Of a stretch of 64,000 nt of DNA, positions 1-64,000 are shown piece by piece. The notes under the pieces were generated by a model, which made no database searches, was not told the DNA's origin, and worked only from the letters and a program-made list of their open reading frames with translations. Numbering within the stretch: position 1 is the stretch's first letter; every line of letters begins with the position of its first letter. The stretch comes from Wenyingzhuangia fucanilytica (GTDB lineage Bacteria > Bacteroidota > Bacteroidia > Flavobacteriales > Flavobacteriaceae), in NCBI RefSeq assembly GCF_001697185.1, contig NZ_CP014224.1:2650501-2714500 (forward strand), written 5' to 3'. The translations under genes were made by a program, and so were the position numbers.

Positions 1-616
1 GCGCATCAATCTCTTTATAAGTATCTAAAATAGTTTGAAACTGATCTAGAGTATATCCTTCTTCTGCCCCTGGTAAACCTGCAATAATATTGTTGATTAA
101 CTTTTGTTTTTGTTCATCTGTTAACCCATCCACATATACTTTTGCTTTCTTTTGTTGCTCAACAGTGTAATCTTTTTCTGCTCCAGGTCTTTTTAATAAA
201 AACAATTCAAATGCAGCAAAAGCAGTTACATCAAAACGCAAAGCACGGGAACCATCTTCAACTTCAAAATCTAAATCGGTACGAGTCCAATCTAACACAG
301 GCATAAAATTATAACACACAATGTGAATTCCACAACTTGCTAAATTCTGAATGCTTTCCTTATAGTTTTCTATGTAAACTTTATATTTCCCTGAGCGTGT
401 TTTTATGTTTTCATGTACAGGAATACTCTCCACTACAGACCAAGTAAGCCCTGTAGACTCAATAGCTTCTTTTCTTTTTAAAATTTCTTCTTTAGTCCAT
501 ACTTGTCCGTTAGGAATGTGATGCAATGCAGAAACAATCCCTGTTGCTCCCGCTTGTTTTATATCTGATAACTTCACCGGATCATTAGGTCCGTACCACC
601 TCCATGTTTGTTCCAT
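1..616 (-). CDS. uxuA: Mannonate dehydratase, N-terminal part (runs off the left edge)
   Basis: UxuA dehydrates D-mannonate to 2-keto-3-deoxygluconate in hexuronate catabolism in the cytoplasm. My translation of the minus strand from the ATG at 616 opens [19 protein letters not shown] and continues with [18 protein letters not shown], the characteristic N-terminal TIM-barrel start of UxuA. About 205 codons are visible, roughly half of a usual protein of about 390 residues; the rest lies left of the window. The start codon abuts the stop of the sulfatase gene (617), so the two are clearly in one operon with the SDR gene upstream. No frameshift is seen in the visible part. Confidence 0.9.
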
Positions 617-2044
617 TTATTTTGTATGATTTTGTTTTAATTCTTTTTGCCTTAACATCTCTGTTAATTCTCTTACCAAAGCTGAATTTTCTGATGCTAT
701 ATTTCTAGTTTCAAAAGGATCTACCTCATGATTGTATAACTCTTGACCTCCATCTTTATGTAGCACCAATCTATATTGATTGGTTCTTATGGTTTTTTGA
801 TGTGTTTTGTAAGCATAAGCCACATGCCCTTTATCAAGAGGATTCTTTAATATATTTTGTAAAGAAACTCCGTGAGCAAAACATGGAGTTGACAAATTAC
901 TCAACTCACACAAAGTTGGAAAAACATCTACGGTTTCTACAATTGCCTTAGTAATCTTTCCTTTATTATCCATCCCTGGATCAACAATAATGAATGGAGA
1001 TTTTAATGCTTCCTCATACAAGCTGTGCTTTCCCCAAATATTATGATCTCCCAAACTCCAACCATGATCACCCCATAACACCACAATAGTATTTTTAGAT
1101 AAACCCGTTTGTTCTAGTGTATTTAATATTTTCCCTACTTGAGCATCTACATACGTTACACAAGCTGCATAATGTTTACGAACTTCTTGAGCAAACTCTT
1201 TGTCTATTCTTGGATCTTTCCCCCAAGTATTGTACTGAAAAAACTCTCCCGATTTATGCCATGTTGTAGGATTTTTAGGTTTATTTGGAGAAGGTATTTC
1301 AGGAATTTGAATCCCATCATACATATCGTAATATTTTTTTGGAGCTCCAAAAGGCAAATGAGGCTTTATAAGTCCTACAGCAAAAAAGAATGGGTTTTTA
1401 GCATTTTTTAACCCTTCTAACTCTTGAATCGCTTTCTCTGTAATGTTTCCATCAGGATAAATAGTATCTTCTCCTTTAGCCGATTGATAAACATCCGTCG
1501 TTTTTTTAACCTTACTTCTAATCTCCCCATGAGCCAAACCATGCATAGTACCTCTAGGATGTTCCCATTCTTTTACAGGCATCATACTTTTGTCCCAAGC
1601 ATTAGGCATTTCAATTTTATTTGGATCGTTCCAATCTTCTCCTCCTAAACCTCCTGGGTGATGAGAGACTTTACCTAAAGATATGGTGGTATATCCATTT
1701 GCTCTATACCATTCTGGCATGCTAGGGTTAACTGTATTATTCCTTTTAATTTTTTCAGCTCTTTTAAAAAGTGCATCATTACCAGCACTACCATAAGTCC
1801 CTGTTAATAACGTATAACGTGAAGGTCCACAACTAGGAGCATTTACATAGTGATTATAAAAAGTAACTCCTCTTTTTGCCAAAGCATCTATGTTTGGAGA
1901 AATAATATAATCTGCTCCAAAAGATTTTAATTCTGGTCGTAAATCATCAATACACAAAAGCAAAACATTTTTATTTTGCTGTGCATAAAATTGTACAAAC
2001 ACAAGACTTAACAAAAAAAATAAAGTTTTTTTCAATTTACACAT
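617..2044 (-). CDS. Secreted sulfatase (arylsulfatase / iduronate-2-sulfatase-like)
   Basis: A 475-residue type I sulfatase that hydrolyses sulfate esters, probably on a sulfated uronic-acid polysaccharide. A signal peptide covers about residues 1-21 ([17 protein letters not shown]). Metal-binding CIDD is at 31-34 and the formylglycine signature C72-G-P-S-R76 is followed by YTLLTG. Later [10 protein letters not shown] supplies further metal and sulfate ligands. The cysteine must be oxidised by a maturase encoded elsewhere. The gene sits between SDR and uxuA with only 8 bp to the SDR gene, so sulfate removal and uronate use are co-expressed. The exact substrate cannot be read from the sequence. 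Confidence 0.9.
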
Positions 2045-2052
2045 GGTATTAA

Positions 2053-2868
2053 TTATACTCCACTAAAAGCACTAAACCCTCCATCAATAGGCACTACAAT
2101 TCCTGTTACAAATTTAGAGGCGTCAGAACATAAATAATGAATAGCTCCATTTAATTCTTCTGCTTCACCAAAACGCTTCATTGGTGTGTTTTGAATAATT
2201 GTATTCCCTCTTTCGGTATAAGAACCATCTTCGTTGGTTAATAAAGCTCTATTTTGATTTCCTATAAAAAATCCAGGAGCAATTGCATTCACCCTTAATC
2301 CTTCACCAAATTTAGTTGCTAATTCAACAGATAACCATTTTGTAAAATTATCGATAGCTGCTTTAGAAGCAGAATAACCTACAACTCTTGTAATAGCACT
2401 TTGAGCTGTCATAGAAGAAATATTTATTATCGCTCCTTTTTTAGCATCTGCCATTGCTTTTCCTAAAATGATTGAAGGTAAAATACTTCCAAATAAATTT
2501 AAATCTACTACTTTTTTAAAGTGATCAATATTAACATCAAAAATAGTTTGATCTGGCCCAATAGTAGCCCCTGGCATATTTCCTCCTGCTGCATTTATCA
2601 ATACATCAATTTTTTTATACTTCGCTAAAATTTCATCAGTAACACCCTGTAGACTAACCTCATCCATTACATTACAAACAAAACCATCTACTTTAGCACT
2701 CATTTTTTTAAGTCTTGTAATAGCAGCATCTACAATATCTTGTTTATAATCTAAAATTACAACAACCCCATCATTACCTAATAAGTAATTTGCCATTTGA
2801 CCTCCTAAAACTCCACCGCCACCAGTAATAACAATTACTTTGTCTTTAATATCAAAAAGATTTTCCAT
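2053..2868 (-). CDS. SDR-family D-mannonate oxidoreductase (fructuronate reductase) candidate
   Basis: A 271-residue classical short-chain dehydrogenase. The Rossmann motif TGGGGVLGG lies at 15-23, NAAGG follows near residue 92, and the catalytic SS...YSASK block lies near 150-165. In Bacteroidota an SDR next to uxuA commonly replaces UxuB and interconverts fructuronate and mannonate, so that role is inferred from the neighbour uxuA; gluconate 5-dehydrogenase-like activity is the alternative. It is the first gene of the minus-strand operon, and a 14-bp palindrome upstream (2961-2974) is a possible operator. Confidence 0.8.
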
Positions 2869-2960
2869 ATTTAAATTTATTTTGAATTATACCTAATTCT
2901 TTTATTTTCCTTTAATCTATCACTATAAATAAATAGTATATTGTAACACAACCCCAAAAC

Positions 2961-2974
2961 CGTGTACGTACACG
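2961..2974. promoter_or_regulatory. Perfect 14-bp palindrome, operator candidate for the uronate operon
   Basis: CGTGTACGTACACG is a perfect palindrome about 90 bp upstream of the SDR start and 167 bp upstream of dapD. On the minus strand it is followed closely by GTTTTG, which could be a -33 element. Symmetric operators of this size are typical of LacI or GntR regulators of uronate genes. The regulator gene is not in the window. Confidence 0.45.
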
Positions 2975-3105
2975 AAAGTAATAAAAAATTTAATTACTCC
3001 TTCTAATTTCTAATTATTTTTCCTTGAAAAAATCACTCAAAAATTAAAATTCACCTTTTTACAATAACAAAATCCTATTGGTTTTTATAGCTAAACTCAA
3101 TGCCT

Positions 3106-3113
3106 TATATTTG
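3106..3113 (+). promoter_or_regulatory. Promoter -7 box of dapD
   Basis: TATATTTG matches the Bacteroidota -7 consensus TAnnTTTG exactly. It lies 27 bp upstream of the ATG at 3141, and a T-run occupies the expected -33 place. It supports the start at 3141, because the longer frame from 3078 would begin upstream of this promoter. Confidence 0.65.
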
Positions 3114-3140
3114 CCCCATCATTTTTTGAAAACATATAAC

Positions 3141-4307
3141 ATGAACACCATAGAAGATTTTAAAGCATATGTAGCAAAAGTAGAGGCTACAGAAGGATAC
3201 TCAAAACCATTAGCATTCGGATTAGGAATTCGTAGATCTAAAGGAGATAAAGTTTTAGATGTAAATTTCCCTGGTATTAACTGGGATACTGCTTTTGGAA
3301 CTGCTGCCTTATTACAAGATGTAACAGGATTTAAAGGAAGTGAAAATGGATTTGTAACGGTTTCTAAAGCTCAACTACAAAAAGCTTTTGACAACTTTGC
3401 TGCTTTTCATGGAGAAATAGAAAAACACCCAAACATTGTTATTATTCAACAATTGTTAGAGAATATAGCTCAACCTAGCAACACTTATCAAGAAATTGAT
3501 GTAGTGGCTTATTTCTTATTTGACAAAGATCAGCCTGTTGCCGATGCTGTAGAAGGATACTTTAAACTACAATGTTTATCTCAGCTACACGTATTGCCTC
3601 ACGGATTGTCTTTAGAAGGTGTTTTTGGAAAATTAAACAATATTGCTTGGACTAACCATGGTCCAATTTTACCAGAAGATTTATCTGCAGAAAGAATTAA
3701 AGCTACTTTTAAAGGAGAAAACATTATTGTAACTCATGTTGATAAATTCCCTTACATGGTGAATTATCATGTACCAAACGGAGTAAGAATTGCTAGTGGA
3801 TCTCAAGTTCGTTTAGGTGCTCACTGTGCTGTTGGGACTACTGTAATGCCAGCAGGTTATATTAACTTTAACGCAGGAACAAAAGGAAATGCAATGATTG
3901 AAGGTAGAGTTTCTGCTGGAGTTGTTGTTGGACACGATTCTGATTTAGGTGGTGGAGTTTCTATTATGGGAACTTTATCTGGAGGTAATAAAAACGTAAT
4001 TTCTATTGGAGATAAATGTTTATTAGGTGCTAACTCTGGAACTGGAATTTCTTTAGGATTTGGATGTACTATTGCTGCTGGTGTTTACGTAACGGCTGCT
4101 GCTAAAGTTTGGTTATACGATGCCAACAAACAACCTGTTGATATTAACGGAAAGGTTGTAGAAGAAGGACAAAACATTGTAAAAGGAGCTGAATTAAACG
4201 GAAAAGACAAATTGTTATTCTTATTAGATTCTACTAACGGACACTTAACTTGTCGTCCTAACCCAAAAACAATTGAATTAAACGAAGCTTTACACGTAAA
4301 GAACTAA
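3141..4307 (+). CDS. dapD: Tetrahydrodipicolinate N-succinyltransferase
   Basis: DapD transfers succinyl from succinyl-CoA to tetrahydrodipicolinate in lysine/meso-diaminopimelate synthesis. The protein has 388 residues from the ATG at 3141 (MNTIEDFKAYVAK); an in-frame upstream start at 3078 is rejected because it precedes the promoter. The C-terminal half is a left-handed beta-helix of hexapeptide repeats: RLGAHCAVGTTVMPAGY, NFNAGTKGNAMIEGRVS, GVVVGHDSDLGGG, SIMGTLSGGNKNVISIGD, CLLGANSGTGISLG. This is the long DapD type known from Pseudomonas and actinobacteria. It is monocistronic, with its own promoter and terminator. Confidence 0.88.
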   Translation: MNTIEDFKAYVAKVEATEGYSKPLAFGLGIRRSKGDKVLDVNFPGINWDTAFGTAALLQDVTGFKGSENGFVTVSKAQLQKAFDNFAAFHGEIEKHPNIVIIQQLLENIAQPSNTYQEIDVVAYFLFDKDQPVADAVEGYFKLQCLSQLHVLPHGLSLEGVFGKLNNIAWTNHGPILPEDLSAERIKATFKGENIIVTHVDKFPYMVNYHVPNGVRIASGSQVRLGAHCAVGTTVMPAGYINFNAGTKGNAMIEGRVSAGVVVGHDSDLGGGVSIMGTLSGGNKNVISIGDKCLLGANSGTGISLGFGCTIAAGVYVTAAAKVWLYDANKQPVDINGKVVEEGQNIVKGAELNGKDKLLFLLDSTNGHLTCRPNPKTIELNEALHVKN

Positions 4308-4329
4308 GTTTTATTTTGATGATATTTTT

Positions 4330-4371
4330 AACCACCTTTTCTTTTTAAGATTAGGTGGTTTTATTTTTTAT
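4330..4371 (+). terminator. Rho-independent terminator of dapD
   Basis: AACCACCT (4330-4337) pairs with AGGTGGTT (4353-4360), and a T-rich tail follows. It lies 22 bp after the dapD stop. Confidence 0.75.
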
Positions 4372-4532
4372 ATACCCGTAAAAACTAATAATTACTAAGC
4401 TTTCATTTTTCACAAAAAATATTGATTGAAATTTGAAATTGAAAATACATCAACGTTTATGGTATTTTATCTTAAGTGATCATTTTATTGAGACTGATTT
4501 AATAAGCCGAAAAAAACTAGAGTTTACAAAAC

Positions 4533-5681
4533 TTACGCTGCTTTTTTCTTTTTCTTTGGTCTATTAATTGAGATACAGTGAAATCCGCCACCTTCTCTAT
4601 TTAAGTCCATACAATCTAACATCACTACTTTTTTTCCTGGAAAAATCCTTTTGAATTTATTTTCTACCTCTAAATCTTTAGCAATAGCATAATTATTTTT
4701 AATGTATTGACCATAGCTTGGCACAATGACTTTATTCTTGGTTATAATAAAATTTAAATAACTGTTAGAAATAACAAAACTTATGTTTGTATTCTCACCT
4801 ATTTCTATAATCAAAGGAGCCACAGGAACTCTAATAATATTTAAGGGCTTACCATCTTGATCTAAAGCATTTTTAAGAATCTTATAGTTTTCTTCAAGAC
4901 GATCATTTGCCATTTTCATAATTGGATTCGAATATATTTCTTGACTATTTACTTGAGCTAGTAAAACAGTGTTTGGTGAAATAAACCTGCAAAAACTATC
5001 AATATGGTGCCCAGCTCCCTTGCTATATATATCACCAAACAATGGAGTATGTGTTAACATATCATCTTGCGGAAGTCCACTTTTCAACCAAATAATTTTT
5101 TTAATCCCTAATTTTTTTTTCAGCTCTTTAGCTATATCATCTTTGCTAAGCTTTGGATTTACATCTTTTTCATGTTTTTCAATCAGTATGGCTAATCCTT
5201 TACCATTTAATTCTCTGGCACCTCCAATACCAACAATATTAGAAGACCTTAACCTTTCTTTATTTAAAGATTGGTACTCATAAGGGAAGGTATTTTCACT
5301 ATAATATTTAAAACTTAAAGCTTTGGTTTTTCCACTCTTATTCGTTAAAAACACAGGGCCATAATCCCTAATCCATATATTATCATTCTTTATCGTTTGA
5401 AGCTCAACATTATTCATATAAACTCCAAATGCTTTAAGCTTATTATACACACTACTTATACGAGTTGCCTCTGGCACGTATAAGGTGACATGTTCATCTT
5501 CAGCAATATTTTTAATAAAATTAATATAGGTATTTGTATGTTTTGGAGACCAAACAATTAAATGAGATTCTGTTTCATCAAAATCTGTAGCAGGATGGTA
5601 ATCTTGATCAAAAAAAAGAAAATACCAAGTAAAACTTGCTGCCATTACTAGACAAACAAGTACAATATTTTTTGTTTTCAT
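4533..5681 (-). CDS. Membrane-anchored agmatine / peptidylarginine deiminase-family protein
   Basis: A 382-residue member of the guanidino-group-modifying family (agmatine deiminase, bacterial PPAD). Visible motifs are NDNIWIRDYGPVF (substrate-binding WxRDxGP), GHHIDSFCRF (G-H-x-D), and the catalytic cysteine in GGGFHCISINRP near the C-terminus. Unlike cytoplasmic AguA it starts with a hydrophobic segment (IVLVCLVMAASFTWYFLFF), so it is probably exported and anchored. The usual GGN-E block is altered to GGARELNGKG, so the substrate may differ from agmatine. It stands alone on the minus strand; a lysine-rich tail ends the protein. Confidence 0.75.
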   Translation of the reverse strand: MKTKNIVLVCLVMAASFTWYFLFFDQDYHPATDFDETESHLIVWSPKHTNTYINFIKNIAEDEHVTLYVPEATRISSVYNKLKAFGVYMNNVELQTIKNDNIWIRDYGPVFLTNKSGKTKALSFKYYSENTFPYEYQSLNKERLRSSNIVGIGGARELNGKGLAILIEKHEKDVNPKLSKDDIAKELKKKLGIKKIIWLKSGLPQDDMLTHTPLFGDIYSKGAGHHIDSFCRFISPNTVLLAQVNSQEIYSNPIMKMANDRLEENYKILKNALDQDGKPLNIIRVPVAPLIIEIGENTNISFVISNSYLNFIITKNKVIVPSYGQYIKNNYAIAKDLEVENKFKRIFPGKKVVMLDCMDLNREGGGFHCISINRPKKKKKAA

Positions 5682-6042
5682 TTAAGGCTTCCCATTAATT
5701 AGGATTTTGGCTAAATTAATTTTTTTTCATAAAAAAACGTTTATGTTATATTCTAAATTTTACATCTATAAACAAAAGTAACTACTAGGCTCCTCATTGT
5801 TTTAAAAAAATTATAAAAGCTTAAATATTTGTTGATTTTAATTCAGCTAAACAACGTAAACAGATCTTATCCCAAATTAAATTATGGAGATGATATTTTT
5901 AACAAAAGCAGCTATAATACAACCAAAAATTCAAACAACCCTAATGACAACTATATCTTTGTTTGTATTAAAACAATTTACAAACCATTCTTTTTTTAAT
6001 TGAGTAGTTTTGTTTTTCACTACTTTTGCCAAAATTTTTTGG
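5682..6042. promoter_or_regulatory. Divergent intergenic region; dus promoter -7 box at 6021-6028
   Basis: This 361-bp gap separates the divergent deiminase and dus genes. TACTTTTG at 6021-6028 fits TAnnTTTG, with TTG at 6000-6002 as a -33 element 18 bp upstream, 15 bp before the dus ATG at 6043. A TAATTTAG box on the other strand near 5715 could serve the deiminase gene. I see no RNA gene or convincing ORF in the rest. Confidence 0.5.
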
Positions 6043-6990
6043 ATGTCCATCACACTTTTATCATCTCCTTTACAAGGATTTACAGACTTTAGATTCCGTA
6101 ATGCGTTTCACCATTATTTTGGAGGAATTGATACTTTTTACGCTCCTTATATTAAAATGAATGGTAAGTTGGTGATTAAGAACAATTATCAACGTGATTT
6201 AAATCCAGAGAATAATCATATACCAACATTAATTCCTCAGGTAATGACCAACAATCCTGACGAATTTTTATTTGCCTTGAATTATGTAAAATCTTTAGGT
6301 TACAAAGAACTAAACTGGAATTTAGGATGCCCATACCCAATGGTAACCAAACAAGGAATGGGATCTGGAATGATTTGTCAGCCTCAAAAAATTGATGAAG
6401 TTCTACACAAAGCACATACAGAAAGTGACTTAACCATTTCTATGAAAATGAGAATGGGTTATGATGAACCTACCGAAATTTTAGAAACTTTTAAAACACT
6501 TGCTAAATATCCTTTAAAGAATATTGCCATCCATGCCCGTATAGGAAAACAACTATACAAAGGTGGAGTTGATTTAGATGCTTTTGAAAAATGCTTGGAA
6601 CAATCACCTCACAAACTTTATTACAACGGAGATATTACCAGTGTAGCTGCCTATAGAAAAATTAAAGAACGTTTCCCAACTGTAGATCATTTTATGATTG
6701 GTCGTGGATTAATTGCCGATCCTTTTTTGCCTAGCATGATTAAAAATGACTGCACAGAATACCCTGAAAACAGATGGCAAATATTTAAAGATTTCCACGA
6801 TACTATTTATCAGCAATACGATGAGGCTTTGTCTGGCCCCACTCCTATCAAAATGAAAATGTTAGGCTTTTGGGAATATTTTTCTCAATCTTTTGACAAT
6901 CCTCAAAAAACTTATAAAGCCATTAAAAAGGCAGGGAATCAAGTAAAATACAAAGCTGCTGTAGCAGAAATTTTTGCTAAGCAGAGATAA
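6043..6990 (+). CDS. dus: tRNA-dihydrouridine synthase
   Basis: An FMN-dependent enzyme reducing uridine to dihydrouridine in tRNA D-loops. It has 315 residues from the ATG at 6043 (MSITLLSSPLQGFTDFRFR); an in-frame TTG at 6010 is rejected because it overlaps the promoter. Diagnostic blocks are SPLQGFTDFRFR, LNWNLGCPYPMVTKQGMGSG with the catalytic cysteine in GCPYP, MKMRMGYD, IHARIGKQLYKG, and the phosphate-binding MIGRGLIADPFL. It stands alone, with 143 bp to the next gene. Confidence 0.9.
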   Translation: MSITLLSSPLQGFTDFRFRNAFHHYFGGIDTFYAPYIKMNGKLVIKNNYQRDLNPENNHIPTLIPQVMTNNPDEFLFALNYVKSLGYKELNWNLGCPYPMVTKQGMGSGMICQPQKIDEVLHKAHTESDLTISMKMRMGYDEPTEILETFKTLAKYPLKNIAIHARIGKQLYKGGVDLDAFEKCLEQSPHKLYYNGDITSVAAYRKIKERFPTVDHFMIGRGLIADPFLPSMIKNDCTEYPENRWQIFKDFHDTIYQQYDEALSGPTPIKMKMLGFWEYFSQSFDNPQKTYKAIKKAGNQVKYKAAVAEIFAKQR

Positions 6991-7101
6991 TTGAAATAGT
7001 ATATATTTTAATTCTTAAGTGATGCTAAAATGAATTTATCATAACAGTAAAAACACGTTAACAAATACAATTTAAAATACTGTATTCTATATTATTATGA
7101 A

Positions 7102-7109
7102 TAGCTTTG
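7102..7109 (+). promoter_or_regulatory. Promoter -7 box of the J-domain gene
   Basis: TAGCTTTG matches TAnnTTTG and lies 24 bp before the ATG at 7134. The in-frame TTG at 7107 falls inside this box, which argues against the longer reading. Confidence 0.5.
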
Positions 7110-7133
7110 CCGCTTCATCTGAAAAAACAAAAC

Positions 7134-7580
7134 ATGAAGCGTATAAACGAATACAAAAAGCTTTTTAAAGTAGAAGGAGCCATCAATCTAAAAGAATTAA
7201 AAACCACTTATAGAGGATTGGTAAAACAATGGCATCCAGATAAATTTCAGGATGAAAAAGAAAAATTAGAGGCTGAAGAAATAAGCACTAAAATTATAGA
7301 TGGATATCATTTTTTAGTAAGTATTGCTCCAGAAACTAAAGAGGCTCACTTAGAGGAATATACCAAAACTATTACCGAATCTCAGGTAGCTGATTACCAT
7401 CATAAAAGTATGCTGTTAGAAGTTACTTTTACGGATGGAAACACTTATGAATACTTTGGAGTGAATCATAAATTATTTTTAAAGTTTGTGAATAGTAAAT
7501 CCATCAACAACTTTGGTAGACGTAATATTTTTAAATCTTTTACTTACCGAAAATCTAAAAAAGGAACAGTAGAAGCATAA
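7134..7580 (+). CDS. J-domain protein with C-terminal KTSC domain
   Basis: A 148-residue protein. The N-terminal half is a short J-domain: helix I NEYKKLFKVE, helix II LKTTYRGLVKQW, then the HPD motif (WHPDKF) that stimulates DnaK. The C-terminal half (MLLEVTFTDGNTYEYFGVNHKLFLKFVNSKSINNFGRRNIFK) fits the KTSC domain, a small fold linked to lysyl-tRNA synthetase and nucleic-acid proteins. It lacks the Gly/Phe and zinc regions of DnaJ, so it is a specialised co-chaperone. Neighbours are RNA-modification and RNA-helicase genes, which fits an RNA-related role, but the function is not known. Confidence 0.72.
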   Translation: MKRINEYKKLFKVEGAINLKELKTTYRGLVKQWHPDKFQDEKEKLEAEEISTKIIDGYHFLVSIAPETKEAHLEEYTKTITESQVADYHHKSMLLEVTFTDGNTYEYFGVNHKLFLKFVNSKSINNFGRRNIFKSFTYRKSKKGTVEA

Positions 7581-7602
7581 CTTTTATCTACCTAATTATT
7601 GA

Positions 7603-7672
7603 AAAAGGTAAAAAGACCTCTATTTTTTTTTAATTAGAGAAGTACTTTTTACAATTAACTTTTTACCTTTTA
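7603..7672. terminator. Intergenic hairpin, possible terminator of the J-domain gene
   Basis: AAAAAGGTAAAAAG (from 7603) can pair with CTTTTTACCTTTT (7657-7670), with a nested CTCTA/TAGAG stem around a T-run. It is AT-rich, so termination is only suggested. Confidence 0.35.
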
Positions 7673-7686
7673 CAATATGAATAACT

Positions 7687-7694
7687 TATTTTTG
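7687..7694 (+). promoter_or_regulatory. Promoter -7 box 4 nt before the dehydrogenase ATG
   Basis: TATTTTTG fits TAnnTTTG. Its last base is at 7694 and the ATG begins at 7699. Transcription starting a few bases downstream would give a leaderless or nearly leaderless mRNA. Confidence 0.45.
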
Positions 7695-7698
7695 CCAC

Positions 7699-9261
7699 AT
7701 GGTAAAAGAAATTCAACTTCGTATAAAACTGCAAGAGGAAACCAAAGCTAATATTTTAGAAATAAAAGCTGCACAATGGTTAAGCATCCCTAGAAAAGAC
7801 ATTACAACTGTAAAAGTCTTACGAAAATCTATTGATGCTCGTAAACCTCAAATTTACTTTAATTACAAGGTCGCTGTTTATATAAAAGAAGCTGTTCCAG
7901 AGCAATCTGAATATCAATTTAATTACCAAGATGTTTCTAACAAACCAGAAATTCACATTGTAGGTTTTGGGCCAGCCGGAATGTATGCTGCCTTGCGTTG
8001 TATAGAATTGGGTTATAAACCTGTGGTTTTAGAACGTGGAAAAAATGTGCAAGACAGACGTAGAGATTTACGTCAGATTAATCAGTTTCACAATGTAAAC
8101 GACGATTCTAACTATTGTTTTGGAGAAGGGGGTGCAGGAACTTATTCTGATGGAAAATTATACACCCGAAGTTTAAAACGTGGTGATGTTCGTAGAATTT
8201 TTGAAAACCTAGTGTATCATGGAGCTACTGAACAAATTTTAATTGATGCACATCCACATATTGGGACTAACAAACTTCCTAAAATTATTGCTAAGATTCG
8301 TGAAAATATCATCCATTACGGAGGAGAAGTTCATTTTGAATCTAGAGTAGTTGACATCATTACCAAAAACAATAAACTACAAGCCATACAATTACAAAAC
8401 GGAAAAGAACTTGCAGCCAAAGCATTGATTTTAGCTACAGGTCATTCCGCTCGTGATATTTATGAATTGTTAGATAAAAAACAAATTGCCTTACAAGCAA
8501 AATCTTTTGCTATGGGGGTACGTGTAGAACATCCGCAAGAAATTATTGATAGTATTCAATACCATTGTGAAGGAAGCAGACACGAATTATTACCTGCTGC
8601 TGCTTATGGATGGGTAGAACAAGTACGTGAACGTGGTGTGTATTCTTTCTGTATGTGTCCAGGTGGATTTATTGTACCAGCTGCCACTGCCAATGGTGAA
8701 GTGGTGGTTAACGGAATGTCTCCATCTAAAAGAAACAATGTATTTGCAAACTCTGGAATTGTAGTAGAAATCAATGCTCAAAAAGATTTACAAAAATACG
8801 AGCAATACGGAGCTTTAAAAGGATTGCAATATCAAAAAGATTTAGAACGATTGGCTTTTACCGCAGGAGGAAGAACACAAACGGCTCCTGCCCAAAGATT
8901 GACTGATTTTATTGATGGAAAATTGTCTCCATCATTAAACCCAACATCTTACCAACCGGGATTAAATTCTGCTCCGTTACATTCTTTATTACCCAAAGCT
9001 ATTGGTGGAAGATTACGTAAAGGTTTTGCACAAATTGGCGCTAAAATGCACGGATACAACACCAATGAAGCCAATATTGTGGGAGTGGAATCTAGAACAT
9101 CATCACCCGTAAATATTCCAAGAAAAGAAAATTTAGAACACCCAGAAATTGAAGGATTATTCCCTTGTGGTGAAGGCGGTGGTTATGCTGGTGGAATCAT
9201 ATCTGCAGCTATGGACGGTGAACGCTGTGCAGAGGCTGCTATTCAGAATTTAAAGGCATAG
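7699..9261 (+). CDS. NAD(P)/FAD-dependent dehydrogenase (COG2509-type)
   Basis: A 520-residue flavoprotein of the NAD(FAD)-utilising dehydrogenase type. A unique N-terminal alpha/beta region of about 95 residues precedes the FAD Rossmann motif HIVGFGPAGMYAALRCIELGY. GEGGAGTYSDGKLYTR and a second dinucleotide segment LILATGHSARDIYELL follow, and the C-terminal PCGEGGGYAGGIISAAMDG closes the FAD site. Members are widespread and mostly uncharacterised; the substrate is unknown. The DEAD-box helicase gene follows after 19 bp, so they may be co-transcribed. Confidence 0.82.
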   Translation: MVKEIQLRIKLQEETKANILEIKAAQWLSIPRKDITTVKVLRKSIDARKPQIYFNYKVAVYIKEAVPEQSEYQFNYQDVSNKPEIHIVGFGPAGMYAALRCIELGYKPVVLERGKNVQDRRRDLRQINQFHNVNDDSNYCFGEGGAGTYSDGKLYTRSLKRGDVRRIFENLVYHGATEQILIDAHPHIGTNKLPKIIAKIRENIIHYGGEVHFESRVVDIITKNNKLQAIQLQNGKELAAKALILATGHSARDIYELLDKKQIALQAKSFAMGVRVEHPQEIIDSIQYHCEGSRHELLPAAAYGWVEQVRERGVYSFCMCPGGFIVPAATANGEVVVNGMSPSKRNNVFANSGIVVEINAQKDLQKYEQYGALKGLQYQKDLERLAFTAGGRTQTAPAQRLTDFIDGKLSPSLNPTSYQPGLNSAPLHSLLPKAIGGRLRKGFAQIGAKMHGYNTNEANIVGVESRTSSPVNIPRKENLEHPEIEGLFPCGEGGGYAGGIISAAMDGERCAEAAIQNLKA

Positions 9262-9280
9262 CCTTTACAAATAAAAAACA

Positions 9281-10591
9281 ATGTCTACAAACTACAAAAA
9301 CCAAGAAAGCATTCTTTCTAAATTAGGGATTGATACGTTAAACCCTATGCAAAAAGCTGCTCAAGAAGCCATTGCTACAAACAAAGATGTTGTTTTGTTA
9401 TCTCCTACAGGAACAGGAAAAACATTGGCTTTTTTGTTGCCTATGCTAGAAAAATTAAAACTGAATAGTCAAGAAGTTCAGTCTTTAATTATTACTCCCT
9501 CTAGAGAATTGGCTATACAAATTGAGCAGGTTTTTAGAGAAATGGGAACGGGTTACAAGGTGAACTGTGTGTATGGTGGTAGACCCATGTCTAAAGACAA
9601 AATAGAATTGGCTCACACTCCAAGTGTTTTGATTGGTACTCCTGGTAGAATTGCAGATCATTTACGTAAGGGAAGTTTTGAAACTTTTGATATTCATACC
9701 TTAATTTTAGATGAGTTTGACAAATCTTTAGAAGTAGGTTTTGAAGAAGAAATGAGCGAAATCATCAACTTGCTTCCATCTATCAAGCAAAAAATATTAA
9801 CATCTGCAACACAAGAAATTGATATCCCAACTTTTGTAGGGATTCAAAATCCTGTAGAAATTAATTTTTTAAGCGAAAAAAAATCTCAATTAGTCATCCA
9901 AAAAGTATTATCACCAGATAAAGACAAACTAAAAACTTTGGTAGACACCTTATGCCATATTGGGAATAAATCAGGAATTATTTTTTGCAATTTTAAAGAC
10001 AGTATCGCTAGAGTAAGTGATTATTTAAACGAACACGAAATTTCGCACGGTTGTTTTTATGGAGGATTGGAACAAAAAGACAGAGAACGTGCATTGATAA
10101 AATTCCGCAACGGAACTTACAACATTTTAATTGCCACCGATTTGGCTGCGCGTGGATTGGATATTCCTGAAATTGATTTTTTAATTCATTATCAATTACC
10201 CTTAAAAGTGGAGGAGTTTACTCACAGAAATGGTAGAACTGCCAGAATGAACAGCCAAGGAACAGCTTATGTAATTCAGTGGAAAAAAGAAGATTTACCA
10301 GAATTCATCAATATTGATGATGTAGCACATTTGCATCAAAATACTTTGCCAGAACCATCACCTTGGAAAACTTTGTTTATTTCTGGAGGGAGACAAGACA
10401 AAATATCTAAAGGAGATATTGCTGGACTATTGATTAAAAAGGGAAACTTATCTGGAAACCAAGTGGGAGTCATTGAACTAAAACACGATTGTGCTTTTGT
10501 ATCTGTAAAACTTAAAAACACCAAAGCTTTACTAGATATTATCAACAACCAAAGATTAAAGAAAAAGAAAGTTAGGATTACTGAAATATAA
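9281..10591 (+). CDS. DEAD-box-family ATP-dependent RNA helicase with DbpA-like C-terminal domain
   Basis: A 436-residue two-RecA-domain helicase. Motifs are Q-motif region NPMQ, Walker A SPTGTGKT, TPSRELA, motif II LDEFD (the usual DEAD is DEFD here), motif III TSAT, ARGLD and HRNGRTAR. The final 70 residues (DKISKGDIAGLLIKKGNLSGNQVGVI...AFVSV) resemble the DbpA RNA-binding domain that targets 23S rRNA hairpin 92. A role in 50S subunit assembly is likely. It is 4 bp upstream of the EamA gene. Confidence 0.85.
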   Translation: MSTNYKNQESILSKLGIDTLNPMQKAAQEAIATNKDVVLLSPTGTGKTLAFLLPMLEKLKLNSQEVQSLIITPSRELAIQIEQVFREMGTGYKVNCVYGGRPMSKDKIELAHTPSVLIGTPGRIADHLRKGSFETFDIHTLILDEFDKSLEVGFEEEMSEIINLLPSIKQKILTSATQEIDIPTFVGIQNPVEINFLSEKKSQLVIQKVLSPDKDKLKTLVDTLCHIGNKSGIIFCNFKDSIARVSDYLNEHEISHGCFYGGLEQKDRERALIKFRNGTYNILIATDLAARGLDIPEIDFLIHYQLPLKVEEFTHRNGRTARMNSQGTAYVIQWKKEDLPEFINIDDVAHLHQNTLPEPSPWKTLFISGGRQDKISKGDIAGLLIKKGNLSGNQVGVIELKHDCAFVSVKLKNTKALLDIINNQRLKKKKVRITEI

Positions 10592-10595
10592 AGAC

Positions 10596-11543
10596 ATGGA
10601 AAAGACTGCTAACCAAACAAAGAAAACATCAAAAGAAAAATGGTTATTAGCAGCCATGATTATTAGCATGTGCATATGGGGAACCAGTTGGTCTTGTGCC
10701 AAAGTTTTGGGAACCTATACCAATGCTTTAAATTTAAGCTTGATGCGTTTTATTTTAGTTCCATTGACTTTATTTCCGTTAACTTTTTTTGCTAAAATTA
10801 AAATCAACGTTAATAAAAAAGGATGGCTACACATTGTAGGAGCCTCTGTTTTTATATTACTATATACTTTATTCTTTTTTAAAGGAGTCCATAAGGGGTT
10901 TGCTGGAGCAGGAGGCGTTTTAGTCACCACCATCAACCCTATTTTTGCTTATATTATTGGCTTACTCATCAGTAAAATACTTCCTAAAAAACAAGAATAC
11001 ATTGGACTTTTATTGGGATTTATAGCAGGAATGACCTTACTTAAAGTATGGGACAATAGTGATGCTATTTTTAGTATTGGAAACACCTATTTTTTATTAG
11101 CTGCTTTTGTTTGGGCAGTGATGAGTAAAATAAGTTCTCATGCCAACAAATTTGGAAATGCCATTGGTTTTAGTTTATGGACACATATTATTGCTGCCAT
11201 CATACTTTGTTTTTTTGTTGATTTTAAAAGCTTAGAACAAACTTTAATTACTGCTGATGCAAAATTCTGGTTTAACATCTTATATTTTGGAATTGTAAAC
11301 TCTGCCCTAGCTACTACTTGTTTTTTATATGTAACCGCAAGAATTGGTGCAGAAAAAGCAAGTACTTATATTTTTATTGTTCCTAGCACAGCTGTATTAA
11401 CCTCGTTCTTATTTATAGGAGAGCATATATTATGGAATACAATTGTTGGTGGTATTTTAGGAATTATAGCTGTTTTTATTATCAATGGAAAATTTAGTAG
11501 AAAAAAACGTACGCCTCCGCCTATTAGAAATATTGTTAGATAA
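10596..11543 (+). CDS. EamA/DMT-family permease
   Basis: A 315-residue inner-membrane protein with about ten hydrophobic helices arranged as two EamA repeats; the first carries ISMCIWGTSWSCAKVLG and the second begins near FLLAAFVWAVMSKISS. The drug/metabolite transporter superfamily moves small metabolites, amino acids or drugs; the substrate here cannot be predicted. The N-terminus is lysine/threonine-rich and cytoplasmic, and a basic tail ends the protein. It begins 4 bp after the helicase stop and ends in a strong terminator. Confidence 0.82.
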   Translation: MEKTANQTKKTSKEKWLLAAMIISMCIWGTSWSCAKVLGTYTNALNLSLMRFILVPLTLFPLTFFAKIKINVNKKGWLHIVGASVFILLYTLFFFKGVHKGFAGAGGVLVTTINPIFAYIIGLLISKILPKKQEYIGLLLGFIAGMTLLKVWDNSDAIFSIGNTYFLLAAFVWAVMSKISSHANKFGNAIGFSLWTHIIAAIILCFFVDFKSLEQTLITADAKFWFNILYFGIVNSALATTCFLYVTARIGAEKASTYIFIVPSTAVLTSFLFIGEHILWNTIVGGILGIIAVFIINGKFSRKKRTPPPIRNIVR

Positions 11544-11544
11544 T

Positions 11545-11582
11545 AAAAACTCCCAAAAGAAATTCATTTTGGGAGTTTTTAT
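11545..11582 (+). terminator. Rho-independent terminator
   Basis: AAAAACTCCCAAAA (11545-11558) pairs with TTTTGGGAGTTTTT (11567-11580) around an 8-nt loop. It can act on both strands between the convergent EamA and RhlE genes. Confidence 0.85.
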
Positions 11583-11653
11583 TTCGTTACTACTGATAGT
11601 GAACAGTATTATTTTTACTCTGTACTTTGTTCTAAATACTTCGTACTAGATTA

Positions 11654-12964
11654 TTATCTTCTATTTCTACTTCTTCCTAATTTAGAAGCTGCATTTTTTT
11701 TTGCCTGTACCCACTTAGGAGCTTCTCCTGGTTTTGCTTTCTTTTTTGCAGTTTTAGGTTTTTGATTTGCTTTAGGCGATGTTGTCCTCGAAGGTCCTTT
11801 TTTCATCGCTTTTAACTCCTCAGCTGTTGGAGCTTTAAAATCAAATCCTTCTAAATTTTGCATAGGTAATTTTAAACCTAATAATTTTTCAATATCCAAT
11901 GCAAATTTAATTTCTTCTCCACAAACCAAAGAAATAGCTTCTCCACTTGCCCCTGCTCTACCCGTACGTCCTATTCTGTGTACGTAATCTTCTGGCACAT
12001 TTGGTAACTCGTAATTTATAACGTGTGGCAACAACGGAATATCTAAACCACGTGCAGCAATATCTGTAGCCACCAATACCCTAACAGCATTCTTTTTAAA
12101 TCCTTCTAAGGCTTTGGTTCTGGCTGCTTGACTCTTGTTTCCGTGAATAGCCGCAGCTGTTACTCCAGATTTAGCCAATCTTTCTGCTAATTTATTAGCT
12201 CCGTGTTTGGTACGAGTAAATACTAAAACTTGACTCCAATTACCAGATTTTATCATTCCGATAATAGCCAAAGGTTTATCTCCTTTATTTACATTGTAAA
12301 AAGTTTGTTTCACTTTTTCAGCAGTAGTGTTCTGCGGAGCAGATTCTACAGACACAGGACTGTTCATAAATGTATTAGCCAAAGCTTTTATATCTGGCGA
12401 AAAAGTAGCCGAAAACAATAAGTTTTGTCTTTTTTCTGGAACAAGAGATAATACTTTTTTAATATCTCTTAAAAATCCCATATCTAACATTCTATCAGCT
12501 TCATCTAAAACCAATATTTCTATTTTAGATAATGATAATGCGTCCTGACTTATTAAGTCTAACAACCTACCTGGTGTTGCCACCAATACATCAACTCCTC
12601 TTCTTAAAGTAGTAATTTGTGGTTTTGGTTTTACACCTCCAAAAATTACGGCAGATTTAATATCTAAAAACTCACTATACTCTCTTACATTGTCATAAAC
12701 CTGTGCAGCTAACTCTCTTGTTGGTGTTAATACCAAAGCGCGTATTGGTCTTCTTTTCCACTTATTTTGAGTAGATAATGAATGTAATAATGGTAATGTA
12801 AATCCTGCTGTTTTTCCTGTTCCTGTTTGTGCAGACGCCAATACATCTTTACCTTGTAAAATATGTGGAATGGCTTTTTGCTGAATAGCTGAGGGCTCTG
12901 TATATCCCTTTTTGTTAATGGCTTTTAAAATAGCCTCTGATAATCCTAAAGATTCAAATGTCAT
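11654..12964 (-). CDS. rhlE: DEAD-box RNA helicase, RhlE-like
   Basis: A 436-residue helicase with the complete motif set: F9-type Q motif ([14 protein letters not shown]), [37 protein letters not shown] and HRIGRTGR. The last 60 residues are a basic, disordered tail ([18 protein letters not shown]...) typical of RhlE, which serves RNA annealing, degradosome or ribosome assembly functions and cold adaptation. It is monocistronic and divergent from the pseudouridine synthase gene. The window thus holds two helicases of different subfamilies within 4 kb. Confidence 0.88.
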
Positions 12965-13148
12965 AAATATATTTTAAGAATTGCTTTAAAGTCAATTCTG
13001 TAGCGGCTGCAAAGGTACGACTTAATAAATGATATTACTCTACTTTTTTATCTTGTTTGATAATGAGATAGATAGCCCTTATTTTATCCTTAAATTTAGC
13101 ATACAATTCCTACAAATATTAACTAAGAATACTTTAGCTTAGTGATAG

Positions 13149-14003
13149 ATGAAAATTATAGAAAGTCACACTTCACCAAACTTACCATACGGCATCAGAT
13201 TATCTGATTATGCCGTAGATATTTTTGCCAGTATTCCAACCAAAGCAGGAATCAAAAAAGCCATCAAAAAGGGATTGATTTTAGTCAATCATCAACGTGG
13301 TGTATCTGGACAGTTTATCACAGGTGGTGAAAAAATTGAACTCTTAGAAAACGAAAATCTTATTAAAAAAAATATTGATTTAACGTTAGAAATACTTTGG
13401 GAAGATGATTATCTAGCTGTTATATATAAACCCGCAGGACTATTGGTTAGTGGTAATAAAGCCAAAACAGTAAGTAATGCTTTGGCCTATAATTTAAAAA
13501 TGAGTTCTCAAAAAGATGCTGTAAAACCACAGCCTGTACACAGATTAGATTTTGGTACTAGTGGATTATTATTAGTAGGAAAAACAGCCAACAGCATTAG
13601 AGATTTAGGAAAATTATTCGAGGATAAAAACATTCAAAAAACTTACGAAGCTGTTACCATTGGTGAAATGAAAAACCAAGGAACTATTGATTTTGCTATA
13701 GATGAAAAAGAAAGTCTTTCTAGCTATCAAGTATTAAAAACAGTGGTATCAGAAAGATTTGACAAATTAAATTTAGTGCAATTAACTCCTCATACAGGTA
13801 GAAGACATCAACTAAGAATTCATTGTACCCATATAGGAAATCCTATTTTAGGAGATGTAGAACACGGTATAGAAGGAAAAATTTTAAAAGGAAAAGGATT
13901 GTATTTACATGCTAAGTCTTTAACATTTATCCATCCCTATACTCAAGAAAAACTAACTATTAAAAAGGAAAGTCCTAATAAGTTTGATAAATTATTTTTG
14001 TAA
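13149..14003 (+). CDS. RluA-family RNA pseudouridine synthase
   Basis: A 284-residue protein. Residues about 10-75 form an S4-like RNA-binding region (GIKKAIKKGLILVNHQRGVSGQFITGGEKIEL). The catalytic domain carries IYKPAGLLVSG, then PVHRLDFGTSGLLLVGKT with the invariant aspartate of HRLD, and LTPHTGRRHQLRIH. It isomerises uridine to pseudouridine in rRNA or tRNA; which position is unknown. It is monocistronic with its own terminator. Confidence 0.88.
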   Translation: MKIIESHTSPNLPYGIRLSDYAVDIFASIPTKAGIKKAIKKGLILVNHQRGVSGQFITGGEKIELLENENLIKKNIDLTLEILWEDDYLAVIYKPAGLLVSGNKAKTVSNALAYNLKMSSQKDAVKPQPVHRLDFGTSGLLLVGKTANSIRDLGKLFEDKNIQKTYEAVTIGEMKNQGTIDFAIDEKESLSSYQVLKTVVSERFDKLNLVQLTPHTGRRHQLRIHCTHIGNPILGDVEHGIEGKILKGKGLYLHAKSLTFIHPYTQEKLTIKKESPNKFDKLFL

Positions 14004-14036
14004 AAATTAAGACTTTACAAAATATATAAAAACATA

Positions 14037-14064
14037 AAATCCAGCCTTTTGAGCTGGATTTTTA
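14037..14064 (+). terminator. Rho-independent terminator of the pseudouridine synthase gene
   Basis: AAATCCAGC (14037-14045) pairs with GCTGGATTT (14053-14061) and a T tail follows. The stem is symmetrical enough to work for the minus strand too. Confidence 0.8.
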
Positions 14065-14098
14065 TGTAAAATAAACTTACTAATTGTCTTGTAAAAAA

Positions 14099-14194
14099 GG
14101 GCAAGCTGCCTACATCACACCGCTACAACCAAGTACCCTTGCTGCGTTCCCGCCCTGGGGGATTCCGAGGGAGCTAGTTGTGTAGGACTTGCCC
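14099..14194 (-). ncRNA. ffs: Signal recognition particle 4.5S RNA
   Basis: Read on the minus strand, the roughly 96-nt segment folds into one long hairpin. The ends GGGCAAG/CTTGCCC pair, and the apical SRP hallmark GGGAACGCAGCAAGGG with the CCTCGGAATCCCCCAGG side is present. SRP RNA binds Ffh and directs membrane proteins to the translocon. A T-run after 14099 on the minus strand acts as terminator tail. Limits are set by the closing helix and by the promoter. Confidence 0.93.
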
Positions 14195-14199
14195 GGCCG

Positions 14200-14207
14200 C
14201 AAATTTA
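14200..14207 (-). promoter_or_regulatory. Promoter -7 box of the SRP RNA
   Basis: The minus strand reads TAAATTTG, a full match to TAnnTTTG, with TTG of TGTTGTG about 20 nt upstream as -33. The predicted start falls near 14194, exactly where the RNA's closing helix begins. Confidence 0.75.
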
Positions 14208-14300
14208 CAACCTTATTACAATTCTCACAACATTTACTACATGATTTTTTTACATTCAATTCATCTTGTTCAAAGCGTACACTTTAGCCTAATAAATACC

Positions 14301-14308
14301 TATATTTG
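14301..14308 (+). promoter_or_regulatory. Promoter -7 box of the DUF4199 gene
   Basis: TATATTTG is an exact TAnnTTTG match, 29 bp before the ATG at 14338. A second TATATTTG at 14832-14839, inside the end of that gene, could give the glycosyltransferase its own start. Confidence 0.55.
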
Positions 14309-14337
14309 CCATTAAATTTTAAATAGAAAACATTCAA

Positions 14338-14853
14338 ATGAATTCATTTTTTAGCACAAAACCTGTTTTAAAATTCGGAATCCTTTCTGGACTTTTATTA
14401 GTTTTAAATGAAGTAATCATCAATACTGTTACACAAACCAACCCATATATTGGAGAAAGAGATTCTATATTTTCTTTAATTGGTTTAATTATTCCAGTTG
14501 TTGTGATTGTTTTTGCAATCATCTTCTTAAAAAACAATAGTACCATAGAAAGTTTTGGACAAATAATTAAACCTGGATTAATTATTGGATTTATTACTGC
14601 TTTGGTTTACATTGCTTATTCTTTGTTATTTATTTATAGCATAGAACCAACTACTTTGGCAGAGTTTGAGCAAATGAATAGAGAACGTTTAATCGCTTCT
14701 GGACAATTTGAAAATTCAGAAGATTTAACAAATGCTGTGCAGTTATCTAAAAACGCATTCTTGCCAGGAACTATTTTGTTTAGTATTGCCATCAATTTAT
14801 TTATAGGTTTTATTACTGCCGTAGTAACTGCTATATTTGTTCGTAATAAATAA
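14338..14853 (+). CDS. DUF4199-family membrane protein
   Basis: A 171-residue inner-membrane protein with four predicted helices (GILSGLLLVLNEVII, FSLIGLIIPVVVIVFAIIFL, PGLIIGFITALVYIAYSLLFI, TILFSIAINLFIGFITAVVTAIF) and a hydrophilic loop of about 45 residues between helices 3 and 4. It fits DUF4199, a Bacteroidota family usually next to a GT2 glycosyltransferase, as here 7 bp downstream. A role in lipid-linked glycosylation is suggested by that pairing only. Confidence 0.78.
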   Translation: MNSFFSTKPVLKFGILSGLLLVLNEVIINTVTQTNPYIGERDSIFSLIGLIIPVVVIVFAIIFLKNNSTIESFGQIIKPGLIIGFITALVYIAYSLLFIYSIEPTTLAEFEQMNRERLIASGQFENSEDLTNAVQLSKNAFLPGTILFSIAINLFIGFITAVVTAIFVRNK

Positions 14854-14860
14854 TCATCAC

Positions 14861-15814
14861 ATGCAGATATCTATTGTAATTCCATTGTTAAATGAGGCGG
14901 ATTCTTTACAAGAATTACACCAGTGGATTGTAACAGTAATGGAACAAAACCATTATAGTTACGAACTTATTTTTATTGATGACGGAAGTACAGATGATTC
15001 ATGGAATGTTATTACAGCTTTACAAACTCAAAATCCAAATGTTAAAGGAATTAAATTCTTAAAGAATTTTGGAAAATCTCAAGGATTAAATGCTGGATTT
15101 AAAAAAGCTAAAGGTGATGTTATTATTACCATGGATGCCGATTTACAGGATAGCCCCGAAGAAATTCCAGAACTTTATAATATGATTGTCCAAGAAGGAT
15201 ATGACATTGTAAGCGGATGGAAAAAGAAACGCTACGATTCTAAAATCCGAAAAAACATTCCTTCAAAATTATTTAATTGGGCTGCTAGAAAAACTTCTGG
15301 TATTGAATTAAACGACTTTAATTGTGGCTTAAAAGCTTATCAAAAAAAAGTTATTAAAAGTATTGATGTAACTGGTGAAATGCACCGATACATTCCTATT
15401 TTAGCTAAAAATGTTGGTTTTAAAAATATAGGCGAAAAACCAGTACAACATCAAGCGAGAAAATACGGAGAAACAAAATTTGGAATTGATCGTTTTACCA
15501 ATGGCTTTTTAGATTTAATCACCTTGTGGTTTTTGTCTAAATTCGGTAAACGTCCAATGCATTTCTTTGGTTTGATGGGAACTTTTATGTTTTTATTTGG
15601 TTTTATATCAACCGCTTATATGGGAATACAAAAATTAATTATTGTTTTTTACTACCATCAATCGGCTAATTTAATCACCAATAATCCATTGTTTTATATC
15701 GCCTTAACTACAATGATTTTGGGAACTCAATTATTTATCGCTGGTTTTATTGGCGAAATGATTTTAAAAAACAGAAAAGAAAACAATTTATACTATATTG
15801 AAAAAGAAATATAA
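14861..15814 (+). CDS. GT2 glycosyltransferase with C-terminal membrane hairpin
   Basis: A 317-residue DPM1/ArnC/GtrB-like enzyme that transfers a sugar from a nucleotide donor to a polyprenyl phosphate. The start is the ATG at 14861 (MQISIVIPLLNEADSLQEL); an in-frame TTG at 14837 lies inside the DUF4199 gene. Motifs are FIDDGSTDDS and TMDADLQDSPEEIPE (donor and metal binding) and GLKAYQKKVI. Two C-terminal transmembrane helices (FGLMGTFMFLFGFISTAYMG and LTTMILGTQLFIAGFIGEM) anchor it. It is paired with DUF4199. Confidence 0.87.
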   Translation: MQISIVIPLLNEADSLQELHQWIVTVMEQNHYSYELIFIDDGSTDDSWNVITALQTQNPNVKGIKFLKNFGKSQGLNAGFKKAKGDVIITMDADLQDSPEEIPELYNMIVQEGYDIVSGWKKKRYDSKIRKNIPSKLFNWAARKTSGIELNDFNCGLKAYQKKVIKSIDVTGEMHRYIPILAKNVGFKNIGEKPVQHQARKYGETKFGIDRFTNGFLDLITLWFLSKFGKRPMHFFGLMGTFMFLFGFISTAYMGIQKLIIVFYYHQSANLITNNPLFYIALTTMILGTQLFIAGFIGEMILKNRKENNLYYIEKEI

Positions 15815-15871
15815 ATCAATTTCTATTATATTTATAATATCTAAATACACTAATTAAACTAATAATCAAAC

Positions 15872-17590
15872 ATGGTAACTCCTGAAATTATTGAAGCTTC
15901 AAAACTATGGCTAACCTCTACTTTTGATGCAGAAACACAAAAAGAAATTCAAGATTTAATAGACAATAACCCCGAAGAACTAACAGACAGATTCTATAAA
16001 AACATGGAGTTTGGTACTGGTGGAATGCGCGGAGTTATGGGAGCTGGAACCAATAGAATTAACAAATATACTTTAGGTAAAGCCACTCAAGGATTATCTA
16101 ATTTCTTACTACAAAACAACCCTAATAAAGAGTTAAGTACTGTAATTGCTTACGATTGTCGTCATAACAGTAAAGAATTTGCAAAAGTGGTTGCTGATGT
16201 GTTTACAGCTAACGGAATTAAAGTTTTTTTGTTTGATGATTTAAGAACTACTCCAGAATTATCTTTTGCGGTTCGTCACTTAGGAGCAGATGCTGGAATA
16301 GTGTTAACAGCTTCTCACAACCCACCAGAATACAACGGGTACAAAGTATACGGAGCAGATGGTTGCCAAGTAACTCCTCCAAATGATGGATTGATTATTG
16401 ACGAAGTAAACAAAGTCTCTTTTGATAAAATAAAATTTGAAGCAAACGACAGTTTATTAACCTATATTGGTGAAGATGTAGACAATGCTTTTAACCAAGT
16501 ATCTGTAGACAATGGAACTTTTGGAGATATTGACAGAAGCGCTTTAAAAGTTGTATTTACTGCTTTACACGGAACATCTATAAAATCTGTTCCTCAGGTT
16601 TTAGAAAAAGCAGGGTTTAGCGATGTGCATTTAGTTAAAGAACAAGCTACTCCTAACGGAGATTTCCCTACAGTAAAATCACCAAACCCAGAAGAACCAG
16701 AAGCTTTGGCTATGGCTACAGAATTATCTAACCAAATTGGTGCAGATATTTTAATGGGGTGTGACCCAGATAGTGATCGTTTAGGGATTGCTGTTAGAGA
16801 TTTAGATGGAAACATGAAGTTGTTAAACGGGAACCAAACCATGATTTTAATGACTGATTTCTTAATCAATCAAAAGAAAAAAGCAGGAAAATTAAACGGA
16901 ACTCAGTTCACAGCTACAACAATTGTTTCTTCTGAAATGGTAAAAGTTTTAGCAGACCATTATGGAATTGAAACTGTAATTACTTTAACAGGATTTAAAT
17001 GGATTGGAAAAGCCATTGCTGATAACCCTAGTAAAGATTTTGTAGGTGGTGGTGAAGAAAGTTTTGGATATATGATTGGTGATTTTGTTCGCGATAAAGA
17101 TGCTGTAACTTCTTGTTTATTGGCTTGTGAAATGGCTGCACATGCAAAAGCTAACGGAACTACTTTATACCAACAATTACTAGACATTTACATCCAACAC
17201 GGATACTATAAAGAAAGTTTAATTTCTATTACCAAAAAAGGAATGGATGGAGCTGCTCAAATTCAACAAATGATTGCAGATTTCCGTGAAAATCCTATCA
17301 AAGAAATTTTAGGATCTAAAGTAAAATACGTTTGTGATTATGAATATTCTACCAAAAAGAATTTAATCACAGGAGAAGAAACCACAATTGATGTTCCAAA
17401 ATCTAATGTATTAATTTACCACACAGAAGATGGAACAAAAGTTTGTGTTAGACCAAGTGGTACCGAACCAAAAATAAAATTCTACTTTGGTGTTAAAGGG
17501 ACTTTAAGTAGTCGCGACCAAGCAGGATTAGTAGAAGCTCAATTAGATCAAAAAATTAAAGATGTAATTGTAGCATTAAACCTAAATTAA
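15872..17590 (+). CDS. Phosphoglucomutase/phosphomannomutase (alpha-D-phosphohexomutase)
   Basis: A 572-residue phosphohexomutase interconverting hexose 1- and 6-phosphates for envelope and storage polysaccharides. The phosphoserine loop TASHNPPEYNGYKVYG, metal loop GCDPDSDRLGIAV, sugar-binding GGGEESFGYMIGDFVRDKDAV and phosphate-binding CVRPSGTEPKIKFYFGV are all intact. Length fits the long bacterial PgcA-type enzymes. It starts 57 bp after the glycosyltransferase and ends 3 bp before the ABC exporter, suggesting an envelope-biogenesis operon. Confidence 0.9.
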   Translation: MVTPEIIEASKLWLTSTFDAETQKEIQDLIDNNPEELTDRFYKNMEFGTGGMRGVMGAGTNRINKYTLGKATQGLSNFLLQNNPNKELSTVIAYDCRHNSKEFAKVVADVFTANGIKVFLFDDLRTTPELSFAVRHLGADAGIVLTASHNPPEYNGYKVYGADGCQVTPPNDGLIIDEVNKVSFDKIKFEANDSLLTYIGEDVDNAFNQVSVDNGTFGDIDRSALKVVFTALHGTSIKSVPQVLEKAGFSDVHLVKEQATPNGDFPTVKSPNPEEPEALAMATELSNQIGADILMGCDPDSDRLGIAVRDLDGNMKLLNGNQTMILMTDFLINQKKKAGKLNGTQFTATTIVSSEMVKVLADHYGIETVITLTGFKWIGKAIADNPSKDFVGGGEESFGYMIGDFVRDKDAVTSCLLACEMAAHAKANGTTLYQQLLDIYIQHGYYKESLISITKKGMDGAAQIQQMIADFRENPIKEILGSKVKYVCDYEYSTKKNLITGEETTIDVPKSNVLIYHTEDGTKVCVRPSGTEPKIKFYFGVKGTLSSRDQAGLVEAQLDQKIKDVIVALNLN

Positions 17591-17593
17591 TGA

Positions 17594-19426
17594 ATGAAAA
17601 ATTTTAAAAGATTTTTATCCTATGCCTTGCCATACAAATGGCAAGGTTTTTTTGCCATATTATTCAACATATTATATGCCTTATTTAGTGCTTTGTCTTT
17701 TGTGACATTAATGCCTATGCTAGGGGTAATTTTTGGCGAAACTGAAAAAGTTACAGTAAGTCCAAATTTTCCTGGTATTACTCATCTTAACAAACAATAT
17801 TTAGAAGATATCATCAACTATTTTGTGACTACCAACACCACTAACAATGGTATTGATAGCACCTTAGCCTATATGGTTATGGGAGTTGTTTTTGTCTTTT
17901 TATTAAAAAACATTTTTGGATATTTAGGAAACATTTACATGATGTTCTTAAAAAATGATGTCTTAAGAGATATTAGAAATGAAATTTTTTCAAAAATTAT
18001 TTCATTACCTGTTTCTTTCTATTCAGAAAAAAGAAAAGGAGATGTTATTTCTAGAGCTACTAGTGATATTGGAGTGGTAAACAACACTTATTTAGATTTA
18101 GTTATCACTTTTATTAGAGAACCACTAAACATTATTTTCACTTTGATTATTATGTTTAATATGAGTTGGAAATTATCTCTTTTCATTTTCACTTTTATTC
18201 CTGTTTCTGGTTTTGTAATTTCTATCATTACCAAAAAAATTAAAGAACAATCAACTGCTATTTTTCAACAAGGAGGAAATATGTTAAGCAGTCTTGAAGA
18301 AGCTATTACAGGATTGAGAATTATAAAAGCTTTTAATGCAGAAACTTTTGTGATTAATAGGTATCACGAATTAAGCAATAAAATTCTTAGGCTAAGTAAT
18401 AAAGTAGGGAAACGTGGAGCAGCCTCTAGTCCTACAAGTGAATTTTTAGGAATTGCCACCATTGCTTGTTTACTTTGGTTTGGAGGTAGAATGGTATTGG
18501 TAGGACAATCCATTCAACCAAGTGCCTTTATTGTATTTATGGGATTAGCCTATAACATACTAACACCTGCAAAGTCCATTTCTAAAGCCAATAATACTAT
18601 TAGAACAGGAAACGCTGCTGCAGAACGTGTTATAGAAATTCTAGACAGTAAAAACCCTTTAGCCGATCAAAAAGATGCAGTAGAAATTACTGGATTTAAT
18701 CACGAAATTGTTTTTGATAATATTTCTTTTAAATATGATCAAGAATATGTTTTAAAGAACTTTTCTTTAACTATTCCTAAAGGAAAAACCGTGGCCTTGG
18801 TAGGACAATCTGGTAGTGGAAAATCTACGTTAGCCAATCTTATCACACGTTTTTGGGATGTAAACGAAGGAAAAATTACCATAGATGGTGTAGATATCAA
18901 AACCATCAACACAAAATCTTTAAGAGCTCAAATGGGAATTGTGGCTCAAGAGGCTTTATTATTTAACGATACTGTTAAAAACAATATTGCTTTGGGTATT
19001 TCTAACGCCACTGATGAAGCAGTAATGCAAGCGGCAAAAATTGCCAATGCTCACGAGTTTATTAAAGATATTCCTTTAGGTTACAACAGCCCTGTTGGAG
19101 ATAGTGGAGGATTACTTTCTGGTGGACAAAAGCAAAGAATCGCTATTGCTAGAGCGGTGTTTAAAAACCCACCAATTATGATTTTAGACGAAGCTACTTC
19201 TGCTTTAGATACAGAATCTGAACACTTGGTGCAGCAAGCTCTAGAAAACATGATGGAAAATAGAACTTCTATTGTAATTGCCCATAGATTATCTACCATT
19301 CAAAATGCAGACGTTATTGTTGTAATGAAAAAAGGAGAAATTGTAGAGCAAGGAAAACACGAAGAATTGATTAATTTAAAAGGAACATATTACAACTTAG
19401 TAAATATGCAATCTTTAGAATCATAA
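17594..19426 (+). CDS. MsbA-like ABC exporter (fused membrane and ATPase domains)
   Basis: A 610-residue half-transporter that would act as a homodimer in the inner membrane. About six helices occupy residues 15-330. The ATPase domain shows Walker A GQSGSGKST, signature LLSGGQKQRIAIARAV, Walker B IMILDEATSALD, and H-loop IVIAHRLST. Family members flip lipid A, other lipids or polysaccharide precursors. The position directly after a phosphohexomutase suggests lipid or glycan export. The adjacent terminator closes the operon. Confidence 0.88.
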   Translation: MKNFKRFLSYALPYKWQGFFAILFNILYALFSALSFVTLMPMLGVIFGETEKVTVSPNFPGITHLNKQYLEDIINYFVTTNTTNNGIDSTLAYMVMGVVFVFLLKNIFGYLGNIYMMFLKNDVLRDIRNEIFSKIISLPVSFYSEKRKGDVISRATSDIGVVNNTYLDLVITFIREPLNIIFTLIIMFNMSWKLSLFIFTFIPVSGFVISIITKKIKEQSTAIFQQGGNMLSSLEEAITGLRIIKAFNAETFVINRYHELSNKILRLSNKVGKRGAASSPTSEFLGIATIACLLWFGGRMVLVGQSIQPSAFIVFMGLAYNILTPAKSISKANNTIRTGNAAAERVIEILDSKNPLADQKDAVEITGFNHEIVFDNISFKYDQEYVLKNFSLTIPKGKTVALVGQSGSGKSTLANLITRFWDVNEGKITIDGVDIKTINTKSLRAQMGIVAQEALLFNDTVKNNIALGISNATDEAVMQAAKIANAHEFIKDIPLGYNSPVGDSGGLLSGGQKQRIAIARAVFKNPPIMILDEATSALDTESEHLVQQALENMMENRTSIVIAHRLSTIQNADVIVVMKKGEIVEQGKHEELINLKGTYYNLVNMQSLES

Positions 19427-19447
19427 ACACCTAAATAACAACCTAAC

Positions 19448-19488
19448 AAAACAGCGTATTGATGATTTCAATACGCTGTTTTGTTTTT
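19448..19488. terminator. Bidirectional terminator between ABC exporter and Smr gene
   Basis: AAAACAGCGTATTGA pairs with TCAATACGCTGTTTT across a short loop and T-runs lie at both ends. It serves the convergent genes; the TTA stop of the Smr gene lies in its tail. Confidence 0.85.
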
Positions 19489-20027
19489 TAAAAAGTTACC
19501 TCAGTAGCTCCTAAACCATATCGTTGGTATGAAGCTTCTTCGTATCTTAAAGAGTATCTATTAAAAATACTATACAAGCCTTCTTTTAAAACGCCCTCTC
19601 CTACTCCGTGTATAAAAACTATTTTAGGTATTCTGTTTTTAATGGCAAAATCAACTTTGTGTTGAGCGGTATCTAATTGTTTGTTTAAAATATCTCCATT
19701 AGACATTCCGCTAGCAGACTTTACCAGTTTTTCTATATGTAAATCTACTTCCATTACCACACCATATTTTTCTTGCTTAGATTTTTTAGCACTTTTTTTA
19801 TTGTGCTCTACAAACAATGCTTTCTGACGTAACATTTTGTTATTGATATCAGAAAATTTAGACATTTCGGACTGTTCAATATTTACCAAAATCAATTGAT
19901 CGCTTTGATACGCTAACTCAAAACCATCTTCATCTAAAACAAGTACACTGTTTTTCATCACCTTAGATACCGTGCCTTTAACTACGGAATCTTTAACCAG
20001 TACTTTATCTCCAGATTTAAGTTTCAT
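19488..20027 (-). CDS. Smr-domain protein (MutS2 C-terminal-like)
   Basis: A 179-residue protein. The first 60 residues form a small beta-barrel (MKLKSGDKVLVKDSVVKGTVSKV, Tudor/KOW-like). A basic linker KKSAKKSKQEK follows. Residues about 93-179 are an Smr domain: VDLHIEKLV (DLH motif), then IVFIHGVGEGVLKEGL (HGxGxG) and YGLGATEVTF. Smr domains are nucleases or RNA/DNA-binding modules, as in MutS2, here without the MutS ATPase. It diverges from the PTP-like gene. Confidence 0.82.
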   Translation of the reverse strand: MKLKSGDKVLVKDSVVKGTVSKVMKNSVLVLDEDGFELAYQSDQLILVNIEQSEMSKFSDINNKMLRQKALFVEHNKKSAKKSKQEKYGVVMEVDLHIEKLVKSASGMSNGDILNKQLDTAQHKVDFAIKNRIPKIVFIHGVGEGVLKEGLYSIFNRYSLRYEEASYQRYGLGATEVTF

Positions 20028-20104
20028 TGTTCCTTAATTATAAATTAACATCTGTTTATGCTTTAGCCCTTATATTTAAGTATTATAATAATAAAACACC
20101 CTTA

Positions 20105-20740
20105 ATGTCCACCTTACAAAAAACCAATATCAAAGATTTTTTTGAAAGAGCTATCAGAAATACAAAGTTAGATATTCAAAGAGAAATTTTACTAGAAAAC
20201 ATTGCTAATAAAATTGCAAAAACGATTAATGAAAAAGAAAAAGTAAACCTCAACTTTATCGGTACTCATAACTCTAGAAGAAGTCAATTTGCACAGGTTT
20301 GGGCGTATTTTGCTATGGAATATTACGGAATACATAATGGATTTAGCTATTCTAGCGGAATCAATACTTCAACATTTTACTCTAGTACCCTAAAAGCTTT
20401 GGAATTTTCTGGCTTTAAATTTAGTCTAGAAGAATTTAGCCACAAAAACCCTAAATACATCATCAACTACACAAATGCTAAAAAAGAGCTTTTGTGTTAT
20501 TCTAAAACTATTGATGATTCCATCAACCAAACTCCTTTTATAGCCATTACCATTTGTAGAAGTGCAGATGAAAACTGCTCTCTAACCCAAGAAGCAACCT
20601 CTCGTTTTAATTTACCGTATAAAGATCCTAAATGGAGTGATGATGAAGATAACGAGAAAGAAATATATCTAAACACCTCAACATTAATTGCCGGAGAAAT
20701 GGGTGTTTTATTTAAGAAAGTAAAAGATTTTCTTTCTTAA
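20105..20740 (+). CDS. LMW protein-tyrosine-phosphatase / arsenate-reductase-like protein lacking the catalytic cysteine
   Basis: A 211-residue protein from the ATG at 20105; an in-frame start at 20027 overlaps the divergent Smr start and is rejected. The P-loop reads NFIGTHNSRRSQFAQVWA. Homologues known to me in Flavobacteriia read FICTHNSRRS, where that cysteine is the C(X)5R nucleophile; here it is Gly53 (codon GGT, one base from TGT). YSSGINTSTF and ITICRSADENCSL, typical of the family, remain. The protein is probably catalytically dead or repurposed, or carries a recent mutation. It is the last host gene before the prophage. Confidence 0.75.
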   Translation: MSTLQKTNIKDFFERAIRNTKLDIQREILLENIANKIAKTINEKEKVNLNFIGTHNSRRSQFAQVWAYFAMEYYGIHNGFSYSSGINTSTFYSSTLKALEFSGFKFSLEEFSHKNPKYIINYTNAKKELLCYSKTIDDSINQTPFIAITICRSADENCSLTQEATSRFNLPYKDPKWSDDEDNEKEIYLNTSTLIAGEMGVLFKKVKDFLS

Positions 20741-20758
20741 ATACATCTTTATAAAACA

Positions 20759-20790
20759 AAAAAGACTCCTGTTTTCACAGAAGTCTTTTT
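20759..20790. terminator. Chromosomal terminator abutting attL (original tRNA-Leu terminator)
   Basis: AAAAAGACT (20759-20767) pairs with AGTCTTTTT (20782-20790), with an inner CTG/CAG. On the minus strand a T-rich tail follows. Before integration this stem lay directly after the 3' end of tRNA-Leu, and it also ends the PTP-like gene. Confidence 0.8.
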
Positions 20791-20815
20791 GTACAGGCGG
20801 AGAGACTCGAACTCT
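20791..20815. repeat. attL core
   Basis: The 25 bases starting GTACAGGCGGAGAGACTCGA are identical to 60002-60026 and correspond to the tRNA-Leu 3' acceptor and T-arm. To the right the sequence (TTTCTG) departs from the tRNA, so this is the remnant copy of the tRNA end. Confidence 0.93.
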
Positions 20816-20891
20816 TTTCTGTTAACCGATGTCAAAAAAACTATTAAATATCAATGCTTTACAACTTAAAAAATTTCAGTTTTGATATTGA

Positions 20892-20914
20892 TTTGACACG
20901 TATTTGACACGCTT
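20892..20914 (+). repeat. Integrase arm-type site, left end
   Basis: Two tandem 11-bp units, TTTGACACGTA and TTTGACACGCT, plus one T, identical over 23 bp to 59932-59954 and in the same orientation. An inverted TGTCAAA lies at 20830-20836. Equal elements close to both att cores are expected for integrase or excisionase arm binding. Confidence 0.7.
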
Positions 20915-20945
20915 CAAAACAATATAACACCCAATAAAAAAGGGC

Positions 20946-21050
20946 TTACTCGTTGTTTTCTTGCTCTATTATTTTGTCCAGATCATCTAATAAGTCTTTG
21001 TTACTATCATAATCTGCATCTGGACGGTCTATTTCTATTTCTTTTCTCAT
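20946..21050 (-). CDS. Prophage micro-ORF, 34 residues, acidic
   Basis: An ATG at 21050 opens MRKEIEIDRPDADYDSNKDL and ends IIEQENNE. It begins 2 bp after the stop of the BRCT-protein gene and has an A-rich start context, so it could be the last gene of the repressor operon. It is very acidic and without a recognised domain. Its reality rests on position only. Confidence 0.45.
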   Translation of the reverse strand: MRKEIEIDRPDADYDSNKDLLDDLDKIIEQENNE

Positions 21051-21052
21051 TT

Positions 21053-21691
21053 TTAAAACAAGGCGTTAAATTCTTTTTCTGTTAAGGTTTTGATTCCTAT
21101 TTTATCAATCTTTTCCATTTTAGAAGGTCCTGCATTTTCTCCTACTACAACATAATGTAAAGATTTACTTATACTACCTTTATTTATTCCGCCAACACTT
21201 AGGATTTGTTTCCTCATTTCTTCTCTTGAAACATTAAATTCTCCTGTTATTAACACCCATTTATTATACAGAAGGTGCTCTTTGTTTTCTACGTCTAATT
21301 GAATATTTAAAAGTTCTTTTCCTCCTTTTTTATCTTCAAAAACTTCTGGATTGTTCTTTTTACTAATTGCATATAGCATTTGGGCATCTGTGCTTTCTTT
21401 CTTTGGTGATGACATTTTATATTCTTGAAATCTCAACAAATCATCAAAAGCCACTTCTTTAATTTGTTCAGACTTTGTTAAAAACCAAAGACCTATGCTC
21501 GTTATATAAAACCCATCTATTTCATTTCTAAAGTTGATATCATACAATCTTTTAATACCATTTTTTTTAAATGAGTTTTCTGCAGCCTCTAATTGATTAT
21601 CCAACTCATTAATACTAACTTCTAGTATTTCTGCAACTTCTTTTTTACTCCACACTTCTAATTCAAATCCTTTTTCAATTTCTAGTTTCAT
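21053..21691 (-). CDS. Prophage BRCT-domain protein
   Basis: A 212-residue protein. The C-terminal 75 residues (NKWVLITGEFNVSREEMRKQ...GGINKGSISKSLHYVVVGENAGPSKMEKIDKIGIKTLTEKEFNALF) form a BRCT domain of the DNA-ligase LigA/RFC type, with the GG turn and YVVVGENAGPSK phosphate-pocket region. The N-terminal 110 residues are helical (WSKKEVAEILEVSINELDNQL) and could hold a winged-helix-like fold. BRCT domains bind DNA ends or phosphopeptides. The gene lies beside the repressor on the lysogeny strand, so it is probably expressed in the lysogen; its role is unknown. Confidence 0.75.
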   Translation of the reverse strand: MKLEIEKGFELEVWSKKEVAEILEVSINELDNQLEAAENSFKKNGIKRLYDINFRNEIDGFYITSIGLWFLTKSEQIKEVAFDDLLRFQEYKMSSPKKESTDAQMLYAISKKNNPEVFEDKKGGKELLNIQLDVENKEHLLYNKWVLITGEFNVSREEMRKQILSVGGINKGSISKSLHYVVVGENAGPSKMEKIDKIGIKTLTEKEFNALF

Positions 21692-21802
21692 TTTTATATA
21701 AATAAGATGATTTTCACCTGCGTTTTAACACAGTTTTTGATATACGTTATGTTTGAATATTTTTTTTTTATATGCATTGCTTATTACATTTATGCACAAC
21801 TC

Positions 21803-22204
21803 TCAAGAAGCTTTACTAGACTCTTCATTATCAGTAATTCCAAGCATTTTTTCATAAACCGCTATTAACTTTTCTTTATCAATTAAGTTCTGCTTCTGAG
21901 TTTCAACTAATATTTGTAAAGTTTTTAAATCTTCTTCCTTTTTCACTTTTTCTGTTCGTAAATAAGGTTCTTGTTCTTCTTCCATGACTTCTAAAGACTC
22001 CTTTTTTATCATATCCCCTTCATCATATAAAAACCAATCCATGTTTAAAAAAGGTAAAACTTTACGCACAACAGGTATCATATCACTATAAATAGCTCCA
22101 TTAGTTCTCAGATAACTATCTGAAGCACCTAATTGAATAGATAAATTTCTAGGTGTAACACCTTTATAATCAGCCACTTTTCTTAATTTTTCTTTTGCAG
22201 TCAT
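21803..22204 (-). CDS. CI-like phage repressor (HTH protein)
   Basis: A 133-residue protein. The N-terminal helix-turn-helix (KLRKVADYKGVTPRNLSIQLGASDSYLRTN) is followed by NMDWFLYDEGDMI, a phrase typical of Bacteroidota prophage repressors. The C-terminal 50 residues form a coiled coil (EDLKTLQILVETQKQNLIDKEKLIAVYEKML), probably for dimerisation, instead of a LexA-like peptidase domain. It is divergent from the early operon across a 120-bp operator region, so it should repress early genes and itself. With no peptidase domain, induction is unlikely to run through RecA-driven self-cleavage. Confidence 0.8.
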   Translation of the reverse strand: MTAKEKLRKVADYKGVTPRNLSIQLGASDSYLRTNGAIYSDMIPVVRKVLPFLNMDWFLYDEGDMIKKESLEVMEEEQEPYLRTEKVKKEEDLKTLQILVETQKQNLIDKEKLIAVYEKMLGITDNEESSKAS

Positions 22205-22212
22205 ATTTTATG

Positions 22213-22287
22213 AGTAAAACATTACTTATTATTGTAAACTTTTACTTATGTTTGCGTAAGTAAAACGTAAGTAAAGCGTAAGCAATT
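22213..22287. promoter_or_regulatory. Repressor operator cluster and early promoter
   Basis: Between the divergent genes lie TTACTTA at 22222-22228 and 22242-22248, and its complement TAAGTAA at 22257-22263 and 22268-22274. The middle pair forms an inverted repeat with 8-bp spacing that straddles the -7 box TATGTTTG (22247-22254). Three tandem 11-bp units CGTAAGTAAAA, CGTAAGTAAAG and CGTAAGCAATT occupy 22255-22287. AGTAA-N4-TTACT (22213-22226) and GTAAA-N2-TTTAC (22234-22245) are further dyads. This is the expected lytic/lysogenic switch. Confidence 0.72.
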
Positions 22288-22324
22288 TAGAAGTAATTAA
22301 TTAATTAACAAATAGTACAACTGT

Positions 22325-22609
22325 ATGATATCTAAAGAAGAAGAAATAGAACTAAAAAAAGTATTTGGTAGGAACTATTCTCCATATATCCAAAATTCAT
22401 TTGAAAAAAATGGAGTTAAAAACCAAGATGGATCTAGTGTATCAAAAACCACTATTAGAATGGTTATGACTGGTAATTTGCACCATCCTTATTTTGCCAA
22501 AGCAATATTTAAAGCTGCAGAAGAAAAGAAAGCAGAAGATGCTCAATATGAGTCTATGAAATCCCAAGTATTAGGAATAAAAAAAGCAGTAGCTGTAACT
22601 ACTGCTTAA
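22325..22609 (+). CDS. Cro-like early regulator candidate
   Basis: A 94-residue basic protein, first gene of the rightward early operon. Residues 1-70 (ISKEEEIELKKVFGRNYSPYIQNSFEKNGVKNQDGSSVSKTTIRMVMTG) look like a small helical DNA-binding domain: YIQNSFEKNGV and SKTTIRMVMTG are placed like an HTH. I do not recognise a named family. Position opposite the repressor suggests a Cro role. The last codons form a hairpin (22584-22607). Confidence 0.6.
   Translation: MISKEEEIELKKVFGRNYSPYIQNSFEKNGVKNQDGSSVSKTTIRMVMTGNLHHPYFAKAIFKAAEEKKAEDAQYESMKSQVLGIKKAVAVTTA
22584..22607 (+). terminator. Hairpin overlapping the end of the Cro-like gene (attenuator candidate)
   Basis: AAGCAGTAG (22584-22592) pairs with CTACTGCTT (22599-22607) around CTGTAA; the stop codon overlaps the 3' arm. 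The following TAAAATT is only weakly T-rich, so it may attenuate or stabilise the transcript more than terminate it. Confidence 0.4.
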
Positions 22610-22620
22610 AATTATAATTA

Positions 22621-22634
22621 CCAATCATTCAAAA
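22621..22634 (+). repeat. Early leader motif, copy 1
   Basis: CCAATCATTCAAAA ends 11 nt before the ATG of the LuxR-like gene. Four copies of AATCATTCAAAA occur in the early operon, each in a gene leader. Confidence 0.6.
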
Positions 22635-22645
22635 AACCAATAATT

Positions 22646-23278
22646 ATGGAAGCAAATTTAAACAATTCCCACCAATCAACTCCTTTTTCGATTAACATTT
22701 TAGCTGCAGGAATGCATCCAGAAGATTCTAATATAGAATTATGGGGAGACAAAAGAACCAAAAAAGTGTTTTTTACTCAAAACGGAAACACTAAGCCATT
22801 TAGCAAATTACCACACAAGTATCATGTAATGTTACTAGAACAAATGCAAAATGATAAAGTTGCATTTAAGGAAATTCTTAAACAACATGGCTCTGCATTA
22901 AATGGTTTAGAGGCTTATACATTTTGTAAATATGGAGCATTAGATTCTTCTCCAGATTTATCTGATGACGAACTCGCCAAATGCGAAAACTTTTTATGTA
23001 ACTCTCAACTACCTAATCCATGTGCTTGTTTAAAGTGGAAAAAAATAACAGTACGCAGTAACGGTAACACTTTAACAACAAGAGAAATTCAGTTGTTGGA
23101 ATTAATTGGTCAAAAAAAATCGAACAAAGAAATAACTGAAATATTTAATATTTCTGAAAACACCTTAAAAACTCATAGAGATAATCTTCATAAAAAATTT
23201 AAGGTGCAAAGCGAGCAGGAACTAATATTAGAAGCAGTATCAGATCATATCATCCAAACACAACCTAAAAATATTTAA
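22646..23278 (+). CDS. Phage regulator with LuxR/GerE-type C-terminal HTH
   Basis: A 210-residue protein. The C-terminal segment about 143-205 (LTTREIQLLELIGQKKSNKEITEIFNISENTLKTHRDNLHKKFKV) is a clear GerE-type helix-turn-helix with the family's LTxRExxVLxLI start and TLKTH recognition helix. The first 140 residues (NILAAGMHPEDSNIELWGDKRTKK...) match no receiver or autoinducer domain I recognise. As an early transcription factor it is the best candidate in the window for activating the repeated late promoters. It follows a copy of the AATCATTCAAAA leader. Confidence 0.75.
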   Translation: MEANLNNSHQSTPFSINILAAGMHPEDSNIELWGDKRTKKVFFTQNGNTKPFSKLPHKYHVMLLEQMQNDKVAFKEILKQHGSALNGLEAYTFCKYGALDSSPDLSDDELAKCENFLCNSQLPNPCACLKWKKITVRSNGNTLTTREIQLLELIGQKKSNKEITEIFNISENTLKTHRDNLHKKFKVQSEQELILEAVSDHIIQTQPKNI

Positions 23279-23282
23279 GACT

Positions 23283-23534
23283 ATGAACACAGAACACAGT
23301 GTAAACACAGGAAACGTAATGTTAATGTCTGTATCAGATTGTAAACACGCTAAAAATAAGCAAGGAAATATTGGTTTTGTAACCAAATATCAATACAAAA
23401 TTAACGAAGGTGATACCATTATAGCCAATAGTAAAGAAGGCACTGCAGTATATAAAATTTTAAAAATAGAATCTGTTAAACCGGCAACCATTAAAGGCTT
23501 TGAATATTACAAAGCTTTGGCCAAAAGAAATTAA
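23283..23534 (+). CDS. Early phage protein, 83 residues, unknown
   Basis: A small beta-rich-looking protein (MLMSVSDCKHAKNKQGNIGFVTKYQYKINEGDTIIANSKEG...). It starts 4 bp after the LuxR-like stop, so it is co-expressed. No family recognised. Confidence 0.6.
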   Translation: MNTEHSVNTGNVMLMSVSDCKHAKNKQGNIGFVTKYQYKINEGDTIIANSKEGTAVYKILKIESVKPATIKGFEYYKALAKRN

Positions 23535-23535
23535 T

Positions 23536-23547
23536 AATCATTCAAAA
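23536..23547 (+). repeat. Early leader motif, copy 2
   Basis: AATCATTCAAAA, ending 12 nt before the ATG at 23560. The motif starts right at the stop of the preceding gene. Confidence 0.55.
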
Positions 23548-23559
23548 CCTAAAACAATT

Positions 23560-23970
23560 ATGAATCCAGAATTAGTAGAATTTCAAGAAAAAGCAGAAGT
23601 TTTTTTAGAAAGCAATAAAATAAAAGCAGCAGAAATAGTAACCGAAATAAGAAATACATCAACTGAAATTAGTCAATCTTATGATTTGCATGTTTATGAA
23701 AATAAAAATGATATAGCATCTCTATTTAGTGTGTCTGGCAACTCTATAAATATGGTTCTTTTAAAAGCAAAACATCAATTAGAAATTGAAGCTTTAAATA
23801 AAAAACAATTAGAGTTAAACATTTTAGCTAATGATTCAGTAGTACAACAACATGAAATTATTCCTAAAGCTGATAGAAATGTTTTGTCTGAAAAAATCAC
23901 AAAACAACAATTAGATTCCCCTAATAAAATAATTGCTGAAGACGAAGCTTCAGAACCCATAAAAAACTAG
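23560..23970 (+). CDS. Early phage protein, 136 residues, helical, unknown
   Basis: The ATG at 23560 (MNPELVEFQEKAEVFLESNK) is chosen because it follows the leader motif; an in-frame upstream start at 23500 overlaps the previous gene. The protein is mostly helical and charged (IKAAEIVTEIRNTSTEISQSYD, HQLEIEALNKKQLELNILAND) and has an acidic C-terminus. The phrase KADRNVLSEKI resembles KVDRNVLAAQI in the terminase-operon protein at 43302, which is curious but short. Function unknown. Confidence 0.6.
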   Translation: MNPELVEFQEKAEVFLESNKIKAAEIVTEIRNTSTEISQSYDLHVYENKNDIASLFSVSGNSINMVLLKAKHQLEIEALNKKQLELNILANDSVVQQHEIIPKADRNVLSEKITKQQLDSPNKIIAEDEASEPIKN

Positions 23971-23975
23971 TCACT

Positions 23976-24254
23976 ATGTCAAAATATTCAATCATCCCAT
24001 CATTAGAGTTAGATTATGAAATCAGTCATTACAAACACCAATTATCAGCGTTGGAAACATTACCAAACACAAGTGCCTCTACAAAAAACGATCTTAGAAA
24101 ATACTACCAAAAACAGATTGAGGAAAGGGAACATGAACTTAAAATCCGTTCAAATATCCAACTTGGAAATGAAAGCAATGAATGTGATATGCCACACAAA
24201 AGCGTGCTCGATATTCCTGTTGAAGCAGAAATTATTGGACCTAACAGCGTTTAA
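23976..24254 (+). CDS. Early phage protein, 92 residues, unknown
   Basis: Helical start (LELDYEISHYKHQLSALETL) with a charged coiled segment NDLRKYYQKQIEEREHELKIRS. It lies 5 bp after the previous gene and 1 bp before the next small gene. An overlapping longer frame (24016-24384) uses the same DNA; only its last 42 codons look real. Confidence 0.55.
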   Translation: MSKYSIIPSLELDYEISHYKHQLSALETLPNTSASTKNDLRKYYQKQIEEREHELKIRSNIQLGNESNECDMPHKSVLDIPVEAEIIGPNSV

Positions 24255-24255
24255 C

Positions 24256-24384
24256 ATGATTATTTCAGATTTAAACGCTTACACAAAAGAGATTCTTAAA
24301 ACTGATGAGCGTTTAAAAAACGTAATAGCCTACAAAAGACCATTGACCATTGAAGATTACTATCATAAATATTTAGCAAAATGA
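24256..24384 (+). CDS. Early phage small protein, 42 residues
   Basis: The ATG at 24256 gives MIISDLNAYTKEILKTDERL...YHKYLAK. It starts 1 bp after the previous stop and its TGA overlaps the primase ATG (ATGA). Such tight coupling supports a genuine gene before the primase. No family recognised. Confidence 0.5.
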   Translation: MIISDLNAYTKEILKTDERLKNVIAYKRPLTIEDYYHKYLAK

Positions 24385-27300
24385 CTTACATACCAGACGA
24401 TAAGAAAAACGAAATTATAGAAAAAGCAACGTTAGAAAACGTTTTAAATGATTTTCATTCATTTAAAAAGTCTGGTTCTAGTAAGGTTACAGATTGCCCT
24501 AAATGTGGTGGAAAAGACAAACTAACCTTTACTCCTGCTAAAAAGGTAGTTAAATGTTTTGTGTGTGATTTAGGTGTAAAAACCCCTGCCAATTATTTAA
24601 AAAAGTTCCATGGTAAAAACTTTGTAGAAACGTTAACAGATTTAGCTAGAATAGAAAATATTAGTATAGATGATATTCCACCTGCTCCTAAAACACAGAA
24701 AAAAAGCAAGTTGGTAGCATCTGTTAAAAATTTACCGGTTAAACCCAAACCACAAACTCCAAAATATACTAATGGTTCTTATTTAGATGCTATGCTAAAA
24801 GAATCTGGTTTAACCATGGAGGATATTACTAGTGAAATACAGGTAGATGAGAATACAAAAGTGTTAACACCAGCTTTTCAAACTGGCTCTGTAGATGCCG
24901 CTTTTAAAATTATTCCTGGTGTAGATGTTATTATAAAATACTACGATTTAGAAAGTAAGCCAATGACTTACTATAAAAAATTGGCAAATGGAAACATATC
25001 TCCTAAACCATTGGAGTTTTATAGAGTTCGTTATCAAACCCCAGAGGCACATTTAGATAGTAAAGGAAAACCTACCAAATATAGATCACCTTATGGTTCA
25101 GATACCAAAGTATATTTACCTAAAATATTAAGAGAAAAATATCAACAAGGTTCTAGAATTAAAACTCTTTATATACAAGAAGGAGAAAAGAAAGCAGAAA
25201 AAGCATGTAAACACAACATGATTTCTGTGGGTGTTATGGGAATTCACAACATTGCAAGTAAAAAAAGTTTGCCTGCAGAATTTGAATTAATCATACGAAA
25301 ATGTCAAGTAGAAAATGTAGTATTTGTTTTAGACGCAGATTGGAACGAATTAGGAAGTTTAGAAAAAGGTGCTCCTGCAGATTACAGACCTTATTCATTT
25401 TACAAAGCGGTTCAAAACTTTAAAGACTATTTCTATGCATTTACCAACAATGCTATTTATTTAAACATCTTTTTTGCACACGTAAAAGAAAACCAATCTA
25501 AAGACAAAGGTTTAGATGATTTGTTAACCAATACGTTATATGGTGCCGAAGACAAGCTAGAAGCTCAATGTGAAAAAGCAATGGTAGATCCTTCTGGAGT
25601 TGCTGATTATTTACAATTTTATAAAATCACTTCTCAGTCAGACTACAAAATAAAGGAACTTTGGCACATACAGTCTACTCAAGCATTTATAGAGCACTAT
25701 AAAGATGAAATTAAAAAAGCCAACATAGAGGTTTTTACTGCAGGTAGAATTAAATGGAGGTTTACAGAAGATGATAAGGTAGAAATGGCTCAACCCATAG
25801 AAGTTCAAGAAACTTATTGGGATGAACAAACCAAAAAAATAAAAGGTGGTGGTACAGAGGTTACAGGTATAAAATTTAATTATAACAGGTGTTATAAATT
25901 TTTACAAAACAGAGGTTTTGGTCGTTACAAGTTGTCAGAAAAAGAATACCTGTTTATCCATAAAGAAAACACCATTGTTAAAGAAGTAAATGCTAGTTAT
26001 ATAAAAGACTTTATTATAGATTTTACTAGAGCTTTAGGTGAGTTTGAGTATGAAAACGTTCTAAACCTTTTGTTTTCTGGTGGGAAACAATATTTAGGAG
26101 ATGCTTCTTTAGGAAACCTACAATACGATGATCCTAATTTCCATAACAACGATATTGGTGTACAGTATATGTTTTTTAAAGACAATTATTGGAAAATTAC
26201 CAAAGATGGAATAGAAGAAAACTTATTACAGAACTTGCCAGGATATGTTTGGAAAGATAAAATTAGAGACTTTAAGCCTAAAAAATTAAATGCTTTAATA
26301 GAAAACATTACCAAAATAGATGATGAAGTAGTAAAAGCCAATCCGTCTTTAAAAAACTACCAAGGAGACAATTGGTTATTTGACATTACAGATACTGGTG
26401 ATGAATGTGATTTTTTAAGATTTTTATTCAACGCATCAGACTTTAACCACCAAAACCATACACGTGATGAAAGTACGTATACCATAGAAGAACAACTAGA
26501 CAGAAATAAGCATTTTTTAAACAAACTAAGCTGTTTAGGTTTTTTACTACACGAGTACAGAAATCCAGATGTGTTAAAAGCTGTAGTAGCTATGGATGGT
26601 AAAGATTCAGAAGGTTCTGCTTCTAATGGTAGATCTGGTAAATCTTTACTTGGAGAATTTGTGCGTTGGCTAATTAAAACAAAATACATTCCTGGTACCA
26701 AAAACAATTTAACCGAAGATAAATATATATGGGAAGGAATAGACGAACGTACTTGTTTAGTGTTTATAGATGACGTTTTGGCCAACTTTAACTTTAAAAG
26801 AATATTCCCAGAAATAACAGGAGATTTTGAAGTAGAAGGAAAAGGAGATAAAAAAATTACCATTCCAAAAGAAAAAGCTCCAAAGTTTTACATTACCACC
26901 AACCACGCTTTAAAAGGAGAAGGTGGTTCTTATAATGACAGACAAATAGGAGTGGCTTTTTCAGACTGGTACAGCGAGCATTACAAACCAACTAATGACA
27001 GTACTAATAACTCTAAATTCTTTGAATATTGGGATTATACCCAAGCCAATTTAAGCACCAATTTAGCAGCTACAGCATTACAGGTTTATTTTCAATTTGG
27101 AATTATACAAGCACCAACTAAAAAATTAAAACGCAGAAAGTTAAGACAAGATATTGGAGAAGATTTTATGGAGTGGGCAGATGAAATTTTTTCAGACTAT
27201 AACAACCTAAATAAAAAACTACCGAAATCTGGTTTGTACAACGGAGTGTTACATCCTAACAGTAAGTCTTCTTTTTCTGGATTGTCTTTTATTCAAAAAT

Positions 27301-27497
27301 ACCCACAGCAAAAAATATACACCAATCCTAGAAAATTTAAAGAAAAGCTTATCAAATATGCAGAATACAAAGGTTACATATTTAACCCAAGTAGTAACGG
27401 TGATAATATTAAAATAAACAGTGTAGAGTATGTAGAAATGTTTGTTTCAGAAGAAGAATTGCAAACGTTAATTAACCAATCTAATGAAGTTTTTTAA
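24381..27497 (+). CDS. Phage primase-helicase (zinc finger, TOPRIM, SF3/D5-like ATPase)
   Basis: A 1038-residue fusion for phage DNA replication. Zinc finger: C39-P-K-C42 and C59-F-V-C62. TOPRIM region: YIQEGEKKAEKACKH near 265 with the glutamate, and VFVLDADWN near 315 with the DxD metal site. C-terminal helicase: Walker A ASNGRSGKSLLGEF near 750, Walker B CLVFIDDVLANF near 794, then FYITTNHALKGEGGSYNDRQIG as the sensor/arginine region. It is the only replication protein evident in the prophage, so the host polymerase must be used. The gene overlaps the preceding small gene by 4 bp. Confidence 0.88.
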   Translation: MTYIPDDKKNEIIEKATLENVLNDFHSFKKSGSSKVTDCPKCGGKDKLTFTPAKKVVKCFVCDLGVKTPANYLKKFHGKNFVETLTDLARIENISIDDIPPAPKTQKKSKLVASVKNLPVKPKPQTPKYTNGSYLDAMLKESGLTMEDITSEIQVDENTKVLTPAFQTGSVDAAFKIIPGVDVIIKYYDLESKPMTYYKKLANGNISPKPLEFYRVRYQTPEAHLDSKGKPTKYRSPYGSDTKVYLPKILREKYQQGSRIKTLYIQEGEKKAEKACKHNMISVGVMGIHNIASKKSLPAEFELIIRKCQVENVVFVLDADWNELGSLEKGAPADYRPYSFYKAVQNFKDYFYAFTNNAIYLNIFFAHVKENQSKDKGLDDLLTNTLYGAEDKLEAQCEKAMVDPSGVADYLQFYKITSQSDYKIKELWHIQSTQAFIEHYKDEIKKANIEVFTAGRIKWRFTEDDKVEMAQPIEVQETYWDEQTKKIKGGGTEVTGIKFNYNRCYKFLQNRGFGRYKLSEKEYLFIHKENTIVKEVNASYIKDFIIDFTRALGEFEYENVLNLLFSGGKQYLGDASLGNLQYDDPNFHNNDIGVQYMFFKDNYWKITKDGIEENLLQNLPGYVWKDKIRDFKPKKLNALIENITKIDDEVVKANPSLKNYQGDNWLFDITDTGDECDFLRFLFNASDFNHQNHTRDESTYTIEEQLDRNKHFLNKLSCLGFLLHEYRNPDVLKAVVAMDGKDSEGSASNGRSGKSLLGEFVRWLIKTKYIPGTKNNLTEDKYIWEGIDERTCLVFIDDVLANFNFKRIFPEITGDFEVEGKGDKKITIPKEKAPKFYITTNHALKGEGGSYNDRQIGVAFSDWYSEHYKPTNDSTNNSKFFEYWDYTQANLSTNLAATALQVYFQFGIIQAPTKKLKRRKLRQDIGEDFMEWADEIFSDYNNLNKKLPKSGLYNGVLHPNSKSSFSGLSFIQKYPQQKIYTNPRKFKEKLIKYAEYKGYIFNPSSNGDNIKINSVEYVEMFVSEEELQTLINQSNEVF

Positions 27498-27499
27498 AC

Positions 27500-27673
27500 A
27501 TGAAAAAATGTAAACATAACGGACTTAAAAAACTAATTGTAATAGAAGCTTTTGCAGAACACGAGGTAGTAAAAACACAATGCTGTTTGTGTAACAAAAT
27601 GTTAGTGTTTTTACCAAAACCATCATTTATAAAAAGAGTTAAAAAACGTGTATTAAAAATCCTTAAAAAATGA
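27500..27673 (+). CDS. Small zinc-ribbon-like early protein, 57 residues
   Basis: The ATG at 27500 gives MKKCKHNGLKKLIVIEAFAE then HEVVKTQCCLCNKMLVF and a basic tail. C-x-H near the N-terminus and C-x-x-C at 29-32 could bind zinc. It begins 2 bp after the primase stop and overlaps the next gene by ATGA, which supports it. Confidence 0.55.
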   Translation: MKKCKHNGLKKLIVIEAFAEHEVVKTQCCLCNKMLVFLPKPSFIKRVKKRVLKILKK

Positions 27674-27858
27674 AAACACTCTACGTAATAAGAACCAACA
27701 AAATAGAATTACAGCTAAAATGGAAAATTCCATGTACAGCATTCCCTTTTGAGGTTTTTGTAAGAAGCAACTCCAAAGGAATAGTAAACTGGAAAAAAAC
27801 AACAGTGTACACCTTAGATGAAGTAGTAGCCAGAGGAAATACAAAAATTATTAAATAA
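27670..27858 (+). CDS. Early phage protein, 62 residues, unknown
   Basis: MKTLYVIRTNKIELQLKWKI onwards; basic and beta-rich by eye. ATGA overlap with the zinc-ribbon gene. Minus-strand frames over the same DNA run against the operon and are ignored. Confidence 0.5.
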   Translation: MKTLYVIRTNKIELQLKWKIPCTAFPFEVFVRSNSKGIVNWKKTTVYTLDEVVARGNTKIIK

Positions 27859-27860
27859 AC

Positions 27861-27874
27861 CCAATCATTCAAAA
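27861..27874 (+). repeat. Early leader motif, copy 3
   Basis: CCAATCATTCAAAA directly after the TAA of the previous gene and 5 nt before the next ATG (27880). Confidence 0.6.
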
Positions 27875-27879
27875 AATCC

Positions 27880-28158
27880 ATGTCAAACAACGCTAAAAAC
27901 CACCAAGAAGAAATTAAAGCTCTACATCTTAAAGTAGAAGATATTATTCATAAGAATAATTCAGACTATTCAATTGAAAACATTTCTGTAAAATATGAAC
28001 ATGATCAATTTTATTATGAAGTATGTATCCTTACTCACAAAGCAGACGAGCCTAATTTTAGAATAGATGAAACTTCAATAGAATTATTGTTAATGGGTTT
28101 AGAGTATTTAATTCTAAAAAAAGTTACTGAATACGAAATCTTTAACACTTTAAAATAA
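27880..28158 (+). CDS. Early phage protein, 92 residues, unknown
   Basis: Acidic protein with a helical start (NHQEEIKALHLKVEDIIHKN) and beta segments (ISVKYEHDQFYYEVCILTHKADEPNF). It follows leader-motif copy 3. No family recognised. Confidence 0.55.
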   Translation: MSNNAKNHQEEIKALHLKVEDIIHKNNSDYSIENISVKYEHDQFYYEVCILTHKADEPNFRIDETSIELLLMGLEYLILKKVTEYEIFNTLK

Positions 28159-28166
28159 CGTAACCC

Positions 28167-28433
28167 ATGGAAAAAACATTAGAAGTATTCATTTTAGTTT
28201 TTTACGGATTTGTGTTTTGCTACATTTTTAGATTGTGCCAGGAGTATTATCAATCTAAAAAACCAAGAGGCATCCCTAAATATAAAAACCCACCACCACC
28301 TCCTGCAAAACAAAATAGATGCTGTGGTCGTTGCGATGGTGTTCATGATATCTGTGTTTCTGATATGATTTGTAAAGAACACAATACTAGTGGTTGCGAA
28401 CACTGTTATGGACCACGAAACCCAAATAATTAA
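28167..28433 (+). CDS. Small membrane protein with cysteine-rich tail
   Basis: 88 residues: one N-terminal transmembrane helix (LEVFILVFYGFVFCYIFRL), a proline stretch (KNPPPPPAKQ), then a Cys/His-rich tail CCGRCDGVHDICVSDMICKEH...CEHCYG that could bind metal. It begins 8 bp after the previous gene. A membrane-anchored metal-binding early phage protein is unusual; function unknown. Confidence 0.55.
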   Translation: MEKTLEVFILVFYGFVFCYIFRLCQEYYQSKKPRGIPKYKNPPPPPAKQNRCCGRCDGVHDICVSDMICKEHNTSGCEHCYGPRNPNN

Positions 28434-28435
28434 AC

Positions 28436-28449
28436 CCAATCATTCAAAA
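28436..28449 (+). repeat. Early leader motif, copy 4
   Basis: CCAATCATTCAAAA two bases after the previous stop and 8 nt before the ATG at 28458. Confidence 0.6.
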
Positions 28450-28457
28450 TAAATATT

Positions 28458-28718
28458 ATGAAAATCATAAAAATTGTAGATCTCCCAAATAACATACAAG
28501 TATTGCTAAAAAGAGGTTACTGCGAAAACAGCAAGCCTGTAATTACAATTACTTTTTTCACGGCTTTAGGCAATTTAATGCTAACTGCAGCTTTAGACAT
28601 TCCTTTTGAAAATGAAATAGATCGTGATGATGAATTTGAGTTTAGATTTATTCTTACTACTCATAAATTATTAGAAATATTTTCTACGCTTAGAAAAGAA
28701 ATTGAATCTCAAACGTAA
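28458..28718 (+). CDS. Early phage protein, 86 residues, unknown
   Basis: MKIIKIVDLPNNIQVLLKRG..., with ITITFFTALGNLMLTAAL in the middle and an acidic FENEIDRDDEFEF patch. It follows leader-motif copy 4. No family recognised. Confidence 0.55.
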   Translation: MKIIKIVDLPNNIQVLLKRGYCENSKPVITITFFTALGNLMLTAALDIPFENEIDRDDEFEFRFILTTHKLLEIFSTLRKEIESQT

Positions 28719-28723
28719 AGGCT

Positions 28724-28888
28724 ATGTCAGTAACCCACAACAAAAACAATACTTATAGAATTTTTTATGTAGATGGAGGAGTTTCAACTTACAGATGTTC
28801 TGCAAAAACCATTGAGAAAAATTTTAGACAAAACCAGGAGATTGAATTCTACCAAGAAGAAATGAAACTAACCTCAAAAACAGCTTAA
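28724..28888 (+). CDS. Small early phage protein, 54 residues
   Basis: The ATG at 28724 gives MSVTHNKNNTYRIFYVDGGV then STYRCSAKTIEKNFRQNQEI. It begins 5 bp after the previous stop and ends 2 bp before the next ATG, so it fills the operon without gaps. The fold resembles a short beta-hairpin plus helix; no function assigned. Confidence 0.5.
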   Translation: MSVTHNKNNTYRIFYVDGGVSTYRCSAKTIEKNFRQNQEIEFYQEEMKLTSKTA

Positions 28889-28890
28889 TT

Positions 28891-29022
28891 ATGAAAAACC
28901 AACATCAAGATCCAGACAAATTAACATCACCACAAAAAGCAAAAATATTAATTGCTGTAATTCTGCTTATCTGCTTTTTTTCATCCATAGCCATTTTTTG
29001 TACCGAAAAAGGATTGTTATAA
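28891..29022 (+). CDS. Small single-span membrane protein, 43 residues
   Basis: The ATG at 28891 gives a 17-residue hydrophilic start, one helix ILIAVILLICFFSSIAIF, and a short CTEKGLL end. It sits 2 bp after the previous gene. It could be an early membrane effector, for example superinfection exclusion, but this is a guess from topology. Confidence 0.45.
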   Translation: MKNQHQDPDKLTSPQKAKILIAVILLICFFSSIAIFCTEKGLL

Positions 29023-29036
29023 CTAAAACCTATAAA

Positions 29037-29213
29037 ATGAAAAGTTTCAATTTAAACATACAAATAGAAGTTTCTGGAGACACAGAAAAATTAACAGAGC
29101 AAGATGTAATAGATTTTATAATCTACTCCGTTGGTAGTGGTTCTTTGTCTCCAAACAATCCGTTAATCACAGAAGAATCAGATTGCGAAATAGATAACGT
29201 AGAACTTTATTAA
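29037..29213 (+). CDS. Early phage protein, 58 residues, acidic
   Basis: The ATG at 29037 (MKSFNLNIQIEVSGDTEKLT) is preferred over an in-frame TTG at 28998, which overlaps the previous gene. Acidic throughout; no family recognised. Confidence 0.5.
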   Translation: MKSFNLNIQIEVSGDTEKLTEQDVIDFIIYSVGSGSLSPNNPLITEESDCEIDNVELY

Positions 29214-29221
29214 ATAGCCTT

Positions 29222-29551
29222 ATGAAAACAGATTTACCACAACAGTATTTAGACTTAATAGGAACCGTTCAAAGGTTTAAAGGATATTTATTTAGCTATA
29301 AAATTTTAAAAAAGAATTATGAAGATTATAATGTTTTGGATTGGAGATGGGGTTCTGCAAAAGTTTACGATACCAAAACTAATAGAGAAAAACACCCAAC
29401 CGTTGAGTTTCTTTTAAAAAATGATTCAATGAAAAAATCTCAATGGAGCAAAGGTTTTCCTGTTAGAGAAATTGAACTTAAAGAGGAGTGTTATAAAACA
29501 GGTAAAGATTGTGAGTATAACTGTATTGGCTTGTGTAAAGAATCAGTTTAG
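29222..29551 (+). CDS. Early phage protein, 109 residues, C-terminal cysteines
   Basis: MKTDLPQQYLDLIGTVQRFK onward, with aromatic YNVLDWRWGSAKVYD and a closing CYKTGKDCEYNCIGLC cluster of four cysteines that could hold metal. It is the last gene before the palindrome-bordered cassettes. Function unknown. Confidence 0.55.
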   Translation: MKTDLPQQYLDLIGTVQRFKGYLFSYKILKKNYEDYNVLDWRWGSAKVYDTKTNREKHPTVEFLLKNDSMKKSQWSKGFPVREIELKEECYKTGKDCEYNCIGLCKESV

Positions 29552-29572
29552 CTACTCCTCAGTCTTTTGCAG

Positions 29573-29650
29573 TAATTGTGCTACAACTTGCCGCAGCTAG
29601 GGTTAGGCAGAGAAAACATCGAAGATTTTTCGAGCCGTAACACCTAGCGG
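29573..29650. repeat. Palindromic cassette border S1
   Basis: AATTGTGCTACAACTTGCCGCA begins a long imperfect hairpin. CCG/CGG, CTAGG (29597-29601)/CCTAG (29643-29647), TTA/TAA and GGC/GCC pair around a GAAAA/TTTTC inner stem. Its left edge aligns with the left edges of borders S2 and S3. Confidence 0.5.
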
Positions 29651-29700
29651 ATAGAGAGAAAACCAACTTAGTGAAAACAACAAAACTGCTTGACTTTAGC

Positions 29701-29767
29701 TGCTGTTGGCTACTGTTGTTTTTAAAGCGGTGGCAACTTTGAGAGGTACGAACAAAAATATATACAA
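29701..29767 (+). repeat. 67-bp cassette leader, copy A
   Basis: Starts TGCTGTTGGCTACTGTTG and ends AAAATATATACAA. It matches 30032-30098 at 66 of 67 positions (G29730 versus A30061) and directly precedes the ATG of the first cassette gene. Confidence 0.85.
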
Positions 29768-29769
29768 AG

Positions 29770-29961
29770 ATGAAAATAGATATAACTAAAAGACAATTAG
29801 AAGCAATTTTTGAATTAGCAACTGCTATTGAAGGGATGTTAGGATGTAGTGATGGCGATATTGATGGCGATGTTAATTTTGATAAAGAAATGACAAAGGA
29901 ACTTAAATGTATTAATAGACTTTTCATTAAAAATGGATATCAGCCTCCTTCTAACGTGTAG
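29770..29961 (+). CDS. Cassette gene 1: acidic 63-residue protein
   Basis: MKIDITKRQLEAIFELATAI and so on, with an acidic stretch SDGDIDGDVNFDKEM. No recognised family; the Asp-rich part looks EF-hand-like but lacks a good final glutamate. It is enclosed by leader A and border S2, so it looks like an exchangeable cargo gene. Confidence 0.55.
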   Translation: MKIDITKRQLEAIFELATAIEGMLGCSDGDIDGDVNFDKEMTKELKCINRLFIKNGYQPPSNV

Positions 29962-29963
29962 AG

Positions 29964-30041
29964 GGCAAAAAAAACAATTGTTGCCAACATGCCGCATATA
30001 AGAAGCGTAAGCTTCGCATATGCTTTTTATGTGCTGTTGGC
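29964..30041. repeat. Palindromic cassette border S2
   Basis: GGCAA-A-run-CAATTGTTGCC (29964-29985) runs into GCCAACA (29983-29989), which pairs with TGTTGGC (30035-30041). Between them sits a perfect GAAGC-GTAA-GCTTC hairpin (30002-30015, GNRA loop). The right arm overlaps the start of leader copy B. Confidence 0.6.
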
Positions 30042-30098
30042 TACTGTTGTTTTTAAAGCGATGGCAACTTTGAGAGGTACGAACAAAAATATATACAA
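30032..30098 (+). repeat. 67-bp cassette leader, copy B
   Basis: Near-identical to 29701-29767. It ends 20 bp before the second cassette gene. CAACTTTG inside it is one base off a TAnnTTTG box, so promoter activity is possible but unproven. Confidence 0.85.
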
Positions 30099-30118
30099 CA
30101 ATTTAACACAATGTCACC

Positions 30119-30370
30119 ATGGATAAAAAAATAGCAATAATTGGATTAAATGGTATAGGTAGAGTTGAAGCTATAAAACTTCTTAAAGAAGAATGTAAAA
30201 GCGTTGTTATTAGCCCTATTGATTTTGAAAAATTAAGCGATTGGGTTGAGCCTTATAAAGGAGAAGAAATAACTACTAAAAAATACAAAGAAGGTAAAGT
30301 GAACTCTTTTGTATTTAAACCCAAGGAATATAAAGATTATCCAACAAAAGGGAGTAAATACCACAAATAA
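30119..30370 (+). CDS. Cassette gene 2: 83-residue protein
   Basis: The ATG at 30119 (MDKKIAIIGLNGIGRVEAIK) is used; the ATG at 30111 is out of frame and soon stops. The start looks like a truncated Rossmann motif (IIGLNGIGRVEAIKLL), but the protein is too short for a dehydrogenase. Basic tail YKDYPTKGSKYHK. Function unknown. It lies between leader B and border S3. Confidence 0.55.
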   Translation: MDKKIAIIGLNGIGRVEAIKLLKEECKSVVISPIDFEKLSDWVEPYKGEEITTKKYKEGKVNSFVFKPKEYKDYPTKGSKYHK

Positions 30371-30379
30371 CAGGTAGAT

Positions 30380-30444
30380 GGCAAAAAAACAATTGTTGCC
30401 AACACCGGCTATGAGTACCCTTTTGCATAAAAGGTACTTATAGC
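30380..30444. repeat. Palindromic cassette border S3 (end of array)
   Basis: GGCAAAAAAACAATTGTTGCC-type edge (30380-30400) as in S2, followed by AACACC and a different hairpin: GCTAT (30408-30412)/ATAGC (30440-30444) and AGTACC/GGTACT. The 67-bp leader does not follow, so the array ends here. Confidence 0.55.
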
Positions 30445-30476
30445 ATGTTTTGTCTGCAGGTTATCACAACCTTTTA

Positions 30477-30761
30477 TTAAATCCGATCTAGTTTAGAAAC
30501 AAACAGGTCGGATTCTTTTTTGCAGTCCAGAATACATTTATCTAACACGCTTAAATAATAAGCACGCTCCTCTCCTATTGCATCACTCCTGTTTATTTGC
30601 TCCAGAATATCTCTTTGAATTCTGTTCAGTAATATTGTTTGCTGCAGATTTATATAATCACTTTCAAACCCAAACAAATCATTTTTAAAAGCTTCTGTAA
30701 AACTTTTTAAATGTTTATTAGTAAAGTACTCGCAAACTTGTTTTATAGTCTCCTGGTTCAT
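30477..30761 (-). CDS. Minus-strand phage protein, 94 residues, helical
   Basis: MNQETIKQVCEYFTNKHLKS onward; almost wholly helical with alternating charges. It faces the early operon. Its last codons contain a terminator for the other strand (30480-30521). I do not recognise the family. Confidence 0.55.
   Translation of the reverse strand: MNQETIKQVCEYFTNKHLKSFTEAFKNDLFGFESDYINLQQTILLNRIQRDILEQINRSDAIGEERAYYLSVLDKCILDCKKESDLFVSKLDRI
30480..30521 (+). terminator. Early-operon terminator inside the end of the opposing gene
   Basis: AATCCGA (30480-30486) pairs with TCGGATT (30508-30514), followed by CTTTTTT. On the plus strand this is a standard terminator; on the minus strand it is coding sequence. 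Confidence 0.65.
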
Positions 30762-31085
30762 TTATATAATAGCACGAAGCACTTCGTCCTCGTTAACATT
30801 TTAAGAATTAAGCAAATTAAAGTTTATCATATACCTTGTTTTTCTCTTTTCCCCCTGCACCCCCTATTATTAAAAAAAGAGACAGGTGCTTTTGTGTGAA
30901 AAAACGTAAACCATATATAATAATCTTCTTTTTTTAGTTAAAAAACATAATAATAATTAGAAAAAACTGTGCTTTTGTGCTTTTAATTATAAATACTTAA
31001 AAACCAATACATTAAAAAAGCATTTTTTGAGTACTTTTCAGCACTTTAGCACAATTACAATGTTTTAAACAGTAAAAAAACAGGT
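30762..31085. other. Long AT-rich control region upstream of late promoter 1
   Basis: No ORF of note. It holds GTGCTTTTGTG motifs (30888-30898 and within 30961-30981) and a CAGCACTTTAGCACA dyad near 31043. The 21 bases at 30961-30981 recur exactly, inverted, at 41914-41934. A regulator-binding or origin region is possible. Confidence 0.4.
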
Positions 31086-31120
31086 GTCCTTTTACCAATC
31101 ATCCTTTACAATTATTATTG
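31086..31120 (+). promoter_or_regulatory. Phage late promoter P1
   Basis: GTCCTTTTA (31086-31094), 18 bp, TATTATTG (31113-31120). The ATG of the first late gene is at 31125, 5 nt after the box. Confidence 0.75.
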
Positions 31121-31124
31121 TAAT

Positions 31125-31571
31125 ATGGGATTAGACACTAGAAATACAGCCTTATTTAACAACATCAAAACGGTGTATTTACAATCTGTAAAAAACGGAC
31201 TGTTAGGTAATTTTCAGCAAGTATATGCTACCTATACAAAAACAGTATTTACAAGTCAACCTGCTAACACAGATAACGGAATTGTATACAATACAAAGTT
31301 ACAAGTTCTGTATCCTGGTTTATCATCAACAGATTTTCAAGCCTTTCATAGTTTATTGTTAGATGAATATTTTGTAATCATTCTAACAGCTACCAATGAT
31401 TATTATGAAATATGTAGTAGGCAAAACCCACTAGAACTAAGCGTAGATTTTGATATTAACAAAGGAACTACCCTTGTGTTTTCTGGAAACCAAATATTAC
31501 CACCCAACAACATTGCAATGTTAGATAATGAATCTATTGATCTGGCTTGCTCACTAAACATTAATTTATAA
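31125..31571 (+). CDS. Late structural protein, 148 residues, unknown
   Basis: MGLDTRNTALFNNIKTVYLQ...; beta-rich, no recognised family. It is the first gene of late unit 1 and its stop overlaps the fibre gene's ATG (TAATG), so the two proteins may assemble together, for example as fibre adaptor. The start lies only 5 nt after the promoter box. Confidence 0.6.
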   Translation: MGLDTRNTALFNNIKTVYLQSVKNGLLGNFQQVYATYTKTVFTSQPANTDNGIVYNTKLQVLYPGLSSTDFQAFHSLLLDEYFVIILTATNDYYEICSRQNPLELSVDFDINKGTTLVFSGNQILPPNNIAMLDNESIDLACSLNINL

Positions 31572-34492
31572 TGAGCTTAAAGAAACTTTTATTCGAACAA
31601 AAAGAAGGAATCGTAGAAAAAAAGGTTAGAAAGAACCAAGTTTGGGATGATGATTTAAACGATATTCTTAACAACTACAACACTTCACTTGTAGAAATTT
31701 TAAGTAAGTTAACTGGGCAAACTTTTACTGAAGACGAAAAAGAAATAGACCTTAGTACTTTGCCTACTACTGCAAAAAACTTTTTAGGATCTATTATTGA
31801 GTTAAAGTTATATTTAGATGATAAAATATACATTTTAACTTCAGCTATTGAAAACCTTAATACAGGAGAAACTGCCAAATATTTTGATACCAGAGCCGAT
31901 GCTACTGCGTATTGGACTTTGTTAGATGGAGCAGGAAATACTCCTGCAGAAACTTTTAAATTCCAAATTGGGGATACGGAATATCACAGATTTGATGCTT
32001 CTGTAACTCCAGAGAGAACAACTAAGGTTGGGGATGTTATTCAGCTAACAGATGATGCAAATGATGTAGATCAAGATAAGGGAGCGAAGGTTAGTATTGT
32101 AAAAGAAAACAGGAGTAGAATAGAGTTAATAAATGATGCTACTACTATTACAACTGGTAAAAACTTACTAGATTCTCGACCTAGCAATATGATTGATGGT
32201 TATAGAATTAAGGTTGCTTTAACAGGTTATGACCCTATTGGGGCAGCTACATTGATTGCGACTAAACCTATTCGTTTGGAATATGGGGAAACCTATTTTA
32301 TTAGTGGTGATGGTTTGGCTCACGAAACCCCTAGAGCGTTGTTTTTAGAGAGTCCTGTAGTTACTAATGGTATTGTTTCTGGAAGTGCTGTAAGTGCTAA
32401 TATGACAGAGATAACAGGAGGTTATACATTTACGGCTAATGATGCCGATAGGTTATGGTATTCTGTCGATGTTAATACTGTGTCGAATGGTAGTAATATT
32501 ATAGACGGAGTGATTCAGCTTGAAAAAACAGCGATAACAGGTTATGAAGCGTATTATAATGTACTATCAACAGATACTAAGAGTAATAAAGAAATAGTTT
32601 CTGAACTTGATTCTGTATCTGAAAAAATAGTGACAGGTAAGAATTTGTTTGATTCGAGAGAAACAAATATGAAAACAGGTTTTAGAGTAAATGCCGCATC
32701 TACTCAATTCGACCCAAACTCAGGAACTAATTTAGTAGCAGTTAAGCCTATAAAATTAGAGTATGGCAAAACATATACTATTAGCGGTAATGGTTTAGCA
32801 TGGGGAGCTTCTCCGCGTTCATTTATGGCAAGTAGTGAGTCTGCAACAACAGGTACAACTACTGTGTTTACACCTGTTACAAATGGATTTAGATTTCAAG
32901 TTACTGATGAAGATGAAGTATTTTTTACAATAGATTTAAATACTACTACAACAGGCGGAAATGATGTAAGTGGTGTTGTAATGCTAGAAGATGGTAGTGA
33001 AGTAACAGAATATGAAGATTATTATTTAAAATTCTCAACAGATGAAGAATTAGGAGTTGATGCTGTTGCTGTTAATAAGATTCACAACATTGTTCCTGTT
33101 ATTCAAGATACTCATAAGAAATTCCCTTTATTTTTTAATCACAATTTAAAACGTGATAAAAATATAAATGTAGTATTACTAGGAGATAGCATAACTGCAA
33201 GAGATTATCACACTACTTATTTTAGTGAGGAAGAACAAACAAAACGACCTCCTTTGATGGTTAGTAAAAATATAGGGTCTGCAATTTTTGACAAATTAAC
33301 GTGGCAAAATGTTGAGTATTCGAGATGGGATAGGTCTAGCGAGTTTACAGAATCAGCAGCTACATTTGTAACTGTGGAATCAAATAATCTACCATCACAA
33401 GGAATATCACAAGGTAATGGTTCGGGTGGCGATGAGTGGTATGACATAGGAGATAGACCATCTGATACAAGAATTTATACAGGTACAGCATTAGCAAGTG
33501 TTGAATTTACTATACCTGAAGATTTCTATACTTTTAACTGGATTTATAGAACTGATTTAAAAGGTTGTGAAAATGTTACTGTTACAGTTGATGAGGGTAA
33601 CGGAAAAGTAGAAGTCTTTAATGGTTCTACATGGGTTGAAGCTAATGGTTATGTAATGTCGATGCGTCATCCTGGTGCTGTTGCGAATAGAATCAATACT
33701 AAATTTCAAGAGCGTTTAAGGTTTAGAACTTGTGATGTATATGATGGTGGTAGTTTTGATGAGCGTACAGGCTCTAAGACTATTACTTTAACTAAAAATA
33801 GTAGTGATAGTAGATTTTTGTATTGGGGGATTGAGAAATCAAAAGAGCCTTATATTGTTACAGTTATTAACTCTGCAAGAGGTGGAGAGAATATTGCAAG
33901 TATGCTTCCTGCAATGAATGATGATTTTTACGATTGGACGGAAACTCCTAATAGTTTTACTTTTTTAATTCACGAAATCTATTTTAATCAAGGTCAAAAT
34001 GTATATAATGATAGTAAGTCTATTAATGATTTCTTAAATGAATGGGATGATTATTTCTATTCAGAATCTAACTCTTATTCATTTAGAGAGAAAAGCAAGG
34101 TATCGACTATTCCATGGCAGAAATACGAAGCCTTACAATGGAATCCAAACTTTACAGTGGGTGGCGGTGGAATTTCAACCACAGAACCTTATGGTTTTAA
34201 GACTTGGGATAATGCTACTGACCATCAAAAAACTATACTTGATAACTTTATGTGTTATCTATATCAATATACAGACACGTATAGCGATGAAGTAGGTGTT
34301 GCAATGGTAAATACAACTAAAGCATTACTCAATGAAGCTAAGGCTAAGTTTGGGGATGAGTGGTATAAAGCATTTCAATCCACAGGAGTAAAAGGAGAAA
34401 GCTTCTTAAATGATATTACACACCCTAACGATTATGGAGTAAAAGTTATTTCTAGTTTTATTAATGCATGGTTCGAGAATAGCTTTATTTAA
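31571..34492 (+). CDS. Tail fibre / receptor-binding protein with SGNH-hydrolase domain
   Basis: A 973-residue protein. An N-terminal helical region (to about 110) is followed by a virion-type linker. Two tandem copies of a beta module lie at about 190-330 and 353-490, each starting TGKNL(L/F)DSR and containing (K)PI(R/K)LEYG(E/K)TY. A C-terminal SGNH/GDSL esterase domain has the nucleophile in G538-D-S540 and the D948-I-T-H951 pair near the end. Such fibres bind and deacetylate surface glycans. The opening MSLKKLLFEQKEGIVEKKVR is polar, as expected for virion attachment. Confidence 0.78.
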   Translation: MSLKKLLFEQKEGIVEKKVRKNQVWDDDLNDILNNYNTSLVEILSKLTGQTFTEDEKEIDLSTLPTTAKNFLGSIIELKLYLDDKIYILTSAIENLNTGETAKYFDTRADATAYWTLLDGAGNTPAETFKFQIGDTEYHRFDASVTPERTTKVGDVIQLTDDANDVDQDKGAKVSIVKENRSRIELINDATTITTGKNLLDSRPSNMIDGYRIKVALTGYDPIGAATLIATKPIRLEYGETYFISGDGLAHETPRALFLESPVVTNGIVSGSAVSANMTEITGGYTFTANDADRLWYSVDVNTVSNGSNIIDGVIQLEKTAITGYEAYYNVLSTDTKSNKEIVSELDSVSEKIVTGKNLFDSRETNMKTGFRVNAASTQFDPNSGTNLVAVKPIKLEYGKTYTISGNGLAWGASPRSFMASSESATTGTTTVFTPVTNGFRFQVTDEDEVFFTIDLNTTTTGGNDVSGVVMLEDGSEVTEYEDYYLKFSTDEELGVDAVAVNKIHNIVPVIQDTHKKFPLFFNHNLKRDKNINVVLLGDSITARDYHTTYFSEEEQTKRPPLMVSKNIGSAIFDKLTWQNVEYSRWDRSSEFTESAATFVTVESNNLPSQGISQGNGSGGDEWYDIGDRPSDTRIYTGTALASVEFTIPEDFYTFNWIYRTDLKGCENVTVTVDEGNGKVEVFNGSTWVEANGYVMSMRHPGAVANRINTKFQERLRFRTCDVYDGGSFDERTGSKTITLTKNSSDSRFLYWGIEKSKEPYIVTVINSARGGENIASMLPAMNDDFYDWTETPNSFTFLIHEIYFNQGQNVYNDSKSINDFLNEWDDYFYSESNSYSFREKSKVSTIPWQKYEALQWNPNFTVGGGGISTTEPYGFKTWDNATDHQKTILDNFMCYLYQYTDTYSDEVGVAMVNTTKALLNEAKAKFGDEWYKAFQSTGVKGESFLNDITHPNDYGVKVISSFINAWFENSFI

Positions 34493-34500
34493 AAATAACA

Positions 34501-34529
34501 AACCCCTAGTCTTTAATTAGGCTAGGGTT
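34501..34529 (+). terminator. Weak hairpin after the tail-fibre gene
   Basis: AACCCCTAG (34501-34509) pairs with CTAGGGTT (34522-34529) with one bulge. No T-run follows, so it probably only attenuates expression of the next gene. Confidence 0.45.
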
Positions 34530-34543
34530 AATATCAAAATCAC

Positions 34544-35164
34544 ATGAACCAAAACTGTTTTCAAATATATTTTTATCCTGTTTTTAAATACGTAAAAAGC
34601 GGTTGGATAGTGGCTTCGGAAAATAATGGAGTTGCAATTTTTAAAAGTTCCTTTTGGATTACTTTTTACCAAATCATTAAGCATATTTATGGTATTGAAG
34701 TTTTTGGAGTGGATAATCTATTAATATTATTAGTACTACTTACTATTTGGGTAGATGCTAGATATGGTATTAAAAAATCTAAAAAACAATCCAAAATGGC
34801 TTTTTTAGAATCAAAAAACTATGCGATTGGAAGTCCAGAACATAAAAAGTTTTTAAGGATTTATGAACTAAAAAAGTTTCAGTTTAAAAAATTACAATAC
34901 ACCTTTTTTAAGTGTTTTACTTTTTTGGCTTATTTGTTTTTTGTGAATCATTTTTTAAAAAGTGACACAGATGGAACCGTAGCCGAAATATTAGGTTTTA
35001 CGGCTGCAGTAGCATTAAGAATTCCATTGCTTATTTTTTGGTATTTAGACGTAAAAAGTATAGGAGATAACTCAGAATTTGTATATGAAAAGAAAGCCCC
35101 AATATTTAAAATTATTGATGATGTTTTAGGATGGCGAATTAAAAAACTACAACACAATGACTAA
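34544..35164 (+). CDS. Phage membrane protein, holin candidate
   Basis: 206 residues with three hydrophobic segments: about 56-71 (VDNLLILLVLLTIWVDA), 119-137 (YTFFKCFTFLAYLFFVNHF) and 147-171 (AEILGFTAAVALRIPLLIFWYLDV). VDNLLILLVLLTIWVDARYGIKKSK resembles the 'D-G-hydrophobic-D-x-x-x-G-x-x-K' start of phage_holin_4-type proteins. Holins time lysis by permeabilising the inner membrane. It sits behind the tail-fibre gene, not next to the endolysin, so the holin call is tentative. Confidence 0.5.
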   Translation: MNQNCFQIYFYPVFKYVKSGWIVASENNGVAIFKSSFWITFYQIIKHIYGIEVFGVDNLLILLVLLTIWVDARYGIKKSKKQSKMAFLESKNYAIGSPEHKKFLRIYELKKFQFKKLQYTFFKCFTFLAYLFFVNHFLKSDTDGTVAEILGFTAAVALRIPLLIFWYLDVKSIGDNSEFVYEKKAPIFKIIDDVLGWRIKKLQHND

Positions 35165-35248
35165 CGTAAGAAACTAAAACAGACAACAATGTTAAAAACA
35201 CATGATATTTGTTAAAACCAAACCTTACCAAATAACAAGGTAAAACGC

Positions 35249-35256
35249 TATATTTG
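35249..35256 (+). promoter_or_regulatory. Host-type promoter -7 box
   Basis: TATATTTG, 7 nt from its last base to the ATG at 35263. Unlike the late promoters it has no GTCCTTTT element, so the gene may be expressed in the lysogen. Confidence 0.5.
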
Positions 35257-35262
35257 AGTACT

Positions 35263-35793
35263 ATGAATTTAGAGAAAACAAGAATAACTCCTTTTCCTTT
35301 TCCAGATCATTTGGCTCAATTTTTAATGAGTCAGTTAAATACACCTGTGGAATATATAAATGGTGTACAAACCAAAGCTTTACATATTAAAAACGATAGA
35401 ATTTTATGCAAAACTATTATTCGTTCTTTAAAAAAAAGTGACAGGCCAATTGTAGTAAAAGAAGGAATTACCCTTTACGTTTCTTTTTCTAAACACGTTA
35501 GAAGACACGACAAAGCATGTGAGGAAGCTAGATTTACAGATATGTATTTGCCTCCAGAAGCAATTACTTATATTACAGAATTTTTTGAAACTTTATTTCG
35601 CTTATGTTTGGTAAACTATATTGATGGAGCCAAATTTGGAAATGATTACAAAAAAGGAAAACATCACAAGAGCATAAATGAGTTTATGAAAAAATACAAA
35701 CTCCAAAACTCTCCAACTGCTTTTGAAAAATACAATCAAATGTATAAAAGAGCAAAAAGAACCTCTAAATCCATTGTAAACACTACGTTTTAA
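35263..35793 (+). CDS. Prophage protein, 176 residues, unknown
   Basis: The ATG at 35263 (MNLEKTRITPFPFPDHLAQF) is preferred over an in-frame TTG inside the promoter box. Basic protein with a helical C-terminal half (NDYKKGKHHKSINEFMKKYKLQ). I do not recognise the family. A host-type promoter and its own terminator make it an independent unit, as for a lysogenic cargo gene, between two late units. Confidence 0.6.
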   Translation: MNLEKTRITPFPFPDHLAQFLMSQLNTPVEYINGVQTKALHIKNDRILCKTIIRSLKKSDRPIVVKEGITLYVSFSKHVRRHDKACEEARFTDMYLPPEAITYITEFFETLFRLCLVNYIDGAKFGNDYKKGKHHKSINEFMKKYKLQNSPTAFEKYNQMYKRAKRTSKSIVNTTF

Positions 35794-35866
35794 TAAAAAA
35801 GAGACTAACGCGACCCTAAATTTCAGCCAAAATCCTACAAAATTTACTAATAAACACAAATTTTCT

Positions 35867-35895
35867 AAAAGCCTTATAAATAAAGGCTTTTTTTT
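35867..35895 (+). terminator. Terminator directly upstream of late promoter P2
   Basis: AAAAGCCTT (35867-35875) pairs with AAGGCTTTT (35883-35891), then T's. The next bases begin the P2 promoter (GTCC at 35898). Confidence 0.85.
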
Positions 35896-35897
35896 GT

Positions 35898-35932
35898 GTC
35901 CTTTTGTAAAACCCCCTTAGCAATTATCATTG
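35898..35932 (+). promoter_or_regulatory. Phage late promoter P2
   Basis: GTCCTTTTG (35898-35906), 18 bp, TATCATTG (35925-35932). It is followed by TAGTATA, where P4 and P5 have TAGTATG; here the ATG is 20 nt downstream at 35952. Confidence 0.8.
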
Positions 35933-35951
35933 TAGTATATAAAATACTGCA

Positions 35952-36851
35952 ATGTCAGAAAATAAAAACTTATTAGCCTTTACAGAGTGGAAATGGGCGG
36001 TTTCTCCAGAAGCCTTTTTGGCCTTTAAACCCTATTTCAATTTTTTAATTAATGGAAGTGCAGCTGTTTCAGATATCCATCAGAAAATAGAAGCTCGTTA
36101 TGTTAGATCTGTTATAGATGGTTCTGGAAACGAACGTGGTTATTCTGCAGAAGAACCTGTGGCCGATGCTATTGGAGTAGTAAGAATTACAGGACCTATT
36201 ATTAAATATGGAAACTGGTATATGTGGGGAGCAGATGAATTGGTGGCCATGCTACACGCTTTTGATAAAGACCCTAACATTAGAGCTATTGTAATTGTAA
36301 TAGATTCTGGAGGAGGAATGGTTAGTGCTGCAGCACCTTTTAAAGACTTTTATGCACAAAAAACCAAACCTGTAATTACTATTGGAGATACTTGTGCCTC
36401 TTTAGCTGTTTGGTTGCGTTGTGGTGCCGATTACAATTTTGCGGACAATGATATTTCTGCACAATTTGGAAGCATTGGTATTGTAGCCAATTTTATGTCT
36501 TTTAAAAAATACTACGAAGAATTAGGTATTAAAGAACATGTTATTTACTCCACCCATTCCGAAGACAAAAACAAAGGTTTTGATATGGCTATGGAAGGTA
36601 AGTATGATTTAATTAAGGAAGAACACTTAGATCCGTTGGCTTTAAAATTTAGAGCACACGTAACAGCAAGTTTACCAAACCTAAAAACAGACACTCCAGG
36701 TTTATTAACAGGTAAAATGTTTTATGCAGATGATTCTTTAGATATAGGATTGGTACACGAAATAGGAAACTTAAACCAAGCCATTAATAAAGCACATGAT
36801 TTAGCAGACCAATACGAAGCCAAACAAATACAGAACCGATTTAATAACTAA
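35952..36851 (+). CDS. Prohead protease, S49 (SppA-like) family
   Basis: A 299-residue ClpP-fold serine protease that matures the head by cleaving scaffold. Visible: IGVVRITGPIIKYG, AIVIVIDSGGGMVSAA (SGG oxyanion region), ITIGDTCASLAVWLRCGAD with the nucleophile in CASLA, and FGSIGIVANFMSFKKYYEELGI with the general-base lysine. It directly precedes the scaffold-capsid fusion (11 bp), the usual arrangement. Confidence 0.85.
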   Translation: MSENKNLLAFTEWKWAVSPEAFLAFKPYFNFLINGSAAVSDIHQKIEARYVRSVIDGSGNERGYSAEEPVADAIGVVRITGPIIKYGNWYMWGADELVAMLHAFDKDPNIRAIVIVIDSGGGMVSAAAPFKDFYAQKTKPVITIGDTCASLAVWLRCGADYNFADNDISAQFGSIGIVANFMSFKKYYEELGIKEHVIYSTHSEDKNKGFDMAMEGKYDLIKEEHLDPLALKFRAHVTASLPNLKTDTPGLLTGKMFYADDSLDIGLVHEIGNLNQAINKAHDLADQYEAKQIQNRFNN

Positions 36852-36862
36852 ATAATAATAAG

Positions 36863-39037
36863 ATGAACAAAAAGAAAATCTTAGCCTTTGTAAACAGAGT
36901 TTTGGGAACAAACTTTGCCGAAGGTGACCAAGTAAACCCTACGGATGCACAAATGCAACAACTAGATGCTGCTTTTCCTGAAGCTTCAGGAACTGCCAAA
37001 CAAGTAATTGCGTTTTTAAATGCTAAAGAAAATGAAAACGATAACATTACTGCAGAAATCGTTTCTTTTTTAGCAGAAAACCAACCTACACCTACAGCAA
37101 CTACAGCAGAAGGAGCTGAAGGAGAAGGAGAACCAACAGGAGCTGCTCCTGCTACAGCAGAAAACCAATTAACCACAGCAGAAGCAATTCAGCAACTAAT
37201 GGCAGGGTATAAAACTTTAGCAGAAAGAAATACCGAATTAGAAGCAGAAAACAAATTGTTAGGAGAAGAACCAGAAGTAGACACTCCTGTTGCTACTGTA
37301 ACAAAACCCAATACCCAAGCAATGGCTTTACCAAAACACACCACTACTGCCTTATTTGGTAGTAAATCTCCATTTATGGCTATTGCCGATAAACCATGGA
37401 ATAGTAACGCAGCAGCAGTTGCTAAAGACGGAATGGAAGCTTTTAAAGCAACCAACTGGGATTCTAGTTTAAACGTAGAAAAGTTAAACGAAGATTTTGG
37501 TGCGTATGCTAGAAAGTATTTACCAAAAATTATTGACTTTTTCAAAGATGGTTTAGACTTACCTTCAAACTGGGATGTTATTTCTGGAGTATCTGATGAA
37601 CTTGCATACACTGCTTTGTTAAATGGAGAAATCACACAAGGGAATTCTAGTGGTTTTAAAGCCAAAAACAAATCAAAATTTGTTGCCATTAAAGGGAAAG
37701 TATTCGATATCAAAATTGATATGGAATGGTCAGGTGCAGAACTTAAAAAGTTAGAAAAAACTTGGATTGCAAATTCAATTTTAGACAACAACGGTTCAGA
37801 CCCTTACAAAATGAGTTTTGTTGCTATGTTGGCAATGAAATTATTAGAAAAAGCACGTTCTGAAGATAAACTAAGATTTATCAAAGGTGTTTATTTTGAT
37901 AATGATTTGTTAGCTAAACCAGGTGCTTCTATTAATGGTATGAATGGATTATTTAAAGTGATTCAACAAAACATGGGTGTTCACTTCTTACCATTTGATT
38001 TGCCAGAAATTACTTCTGCAAATATTTATGATGTGTATGAGCAAGCTGCATTGTTAATTCCAGAAAACAGAAGAAACGACTTATTGCAATGGAACCACTC
38101 TAAATTAATGCAAAAATGGTACAAAGCAGCTTACAGAGTTAAGCATGGTTTAGAAAATGATTTTGATGGAGAAGTAGACCATATTGATGGATATCCAAAC
38201 ATGAGGTTTGTAGTAGTTCCTCAATACGAAGGAACAACATTCTTTAATGTTACCACTTGGGATAACATTAAAATGTTAATGGATGAACCAGGAGAAGAAA
38301 ACATGTTAACTTTTGAAAAAGCTAAACGTAACGTTTGTGCTTTTACAGACTACAAGTTAGGAGCACATGTTGAAATTTTTGGAGCTAAATTAAACGATAG
38401 TGATCCATTAGATTACAATAACCAATTATTCTGGTGTAACAACCCTAAAGGATTGTTAGATAAAGTATCTATTCCACAAGCTGCCAATGTAGCAACAGTA
38501 GATGTTAAAAATCATAACATAGTGGTTATTGGTGATGAAAACACAGCTGCAACAAACATTACAGCATTAGAAAATGCTACAGTAGGAACAGTGTATGTGT
38601 TAAAAGGAAACACTACAACTAACCAAAGTACTGTTAAAAACGGTGCAAACTTAGTGTTAGGTTCAGACTGTGTGTTAACACCAACTACTGAATTGCATTT
38701 AATTGCACAAGATGGAGGTAAGTTTATTGAAGTAGATAGAAAAGATTTATCTGCCTCTACAACAATTGTAACCTTAGCTGCAGATGCTACTACTGCAGAT
38801 GCAAATAACGGTGATGAGTTTAAAACATCTGCAAATACAGGAGCAACTGCTATTACAGATATTGAAAACGCAATTGCAGGAGAATACTACACTATTAGAG
38901 GTGGTTCAGATACCAATTCTACAACCATTGCCAATAGTGGTAAATTTAGTTTAACAGCTACCATGACTTTAGCTAATAATACATTTATTGAAGTGTATTA
39001 CACAGGTTCTAAGTTTGTAGAAGTAAAACGAGGATAG
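36863..39037 (+). CDS. Scaffold-major capsid fusion with two C-terminal decoration modules
   Basis: 724 residues. About 1-135 are acidic, Ala/Glu-rich and helical (QQLDAAFPEASGTAKQVIAF, coiled QLMAGYKTLAERNTELEAEN), like a scaffold or delta domain to be removed by the upstream protease. About 150-540 form the capsid body (LPSNWDVISGVSDELAYTAL, IPENRRNDLLQWNHSKLMQK). About 543-628 and 629-724 are two related modules, each with T-x-IT-(A/D)-(L/I)-ENA...G and ending (K)F(I/V)EV-(D/K)R. One copy recurs in the next protein. The call rests on context and architecture, not on a named family. Confidence 0.72.
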   Translation: MNKKKILAFVNRVLGTNFAEGDQVNPTDAQMQQLDAAFPEASGTAKQVIAFLNAKENENDNITAEIVSFLAENQPTPTATTAEGAEGEGEPTGAAPATAENQLTTAEAIQQLMAGYKTLAERNTELEAENKLLGEEPEVDTPVATVTKPNTQAMALPKHTTTALFGSKSPFMAIADKPWNSNAAAVAKDGMEAFKATNWDSSLNVEKLNEDFGAYARKYLPKIIDFFKDGLDLPSNWDVISGVSDELAYTALLNGEITQGNSSGFKAKNKSKFVAIKGKVFDIKIDMEWSGAELKKLEKTWIANSILDNNGSDPYKMSFVAMLAMKLLEKARSEDKLRFIKGVYFDNDLLAKPGASINGMNGLFKVIQQNMGVHFLPFDLPEITSANIYDVYEQAALLIPENRRNDLLQWNHSKLMQKWYKAAYRVKHGLENDFDGEVDHIDGYPNMRFVVVPQYEGTTFFNVTTWDNIKMLMDEPGEENMLTFEKAKRNVCAFTDYKLGAHVEIFGAKLNDSDPLDYNNQLFWCNNPKGLLDKVSIPQAANVATVDVKNHNIVVIGDENTAATNITALENATVGTVYVLKGNTTTNQSTVKNGANLVLGSDCVLTPTTELHLIAQDGGKFIEVDRKDLSASTTIVTLAADATTADANNGDEFKTSANTGATAITDIENAIAGEYYTIRGGSDTNSTTIANSGKFSLTATMTLANNTFIEVYYTGSKFVEVKRG

Positions 39038-39044
39038 CAAAACA

Positions 39045-39078
39045 AAACTCCTCTTAACAGGGGAGTTTGTTTTTTTGT
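39045..39078 (+). terminator. Hairpin between capsid and tail-tube genes
   Basis: AAACTCC (39045-39051) pairs with GGAGTTT (39062-39068), followed by GTTTTTTTG. It probably terminates most capsid transcripts and lets a fraction reach the next gene. Confidence 0.7.
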
Positions 39079-39100
39079 TTAACTATTAATAAAATCAAAA

Positions 39101-39931
39101 ATGGCTTATATATCAAAAAACTTAAACAGACCATCAAAAAACAGTGCTGGTACTAGAGAGAAATTCAACACTTACGTGTCGTTTGTTCCTTTAGATGTTA
39201 TTAAAAAAGACCCAGAGACCGATGATAACGGCGTTAAAACTGTAGAAGACTTGGTTTTAAATGCGGGGGAATATGCAGAAAAAATATATGCATCTCCTTC
39301 TAGTATTAAAATCACTAAAACATCTGATGGTGATGAAGATGCTATTGGATGGACAACTGGTGTAGAATTTTCTCATCCTGGTGATGAACTAGAAAAAAAC
39401 GAGTTTGAACAAAACAGAACCAACGTACCAGGTATTATTATTGTAGGTTTTAACCAATGTGGACCAAACCCTTTTGCTAAAATTATTGGAGATTGTTCTG
39501 CTCCTGTTTATTTAAAAGTAGAAGGGCAAAATGATAATGAGGGTACTAAAAGTTTATTCAAGTTTGAACAAACTGTAAAATCTACAAGCGTACCTAGATT
39601 TCATTATGGAAACATCCCTTTTGAAACACCTGTAGATACTGTAGCTGCCGATGCTACTACTATAGATGCTAGTGCAGGAAATGGAGAATATCAATTACAA
39701 GATGGTTCTGCTAGTGCAGCTACCATTGATGCCTTTACCAATGTTACAGAAAGTACTGTAATTACCTTAAAAGGTTCTGGAGGAACAAATCCTTCTGTAG
39801 TAAATGCTGCTACAAATATCTTGTTAAAAGAAGGAGCAAGTTGGACAGCCAACTTAAACGCTACACTTACCTTAAAAGCATTTAAGAGTGGTGCAGCTAG
39901 TTATACCATGATTGAAGTTAGCCGAAGCTAG
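39101..39931 (+). CDS. Putative major tail (tube) protein with C-terminal decoration module
   Basis: 276 residues. The first 175 (MAYISKNLNRPSKNSAGTRE, WTTGVEFSHPGDELEKNEFE) have no clear family. The C-terminal 100 start DTVAADATTIDASAGNGEYQ and end SYTMIEVSRS, related to the module repeated in the capsid protein. Abundant expression after the capsid gene and a surface module fit a tail-tube or head-decoration protein; I cannot choose firmly. It ends in a strong terminator. Confidence 0.5.
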   Translation: MAYISKNLNRPSKNSAGTREKFNTYVSFVPLDVIKKDPETDDNGVKTVEDLVLNAGEYAEKIYASPSSIKITKTSDGDEDAIGWTTGVEFSHPGDELEKNEFEQNRTNVPGIIIVGFNQCGPNPFAKIIGDCSAPVYLKVEGQNDNEGTKSLFKFEQTVKSTSVPRFHYGNIPFETPVDTVAADATTIDASAGNGEYQLQDGSASAATIDAFTNVTESTVITLKGSGGTNPSVVNAATNILLKEGASWTANLNATLTLKAFKSGAASYTMIEVSRS

Positions 39932-39954
39932 TTTTTTTTGTTTTTTAATTTGGA

Positions 39955-39990
39955 AAAAGCTGTTGCTATTATTTGTAACAGCTTTTTTTT
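39955..39990 (+). terminator. Terminator of late unit 2
   Basis: AAAAGCTGTT (39955-39964) pairs with AACAGCTTTT (39977-39986) and an eight-T run follows. Confidence 0.88.
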
Positions 39991-40117
39991 AGAGGATAAA
40001 ATGTCCTCAGATTTTTATTTAGTCGCCAAACCAACATAAAAAGAAGATGCTACAAAACACCTACTGAGGACAAAAGTCTTAGAGGTTTTCTGTAGCATTT
40101 TTATGTTATGGTTTGGC
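39991..40117 (+). ncRNA. Structured RNA element upstream of dam
   Basis: A long stem: GCCAAACCA (40025-40033)/TGGTTTGGC (40109-40117), ACATAAAAA (40034-40042)/TTTTTATGT (40098-40106), ATGCTACA (40047-40054)/TGTAGCAT (40091-40098), ACCT/AGGT. The loop holds CTGAGGACA (40064-40072), perfectly complementary to TGTCCTCAG at 40002-40010, so a pseudoknot is possible. It has no ORF. It could be a leader RNA of dam, a small RNA or a palindromic insertion. Confidence 0.5.
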
Positions 40118-40151
40118 TCTTACAAATATATAACTAAATAAATTAATACGA

Positions 40152-40979
40152 ATGAAACAATTTAAAACAGCTCCATTACCATTTATGGGGCAAAAAAGAG
40201 GATTTATAAAAGCTTTTTCAAGAGCATTAGACGAATATCCCAAGAACGCTATATATGTGGATTTATTCGGAGGAAGTGGTTTGTTATCTCATACTGTTAA
40301 GCGTAAATATCCCAATGCAAGTGTGGTTTATAATGATTTTGATAATTATAGAAGACGTTTAGAAAACGTACCTAAAACCAATTTATTAATAGCAAAACTA
40401 AGAACTTTAACCAAGCATTTAGAACGCAAAAAAAAGATTCCATCATACGATAGAATTAAAATTTTAAAAGTAATTGAAGCCTTTGAACAAAAACATGGAT
40501 TTGTAGATTACATTACCATTAGTGGTTGTTTGTTGTTTAGTATGAATTATGTTGAAAGCTTTGAAAAACTAAAAGCCCAAACTCTTTACAATAGAGTTCG
40601 ATTATCTAATTATAATGCAGATGAATATTTGGATGGGTTAGATATTGTTTGCGAAGATTACAAAAGACTTTTTCATAGATACAAAAACATGACTAATGTG
40701 GTTTTTTTAATAGATCCTCCTTACCTATCTACAGAAGTTGGAACGTATAAAAACTATTGGAAACTTACTGATTATTTAGATGTGTTAGATACACTAAGCA
40801 ATACTAGTTACTTCTATTTTACATCTAACAAAAGTAATATTGTGGAACTATGCGAGTGGATAGAAAAAAAGAGTAAATCTGCTTCTCCTTTTAACGGAGC
40901 TGTTATTCAAGAAACCACCAACCATATGAACTATAATTCTAAATATACAGATATTATGATTTATAAAAAGATGGATTGA
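40152..40979 (+). CDS. dam: DNA adenine-N6 methyltransferase, Dam/D12 class
   Basis: 275 residues. Motif X PFMGQKRGF (10-18), AdoMet motif I VDLFGGSGLL (37-46), catalytic DPPYLS near 189-194, and FYFTSNKS are all present. It methylates adenine in a short site (probably GATC-like, not provable here), which can protect phage DNA or alter gene expression. No restriction enzyme accompanies it, so it is an orphan. It follows a structured leader and has no late promoter. Confidence 0.85.
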   Translation: MKQFKTAPLPFMGQKRGFIKAFSRALDEYPKNAIYVDLFGGSGLLSHTVKRKYPNASVVYNDFDNYRRRLENVPKTNLLIAKLRTLTKHLERKKKIPSYDRIKILKVIEAFEQKHGFVDYITISGCLLFSMNYVESFEKLKAQTLYNRVRLSNYNADEYLDGLDIVCEDYKRLFHRYKNMTNVVFLIDPPYLSTEVGTYKNYWKLTDYLDVLDTLSNTSYFYFTSNKSNIVELCEWIEKKSKSASPFNGAVIQETTNHMNYNSKYTDIMIYKKMD

Positions 40980-41023
40980 TTTTTTGTAACGTAAATAATT
41001 ACTAATTAAGTTTTTAATATTTA

Positions 41024-41031
41024 TATATTTG
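41024..41031 (+). promoter_or_regulatory. Host-type promoter -7 box
   Basis: TATATTTG, 18 nt before the ATG of the membrane-protein gene at 41050. No late-promoter element is present. Confidence 0.5.
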
Positions 41032-41049
41032 CGTTTTTAAAATTTTGTT

Positions 41050-41646
41050 ATGGATATTGATTGGTATAAGTTTTTTTATAACGACTACATGGTTGAGTTG
41101 TTTGGTGGGTTAATTTTTTCTTGTTTTACACTTTTTATGATTTGGTTTTTAAGACCTAAAATGGGTATTGCACCAAATATTGCATCAAGACCAATCTCAG
41201 ATTTCAACCATGCTGAAGAATTAAAAAACAAACTAGATAATGTTTATTCTATAAAAATAATGAACAACTCTAGGATATTTAAAGTTTTAGATTTAAAATT
41301 TGAAATGTCTATTTTAATACCAGAGTCTTCACCTAAAGGGCAAAATTACGGTATTAAAAAAATTAATTTAAAAAGTGATAGAATGTGGAGTTTAGAAAGA
41401 AAACCACTATTTACTAAAGGTAAAACCGAAAAAGCTAACTATGCATTAATAATCACTGTAGACCATTCACATGATTTAATTGAATTGTTAAAAAAATATG
41501 GAGGTAGTTATTATGAATTAAAGGTAATTGCAAAAAACAATTTTAGTGGTATTACTACGATAAAGACAGAACCCTTTACAGACCCTACATCTATAGAAAA
41601 AGGACGTTATTATTTTGGAAATACTTTCGAAATAAAAAAATGTTAA
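41050..41646 (+). CDS. Single-span membrane protein, lysogenic cargo candidate
   Basis: 198 residues: one N-terminal helix (YMVELFGGLIFSCFTLFMIWFL) and a cytoplasmic beta-rich domain (VYSIKIMNNSRIFKVLDLKFEMSILIP, SHDLIELLKKYGGSYYELKVIAKNNFSG). No named family recognised. Its own promoter and place in an insert between late units suggest expression in the lysogen, for example superinfection exclusion or defence, which is inference. Confidence 0.55.
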   Translation: MDIDWYKFFYNDYMVELFGGLIFSCFTLFMIWFLRPKMGIAPNIASRPISDFNHAEELKNKLDNVYSIKIMNNSRIFKVLDLKFEMSILIPESSPKGQNYGIKKINLKSDRMWSLERKPLFTKGKTEKANYALIITVDHSHDLIELLKKYGGSYYELKVIAKNNFSGITTIKTEPFTDPTSIEKGRYYFGNTFEIKKC

Positions 41647-41668
41647 TAGGAAATTAATTACATTTATA

Positions 41669-41811
41669 TATATTTGTATCAAATACGCAGGGAAAAATCA
41701 ATTAAAATCCAAACAAAATGAAAAGAGATATCACTAATTTTTAATGAAAAAATTAATTTTAACCCTTTAAAAAGTAAACATAAAAACCACTCCTAACCGA
41801 GTGGTTTTTTG
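41669..41811 (+). ncRNA. Small-RNA candidate (promoter to terminator, no ORF)
   Basis: TATATTTG at 41669-41676 could start a transcript near 41682 that ends in the terminator AAACCACTC/GAGTGGTTT (41784-41807). The only ATG frame is 8 codons (MKRDITNF). The transcript would be about 130 nt. It may instead be just an untranslated tail of the gene before. Confidence 0.35.
41784..41811 (+). terminator. Terminator upstream of the terminase control region
   Basis: AAACCACTC-CTAACC-GAGTGGTTTTTT. A near-copy (CTAATA loop) is at 51553-51580. Confidence 0.85.
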
Positions 41812-41978
41812 TTTCAGCACACTTATTTCTGCTAAATGCACGTTTACGCACTTTTAAAAAGTGCCTACACAAACTCAATAAAAACAAGGTTTTAAGCCTT
41901 GTTTTTTGCTTTTAGCACAAAAGCACAGTTTTTTGTACTGTTACAGGTAGGTGTTGTTTATGTGCAGTTAAACAGCTT
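41812..41978. other. Control region between terminator and late promoter P3
   Basis: No gene. It contains the palindrome GCACTTTT-A-AAAAGTGC (41848-41864), a second terminator AAACAAGG/CCTTGTTT (41882-41907), and the inverted copy (41914-41934) of the 21-bp motif of 30961-30981. GCAC/GTGC tetramers are dense. A packaging site or regulator site upstream of terminase is plausible. Confidence 0.4.
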
Positions 41979-42013
41979 GTCCTTTTCTACATTATAGGTT
42001 GGTTTTATATTCG
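41979..42013 (+). promoter_or_regulatory. Phage late promoter P3
   Basis: GTCCTTTTC (41979-41987), 18 bp, TATATTCG (42006-42013). The -7 box departs from the others (TTCG). The ATG is at 42036, so this mRNA has a short leader. Confidence 0.65.
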
Positions 42014-42035
42014 TTAAGAATCATAAAATAAGACC

Positions 42036-42977
42036 ATGGAAGCTAAAATTATTAAATACTTTAAAACGGACAGAACCTTTGCAGGTGGTAAAGCATTGTA
42101 CAGCCAATGTGCAAATAAAAATCGTTCTATAGAGCGTTCTTTAAACACCATGACAGAAACACCTGCTAACATAGAAATGTTACAGTATCAACTTTGGAAA
42201 CTTACTGGTAAAAATGATAGAGTACGTTTGGCTATGATTAACAAGCCTGTACAAGCAGAAGTAAAAGTGGTTAAAATGCCAACTCCTTCAGAAGCCTTTT
42301 TTACCAAACTGCAAACGGCACAAACTCCAGAAGAAGCAAGTGCTATGTTAGCAGACTGCCCTTTAGAAAAAGAGGAAGCTTTAAAATTAATTGAGGAACG
42401 AATTAAGGCTCTTATTCCTGATGAAATTATTGCACGTGATGAATCTATCCAAAACAAAAGATCGGATTTGTTAAAAGCATTAGAAGAAAGCGATGAATTA
42501 ACCAAACAATCTATTAAGCTAAGAGAACAATTTCCATTTTTAAAAGGAAAAAATTATCCAGATGCTTATAAAATTTTAACTGCAGATTTAGTTACTGCTT
42601 ATGCAGAATACAAAGAAAATCACAAAGATTTATTTAATGTTACTACAGAAGCAGAACGTTTTGAGGTTGCTAAAAGCGTGGTAGATCCTTACAAGGAAAA
42701 TAAATTGATTTGGGAAGAATTAGAACACTTCCAAGCACACGGAAAACCATTAGGTAAGCATCCTATTTTTAAGGAACTAGCTTATAAAGAAGAATTAAGA
42801 AATAAATCTGCAGATGATTTATCTAAAAGATTAACTAATGTAATTGGTTACATAAACAGAAACAAAGCCAAAGCAGAAGCTTCTACAGGTAAAAAGCAAC
42901 AAGGTTACTTAGATAAAGTTGAGCAATACACAGCAGAAAAAGCATTTATAGAAGCTTTACTAAAAAACAGAAAGTAA
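42036..42977 (+). CDS. Phage protein of the terminase operon, 313 residues, helical
   Basis: Strongly helical and charged (TPANIEMLQYQLWKLTGKND, LEESDELTKQSIKLREQFPF, LSKRLTNVIGYINRNKAKAE). No recognised family. First gene of the terminase unit and 1 bp before the next gene, so a packaging or head-assembly role is inferred from position. Confidence 0.6.
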   Translation: MEAKIIKYFKTDRTFAGGKALYSQCANKNRSIERSLNTMTETPANIEMLQYQLWKLTGKNDRVRLAMINKPVQAEVKVVKMPTPSEAFFTKLQTAQTPEEASAMLADCPLEKEEALKLIEERIKALIPDEIIARDESIQNKRSDLLKALEESDELTKQSIKLREQFPFLKGKNYPDAYKILTADLVTAYAEYKENHKDLFNVTTEAERFEVAKSVVDPYKENKLIWEELEHFQAHGKPLGKHPIFKELAYKEELRNKSADDLSKRLTNVIGYINRNKAKAEASTGKKQQGYLDKVEQYTAEKAFIEALLKNRK

Positions 42978-42978
42978 C

Positions 42979-43302
42979 ATGGCTAATTTACCAGAACTTA
43001 AAATTAATATCAGTGAAGAAGACATTCGAGAAGTTACTCGTTTGTCTTCTTTAAATTATGGTCCTGGAGAAATAGCTGTTTGTTTAGGTTATCCTAAAAA
43101 AACTTTTAAGCGTTTGGCATTAGATCCTAATACAGAAATAGGAAAAGCTTATTTAAAAGGTCGCTTAGATTCTAAAATTGATGCAGATGATTCTTTGTAT
43201 AAAGAAATGCTAAAAGGAAATGTTACTGCTACCCAAACCCACATTAAACGTTCTGAAACTTTAGACTTTGAGAACGCAAAAGCACAAATATTCGATTTAT
43301 AA
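42979..43302 (+). CDS. HTH protein, terminase-small-subunit-like
   Basis: 107 residues. SEEDIREVTRLSSLNYGPGEIAVCLGYPKKTFKRLALDPNTEIGKAYLKG is a classic terminase-small type HTH followed by a helical hairpin. It probably recognises phage DNA for packaging. Its stop overlaps the next ATG (TAATG). Confidence 0.62.
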   Translation: MANLPELKINISEEDIREVTRLSSLNYGPGEIAVCLGYPKKTFKRLALDPNTEIGKAYLKGRLDSKIDADDSLYKEMLKGNVTATQTHIKRSETLDFENAKAQIFDL

Positions 43303-43925
43303 TGAGAAAGGATTCCAAACTAGAAGGTTTACACCACGAAATTTTAATGGATTGGATTACCTCCGAAAAAACGGAAAGTTTAGATCCAGAAATGGTTGAG
43401 TATTTAACCCAACTAGACAAATGCCGTGGTTGGCATTATTCTCTTAAAAACGAAAACTACATTATTAAGGCTTTAATGGCCGAATATCCAAAACTTACCA
43501 GAACTGCAGCCAAAACTAGATATGTAAATGCAATGAATTATTTCTATGCAGATACAGAAATTAAACAGGAAGCATATATAAACATGTATGCTCAAGATTT
43601 AGATAGAATTAAAGAATTAATCATTCTTACAGCTAAAGCACCAGAACAGGCGGTATTAGCTGTAAAACCAATTAAAGAAGCTGTTTTGTTACGTGGTTTA
43701 TTAAAAGATAAGAAAGAAGCGTTACCTGCTCATTTGTTTGAGCCACAACAGCCTATTATAGTTATGGATTCTAACTTATTAAGTATTCCTAAAGTAGATA
43801 GAAATGTGTTAGCTGCCCAAATAGACAGTTTTCAAAATGTAAGCGTAAAAGATAAAGACCGCCTTAAAAGAGAAAGTGGTTACACTCCTTTTGAAGTAGA
43901 AAAAGCCATAGAAACAGATGAGTAG
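43302..43925 (+). CDS. Terminase-operon protein, 207 residues, possible second small subunit
   Basis: MRKDSKLEGLHHEILMDWIT...; AEYPKLTRTAAKTRYVNAMNYFYADTEI looks like an HTH plus helices. Overlaps both neighbours (1 bp before, 8 bp with the large terminase). The pair of small DNA-binding-like proteins before TerL is common in Bacteroidota phages. Which is the true small subunit is not clear. Confidence 0.55.
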   Translation: MRKDSKLEGLHHEILMDWITSEKTESLDPEMVEYLTQLDKCRGWHYSLKNENYIIKALMAEYPKLTRTAAKTRYVNAMNYFYADTEIKQEAYINMYAQDLDRIKELIILTAKAPEQAVLAVKPIKEAVLLRGLLKDKKEALPAHLFEPQQPIIVMDSNLLSIPKVDRNVLAAQIDSFQNVSVKDKDRLKRESGYTPFEVEKAIETDE

Positions 43926-45633
43926 AAAAACCAAAATAAACACAGATGAAGATGGTTTAAAACTTCATTTTGCCAATGTATTATCTGTAGTTATAGAAAT
44001 GTTACAACCAAAATTTCTATACATTATAGTAGGTCGTGGAGGAGCAAAAACCACAGAAATACTATGTCGTAGGTTTATACGTGTGTTTACAGAAATGCCA
44101 GGTTGTTACGTAGCCTTGGTAGGAGATACTTACATGAACTTAATGAAAAACGTGGTGCCTTCTTTATTGGAAGGATTTGAGCGTATGGGTTTTGTAGAAG
44201 ATATTCATTATGTAGTAGGAAAAAGACCACCTTCTCATTTTAAAAAACCTTATAAAAATCCTCAGAACTGGAAACATACTATTACATGGCATACAGGTGC
44301 ACATGTAAAATTAGTTTCTATGGATAGACCATCTACAGGAGCAGGAGATTCATATCAACATTTAGGAGGTGATGAAGTAAAGTATATTCCAGAAAAGAAA
44401 ATAAACAAATTAACCCCTGCAATTCGTGGAGAACACGTTCGTTTTCAAAACTCTCCATTATACAGAGGTAGAAGCTTTACTACAGATATGCCAAACCCAA
44501 ACCACCGTGAACACGATTGGATTAAAGGCATGAAAAAGAACATGAATAAGGAGCAGTTAAAGTTAATGTGGGAATGTGCTAATGTTTTAAATGAAATTAG
44601 AATAGAACACTACCATGCAACCAAACAAAACAATCCAAAAGCCATTAGAAACAAAAAACGTTTACTAGATCGTTGGCAGGCTTCTTTTGATAAAATAAGA
44701 AAAGATTCTACTTTTTATTATGAAGGTTCTTCTTATGTAAATGCAGATGTTTTAACAGAATCATTTTTTAAGGACCTACTAGATACTATGGATTTTAGAG
44801 AAGTAAAAACCTCTGTATTATCTATAGAGCCAAAACTAGAAAAAGGGCAAATGTTCTACCCTAATTTAACAGCTAAGAACTTTTATAAAGACAGTTATAA
44901 TTGGAGTTTTTATGACAAACAAGAACTTACTTCTGGAGGAATTATTCAAACAAGTTTAGGTTTAAAACACATACAACATAATCAGCCATTAGAAGTAGGT
45001 TTAGATCCAGGAGGAAATATGTGTTCCTTGGCTATTGGTCAGTCAGAAGGGAATGAGGTTTACAGAGTTTTAAAATTCATGTATGTATTATCTCCAGAAT
45101 ATTTACCAGAGCTTGGTGCAAAATTTAGAACATACTTTGCTAATCATCAAAAAAAAGAAGTACTAGCTTGGTGTGATAGAAAAGCAAACGCATATCAAAA
45201 CGTTGGAGAAGATGAAGCTTCAAAATTTAAAAAAGCAATTGAATTTGATGCTGATGGAATTGCTACAGATTGGACTTGTACAATAATGACAAGGCATCAA
45301 GGTACTATTTACCACCAACAAGAATATGAATTAATGCTTTATATGTGTAACGGAACCAATGGTTTGCCATTGCTAAAATTACCTGATAATGATGAAGGGA
45401 AAGAATTAAAATCATCTTTAGAAAAAGCACAAACAATAATTAAAGAAAATAAAGAGGGTAAAAAAACCATTCATAAATTAAAAACTTCAGAAAAACTTGC
45501 TTTACACCGTTTGCCATTAGAATCTACCAATCCATCAGATGCGTTAAAATATTTGGTATGTAAGGAAGAACACTTAAATAAAATAAAAGGTGTTTTTTCT
45601 AAACCATTTTCTAATGCTTTAGACTTAGGTTAA
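43918..45633 (+). CDS. terL: Terminase large subunit
   Basis: 571 residues. ATPase: Walker A IVGRGGAKTTE near 38-47 and Walker B YQHLGGDEVKYI near 149, inside CYVALVGDTYMNLMKNVVPS-type motor sequence. C-terminal nuclease: EVGLDPGGNMCSLAIGQ near 360 starts an RNase-H-like fold, with EVLAWCDRKANAY and IATDWTC giving further acids. It packages DNA into proheads. It overlaps the preceding gene by 8 bp and ends in a terminator. Confidence 0.88.
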   Translation: MSRKTKINTDEDGLKLHFANVLSVVIEMLQPKFLYIIVGRGGAKTTEILCRRFIRVFTEMPGCYVALVGDTYMNLMKNVVPSLLEGFERMGFVEDIHYVVGKRPPSHFKKPYKNPQNWKHTITWHTGAHVKLVSMDRPSTGAGDSYQHLGGDEVKYIPEKKINKLTPAIRGEHVRFQNSPLYRGRSFTTDMPNPNHREHDWIKGMKKNMNKEQLKLMWECANVLNEIRIEHYHATKQNNPKAIRNKKRLLDRWQASFDKIRKDSTFYYEGSSYVNADVLTESFFKDLLDTMDFREVKTSVLSIEPKLEKGQMFYPNLTAKNFYKDSYNWSFYDKQELTSGGIIQTSLGLKHIQHNQPLEVGLDPGGNMCSLAIGQSEGNEVYRVLKFMYVLSPEYLPELGAKFRTYFANHQKKEVLAWCDRKANAYQNVGEDEASKFKKAIEFDADGIATDWTCTIMTRHQGTIYHQQEYELMLYMCNGTNGLPLLKLPDNDEGKELKSSLEKAQTIIKENKEGKKTIHKLKTSEKLALHRLPLESTNPSDALKYLVCKEEHLNKIKGVFSKPFSNALDLG

Positions 45634-45663
45634 TTTTTTTTCTTTTATCTAGTTATTTAAAAC

Positions 45664-45708
45664 AAATCCAAACAGGGAGACTTTTATTCTCTTTTGGTTG
45701 GATTTTGT
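45664..45708 (+). terminator. Terminator of the terminase unit
   Basis: AAATCCAA (45664-45671) pairs with TTGGATTT (45698-45705), with inner AGGGAGA/TCTCTTT pairing by G-U. The T-run is short. Confidence 0.6.
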
Positions 45709-45958
45709 GCTTCAAAAACATAAGTAAATCTTATAAGAGACTGTAAATCAACAAACAAACCCTTTTGTTTTTTTCAATCCAAGGCAGATTGTAACAAAGT
45801 TGACCGCCCCGCTCAGAGCTGTATATGCATGTGCACGCTTGTTTTTTTCTGAGATATATGACGAGCCTAATGTTTACAGGGTTTTGTGCTTTTTTACAAG
45901 CCAATGCTACCATATTTTAAAATGGGGAGCTTTTTTATAAAACAGGGTATATTTTACT
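45709..45958. other. Unexplained control region before late promoter P4
   Basis: No convincing ORF. A locally GC-rich patch (GACCGCCCCGCTCAGAGCTG, near 45801-45820) stands out against the AT-rich surroundings. TTTTGTGCTTTT at 45882-45893 repeats 12 bp of the motif before P1. A cos/pac site next to terL, or a regulatory RNA, would fit. Confidence 0.35.
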
Positions 45959-45993
45959 GTCCTTTTGTTAGCTCCCCCCCTGCACTATACTTG
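45959..45993 (+). promoter_or_regulatory. Phage late promoter P4
   Basis: GTCCTTTTG (45959-45967), 18 bp, TATACTTG (45986-45993), TAGT, then ATG at 45998. It is alike P5 from the promoter box through the first Met-Asp codons. Confidence 0.8.
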
Positions 45994-45997
45994 TAGT

Positions 45998-46267
45998 ATG
46001 GATGCACAAGTAATACAAAGAGGAGAAGCTATAAGACAAATGAAATTGCTCACCAAACAAGGTGTTCCTTTTTCATTTTCTTTTTTTAGTTACGATGAAA
46101 CCAGAGGAATAAGCAGAGGAGAAATAAAAGTTCCTGCTGCCCTTATTAGAAGCAAGAGCCAAACCAATAGTGTTTTATTGGAATATGTAGATGTTGTGCA
46201 ACAACAGAATAAGAAATGCTACGAGTGTTTACTAATGACCTTTGAAGGTAAAAACATATATATATAA
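45998..46267 (+). CDS. Late protein upstream of portal, 89 residues
   Basis: The ATG at 45998 (MDAQVIQRGEAIRQMKLLTK) is set by the promoter: a longer in-frame start at 45965 lies inside P4. Beta-rich (PFSFSFFSYDETRGISRGEIKV). Its stop overlaps the portal ATG. No family recognised; position suggests a head or packaging accessory. Confidence 0.65.
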   Translation: MDAQVIQRGEAIRQMKLLTKQGVPFSFSFFSYDETRGISRGEIKVPAALIRSKSQTNSVLLEYVDVVQQQNKKCYECLLMTFEGKNIYI

Positions 46268-47652
46268 TGGAGAATCAAGTAATAGACTTAACCCCTTCTC
46301 ATTCCTTAATTACCCAAGGAAACAATGCAGGTTTGTTTGAAGTAATGAGCCGTGAAAACAAACAAGAAACCACCAATGATTCTTCTATTAAAGACTATAT
46401 GTCGTGGTCTGAAAACACTATAGATGTAGATGGTTTTTGTGTAATTCCTTATGGTAAAGACAATGCTTTGGATAAAGAAATACAGGAGGTTGTTTTTGGA
46501 AATAACATTGCTCCTAGATCATTAACCAAAAAGGTTTCTTTATTGTTTGGCCAAGGAGCAGAACTATATAAAACAACAAGGCTTAAAGGTAAAGTAATAC
46601 GAGAATATGTAGAACATACAGAAATACAGAAATGGTTAGATCAAAATGATTATAAAGATATTATGCTTTGTTCTGCTGTAGATTTTTACTACACAGAAGG
46701 CTGTTTTTTTAAGGTAAGAATATCAAAAAATAATAGATCTAACAAAGGAGCTTCTATTACCAAAATTCCCACTATTGAATATTTAGACTTAACAAAATGC
46801 CGTTTGGCTTATAAACGTGGTGCTTCAGACAAAAAGCCAACCCATGTATTGGTTGGAGACTGGAACAGTAGTTACACAAACAAGTATGTTGTATATCCTT
46901 TGTTTGATGCTAAAGAACCTACCAAACACAAAACAAGCATATACTATTCTAAATTTAAAAGCTTTGGTATTGATGATTATGCTATTCCAGATTTATTAGG
47001 AACATTACCTTGGATTAAAAGAGCAAGTGCTATTCCTTTTATTTTAGAAGCCTTAACCAACAACTCATTAAACCTAAAGTTTCATATAAAATCACCGCAA
47101 AAATATTGGGATAGTATAGAAGATCAGTTAAAAAAGAAAGCTGAACTAGAAAACAAACCTTACAATCCAAAAGACTTAAAAGATTTTAAGAATAAAGTAT
47201 TTAAGGAAATTACTGATGTATTATCTGGAGTAGATAATGTTGGTAAATTTTGGCACTCTGTTAAATCTATAGATGCTAATGGTGTAAAAGTTTTAACCCA
47301 CGATTGGGAAATTGTTCCTATTGAGCAAAAAACAAAAGATTTTGTAACTGCTCAGTTAGATATTTCTAAACATGCAGCTTTTTCTACTACAGCAGGTTTA
47401 GGATTACACAATGCATTAGCAGGAGTTGGAGCCGATGGTAAATCTGATAGTGGTTCAGAACAAATTTACGCTTACAAAAATCACATTCTAACAGAAACTC
47501 CTTTACCAGAAATGGTTATTACCAAAATTTGGAATATAGCCATTAAACACAATTGGCCAGAAGCCAACTTAAAAGTAGGTTTCTACCACCATATGCCAGA
47601 GAAAGAAGAAGATTTAACAGCAAGTAACAGACATAACGCACAAGGATCATGA
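46267..47652 (+). CDS. Phage portal protein
   Basis: 461 residues. The protein has the portal layout: an N-terminal arm, an alpha/beta body (GKDNALDKEIQEVVFGNNIA, LTKKVSLLFGQGAELYKT), a long helical stem region with KYWDSIEDQLKKKAELENK, and a closing QKTKDFVTAQLDISKHAAFSTTAGLGL...SGSEQIYAYKNHILTETPLPEMV. The portal dodecamer is the DNA entry channel and head-tail joint. It comes after, not before, the protease and capsid genes, which is an unusual order. It overlaps both neighbours. Confidence 0.75.
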   Translation: MENQVIDLTPSHSLITQGNNAGLFEVMSRENKQETTNDSSIKDYMSWSENTIDVDGFCVIPYGKDNALDKEIQEVVFGNNIAPRSLTKKVSLLFGQGAELYKTTRLKGKVIREYVEHTEIQKWLDQNDYKDIMLCSAVDFYYTEGCFFKVRISKNNRSNKGASITKIPTIEYLDLTKCRLAYKRGASDKKPTHVLVGDWNSSYTNKYVVYPLFDAKEPTKHKTSIYYSKFKSFGIDDYAIPDLLGTLPWIKRASAIPFILEALTNNSLNLKFHIKSPQKYWDSIEDQLKKKAELENKPYNPKDLKDFKNKVFKEITDVLSGVDNVGKFWHSVKSIDANGVKVLTHDWEIVPIEQKTKDFVTAQLDISKHAAFSTTAGLGLHNALAGVGADGKSDSGSEQIYAYKNHILTETPLPEMVITKIWNIAIKHNWPEANLKVGFYHHMPEKEEDLTASNRHNAQGS

Positions 47653-48620
47653 AAATAGTATTTGATAAAAACGAAAAAGGTTCAGAAGAACTAAAAAGCC
47701 TATTAGGTTTTGTAAGTGCAGATTTTAATTTTAACAACCTAAACACAGATATTGAACACGCTACTTATGATGTTATTGATGTAATTGGTTCAGATATTTA
47801 TAATTTAATTACAGATACTTATTTAGGGGATGAACCTTTAGAAGAAGCAGAGCAAGCACAAAAGACCAAATATGCTAAAGTAATGGCTTTGGTGCCAAAG
47901 CTACAATTGCCTATTCTTTGTTTTGCCTTGTTAAATTACGAAGCTAACAATGCTGTTTCACACGATGGAAATGGTCGTTTAACTACTGTAGGAGAAACTG
48001 AAAAACTTCCATACGAATGGATGATTGCTCGTGATGAATCTACCCAACGCAAAAGAGCCTACAAAGGTTTAGATATTTTGTTGCGTGAGTTAGATGCATC
48101 TGAATTACCAGAATGGACAGATTCTGATGAATACAAAGCAAACAAAGCATTGTTTATAAATTCTGTTAAAGATTTTTCAAAAATCATTAAAACCTTTAAT
48201 TCTTACCATTTATTGCTTAGGCTACAATCTTTTATGGAAGATATAGAGCAAAGTTGCATTTTACCAATTATTACTGCTTCTGTATTTAACGATTTAAAGA
48301 CTAAAATCAAATCCAATAATTTAGAACCTGCAGACAAAACATTGCTTTTTTTAATTCAAAAACCAATAGCCTACAAAGCGTTGGCAGATGGATATCAGGT
48401 ATTGCCCTTAGAAATGTTTCCTTATTCCGTAGATGGGCATAAAAAAAAGATGGCCGATAATTCAGAAGATAAAGAGAAGCAAATTCATTTTTTAGAAACT
48501 AAATACAAATTCCATTTACAAATATTAGCAGATGAAATTGCCAAATTAAACCAGGTAGAAGTAGTTGTAGATCCAATGCCGATTTTGGAAAAGAATAACA
48601 AATTCGTAGACTTATCATGA
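47649..48620 (+). CDS. DUF6712-like phage protein, head-tail connector candidate
   Basis: 323 residues; starts with ATGA overlap to the portal. MKIVFDKNEKGSEELKSLLG, then FNFNNLNTDIEHATYDVIDVIGSDIY and the helical ALLNYEANNAVSHDGNGRLT block, matching proteins that follow portal in Bacteroidota phages (DUF6712 by memory). Probably a connector or adaptor between portal and tail. Confidence 0.55.
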   Translation: MKIVFDKNEKGSEELKSLLGFVSADFNFNNLNTDIEHATYDVIDVIGSDIYNLITDTYLGDEPLEEAEQAQKTKYAKVMALVPKLQLPILCFALLNYEANNAVSHDGNGRLTTVGETEKLPYEWMIARDESTQRKRAYKGLDILLRELDASELPEWTDSDEYKANKALFINSVKDFSKIIKTFNSYHLLLRLQSFMEDIEQSCILPIITASVFNDLKTKIKSNNLEPADKTLLFLIQKPIAYKALADGYQVLPLEMFPYSVDGHKKKMADNSEDKEKQIHFLETKYKFHLQILADEIAKLNQVEVVVDPMPILEKNNKFVDLS

Positions 48621-49519
48621 ATACAATAGAGTTTCCTAAAATAAACCTACAAGTAGATTTACCAGAGTATATTGATGAATTTACGTACCACCAATATTTA
48701 AAATATTGTGAGTTAATGGTCATGTTTCAAAACAAAGAAATTTCTTTTTTTGAACTTAAAGTATTGTTATTATACCATTGTTTAAATATGGTGGTTGATG
48801 ATAAAACCAAACTATCAGAAGCAGAATGCCAAGAAAAAAACTATAACATTTATGTAGCTACTACTTTGTTAGATAATTTATTTAACATAGAAACAGATGG
48901 TAATAAAATTAGAGTTACTCACAGCTTGTTATTTGTAGATAACAAAATAAAAAGCATTACCCATAACAATAAGATTTATATAGGGCCAGATGATTTATTT
49001 TCTAACATCACTTTTATAGAACATATTGAAGCTACATATGCATTTTCTCAATATGCACAAACCAAAGATGAATATTGGTTAAACACTTTGGTTGCTATTC
49101 TTTACAGACCACAAAAACCAGATACTGAAGAAAACAGAATATCAGGTTTTGATGGTGATAAAAGACTACCCTTTTATCCTGCTACTGTAGAAGCCAGAAC
49201 AGAAGAATTTAAAACCATACCATTCCATGTAAAATATGGTGTGTTTTTATGGTTTTGGGCTGTAGAAGAATTTATTGCCACTGCTACAGAATTAGATGTA
49301 AAAGGCCATAAATGTGATATGACTGTAATATTTAATGCAAAAGCTAATAAACAAAAAAGTATTGGTATGCCTGGTGTCCTTTTCTCATTGGCAGAAACAC
49401 GCGTATTTGGTAACAGAAAAGAAACAGAGCAAGAACCTTATTTAAACATATTGCTCAGATTGTATCAAAACCACATAGATATAGAAAACGCAAAAGCCAA
49501 AAACAATGTTAAAAATTAA
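48617..49519 (+). CDS. Late phage protein, 300 residues, unknown
   Basis: MNTIEFPKINLQVDLPEYID...; mixed alpha/beta with an aromatic-rich PFHVKYGVFLWFWAVEEFIA segment. It overlaps both neighbours (4 and 14 bp), so it belongs to the assembly unit. No recognised domain; a tail-assembly role is inferred from position. Confidence 0.55.
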   Translation: MNTIEFPKINLQVDLPEYIDEFTYHQYLKYCELMVMFQNKEISFFELKVLLLYHCLNMVVDDKTKLSEAECQEKNYNIYVATTLLDNLFNIETDGNKIRVTHSLLFVDNKIKSITHNNKIYIGPDDLFSNITFIEHIEATYAFSQYAQTKDEYWLNTLVAILYRPQKPDTEENRISGFDGDKRLPFYPATVEARTEEFKTIPFHVKYGVFLWFWAVEEFIATATELDVKGHKCDMTVIFNAKANKQKSIGMPGVLFSLAETRVFGNRKETEQEPYLNILLRLYQNHIDIENAKAKNNVKN

Positions 49520-49958
49520 CGAGTTATCTAGTTTTATAGAGTTTGTAAAAACTAAAATTGAATTTAGCGATGATTTATTTATTGTTGATGATAAGGATTT
49601 TAGTAAAAAATCAAGAGATTTTAAGACTACAAAAATTGGTTTATTGGTGGTAATTCCTAGTTCTTCTCCAAACAGTAAAGATGTAGATCAGATTGAATTT
49701 AAAGATTTATGTAGTTTTTATTTTCTTAAAAAGCAGACTGATAATGATGGAAACAAAGCTTTTTTAGAAAAACTTTCCTTGTGCCAAAACAAAGCCATAG
49801 AATTTATTGAGTTAATTCAACAAATACAACGTAACGACTTTGGTTGTATTGATGGTTTTGAACAAATAGAATTTCCAACATTAGACGTTAACCCAGTATC
49901 AAACTTTAATGGTTATTGTGGTTATTCCTTAGATTTTTCACTAATCAATCCTATATAA
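49506..49958 (+). CDS. Late phage protein, 150 residues, tail-terminator-like position
   Basis: MLKINELSSFIEFVKTKIEF...; alpha/beta start, then PSSSPNSKDVDQIEFKDLCSF and CGYSLDFSLINPI end. Size and place after the connectors suit a tail completion/terminator protein, but the sequence shows no firm family. Overlaps the preceding gene by 14 bp. Confidence 0.5.
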   Translation: MLKINELSSFIEFVKTKIEFSDDLFIVDDKDFSKKSRDFKTTKIGLLVVIPSSSPNSKDVDQIEFKDLCSFYFLKKQTDNDGNKAFLEKLSLCQNKAIEFIELIQQIQRNDFGCIDGFEQIEFPTLDVNPVSNFNGYCGYSLDFSLINPI

Positions 49959-49959
49959 A

Positions 49960-50451
49960 ATGGCACACGACAACATTACACTACAAAGAATAGAAAAAGC
50001 ACATCCTAAAATTAGAGAACAATTAAAAGCAGACTATTTAGAATGTAATAATAATATTTTAGGTAAAGGAGTTAGGTTGCGTTTTTCTTGCGTAGATAGA
50101 ACTCCAGAAGAACAAAATAAATTATATGCACAAGGTAGAACTTTACCAGGTGATATAGTTACTTGGGTAAAAGCTTGGTTTTCTTATCACCAATACGGAT
50201 TAGCTTTTGACATTGTGTTGTTATATGATAACGATGGAAATGGAACATTTGAAGAAGCTTCATGGGATCTATTAAAAGATGGTGATGGTGATAAAATTGC
50301 CGATTGGGAAGAATGTATTTCATTTTTTAAAGCAAAAGGCTATGAAACTATACCAAATGACAAACCCCACTTTCAAAAAACCTTTGGTTATAAATGCAAA
50401 GAATTAATAAGGCTAAAACGTGACCGTGATGGTTATGTAATTTTTAAATAA
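49960..50451 (+). CDS. Endolysin: M15 peptidoglycan L,D/D,D-peptidase (VanY/CwlK-like)
   Basis: 163 residues. Zinc ligands are H77 and D84 in SYHQYGLAFDIV and H137 in KPHFQ; RFSCVDRTPEEQNKLYAQGR is the usual N-terminal block. It cuts the stem peptide of peptidoglycan at lysis. Between the zinc motifs lie two calcium-type loops, D90-N-D-G-N-G-T-F-E and D107-G-D-G-D-K-I-A-D-W-E-E118, known also from related Bacteroidota M15 proteins. No signal peptide, so a holin is needed. Confidence 0.87.
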   Translation: MAHDNITLQRIEKAHPKIREQLKADYLECNNNILGKGVRLRFSCVDRTPEEQNKLYAQGRTLPGDIVTWVKAWFSYHQYGLAFDIVLLYDNDGNGTFEEASWDLLKDGDGDKIADWEECISFFKAKGYETIPNDKPHFQKTFGYKCKELIRLKRDRDGYVIFK

Positions 50452-50509
50452 AAGTGAAATAAAAACTAAACCCAAATCCATTAGACTAATACAAAAACCA
50501 TCTATACAA

Positions 50510-51145
50510 ATGAAAAACGCAATCCTAATCCTAACAACCTTGCTACTATTAGTAAGTTGTAAAATCACCAAAGAGACAACCAGTAAAAGTCTCCAGGAAC
50601 AAAAAGAATTTTTAAAAGATACTGCTACTACCAACTACAAATCTGTAGATACTGTTAAAGTGGTACAAAATAATTCTAAAACTGTAAACCAAAAAGAATC
50701 TAAAACGGTTACAGAAACCACAACTCCACCATCTAAAATAAAAGGAGCTGTAGACAATACACAACCTATAGATCAAACCATAGATACCGGTACTTTACTA
50801 GTAAACCTAAAAACCATTAATGGTAAACTACATTATACTATAGAAGAATTACAAGCTACCAAACAAACCAAAGAAGTGTTAGAAACCTCTTACCAAAGTT
50901 TGCAAACAGAATACCAAGAATACATACAGAAAACCCAACAAAAAGAAACCGAGTACCAGGCTAAAATAAAAGAACTCACTACTAAAATACATATCGATAC
51001 TACAAGTAAAAAAACCACCACACAATGGACTGCTTATACTTATGTGTTTTTTATACTTACCTGTGTTTTTGCCTTTGTACTTATTGGTGTTGGTTATAAA
51101 AAAGTAAAAGATTCTTTTTTACTATGGAAAAATAAACGGTGGTAA
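50510..51145 (+). CDS. Predicted unimolecular spanin (lipoprotein plus C-terminal membrane helix)
   Basis: 211 residues. The N-terminus is a lipoprotein signal with lipobox LLVSC (C17), so the mature end can sit in the outer membrane. Residues about 18-170 are periplasmic, Thr/Lys/Gln-rich with a coiled coil (IEELQATKQTKEVLETSYQS, QKTQQKETEYQAKIKELTTK). A transmembrane helix AYTYVFFILTCVFAFVLIGVGY near 173-194 anchors the C-terminus in the inner membrane, followed by a short basic tail. This double anchoring is the layout of the T1 gp11-type u-spanin that fuses the two membranes. It directly follows the endolysin. Confidence 0.78.
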   Translation: MKNAILILTTLLLLVSCKITKETTSKSLQEQKEFLKDTATTNYKSVDTVKVVQNNSKTVNQKESKTVTETTTPPSKIKGAVDNTQPIDQTIDTGTLLVNLKTINGKLHYTIEELQATKQTKEVLETSYQSLQTEYQEYIQKTQQKETEYQAKIKELTTKIHIDTTSKKTTTQWTAYTYVFFILTCVFAFVLIGVGYKKVKDSFLLWKNKRW

Positions 51146-51166
51146 TTTACTTATAAGTTAACCATA

Positions 51167-51199
51167 AAAAAACCTCACTTAAATTAAGTGAGGTTTTTT
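51167..51199. terminator. Perfect bidirectional terminator after the spanin gene
   Basis: A 15-bp perfect stem, AAAAAACCTCACTTA (51167-51181)/TAAGTGAGGTTTTTT (51185-51199), around AAT. It works in both directions. Confidence 0.9.
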
Positions 51200-51311
51200 A
51201 GTTTCTTAAATAAAGAACCAATTTTACCAATTGCCATATAGCTTCACATATAATATAAATTATAATGAGTTTACTTATATCTTTTAGAATATGTATGAAT
51301 TTAATTTTCAT
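51198..51311 (-). CDS. Micro-ORF, 37 residues, amphipathic (minus strand)
   Basis: The ATG at 51311 gives MKIKFIHILKDISKLIIIYI then ICEAIWQLVKLVLYLRN. Its TAA falls in the tail of the bidirectional terminator, as expected for a gene converging on the spanin. An overlapping plus-strand frame (51265-51366, 33 residues, also hydrophobic) competes for the same DNA. At most one is likely real. Confidence 0.35.
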   Translation of the reverse strand: MKIKFIHILKDISKLIIIYIICEAIWQLVKLVLYLRN

Positions 51312-51368
51312 TGTTATTGCAAGTTATAAGTTTTTTATATTTATTATTCATTTAAAACAAAATTAACT

Positions 51369-51536
51369 ATGGGAGAATTTACAGCATTTGGAATTGTGAT
51401 TTTTATTGCAATAATTGTTTTTTTAATTTTTAGAGATTTAATGTTATGGTATTGGAAAGTTCCTAAAATTTTAAAAAACCAAGAAAAAACAAACGAACTC
51501 CTTCAACAAATTTTAGATAAAGAAAAATCTTTGTAA
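51369..51536 (+). CDS. Small membrane protein, 55 residues, holin/antiholin candidate
   Basis: MGEFTAFGIVIFIAIIVFLI then FRDLMLWYWKVPKILKNQEK and a helical tail TNELLQQILDKEKSL. One helix spans about residues 7-22. It stands between the spanin and the tape-measure unit with its own terminator 17 bp later, and TATATTTA near 51337 could be a promoter. Lysis-cassette position makes a holin or antiholin possible; many Bacteroidota have similar tiny membrane proteins of unknown role. Confidence 0.5.
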   Translation: MGEFTAFGIVIFIAIIVFLIFRDLMLWYWKVPKILKNQEKTNELLQQILDKEKSL

Positions 51537-51552
51537 TCTTAAAATCTATTTA

Positions 51553-51580
51553 AAACCACTCCTAATAGAGTGGTTTTTTT
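51553..51580 (+). terminator. Terminator directly upstream of late promoter P5
   Basis: AAACCACTC (51553-51561) pairs with GAGTGGTTT (51568-51576), then T's, then the P5 element at 51583. Near-copy of the terminator at 41784. Confidence 0.88.
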
Positions 51581-51582
51581 GT

Positions 51583-51617
51583 GTCCTTTTGTTTGCTCCG
51601 TTCCTACACTATAATTG
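51583..51617 (+). promoter_or_regulatory. Phage late promoter P5
   Basis: GTCCTTTTG (51583-51591), 18 bp, TATAATTG (51610-51617), TAGT, then ATG at 51622. Confidence 0.8.
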
Positions 51618-51621
51618 TAGT

Positions 51622-51990
51622 ATGGATATTAGCAATAGAAATCAATCAATCATAGAAAAACGTTACATCCGTAGCACATTGCAACGTGCAGGAAATCGTA
51701 TTGCTACAAGGCAACAACAAGTATTAAATAAAACAAAAGGAATTCCTAAAAATTTATTACAACGCAGAACCATTACGGTAACAGGTGTAGATACGTTAAG
51801 CATGGAGCATTTACTCACTCAGCGTTTTATAGATATGAAAAGATTATCCAATGTTAAAAACCCATTACACGCTCCTATTCACAATAAAATAATTATGGGA
51901 GAATACCAACGAGTTATTAATGAGTTACAGTTTGGTTTAACAGAAGATGTTAAAAACAAAATTGCAGGTAACTTAAATATTGAAATCTAA
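51622..51990 (+). CDS. Late protein before tape measure, 122 residues
   Basis: The ATG at 51622 (MDISNRNQSIIEKRYIRSTL) is fixed by the promoter; the in-frame start at 51589 lies in the promoter. Very basic and helical. The place just before the tape measure suits a tail assembly chaperone or completion protein, but no family is evident. Its stop overlaps the next ATG. Confidence 0.6.
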   Translation: MDISNRNQSIIEKRYIRSTLQRAGNRIATRQQQVLNKTKGIPKNLLQRRTITVTGVDTLSMEHLLTQRFIDMKRLSNVKNPLHAPIHNKIIMGEYQRVINELQFGLTEDVKNKIAGNLNIEI

Positions 51991-54900
51991 TGGCTACAAA
52001 AAAAATAACCGACGAAATTTTAAAGTTAGATATTGTTGTAAATGGAAATGCTGCACAAAAAGAACTGTATAAATTAGATGAAACAAATCGTTCTATTTCT
52101 CAAACTCAAAAAGATTTACGTGCTGAAAAAATAAAACTACTTGCTGCAGGTAAAAAAGAAAGTGAGCAGTATAAAACTATTTCTAAACAAATAAAAGACA
52201 ACAACAAAACTATAAGAGAAAACAAAACTCGTATGGGTGAGTTACGTAAAGAAATAGGAATAACATCTTTAACATCCAAACAATTAACGGCACATCAAAA
52301 AGAATTACGTTTTGCCTTTGCCAATGCTACACCTGGTACCAAAGCCTATAAAGATTACGAAAAACAACTAAAAGAAGTTAACACACAGGTAAATAAGTTA
52401 AAACAAGCTAGTAATGGAACAGGTGGTGTTGTTAATAATTTAAAAAAACACATTGGAAGTACCGGTACAGCTTTAATTGGTTTGGCTAGTGTTGGTTCTG
52501 TTATTGCTTTAGGTAAACAAGTTTATAATACTACACAAGAAGTAATAGAGTTAAGGCACGAAACAAAACTTTTAACAGATTTATTTGGTAAACCTTTAGA
52601 CAATGCTGTAGCTAAAACCAAAGCTTTAGCAGATACTTTTGGTACAGACTATAAAGAAAATTTACTAGCAGCAAACGCCATTACAGAAGCTTACCAAGTA
52701 GATTATATAAAAGCATTAGAAGTAATAGAAAAAGGATATTTAGCAGGAGCAAATATATCTGGTGACATGTTAGATCAGCTAGAAGAATATGCTCCTTTAA
52801 TGCGTGAAGTAAATTTACCTTTAGAAGATTTTGTTGGCTTATTAACTCAAGCCAAAAAAGAAGGTGTTTTTTCAGACAAAGGATTAGACACTATTAAAGA
52901 AGGAATGCTTCGTATTCGTGAAGGTGTGGATGGAGCCAAAGATGGATTAGAAGGCTTAGGTATTAATTCCGATGAAGTTTATAAAAAATTACAAACAGGT
53001 AGTATTAACTATTTAGATGTAATGAAACTAATATCACAGCGTTTGGGGGAAGTTGGAGACCAGTCTCCAGAAGTGGGTGCTGCTATTGCTAATATTTTTG
53101 GAGGAGCAGGAGAAGATGCTTCTTTACGCTACCTAAAAGCTTTAAAGGACATTGATACCAATATCAATAATTTAATAGATAGTACGGATGAAATCACCCA
53201 ATTAAGACAAGAAGAAATTTCAGTTAATGAACAATTAAATCAAAGTTGGATTAACCTTAGTTCAGCAGGTGGATTTTTAAATCGTGTAATGGTATCTGCA
53301 AAAGGTGTTTTAGCTGATATGTTAACTAGTGTAAACGACACTTATTATGCTGCTAACAGACTAAAAGAAGTTACCGGACAAGGTTATTGGTCTGGTTTGT
53401 TTACCAAAGGTTATGAAGATTTAGCAAATTGGGCAGTTGAAATGCGTAACATTAGAGAGGAAGCTACCAAAGGAGACGAACCTTTAAAAACTTTAACTAC
53501 TCATTTAGAAAACATCAATACACAAATAGCTAAAGAAGCTGAGTTAAATGCACAATCTGGTAAACGTTCTAAGGTTGCTCAAAACCAACGTATAAAAGAA
53601 TCTGCTAACAGAATAAAACTTTTGCAAGATGAAGCAAAACAAACCGCAATAGCTATTGATGAATTAAATAAAGTTGAAGAAGAAAAAGCTAAAAAACGAC
53701 TTGAAACAAGACATGATTTAGAAAAAAGAGCAACAGAGTTAAAAATTTCTTTTACAGAAGGAATGTCTAATGTTGAATTGCAAAATTTAATTAATAAAGA
53801 AAATAAAAGATTAAATATTGTAAGAGAAGCCTCTAAAAAAGAAGCCGATGCTAAAAAATTATTATATGCCAATGCTTTAAAAACAATTGATGGTTTTATA
53901 GAACAACAAACAAATGAGCAAATTGCCAAGAGTAAAAAAGGCTTAGATAAAGATTTATTCAATATTCAACAAAAATATGCCAAGCAGATAGAGTTGGCTA
54001 AAAAGAATGGTATTGATACTGCAGAATTAATACGATTACAAGGAGAAGAAGAAACTGCTGCTAAGCTTGCTCAAAAACAAAAGGAAGATGAAGTTTTAAA
54101 AGCTTTTGAAGAACAACAACGAATTTCTAAAATAGAACTAGATGCAGAAAACCGTGCTTTAGATGCAGCTACAGATGAAGAACGAACTTTAATTCTTCTA
54201 CAAAAAACAAGAGATGTTGCTAATGCTCAAATAGAAATAGAACGAGAAAAACAATTAGAAATTTTACGTTTAAATGGTGGAACACTTCAACAAATAGCAG
54301 ATTTGAATGCAACGTTTGACAAACAAAAAGAAATCACCAATAAAAACTATAACAAAGCGGTTCAAGAGCAAGACAAAAAAACTAGTCAAAAAAAGGAACA
54401 ATTATTAGCCGATGAATTTGGAGCTACAGCAACATTTTTTAATGGAGTAGGTCAAATGCTTGGAGAAAATACAAAAGCAGGTAAAGTTGCTGCTGCTGCA
54501 CAAGCAACAGTAAACACTTGGCAAGGTGTTACTCAAATTTGGAAGAACGAAACCACGCTTCCAGAACCTTTTGGTACCATACAAAAAATAGGAGCAACAG
54601 GTATTGCTTTGGCATCTGGTTTAAATGCAGTTAGAGCTATTAATTCTACCAATGATAAAGTTCCTGGATATGAAACTGGTAAATATAATTTTACTCGTAC
54701 TGATGGTAAAGTGTTTAATGCAGGAGTTTCAAATAGTACTGCTACACAAATGGTAACAGAACCCACCTATTTTTCTAACGGAGGTTATTTGGCAGGAGAA
54801 AACGGTGCCGAAATGATAATAGATAATCCTACTTTAAGACAATTACCACAAGAAACTATAGATAATATTTATATAACTCACCGTCGTGTGCGTGGTTTTG

Positions 54901-55130
54901 AAACTGGAAATATAAACACTACAGCAAACCCATCACCTTCAGCTAATGAAAACACTACTCAAAAACTAGAATCTATTATGCAGAACCAAACCATGTTTCT
55001 GCAATTATTATATAACAAGTTAGATGAAGGAATTAATGCTTACCCTGTTTTTGGTTACTCTCAAGTAAAAGACATGGATAAAATTAGAGCCGAAATAGAA
55101 GCTTCAACCCAAAAAGGAAAATTATCATGA
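51990..55130 (+). CDS. Tail tape measure protein
   Basis: 1046 residues. An N-terminal coiled coil (about 20-150; NRSISQTQKDLRAEKIKLLA) leads into a tape-measure core (about 170-420): GSTGTALIGLASVGSVIALG membrane-like helix, LAANAITEAYQVDYIKALEV, GDMLDQLEEYAPLMREVNLP, GAAIANIFGGAGEDASLRYL. A long charged coiled coil follows (540-800), then a Gly/Ala hydrophobic stretch (ATFFNGVGQMLGENTKAGKV) and a C-terminal part with GYLAGENGAEMI. Tape measures set tail length; by the usual rule of about 0.15 nm per residue the tail would be about 150 nm. Confidence 0.85.
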   Translation: MATKKITDEILKLDIVVNGNAAQKELYKLDETNRSISQTQKDLRAEKIKLLAAGKKESEQYKTISKQIKDNNKTIRENKTRMGELRKEIGITSLTSKQLTAHQKELRFAFANATPGTKAYKDYEKQLKEVNTQVNKLKQASNGTGGVVNNLKKHIGSTGTALIGLASVGSVIALGKQVYNTTQEVIELRHETKLLTDLFGKPLDNAVAKTKALADTFGTDYKENLLAANAITEAYQVDYIKALEVIEKGYLAGANISGDMLDQLEEYAPLMREVNLPLEDFVGLLTQAKKEGVFSDKGLDTIKEGMLRIREGVDGAKDGLEGLGINSDEVYKKLQTGSINYLDVMKLISQRLGEVGDQSPEVGAAIANIFGGAGEDASLRYLKALKDIDTNINNLIDSTDEITQLRQEEISVNEQLNQSWINLSSAGGFLNRVMVSAKGVLADMLTSVNDTYYAANRLKEVTGQGYWSGLFTKGYEDLANWAVEMRNIREEATKGDEPLKTLTTHLENINTQIAKEAELNAQSGKRSKVAQNQRIKESANRIKLLQDEAKQTAIAIDELNKVEEEKAKKRLETRHDLEKRATELKISFTEGMSNVELQNLINKENKRLNIVREASKKEADAKKLLYANALKTIDGFIEQQTNEQIAKSKKGLDKDLFNIQQKYAKQIELAKKNGIDTAELIRLQGEEETAAKLAQKQKEDEVLKAFEEQQRISKIELDAENRALDAATDEERTLILLQKTRDVANAQIEIEREKQLEILRLNGGTLQQIADLNATFDKQKEITNKNYNKAVQEQDKKTSQKKEQLLADEFGATATFFNGVGQMLGENTKAGKVAAAAQATVNTWQGVTQIWKNETTLPEPFGTIQKIGATGIALASGLNAVRAINSTNDKVPGYETGKYNFTRTDGKVFNAGVSNSTATQMVTEPTYFSNGGYLAGENGAEMIIDNPTLRQLPQETIDNIYITHRRVRGFETGNINTTANPSPSANENTTQKLESIMQNQTMFLQLLYNKLDEGINAYPVFGYSQVKDMDKIRAEIEASTQKGKLS

Positions 55131-57226
55131 TAGATATTATATCAGCCCCAAAACCGCAAGAGCTTTTTCAAAACACAGCTCCATTACCAATTGAAATTCG
55201 TTCTACTCTAGGAGCAGATCATTATTTTGTAGCAACTATTTTGGTTGATTCAGTAGAATATGATGTACAAACTGTATCTAAACTAGATGATTACAACGCT
55301 ACTATAGATTTACAAAACGTAATAGAATCTATTTTTATACAAGATTATATTCCTGTTTCATCATCAACAGAAATTGTAGAACTACCAAATTTAATTAAAC
55401 AAGTAAACATTATTATTAAAGAGTATATAAGAAGTTCTAATACATTGGTAAACACTTTAGAGTTAGATCCTTTTAAGGTCATAAACTCCGAACAGTTACA
55501 AAATATAAATTTAGATAACTCTCAATTTTTAAGTATTTATGACAAATACATTAAAGTTCCTGTAGATGGAGTGTTAATGCTTCCTTTTTTCGCCAAAACA
55601 GCCTGTACACTAAAGTTAGTTAAAAATGATATTGTGATTTTTAGTCAAACCTTAATTGATATTTATAGTATTTATGCTTTAAATATAAATTTAAAAGCTT
55701 TGGAAATTATTGAGTCTGATAATGTTTATGTAGAGTTAAACAGCACTAACCAAAGCTATCATAAGTCCTTAGATTTTACCAATCAAACAGGCTACACTCC
55801 TAGTAAGTTAGTAGTAAAAAACAATTTCAATGCATGGGAGTATTTCTACACATTTGGAAATCCTAAAGATACTGGAGACTTAGACCATAAAACTTTAAAA
55901 TTATCAGACTCTGGTCAGTTATTAAAATATAGAGTAAACAGTACTCCCAAATATTTACTGAACTCTGGCCATTATCACACTTCCTATTCATCTGTAATAA
56001 ATAATGTTTTATCAGCATTAGATGTACTTTATTATAAAAATAATGAAGCTATAAATGTTGTTATTCAAAACAAAAAAAGAACTGAAGTAAAGGAACGTAA
56101 CCATTACTATTTTACCGAATTTTTGTTAGATGACAATCATGTTGTTGTGGTTAATAACTCCAACCAATTTAGAGTAGCACCAAGTTTGGTTAATATTAAT
56201 GTTTCTGGTTTAGAAAACGAAGCTTTAGAAATTACCAAAGCAGAAATTTTAGCTGCTTATAATGGTACAGGGGCTATTAGTATTACTTTTCCTGTACTAC
56301 ACAATAAAGGAACTATTAACGTACATCAAACTTCAGGAGTTTCTGAGGTAAGTAATTCAACCACTTATCTTTTAGCAGATTTTGAAAAAATAGTATTAAC
56401 AGGAATAGGTTTTGGAGACCCATATACTATTTTAAAATTCAACATTCAAAACACAGAAGGGTTAAGTAATACTGCGTCTATATACTTTAAAATTGTAGAT
56501 AACAATCCCTCAAGTTTACCCCCATCTATTAGTATGGCTGATGAAGTAGATGTTTATGTAGATGCAAATTCTAAAACGATTACAGCTGTAATAACAGATA
56601 CAGAAGGAGATGGTTTTTCTATGATATGGACACAAAACAGTGGACAACCAATAACAATGAGCAATACAACAACATCTACTTTACTATTAACTAATTGGAC
56701 AGGTGCTGGGGAATATGAGTTTTTATTAACCGTTACAGATGTTAGAAACAAAACAAGTACAAAAACAGTAAAATTAACAGTTATGGAATATAAAATAAAT
56801 GTAGCAGCTAATAAAGGAGGTTTGTCTGTTTATGGCGGACAACCAGGAGAAACAGCAAAATTTAAGGTAGAGTTTGGATATGATGCCATACTGATTGGAG
56901 ATATAAGTAGTACTGGAGAATCTGAAACACGAAGAATTTTATTTAATGGCGTGGAAATAGGAAGAGTTAAATACACTATGGGAGAAGGTTCTCCTATTTT
57001 AATTAAAACAAACGGAACATTAGTGTTTGAAATAGAAGATACGTTTGATAGTGATGGAAAAATAACAAAATCTCTATATAATGATGGAATTGAGACATCA
57101 AAACCTGATGTTAAATTTATTCTTACAGGAATTATTTCGGTTGAGTCTGCTACAGGTTCTGATACTGTTTGGGGAAACCAACCATCTATGTATTTTAAAT
57201 TTTTGTATAACACTACAGCTTTTTAA
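55127..57226 (+). CDS. Distal tail protein with PKD/Ig-like domain
   Basis: 699 residues, overlapping the tape measure by ATGA. The N-terminal half is beta-rich (PLPIEIRSTLGADHYFVATI, then WEYFYTFGNPKDTGDLDHKT), like distal tail or baseplate wall proteins. Near 475-555 a PKD-like domain is visible (ADEVDVYVDANSKTITAVIT, TEGDGFSMIWTQNSGQP, EFLLTVTDVRNKTSTKTVKL), a fold used for glycan adhesion. The final 140 residues form another beta domain. Confidence 0.62.
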   Translation: MIDIISAPKPQELFQNTAPLPIEIRSTLGADHYFVATILVDSVEYDVQTVSKLDDYNATIDLQNVIESIFIQDYIPVSSSTEIVELPNLIKQVNIIIKEYIRSSNTLVNTLELDPFKVINSEQLQNINLDNSQFLSIYDKYIKVPVDGVLMLPFFAKTACTLKLVKNDIVIFSQTLIDIYSIYALNINLKALEIIESDNVYVELNSTNQSYHKSLDFTNQTGYTPSKLVVKNNFNAWEYFYTFGNPKDTGDLDHKTLKLSDSGQLLKYRVNSTPKYLLNSGHYHTSYSSVINNVLSALDVLYYKNNEAINVVIQNKKRTEVKERNHYYFTEFLLDDNHVVVVNNSNQFRVAPSLVNINVSGLENEALEITKAEILAAYNGTGAISITFPVLHNKGTINVHQTSGVSEVSNSTTYLLADFEKIVLTGIGFGDPYTILKFNIQNTEGLSNTASIYFKIVDNNPSSLPPSISMADEVDVYVDANSKTITAVITDTEGDGFSMIWTQNSGQPITMSNTTTSTLLLTNWTGAGEYEFLLTVTDVRNKTSTKTVKLTVMEYKINVAANKGGLSVYGGQPGETAKFKVEFGYDAILIGDISSTGESETRRILFNGVEIGRVKYTMGEGSPILIKTNGTLVFEIEDTFDSDGKITKSLYNDGIETSKPDVKFILTGIISVESATGSDTVWGNQPSMYFKFLYNTTAF

Positions 57227-57227
57227 C

Positions 57228-58718
57228 ATGTTAAAAATATTAATCAATAACATCACTTTACCAACAGTAGAAGCAACCGTTAAAATTAAAAAAGAACGAG
57301 ATGCTTTTACTAGTGATTTTACAACAGCCTCTAGTACTCAGCCTTTTTTAATTGTAGAGAATCAAAATACAGTAGCTGCTTTAGGACCTTCAAACAGGTT
57401 TACTAAAAAAAACAAAGAATATAAAGTATCTGTTTTAGATGGTTTTACAATATATAAAGGAATTTTATATGAATTAGAACCTGTAGATGGTTATAGGAAA
57501 TGTGATTTGGTATATACAAATGAATTGTTGGACGAGTATTCAAAAAAAATACATAGTTTTTTTCCTGAGATTGAAATAGAAAATAATACTCCTAAAGCAT
57601 ATATAGAAGCAACCTCAGTTGATTTTATAGATACGGCTTGGGCAGGTTATGTAGAGAATTTTGTTTCTAGATCTTTTCCAGAAGTATATTTTAATTTTCC
57701 AACCTTTAAATATCCAACTCAATTTGGAGAATTAAAAACAGATAGTGATTGGTATAAATACAAAGGCTCAATTAATTACAAAGTTCTAGGAGTTCCTCCA
57801 TTAAACAATAACGTAGATGGGTTGAATAATCAAAATGTAATAGCTCCTTTTTATTATTTATTATCTCCTTTATATCAAAGTTTTTATGACTACTTAGAAT
57901 ATAGTATTGTTGGAGACGTAGCTAATGACAAAGTAATGCAAAGCCGTGTATTAATACACGAAAATAATTTATTAGTAGAAATTACTCAACCTGAAAATGA
58001 TGAAACGGAATGGCAAACAGTTTATAAACATCACTTAACTATACATCCAGAACGTTTTTTACCAGATTGGACGTTGGCAGAATATATTAAAATTTTAAAA
58101 AATGATTTTAATATAGAGGTTGTTGTTGATCAAGTAACAAAAACTATCAATTTAAACTATGTACAAGATGTTTATTGGAACACTCCTGTTAAAAACATTA
58201 ATGGTTTTAAGTACAAAAAGCCTTTATACCCAAAAACAAACACAACATCTAATTACTTGTTAAAATCGGCTGATAATGATGATTTTGTAAGTATAACATC
58301 TAATGATTTAACTGTTGTTTTTAGAGAAGACGTAAATACAGAAATAATAGAAACATCATTTAAACAAACCCCAGAAGTATTAACTAAAAGTTGGTTTGAA
58401 AAAAACGGAGTTGGATTGTCTTTTTATAATTATCTAACTGATGACACCTATCATATTACCTCTTATTTAAATCGAACTAATGCAATTGCAGGAAGTGGTG
58501 GAATTGCAGAAGTTTATTTTATTAAATGGCTACAAATGTTGTTAGCTGCTAATTTTTTTGAAGTAGATTTTATTTGCTCTCAACGAGAAAAATCTATATT
58601 AGAAAACAGTAGGAGTGTTTATATGGAGAATCAAAGTTTTTTGGTAAAAAGCATTGAATTCGAACAGAATGAATCCCTATACTTAGTATTAGCAGAACTC
58701 ATTTCTTTTAATCCATAA
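57228..58718 (+). CDS. Tail tip/hub protein candidate, 496 residues
   Basis: The ATG at 57228 (MLKILINNITLPTVEATVKI), 1 bp after the previous stop, is chosen; an in-frame start at 57081 lies within the previous gene. Alpha/beta protein (GILYELEPVDGYRKCDLVYT, FLPDWTLAEYIKILKNDFNI, ENQSFLVKSIEFEQNESLYL). The phrase 'DWT-x-x-E-(Y/F)-I-K-x-L-x-x-x-F' recalls tail hub proteins of Bacteroidota phages. It is the last late gene and overlaps the convergent integrase by 11 bp. Confidence 0.55.
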   Translation: MLKILINNITLPTVEATVKIKKERDAFTSDFTTASSTQPFLIVENQNTVAALGPSNRFTKKNKEYKVSVLDGFTIYKGILYELEPVDGYRKCDLVYTNELLDEYSKKIHSFFPEIEIENNTPKAYIEATSVDFIDTAWAGYVENFVSRSFPEVYFNFPTFKYPTQFGELKTDSDWYKYKGSINYKVLGVPPLNNNVDGLNNQNVIAPFYYLLSPLYQSFYDYLEYSIVGDVANDKVMQSRVLIHENNLLVEITQPENDETEWQTVYKHHLTIHPERFLPDWTLAEYIKILKNDFNIEVVVDQVTKTINLNYVQDVYWNTPVKNINGFKYKKPLYPKTNTTSNYLLKSADNDDFVSITSNDLTVVFREDVNTEIIETSFKQTPEVLTKSWFEKNGVGLSFYNYLTDDTYHITSYLNRTNAIAGSGGIAEVYFIKWLQMLLAANFFEVDFICSQREKSILENSRSVYMENQSFLVKSIEFEQNESLYLVLAELISFNP

Positions 58719-59880
58719 AAGAAACTCCAGAGTTTAAAATATTAATATCTGCCTCTTTCATATTTCTAGGAATATACTCCTCAGTTTGCTTAATAGAATG
58801 GTGTCTGGCTTGATCTCTAACAGATTTTAAGTTGACACCTTTTATAATTAAGTCTGTAATTCCAGAATCTTTTAAACCATACCATTTGTATTTGGTGTCT
58901 ATATCTATTTTTTTACGCATTACACTCCATTTATTGGTAATGGTATTGGGGTTTAATTGGTTTGTTCCTGGTTTAAAATTATCTGCACTAAAAATAAAAT
59001 CGGTTGACTTTGCTTTTTTCACATGATTTGCTAAAAAACAGACCAATTCTTTAGGTACAGAAACATGAGCTGTTCTGTTGTTTTTTGCATTTTCTGCCTC
59101 TACAAAAAGAGTTTGTTTATTTAGGTTTAAATCTCTTACTCTAATTTTAGTTAACTCGGTTCTCCTTACTAGGCAGTAGTAACAAGTCATACACAGTACA
59201 AAGTAATTGATATTGTGCTCCTTCCAGAACTCCAACACCTGTTCTCTAATTCCTTGTGGAAAAACACATCTTGAAGCTTCTGTTTTTTTATTAATTTTTT
59301 TAAAACCTTCACAAGGGTTGTGAGCTAGATATTTTTTAGACATCATCCACAAAGAAAGTGTTGTTATAAATGTCATATAATTATCCCTAGTTCGAGCACT
59401 CACTTCTTTGTCGTAACGCAAATAGTCTAAAAAAGAATCAATTAATTCATAGTCAAACTTATAGCAGTACAAGTCTTGCAATCTGTTTTCCTCTAGCCAA
59501 ATTTTTAAATTTTTAATTCTGGAATTGTAGGTTTTGTAAGTGTCTAGACTTTTGTTACCATCTTTATATTCAATGGAAATATTTTTTAAATAGATTTCAA
59601 ACACTTCATAAAGTTTAGTTAACTCCTTTAATCCTTTACGTTCTAAGAATGGATTCCACCCTTTTGCTAACCTGGCATTAATCTTAACAATCATTTGCTT
59701 TGCTAGCTGTCTTCTTAGTGTAATGCTTTTAAGCGGTTTTACTCTGTTTCGCTTCCTTTCTAGTTTTTCGGTAAATGGATTTAATACATAGTACTGTATT
59801 TCCCATATTTTGTTTTCGTGTAGTTCTGCAGGTATGTAGTCTATGTTTACCTGAGTGTGTTGTTTTTGACTTGTATACAT
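58708..59880 (-). CDS. int: Prophage integrase, tyrosine recombinase (Bacteroidota type)
   Basis: 390 residues. An arm-binding N-terminal domain and a SAM-like core-binding domain (LTKLYEVFEIYLKNISIEYK) precede the catalytic domain. Box I Arg is in CYYCLVRRTELTKIR, the beta-hairpin Lys follows in VEAENAKNNRTAHVSV, Box II is the Bacteroidota variant YGLKDSGITDLI, then QARHHSIKQTEEYI with the nucleophilic tyrosine. It stands next to attR and catalyses integration into tRNA-Leu. Its ATG lies 51 bp from the arm repeat. Confidence 0.88.
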   Translation of the reverse strand: MYTSQKQHTQVNIDYIPAELHENKIWEIQYYVLNPFTEKLERKRNRVKPLKSITLRRQLAKQMIVKINARLAKGWNPFLERKGLKELTKLYEVFEIYLKNISIEYKDGNKSLDTYKTYNSRIKNLKIWLEENRLQDLYCYKFDYELIDSFLDYLRYDKEVSARTRDNYMTFITTLSLWMMSKKYLAHNPCEGFKKINKKTEASRCVFPQGIREQVLEFWKEHNINYFVLCMTCYYCLVRRTELTKIRVRDLNLNKQTLFVEAENAKNNRTAHVSVPKELVCFLANHVKKAKSTDFIFSADNFKPGTNQLNPNTITNKWSVMRKKIDIDTKYKWYGLKDSGITDLIIKGVNLKSVRDQARHHSIKQTEEYIPRNMKEADINILNSGVSFMD

Positions 59881-59931
59881 TTTTTTTTTACAGCTATTCA
59901 GTTAAATAGTTGTAAAAAATTGATAAATACC

Positions 59932-59954
59932 TTTGACACGTATTTGACACGCTT
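59932..59954 (+). repeat. Integrase arm-type site, right end
   Basis: Same 23 bp as 20892-20914 and same orientation, 47 bp before the attR core. In the circular phage the two elements flank the attP core at about 47 and 76 bp. Confidence 0.7.
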
Positions 59955-59962
59955 TTTTTAAA

Positions 59963-59995
59963 AAACCCCTACAAACTCAATGTTTATAGGGGTTT
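59963..59995 (-). terminator. Phage-borne replacement terminator for tRNA-Leu
   Basis: AAACCCCTA (59963-59971) pairs with TAGGGGTTT (59987-59995), with AAAC/GTTT inside and a TCAAT loop. On the minus strand GGGGTTTTTT ends the stem. It lies 7 bp beyond the 3' end of the tRNA, standing in for the host terminator now 39 kb away. Confidence 0.72.
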
Positions 59996-60001
59996 GTACA
60001 A

Positions 60002-60026
60002 GTACAGGCGGAGAGACTCGAACTCT
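60002..60026. repeat. attR core within tRNA-Leu
   Basis: Identical to 20791-20815. Here the sequence continues into a whole tRNA, so the phage restored the tRNA 3' end on integration. Confidence 0.93.
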
Positions 60027-60084
60027 CACACCTCGCGGCACTAGATCCTAAGTCTAGCGTGTCTACCAATTCCACCACGCCTGC
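60003..60084 (-). tRNA. tRNA-Leu (anticodon UAG)
   Basis: 82 nt on the minus strand. GCAGGCG pairs with CGCCTGT (G1-U72), D-loop GGAATTGGTAGAC, anticodon arm CTAGA-CTTAGGA-TCTAG with TAG, long variable arm TGCCGCGAGGTG as for class II tRNAs, T-arm GAGAGTTCGAGTCTCTC. CCA is not encoded. It is the integration target. Confidence 0.95.
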
Positions 60085-60105
60085 AGTTAAAATCTTTAAC
60101 GAGTG

Positions 60106-60135
60106 CAAATATAAACAATAGTTACAATTTGCAAA
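60106..60135 (-). promoter_or_regulatory. Promoter of tRNA-Leu
   Basis: On the minus strand TTTG (60135-60132), 18 nt, TATATTTG (60113-60106): a full Bacteroidota consensus. The predicted start is about 15 nt before the tRNA. Confidence 0.8.
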
Positions 60136-60174
60136 GAGAAATATTATATTTTAGTAGAACTTTAATTTTTTATC

Positions 60175-61572
60175 ATGAATCAGTTACACGACTATATAAA
60201 CAACAACAAAGATCGATTTTTAAATGAACTTTTTGAGTTACTAAAAATTCCTTCAATTAGTGCAGATTCTAACTACAAACCTCAGGTTTTACAAACTGCC
60301 GACCACGTTGCCAATGCTTTAACAAAAGCAGGTTGTGAAAACATACAAATATTAGCCACAAAAGGAAACCCTGTAGTGTATGCTGATAAAATTATTGATA
60401 CTAATTTACCTACCGTTTTGGTTTATGGACATTATGATGTACAACCTGCCGATCCTATTGAACTTTGGGACACGCCAGCCTTTGAACCAACTATAAAAAA
60501 AACAGAAATTCATCCAGAAGGAGCCATTTTTGCAAGAGGCGCTTGCGATGACAAAGGACAAATGTTTATGCATATTAAAGCTATTGAGTTTTTAATTGCC
60601 ACCAATCAATTGCCTTGTAATGTAAAATTTATGATTGAGGGAGAAGAAGAAGTTGGCTCACCAAGTCTTGCTCCTTTTATTAAAGAACATGCTGAATTGT
60701 TTAAAAATGATGTGATTTTAATTTCTGATACAGGAATGATTTCTAACAATCAACCATCAATTACCACAGGTTTACGAGGGTTAAGTTATGTAGAAGTTGA
60801 AGTTACTGGACCTAATAGAGACTTGCATTCTGGTTTTTATGGAGGTGCTGTGGCAAATCCTATCAATATTTTAAGCCAAATGATTGCCAAACTTCACGAT
60901 GAAAATAACCACATTACCATTCCTGGTTTTTATGATGATGTTTACCAATTGTCTACCGAAGAAAGATCCGAAATGGCTAAAGCTCCTTTTGAACAAAAGG
61001 ACTATAACAAAGCCTTAAATATTGAAGAAGAATGGGGAGAAAAAGACTACTCTACCCTAGAAAGAAGTACCGTAAGACCTACATTAGATGTAAATGGTAT
61101 TTGGGGAGGTTATATTGGCGAAGGTGCCAAAACAGTATTGCCATCTAAAGCCTTTGCTAAAATTTCTATGAGATTGGTTCCTGGTCAAGATCCAGATAAA
61201 ATAACTGATTTGTTTACCGATTATTTTAAAAGTTTGGCTCCAAAATCAGTAAAAGTAGTGGTAAAACCTCATCATGGAGGAAAAGCCTATAGAACCCCTT
61301 TAGACTCAATTGGATATCAAGCAGCTTATAAAGCCTACGCAGAAACTTTTACAAACAAACCTATTCCACAACCATCTGGAGGAAGTATTCCTATAGTTTC
61401 TTTATTTAGCGAGGTGTTTAAAAGTCATACTATTTTAATGGGATTTGGATTAAATAGTGATGCTATTCATTCTCCAAACGAACATTATGGTTTGTTTAAC
61501 TTTTACAAGGGTATAGAAACCATTCCTTTTTTTTATAAATACTTTTCAGAAATACATCAACAAAATGCATAA
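60175..61572 (+). CDS. M20-family dipeptidase
   Basis: A 465-residue two-domain metallopeptidase. Zinc site: VYGHYDVQPAD (His-x-Asp), RGACDDKGQM (bridging Asp), EGEEEVGSP (catalytic Glu pair), SDTGMI and the C-terminal HSPNEHYGL (His). The dimerisation domain lies in between. It cleaves dipeptides or related amides in the cytoplasm. Its stop overlaps the OsmC gene by 8 bp. Confidence 0.9.
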   Translation: MNQLHDYINNNKDRFLNELFELLKIPSISADSNYKPQVLQTADHVANALTKAGCENIQILATKGNPVVYADKIIDTNLPTVLVYGHYDVQPADPIELWDTPAFEPTIKKTEIHPEGAIFARGACDDKGQMFMHIKAIEFLIATNQLPCNVKFMIEGEEEVGSPSLAPFIKEHAELFKNDVILISDTGMISNNQPSITTGLRGLSYVEVEVTGPNRDLHSGFYGGAVANPINILSQMIAKLHDENNHITIPGFYDDVYQLSTEERSEMAKAPFEQKDYNKALNIEEEWGEKDYSTLERSTVRPTLDVNGIWGGYIGEGAKTVLPSKAFAKISMRLVPGQDPDKITDLFTDYFKSLAPKSVKVVVKPHHGGKAYRTPLDSIGYQAAYKAYAETFTNKPIPQPSGGSIPIVSLFSEVFKSHTILMGFGLNSDAIHSPNEHYGLFNFYKGIETIPFFYKYFSEIHQQNA

Positions 61573-62032
61573 CGAACACATATATAAAATTGGCCTTGAG
61601 TGGAAAGGAAAATTAGTTACTGACCACAGAAATAGATTACGTTATGAACGTATTTATGAATTAAGTTTTAAAAACAAACCTAACTTAATGGGCTCTGCTG
61701 ATGCAACTTTTCATGGAGATGATACCTTATACAATCCAGAAGAAATGTTACTGAGTGCACTCTCATCATGTTATATGATGTCTTTTTTTTATTTATGCGC
61801 TTTAAAAAACATAGAAATAGCTAATTATAGTGATACTCCTATTGGTATAGTAAAAGTTAATCCTAATGGGAGTGGTCAGTTTGAAGAAGTAACTCTTCAA
61901 CCTTCGATTTCTATAAAAACTGAAGATGCCCAAGAAATTGAACTAGTGTTTAACGAAGCTCACAATTATTGCTTTATTGCTAGGTCTTGTAACTTTAATA
62001 TTAAACACGCTCCAAGAATAGATTATTATTAA
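61565..62032 (+). CDS. OsmC-family peroxiredoxin-like protein
   Basis: 155 residues. Both redox cysteines are present: C69 in LLSALSSCYMMSFF and the second in EAHNYCFIARSC, with NPEEMLLSA typical of the Ohr/OsmC fold. Such proteins reduce organic hydroperoxides. ATG overlaps the dipeptidase stop, so translation is probably coupled. Confidence 0.87.
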   Translation: MHNEHIYKIGLEWKGKLVTDHRNRLRYERIYELSFKNKPNLMGSADATFHGDDTLYNPEEMLLSALSSCYMMSFFYLCALKNIEIANYSDTPIGIVKVNPNGSGQFEEVTLQPSISIKTEDAQEIELVFNEAHNYCFIARSCNFNIKHAPRIDYY

Positions 62033-62118
62033 AACATACTTCTCGATACAAATCTCTACATTACATTACGAGACTTACTAGAAGTGACAGAGATTTATGA
62101 AATTACAATAATCAGTTT

Positions 62119-62847
62119 TTAAATATAAAGCGCTACCATTTTTCGCCAATATTTAGCTCTGTGTGCTTCTCCATCCCATTCATAAAAATCGTATGAAATT
62201 CCCTTTTCATCAAGAATATTTTTTAACTCATAATTACTTTCTAAAAACAAGTCGTCTTTACCAATCACCAAAATAATATCCAAAGTTTTAATCTTAGAGA
62301 CTAAATTTTCATCCTGTAAATTTTTTAAATATTGATTAGGCATATGATAGTACACAAAATCATTGTGATAGCCTCCTAATAAATCATCAAAATAACCTTT
62401 AGATACCGTTAAATCATAACGACCGCTCATTCCAACAACTTTACAAAACAAATCTGGATGACGCATAGCAATATTTACAGCGTGGTAAGCTCCTAAACTG
62501 CATCCTGCTGAAATAACATTTGGATTATTATTTACTTGATGCATTAACGGAAACACTTCATTTATCAAATAACTTTCGTATTTGCAATGTCTATAAATTC
62601 TATGTCCTGGGTGGGTATAGGCATCATAAAAAGTTTCTGTATCTACACTATCAACACAAAAAACTTGTAAGTGTCCTTGATTGATTTTTTCTTCTAAAGC
62701 TTTAATTACTTTCCAGTTTTCGTAATCAAAAAAACGCCCCATCCTTGGTGGAAAAAATAAAACTTTTGCTCCTGAATGACCAAAAATCAACAATTCCATA
62801 TCTTTTTCTAAATTGGGGCTATACCATTTATGGTATTCTCTTTTCAT
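62119..62847 (-). CDS. Esterase-D-like alpha/beta hydrolase
   Basis: 242 residues. HKWYSPNLEKDMELLIFGHS start, nucleophile elbow SAGCSLGAYHAVNIA (G-x-S-x-G), acid region LVIGKDDLFLES and catalytic His in WDGEAHRAKYW. Cytoplasmic (no signal). Substrate unknown. It follows the SGNH hydrolase gene by 16 bp, so the pair probably acts together on acylated compounds. Confidence 0.8.
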   Translation of the reverse strand: MKREYHKWYSPNLEKDMELLIFGHSGAKVLFFPPRMGRFFDYENWKVIKALEEKINQGHLQVFCVDSVDTETFYDAYTHPGHRIYRHCKYESYLINEVFPLMHQVNNNPNVISAGCSLGAYHAVNIAMRHPDLFCKVVGMSGRYDLTVSKGYFDDLLGGYHNDFVYYHMPNQYLKNLQDENLVSKIKTLDIILVIGKDDLFLESNYELKNILDEKGISYDFYEWDGEAHRAKYWRKMVALYI

Positions 62848-62863
62848 CGCTATTTTTTAAAAC

Positions 62864-63472
62864 TTAAGACATTTCTATAAGAGGAAATGATGCTTTGTTA
62901 TTTTTAATGATATCATACCAAACCTTGTAACCTTTTTTATTAAGATGCAAACCATCTTCTATAAAATAATTATTGTTCGGTTTTCCCGAAGCATCTAACA
63001 TCGCCTCGTAGATATCTACAAAATAAAAGTTTTTATCTTCTTTCGTTATTTTTTTAATGTTACTATTTGTATAACGAATACTCCCTTCTAAATACCATCT
63101 ACTAGGACTTGGTTTGATAGAAACAAAAGTTACAGGAATATTTCCGTAATCTTGTCTAATTTGAAACAATAAAGTTCTAAAAAACAAAACTACTTCTTCT
63201 GGGTGCCTTCCATCACCTAAATCATTGTCCCCTGCATAAATCATAACAGCATCAGGAGCTAATCCTTTAAAGTTTTTTTTGTAAAACCAAGAACAAGCAG
63301 CCAAAGTAGAACCACCAAAAGCAACGTTAAAAGGGGTAAATTCTTTAAAAAGTTTAGGAATGTCATTCCATAAATTAAAGGAAGAACTTCCGTAGAACAC
63401 TAAACCAGGCTTATGCTTTAATCTTTTCTTTTTTCTTTCAATTCTTTCTAACTCCTCATGATACCAAAACAT
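62864..63472 (-). CDS. SGNH/GDSL-type hydrolase
   Basis: 202 residues from the ATG at 63472 (MFWYHEELERIERKKKRLKH), preceded by AAAAAAAAGGAAG and a TAACTTTA box; the in-frame TTG at 63508 is rejected. Block I is VFYGSSSFNLW (GSSS in place of GDS), block II FNVAFGGSTL, block III IYAGDNDLGDG, block V EDGLHLNKKGY. It hydrolyses ester bonds, perhaps deacetylating sugars. Confidence 0.82.
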   Translation of the reverse strand: MFWYHEELERIERKKKRLKHKPGLVFYGSSSFNLWNDIPKLFKEFTPFNVAFGGSTLAACSWFYKKNFKGLAPDAVMIYAGDNDLGDGRHPEEVVLFFRTLLFQIRQDYGNIPVTFVSIKPSPSRWYLEGSIRYTNSNIKKITKEDKNFYFVDIYEAMLDASGKPNNNYFIEDGLHLNKKGYKVWYDIIKNNKASFPLIEMS

Positions 63473-63543
63473 CTTCCTTTTTTTTAAATAGAGGCTAAAG
63501 TTAATCAAAAAAAATAGCTGACACTTAACCTCTTGAAATTTAA

Positions 63544-63903
63544 CTATTTTATAAACCCAAGTTCTTTTTGTTTCTTTTTTGTTAAGCTTTTCACCACCAA
63601 ATCATAAGAATGATCTATCCATTTTTTTATTTCGTCTGTGGTCAAACCCGAAGACAATTCAATAGTATTCCAATGTTTTTTATTCATGTGATACGCTCCA
63701 GTAACAAATGGATACTTTTCTCTTAACTCTATGGCCAAATCTGGATTGCATTTTAAATTTACGGCATGTGGAATTCTTTCCAACCCAGCTAGAGCAAACA
63801 TTTTATCTGCTACTTTAAAAACCAACGTAGATTGATCAAAGGGAAAAGACTCTGTTACATGAGCTTTAGAAACACAATACATTCTTAAATCTTCTATATT
63901 CAT
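63544..63903 (-). CDS. MmcQ/YjbR-family protein
   Basis: 119 residues from the ATG at 63903 (MNIEDLRMYCVSKAHVTESF); the in-frame TTG at 63912 is rejected. Hallmarks: TESFPFDQSTLVFKVADKMFAL, NLKCNPDLAIELREKYPFV, AYHMNKKHWNTIEL and the final helix with TKKKQKELGF. A small DNA-binding-like fold of unknown role. Independent of the downstream hydrolase gene (71 bp). Confidence 0.87.
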   Translation of the reverse strand: MNIEDLRMYCVSKAHVTESFPFDQSTLVFKVADKMFALAGLERIPHAVNLKCNPDLAIELREKYPFVTGAYHMNKKHWNTIELSSGLTTDEIKKWIDHSYDLVVKSLTKKKQKELGFIK

Positions 63904-64000
63904 TTTTATCAATTTTTCTTAGTACAAAACAGGATACCTACTAATATACATTTTGTAAGTTTGTAAATCAAACTTAGTTTATTTTATAAATGATTATTAC

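Follow-up and report, generated by a model that had tools for sequence, protein, structure and literature searches.

Promoters read by the primary sigma factor of Bacteroidota combine a -33 element, TTTG, with a -7 element, TAnnTTTG (PMC9723704, PMC7366714). In the middle promoters of phage T4, a MotA box is centered near -30 and the host -10 element is kept, with MotA and AsiA together appropriating the sigma factor (PMC6755090). Phages P2 and Mu have late promoters that depend on an activator, Ogr and C, respectively. We found no late promoter or late activator of a Bacteroidota phage in the open papers searched, passages of the Ingeline paper included; subscription journals and preprints were not covered. 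Within that scope, the statement of a first-pass annotation that no Bacteroidota phage promoter of the form analyzed here has been described still stands.

The window is a 64,000-nucleotide stretch of the Wenyingzhuangia fucanilytica genome (NZ_CP014224.1, positions 2,650,501 to 2,714,500). It contains a Duneviridae-like prophage at about 20,791-60,026, in which homologs of portal, adaptor, capsid/protease and tape-measure genes are ordered as in phages Ingeline, laban and 6H. In a portal tree (1 of 156 portals was removed beforehand for length), the window groups with Ingeline-like phages, yet on a long branch. The label rests on gene homology, gene order and this tree; no formal taxonomy was run.

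Five Spaced Box Pairs in the Prophage

The box GTCCTTTT occurs five times upstream of prophage genes, each time separated by exactly 19 nucleotides from a TATNNTYG box (Table 1). The five positions and the fixed spacing given in the first-pass annotation were thus correct, and its comparison with the tRNA-Leu promoter of the window (TTTG-18-TATATTTG, with equal spacing) also held. The full motif is found 5 times in the window and not once in 100 shuffles. GTCCTTTT by itself occurs 9 times on both strands together, against a shuffle mean of 4.2. TATNNT[TC]G follows at that single spacing in 5 of these 9, and at no other spacing between 10 and 30 in any of them (binomial probability about 2e-14, for a pattern picked after sight of the data). 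The first-pass annotation had named an equal frequency at random places in the genome as grounds for refutation, and this is not what we see: in the 3,427,057 bases of the host genome the five prophage sites are the sole full matches. Among 98 other genomes of the order, 15 contain a match (16 in total, against 28 for a reversed-pattern control), and a looser form of the motif adds one site in the rest of the host genome (control, 12). These genome-wide controls, together with the strand and spacing controls given below, rule out a chance origin. A scan for E. coli-type promoters was uninformative here (59 found, 72.8 expected).

Table 1. Features of the prophage region discussed in the text (functions and promoter assignments are inferred)
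Feature	Position	Strand	Remarks
LuxR/GerE-type early regulator	22646..23278	+	rival activator candidate or upstream regulator of the cascade
Putative late promoter 1	31086..31120	+	GTCCTTTT 31086-31093; -7 box TATTATTG 31113-31120
First gene of unit	31125..31571	+	alignments to homologs of 5 relatives begin at residue 1, 2 or 6
Gene for 973-aa protein	31571-34492	+	same unit as 31125..31571; probable tail fibre or tail region, from position
Host-type -7 box TATATTTG	35249..35256	+	precedes candidate activator gene; lacks a GTC box and a clear -33 TTTG
Candidate late activator gene	35263..35793	+	176 aa; phrog_21888, function unknown
Terminator-like hairpin	35867..35891	+	T-run runs directly into putative promoter 2
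Putative late promoter 2	35898..35932	+	GTCCTTTT 35898-35905; TATCATTG 35925-35932; precedes S49 gene
S49-type head maturation protease gene	35952..36851	+	
Putative late promoter 3	41979..42013	+	GTCCTTTT 41979-41986; TATATTCG 42006-42013
Terminase unit	42036..45633	+	g42036, g42979, g43302, large terminase 43918-45633
Putative late promoter 4	45959..45993	+	GTCCTTTT 45959-45966; TATACTTG 45986-45993
Portal unit	45998..47652	+	small pre-portal gene 45998-46267, portal gene 46267-47652
Terminator-like hairpin	51552..51577	+	immediately upstream of putative promoter 5
Putative late promoter 5	51583..51617	+	GTCCTTTT 51583-51590; TATAATTG 51610-51617
Tape-measure unit	51622..55130	+	pre-tape-measure gene 51622-51990, tape-measure gene 51990-55130

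The repeats are likely the late promoters of the prophage, a reading for which there are no transcription start, binding or genetic data. In the terminase unit, the large subunit is a homolog of the BT-TP2 terminase, and g42979 probably encodes the small subunit, as inferred from its position. The hairpins just 5' of promoters 2 and 5 would act as terminators that keep transcription units apart. The proposal that the five promoters start all late transcription units held only in part: it is true of the structural blocks but not of every gene between them, and genes 35263 and 41050 are each preceded by a separate TATATTTG box.

We deduced box positions and +1 from the published position of the host -7 box. 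The predicted +1 coincides with the A of an ATG at promoters 1, 4 and 5, and in this view several units, including these 3 of the 5 in the window, would start on the A of ATG and yield leaderless mRNAs. The genes behind promoters 4 and 5 probably begin at these ATG codons (45998 and 51622) and not as longer open reading frames with TTG starts. Of 178 distinct sites, selected by requiring the -7 pattern but none of the other features, 60-72% have A at the predicted +1, and in 39 the first ATG begins exactly at this position; -7 boxes of these loci that lack GTCCTT show this coincidence in only 83 of 3247 cases (2.6%).

The Box Is Conserved at Late Genes of Bacteroidota Phages

A motif search in related phages located the box at orthologous late genes. 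Cellulophaga phage Ingeline has it before the same orthologous genes, at five sites, and it also stands before these genes in prophages of the genomes G303, G310, G141 and G188. The ortholog of the 31125 gene has the promoter as in the window in all five, and the Ingeline ortholog of the gene behind promoter 3 carries the identical TATATTCG variant. The motif recurs in Bacteroides, Porphyromonas and Polaribacter phages, with five GTCCTT promoters in BT-TP2 and four in Pg032a. Across 144 portal-bearing loci (counts include near-duplicates), 138 of 244 forward GTCCTTT sequences are followed by T[AT]NNNT[TC]G at 19 (57 sites) or 20 nucleotides (81 sites), while 23 other spacings average 1.5 sites; on the opposite strand, only 3 of 136 GTCCTTT have a -7 box. 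A blind scan of IMG/VR for the leaderless form gave 110 stretches, and of the 80 loci listed from these, 31 encode this portal and 7 the candidate activator (38 in all). Searching each locus for 7-mers without an anchor proved too noisy, and GTC-anchored counts near open reading frame starts were used instead. The arrangement is therefore conserved, with the same genes, strand and spacing, at the late genes of many Bacteroidota phages. The term phage-specific holds in the sense of a phage-type late promoter; the element is not confined to one phage.

Two flavobacterial clades have GTCACA or GTCTTA at the position of GTCCTT. Because the box types form nested groups on the portal tree, a joint transfer of box and regulator cannot be separated from the phage backbone. 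The -7 box agrees with the one published for host sigma-A (TAnnnTTG fits 4 of the 5 window sites, and the remaining one reads TTCG), and by this the GTC box would span about -39 to -32. The first-pass annotation had described a host -33/-7 pair with an added GTCC, possibly an activator site. The -7 part of this description held. For GTCC, the better reading is a GTCCTTT box that stands in for the -33 element and not an addition to an intact TTTG, because the related clades have GTCACAA or GTCTTAA without TTTG. An activator site is supported by the cross-phage comparison; the activator itself is inferred.

One could argue that these are plain host sigma-A promoters in which GTCC extends the -33 element and no activator acts, the lysogen being silenced by repression, perhaps with the box as operator. 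The -7 box and spacing, equal to those of the tRNA-Leu promoter, speak for this, as does TTTTG at -33 in 3 of the 5 window sites. We consider it unlikely: outside the prophage the host genome lacks the box, the sister clades have no TTTG there, and the GTC box is kept where the TA of the -7 box degenerates, as in Mea-Yong924-1 and several Leef sites. A point against our own reading is that the -7 box is absent or weak at 2 of the 6 Leef sites.

A Candidate Activator Encoded at the Early/Late Boundary

We infer that the product of the gene at 35263-35793 is the likeliest late activator; no binding, transcription or genetic data exist for it. Its family is present in all 14 phages or prophages examined closely, and a search of 50 viral records, often fragmentary, matched it in 40; these records are the longer ones of a set of 80 viral loci and were picked by hand. 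The window's protein matches phrog_21888 weakly (E 3e-4), and 29 of 48 family members match it. Two sequence groups of the family join at an hhalign E value of 9.9e-9. The Porphyromonas and BT-TP2 members join by profile comparison only; a single-profile search gave E 0.018 for Pg032a and did not list BT-TP2. A viral library returned one match to the window's protein (E 3.1e-4), an uncharacterised 157-aa protein of Polaribacter phage Leef_1. We take this protein as Leef gp39, which is also 157 aa long and whose reading frame is hit by the family profile. With the window's protein as tblastn query against phage records nothing was found, and with a closer family member 23 phage records were found. 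A late promoter lies within 200 nucleotides downstream of 27 of 51 activator genes (other strand, 1; shuffles, 1.5). Within 75 nucleotides upstream, a GTC box is present at just 2 of 51 copies, which supports the assignment, and a TAnnnTTG box at only 16 of 51 (shuffles, 6.3), which weakens it.

An AlphaFold model of the protein has a pLDDT of 89.7. A PDB fold search gave no confident match (best E 0.88), three family members scanned against Pfam had no match, and the family has no invariant cysteines. From predicted secondary structure, we read the C-terminal helix pair as a helix-turn-helix, with a putative recognition helix at about residues 151-166 in which Arg-163 is invariant in 60 of 60 aligned proteins. 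Four residues before this Arg, a Lys is found in 29 of 31 GTCC-type phages, and five residues before it, an Arg in 12 of 12 GTCACA/GTCTTA-type phages (at least 2 sites each). The window's own protein (Gln) and that of Leef (Arg) lack this Lys. For 17 of the 60 phages no residue was counted, as 4 lacked a box assignment and 13 had only one site or a tie; near-identical phages, for example both L163 and L035, were kept; the box labels of Leef and Mea-Yong924-1 were assigned by hand. The putative recognition helix thus differs with box type, but this is not independent proof, because there are only about two switches on the portal tree and near-identical phages were counted.

The main rival reading, possible but not likely, assigns the box to the LuxR/GerE-type protein 22646-23278 as its binding site and gives the 35263 protein some other role. 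The LuxR/GerE-type protein can be recognised as a DNA-binding regulator and belongs to the early operon (GerE domain PF00196, 4.7e-15), it is present in 12 of the 14 closely examined phages and prophages (ten flavobacterial ones, Leef and Mea-Yong924-1), and its helix-turn-helix also differs between the GTCC clade and the GTCACA/GTCTTA clades. Against it, hmmsearch at E 0.1 gave no match in BT-TP2 or Pg032a, both of which carry GTCCTT promoters, and it was matched in 22 of the 50 viral records compared with 40 for the 35263 family, both counts being limited by fragments. We regard as very unlikely a third possibility, that a phage-encoded sigma factor or an otherwise remodelled polymerase reads both boxes. 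Its one support is that 22646 weakly matches a PHROG family bearing the label sigma factor. This match spans the helix-turn-helix part only, the -7 box is of host type, and a scan of most, though not all, of the larger phage proteins gave no second sigma-like match.

Discussion

The account we favor, and consider likely although binding and start sites are inferred, is an activator-dependent late promoter at which a phage protein supplants -33 recognition. The host polymerase, equipped with the primary sigma factor, would read the -7 box at -12 to -5, and the phage activator would bind GTCCTTT at about -39 to -33 and hold the polymerase there. Late genes would start only after the activator has been made, most plausibly from 35263-35793, which lies at the early/late boundary with its own host-type -7 box. 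A bolder reading, which taken as a whole we favor only by a small margin, is that an ancient phrog_21888-type protein and a GTC box at -39 form a pair controlling late gene expression in tailed phages throughout Bacteroidota (Duneviridae, Helgolandviridae and Bacteroidales relatives). It would do so by sigma appropriation on an unusual sigma-A, through a protein unrelated to MotA whose specificity has switched at least twice via the recognition helix.

An eye-readable box and a named candidate protein would make late genes findable in many gut and marine prophages, and the pair would provide an orthogonal, inducible promoter for genetic work in Bacteroides and flavobacteria. GTCCTT, GTCACA and GTCTTA would form a natural series for how a protein changes its DNA target, and the predicted leaderless starts would let translation be studied in a phylum that has no Shine-Dalgarno sequences.

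We compared the phage sites with the systems outlined above. They resemble Bacteroidota sigma-A promoters in the -7 box, its distance to the predicted start and the overall spacing. They differ in that GTCCTTT, GTCACAA or GTCTTAA replaces or overlaps the -33 element, in their near-invariant spacing and many predicted leaderless starts, and in being found only in phages here. Like T4 middle promoters, they put a phage box in place of the -35 element and keep the host -10/-7 box, and by analogy the logic is likely shared with MotA/AsiA. However, the box lies a few base pairs further upstream, the genes are late rather than middle, and the phages are unrelated. No MotA-like fold was among the PDB matches of the 35263 protein, although the lack of a match is no proof that the fold differs. 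As with P2 Ogr and Mu C, a small phage activator made before the late phase would switch on several dispersed late promoters; host phylum and promoter differ, and Ogr, unlike the 35263 family, has invariant cysteines. Finally, phrog_21888 is listed without a function and is here tied to a late promoter.

The predicted late promoters and their prophage

A 25-bp direct repeat couples the 3' end of tRNA-Leu, which the integrase gene adjoins, to a second copy at the other prophage end. The two copies likely represent the attachment sites, and the prophage would thus span ~39.2 kb. The portal, large terminase, S49 head protease and tape-measure genes have counterparts in matching order in three Duneviridae, the Cellulophaga phage Ingeline and the Flavobacterium phages laban6-1 and 6H, with more distant matches in Bacteroides phage BT-TP2 and Porphyromonas phage 032a. 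Hairpins with T-runs are located directly upstream of promoters 2 and 5, and a further one ~70 bp upstream of promoter 3.

Features of the window discussed in the text
Feature	Position	Strand	Remark
25-bp repeat	20791-20815		likely attachment site
23-bp repeat	20892, 59932		just inside each prophage end; two TTTGACACG copies
BRCT-domain protein	21053-21691	minus	212 aa, prophage edge; domain like that of NAD-dependent DNA ligases
LuxR protein	22646-23278		early gene
TATATTTTTGTTCGTACCTCTCAAAGTTGCCA pair	29760, 30091	minus	with host-type -7 box, ~330 bp apart
Promoter 1	31086		upstream of gene 31125
Candidate activator	35263-35793		just upstream of promoter 2
Promoter 2	35898		upstream of 35952, protease
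DNA methyltransferase-like gene	40152-40979		between late units, moron-like
Gene with own host-type box	41050-41646		TATATTTG at 41024; between late units, moron-like
Promoter 3	41979-42013		upstream of 42036, terminase unit
Promoter 4	45959		upstream of 45998, portal unit
Promoter 5	51583		upstream of 51622, tape-measure unit
25-bp repeat	60002-60026		tRNA-Leu 3' end; likely attachment site

The 23-bp repeats may represent integrase arm sites, and the TATATTTTTGTTCGTACCTCTCAAAGTTGCCA pair runs opposite to the majority of phage genes.

The first-pass annotation had placed a GTC box (GTCCTTTT), followed at a fixed distance by a host-type -7 box, before five late genes. All five sites were located where it had put them, and all fit GTCCTTTT-N19-TATNNT[TC]G exactly. 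The claim would have fallen had the motif been equally frequent elsewhere in the genome; this is not so, as the five are the sole matches in 3.43 Mb. Of the nine GTCCTTTT copies in the window, five are paired with the second box at exactly this distance; no other distance between 10 and 30 yields a pair. The same pattern yields 16 matches in 15 of 98 other genomes of the order, with the reversed-pattern control being higher (28). A looser pattern, GTCCTT-N21-TANNNTTG, recovers four of the five sites and one other place in the host genome (12 control matches). At promoter 3, both the prophage and Ingeline (L033:38833) have TATATTCG, a shared departure from TTG that might give this promoter a different strength.

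Conservation across phages

The annotation had also proposed searching related Flavobacteriaceae phages, and the motif was found there: Ingeline has GTCCTTTTAA at the same five genes, and GTCCTTT is present at orthologous genes in prophages of four of the six relative genomes fetched (G303, G310, G141, G188). All 27 matches in our scan of relatives have identical spacing, though ±2 bases were allowed; one, in G162, probably arose by chance. BT-TP2 and the Porphyromonas prophage contain five and four GTCCTT sites, respectively, before late genes. The corresponding place is occupied by GTCACAA/GTCACAG in laban and G018 and by GTCTTAAA in 6H; G162 has GTAACAT at one clear site.

From GTDB genomes and IMG/VR we collected loci containing the portal gene and scanned 144 of them, near-duplicates and three of the prophages named above included. 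Forward GTCCTTT (n=244) is followed by T[AT]NNNT[TC]G in 57 cases at k=19 and 81 at k=20, k being the nucleotides between the two boxes, compared with a mean of 1.5 at 23 other spacings and with 3 of 136 on the opposite strand. The peak for GTCACAA is at k=20 (10 cases) and that for GTCTTAA at k=19 (16 cases). With identical stretches counted once, the loci collected up to that point contain 178 distinct GTCCTT sites (k=20, 125; k=19, 53), the -7 pattern being required for inclusion. This phage group occurs in contigs assigned to Oceanicaulis, Kurthia, Clostridia, Clostridium and Clostridiales genomes (L064, L071, L082, L112 and L118, respectively), which are possibly misbinned.

In a quick portal tree, with some rows lacking an assigned box, GTCCTT is found on nearly all box-assigned rows of the Bacteroidales and Ingeline-like branches, GTCACA defines one flavobacterial clade, and the GTCTTA group is nested inside it. 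A plain host promoter is an unlikely explanation for the late sites: it accounts neither for a box found only in phages in the data examined here nor for boxes without TTTG as replacement in sister clades.

A blind IMG/VR scan with GTCCTTTT-N19-TANNNTTG-N4-ATG returned 110 stretches. Among the 80 listed, 38 carry this portal (31) or the candidate activator (7) inside the available stretch, as do 19 of the 25 with at least two sites on one strand. Some listed stretches are records already in our data set, one nearly identical to the window prophage.

Predicted leaderless starts

The sigma-A box TAnnTTTG of Flavobacterium psychrophilum occupies positions -12 to -5; in this species 5.5% of mRNAs are leaderless and the 5' UTR median is 24 nt (PMC9723704). 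In B. thetaiotaomicron, ~3.7% of 5' UTRs are <10 nt (PMC7366714). If the phage -7 box occupies the same positions as in F. psychrophilum, GTCCTTTT falls at -39 to -32. Nothing downstream of the -7 box entered the selection of the 178 sites; the predicted +1 base is A at 72% of those with k=20 and at 60% of those with k=19. The first ATG falls exactly on it in 39 of 178, the most frequent distance, and distances of 15-19 nt form a further cluster; among TANNNTTG boxes of the 144 loci that lack GTCCTT, this occurs in 83 of 3247 (2.6%). ATGs were taken without gene-by-gene checking. In the window, ATGs coincide with the predicted +1 at 31125, 45998 and 51622, and these mRNAs are therefore predicted to be leaderless.

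A candidate activator

The 176-aa candidate activator has homologs in Ingeline (gp41), laban (gp42), 6H (gp40) and prophages of all six relative genomes. BT-TP2 gp8 and Porphyromonas 032a 10115-10585 make up a separate group, which joins the first with 95.7% probability (E 9.9e-9, 156 columns). Among 51 family copies with enough flank, 27 have a late promoter ≤200 nt downstream (other strand, 1; shuffles, mean 1.5) and 2 a GTC box ≤75 nt upstream; late promoters thus tend to follow the gene closely and seldom precede it. In 16 copies, window included, a host-type TAnnnTTG lies ≤75 nt upstream (shuffles, 6.3), and no promoter was evident within that distance for the other 35.

The box could instead be read by the LuxR protein, an early gene product found in 12 of 14 phages examined closely; the Ingeline paper (PMC8776804) notes LuxR genes and ties them to host density. 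A search for the protein in BT-TP2 and the Porphyromonas prophage gave no hit, though both have the box. Of 50 viral records with the portal, many only fragmentary, 40 carry the candidate activator family and 22 the LuxR protein, which may start the cascade.

In the AlphaFold model of the candidate activator (pLDDT 89.7), an alpha/beta part at the N terminus is followed by a long helix and by a C-terminal pair of helices (133-144, 151-166). Comparison with the PDB gave no confident match, the weak ones including a few LuxR-type response regulators; among viral structures, the one match at E <0.001 is a Polaribacter phage Leef_1 protein.

Leef and Mea-Yong924-1 were picked by protein similarity with promoters disregarded and thus provide a fair test. 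Leef, of the separate family Helgolandviridae, has six GTCCTTTT sites just before genes, four with TTG at the right distance, and its family member gp39 lies two genes before the head protease. In Mea-Yong924-1, GTCCTT sites precede genes at five places, and the family member is encoded after the primase. This recorded Microcystis phage (L380, MZ447863.1) combines a Bacteroidota-type late promoter, candidate activator and LuxR gene; its recorded host may be wrong and the true host a Bacteroidota companion.

Arg-163 is invariant in 60 aligned family proteins. Counting only phages with at least two assigned sites, all GTCC-type phages but the window prophage and Leef (29 of 31) have a Lys four residues before it, as does 1 of the 12 others; an Arg five before it occurs in all 12 GTCACA/GTCTTA phages and in 2 of the 31 with GTCC. 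The directly preceding residue is Tyr in 8/8 GTCACA phages and Asp or Asn in 4/4 GTCTTA phages, two of them near-identical. As these changes follow about two switches, they agree with the activator model but do not prove it.

Comparison with known systems

The open-access literature searched contains no description of this late promoter or of any role for the candidate activator family, and the word promoter is absent from the relevant sections of the Ingeline paper. The logic itself is known: in T4 middle promoters a MotA box takes the place of the -35 element (PMC6755090). We saw no relation between MotA and the candidate activator system, but by analogy the late promoters described here would follow a similar logic.
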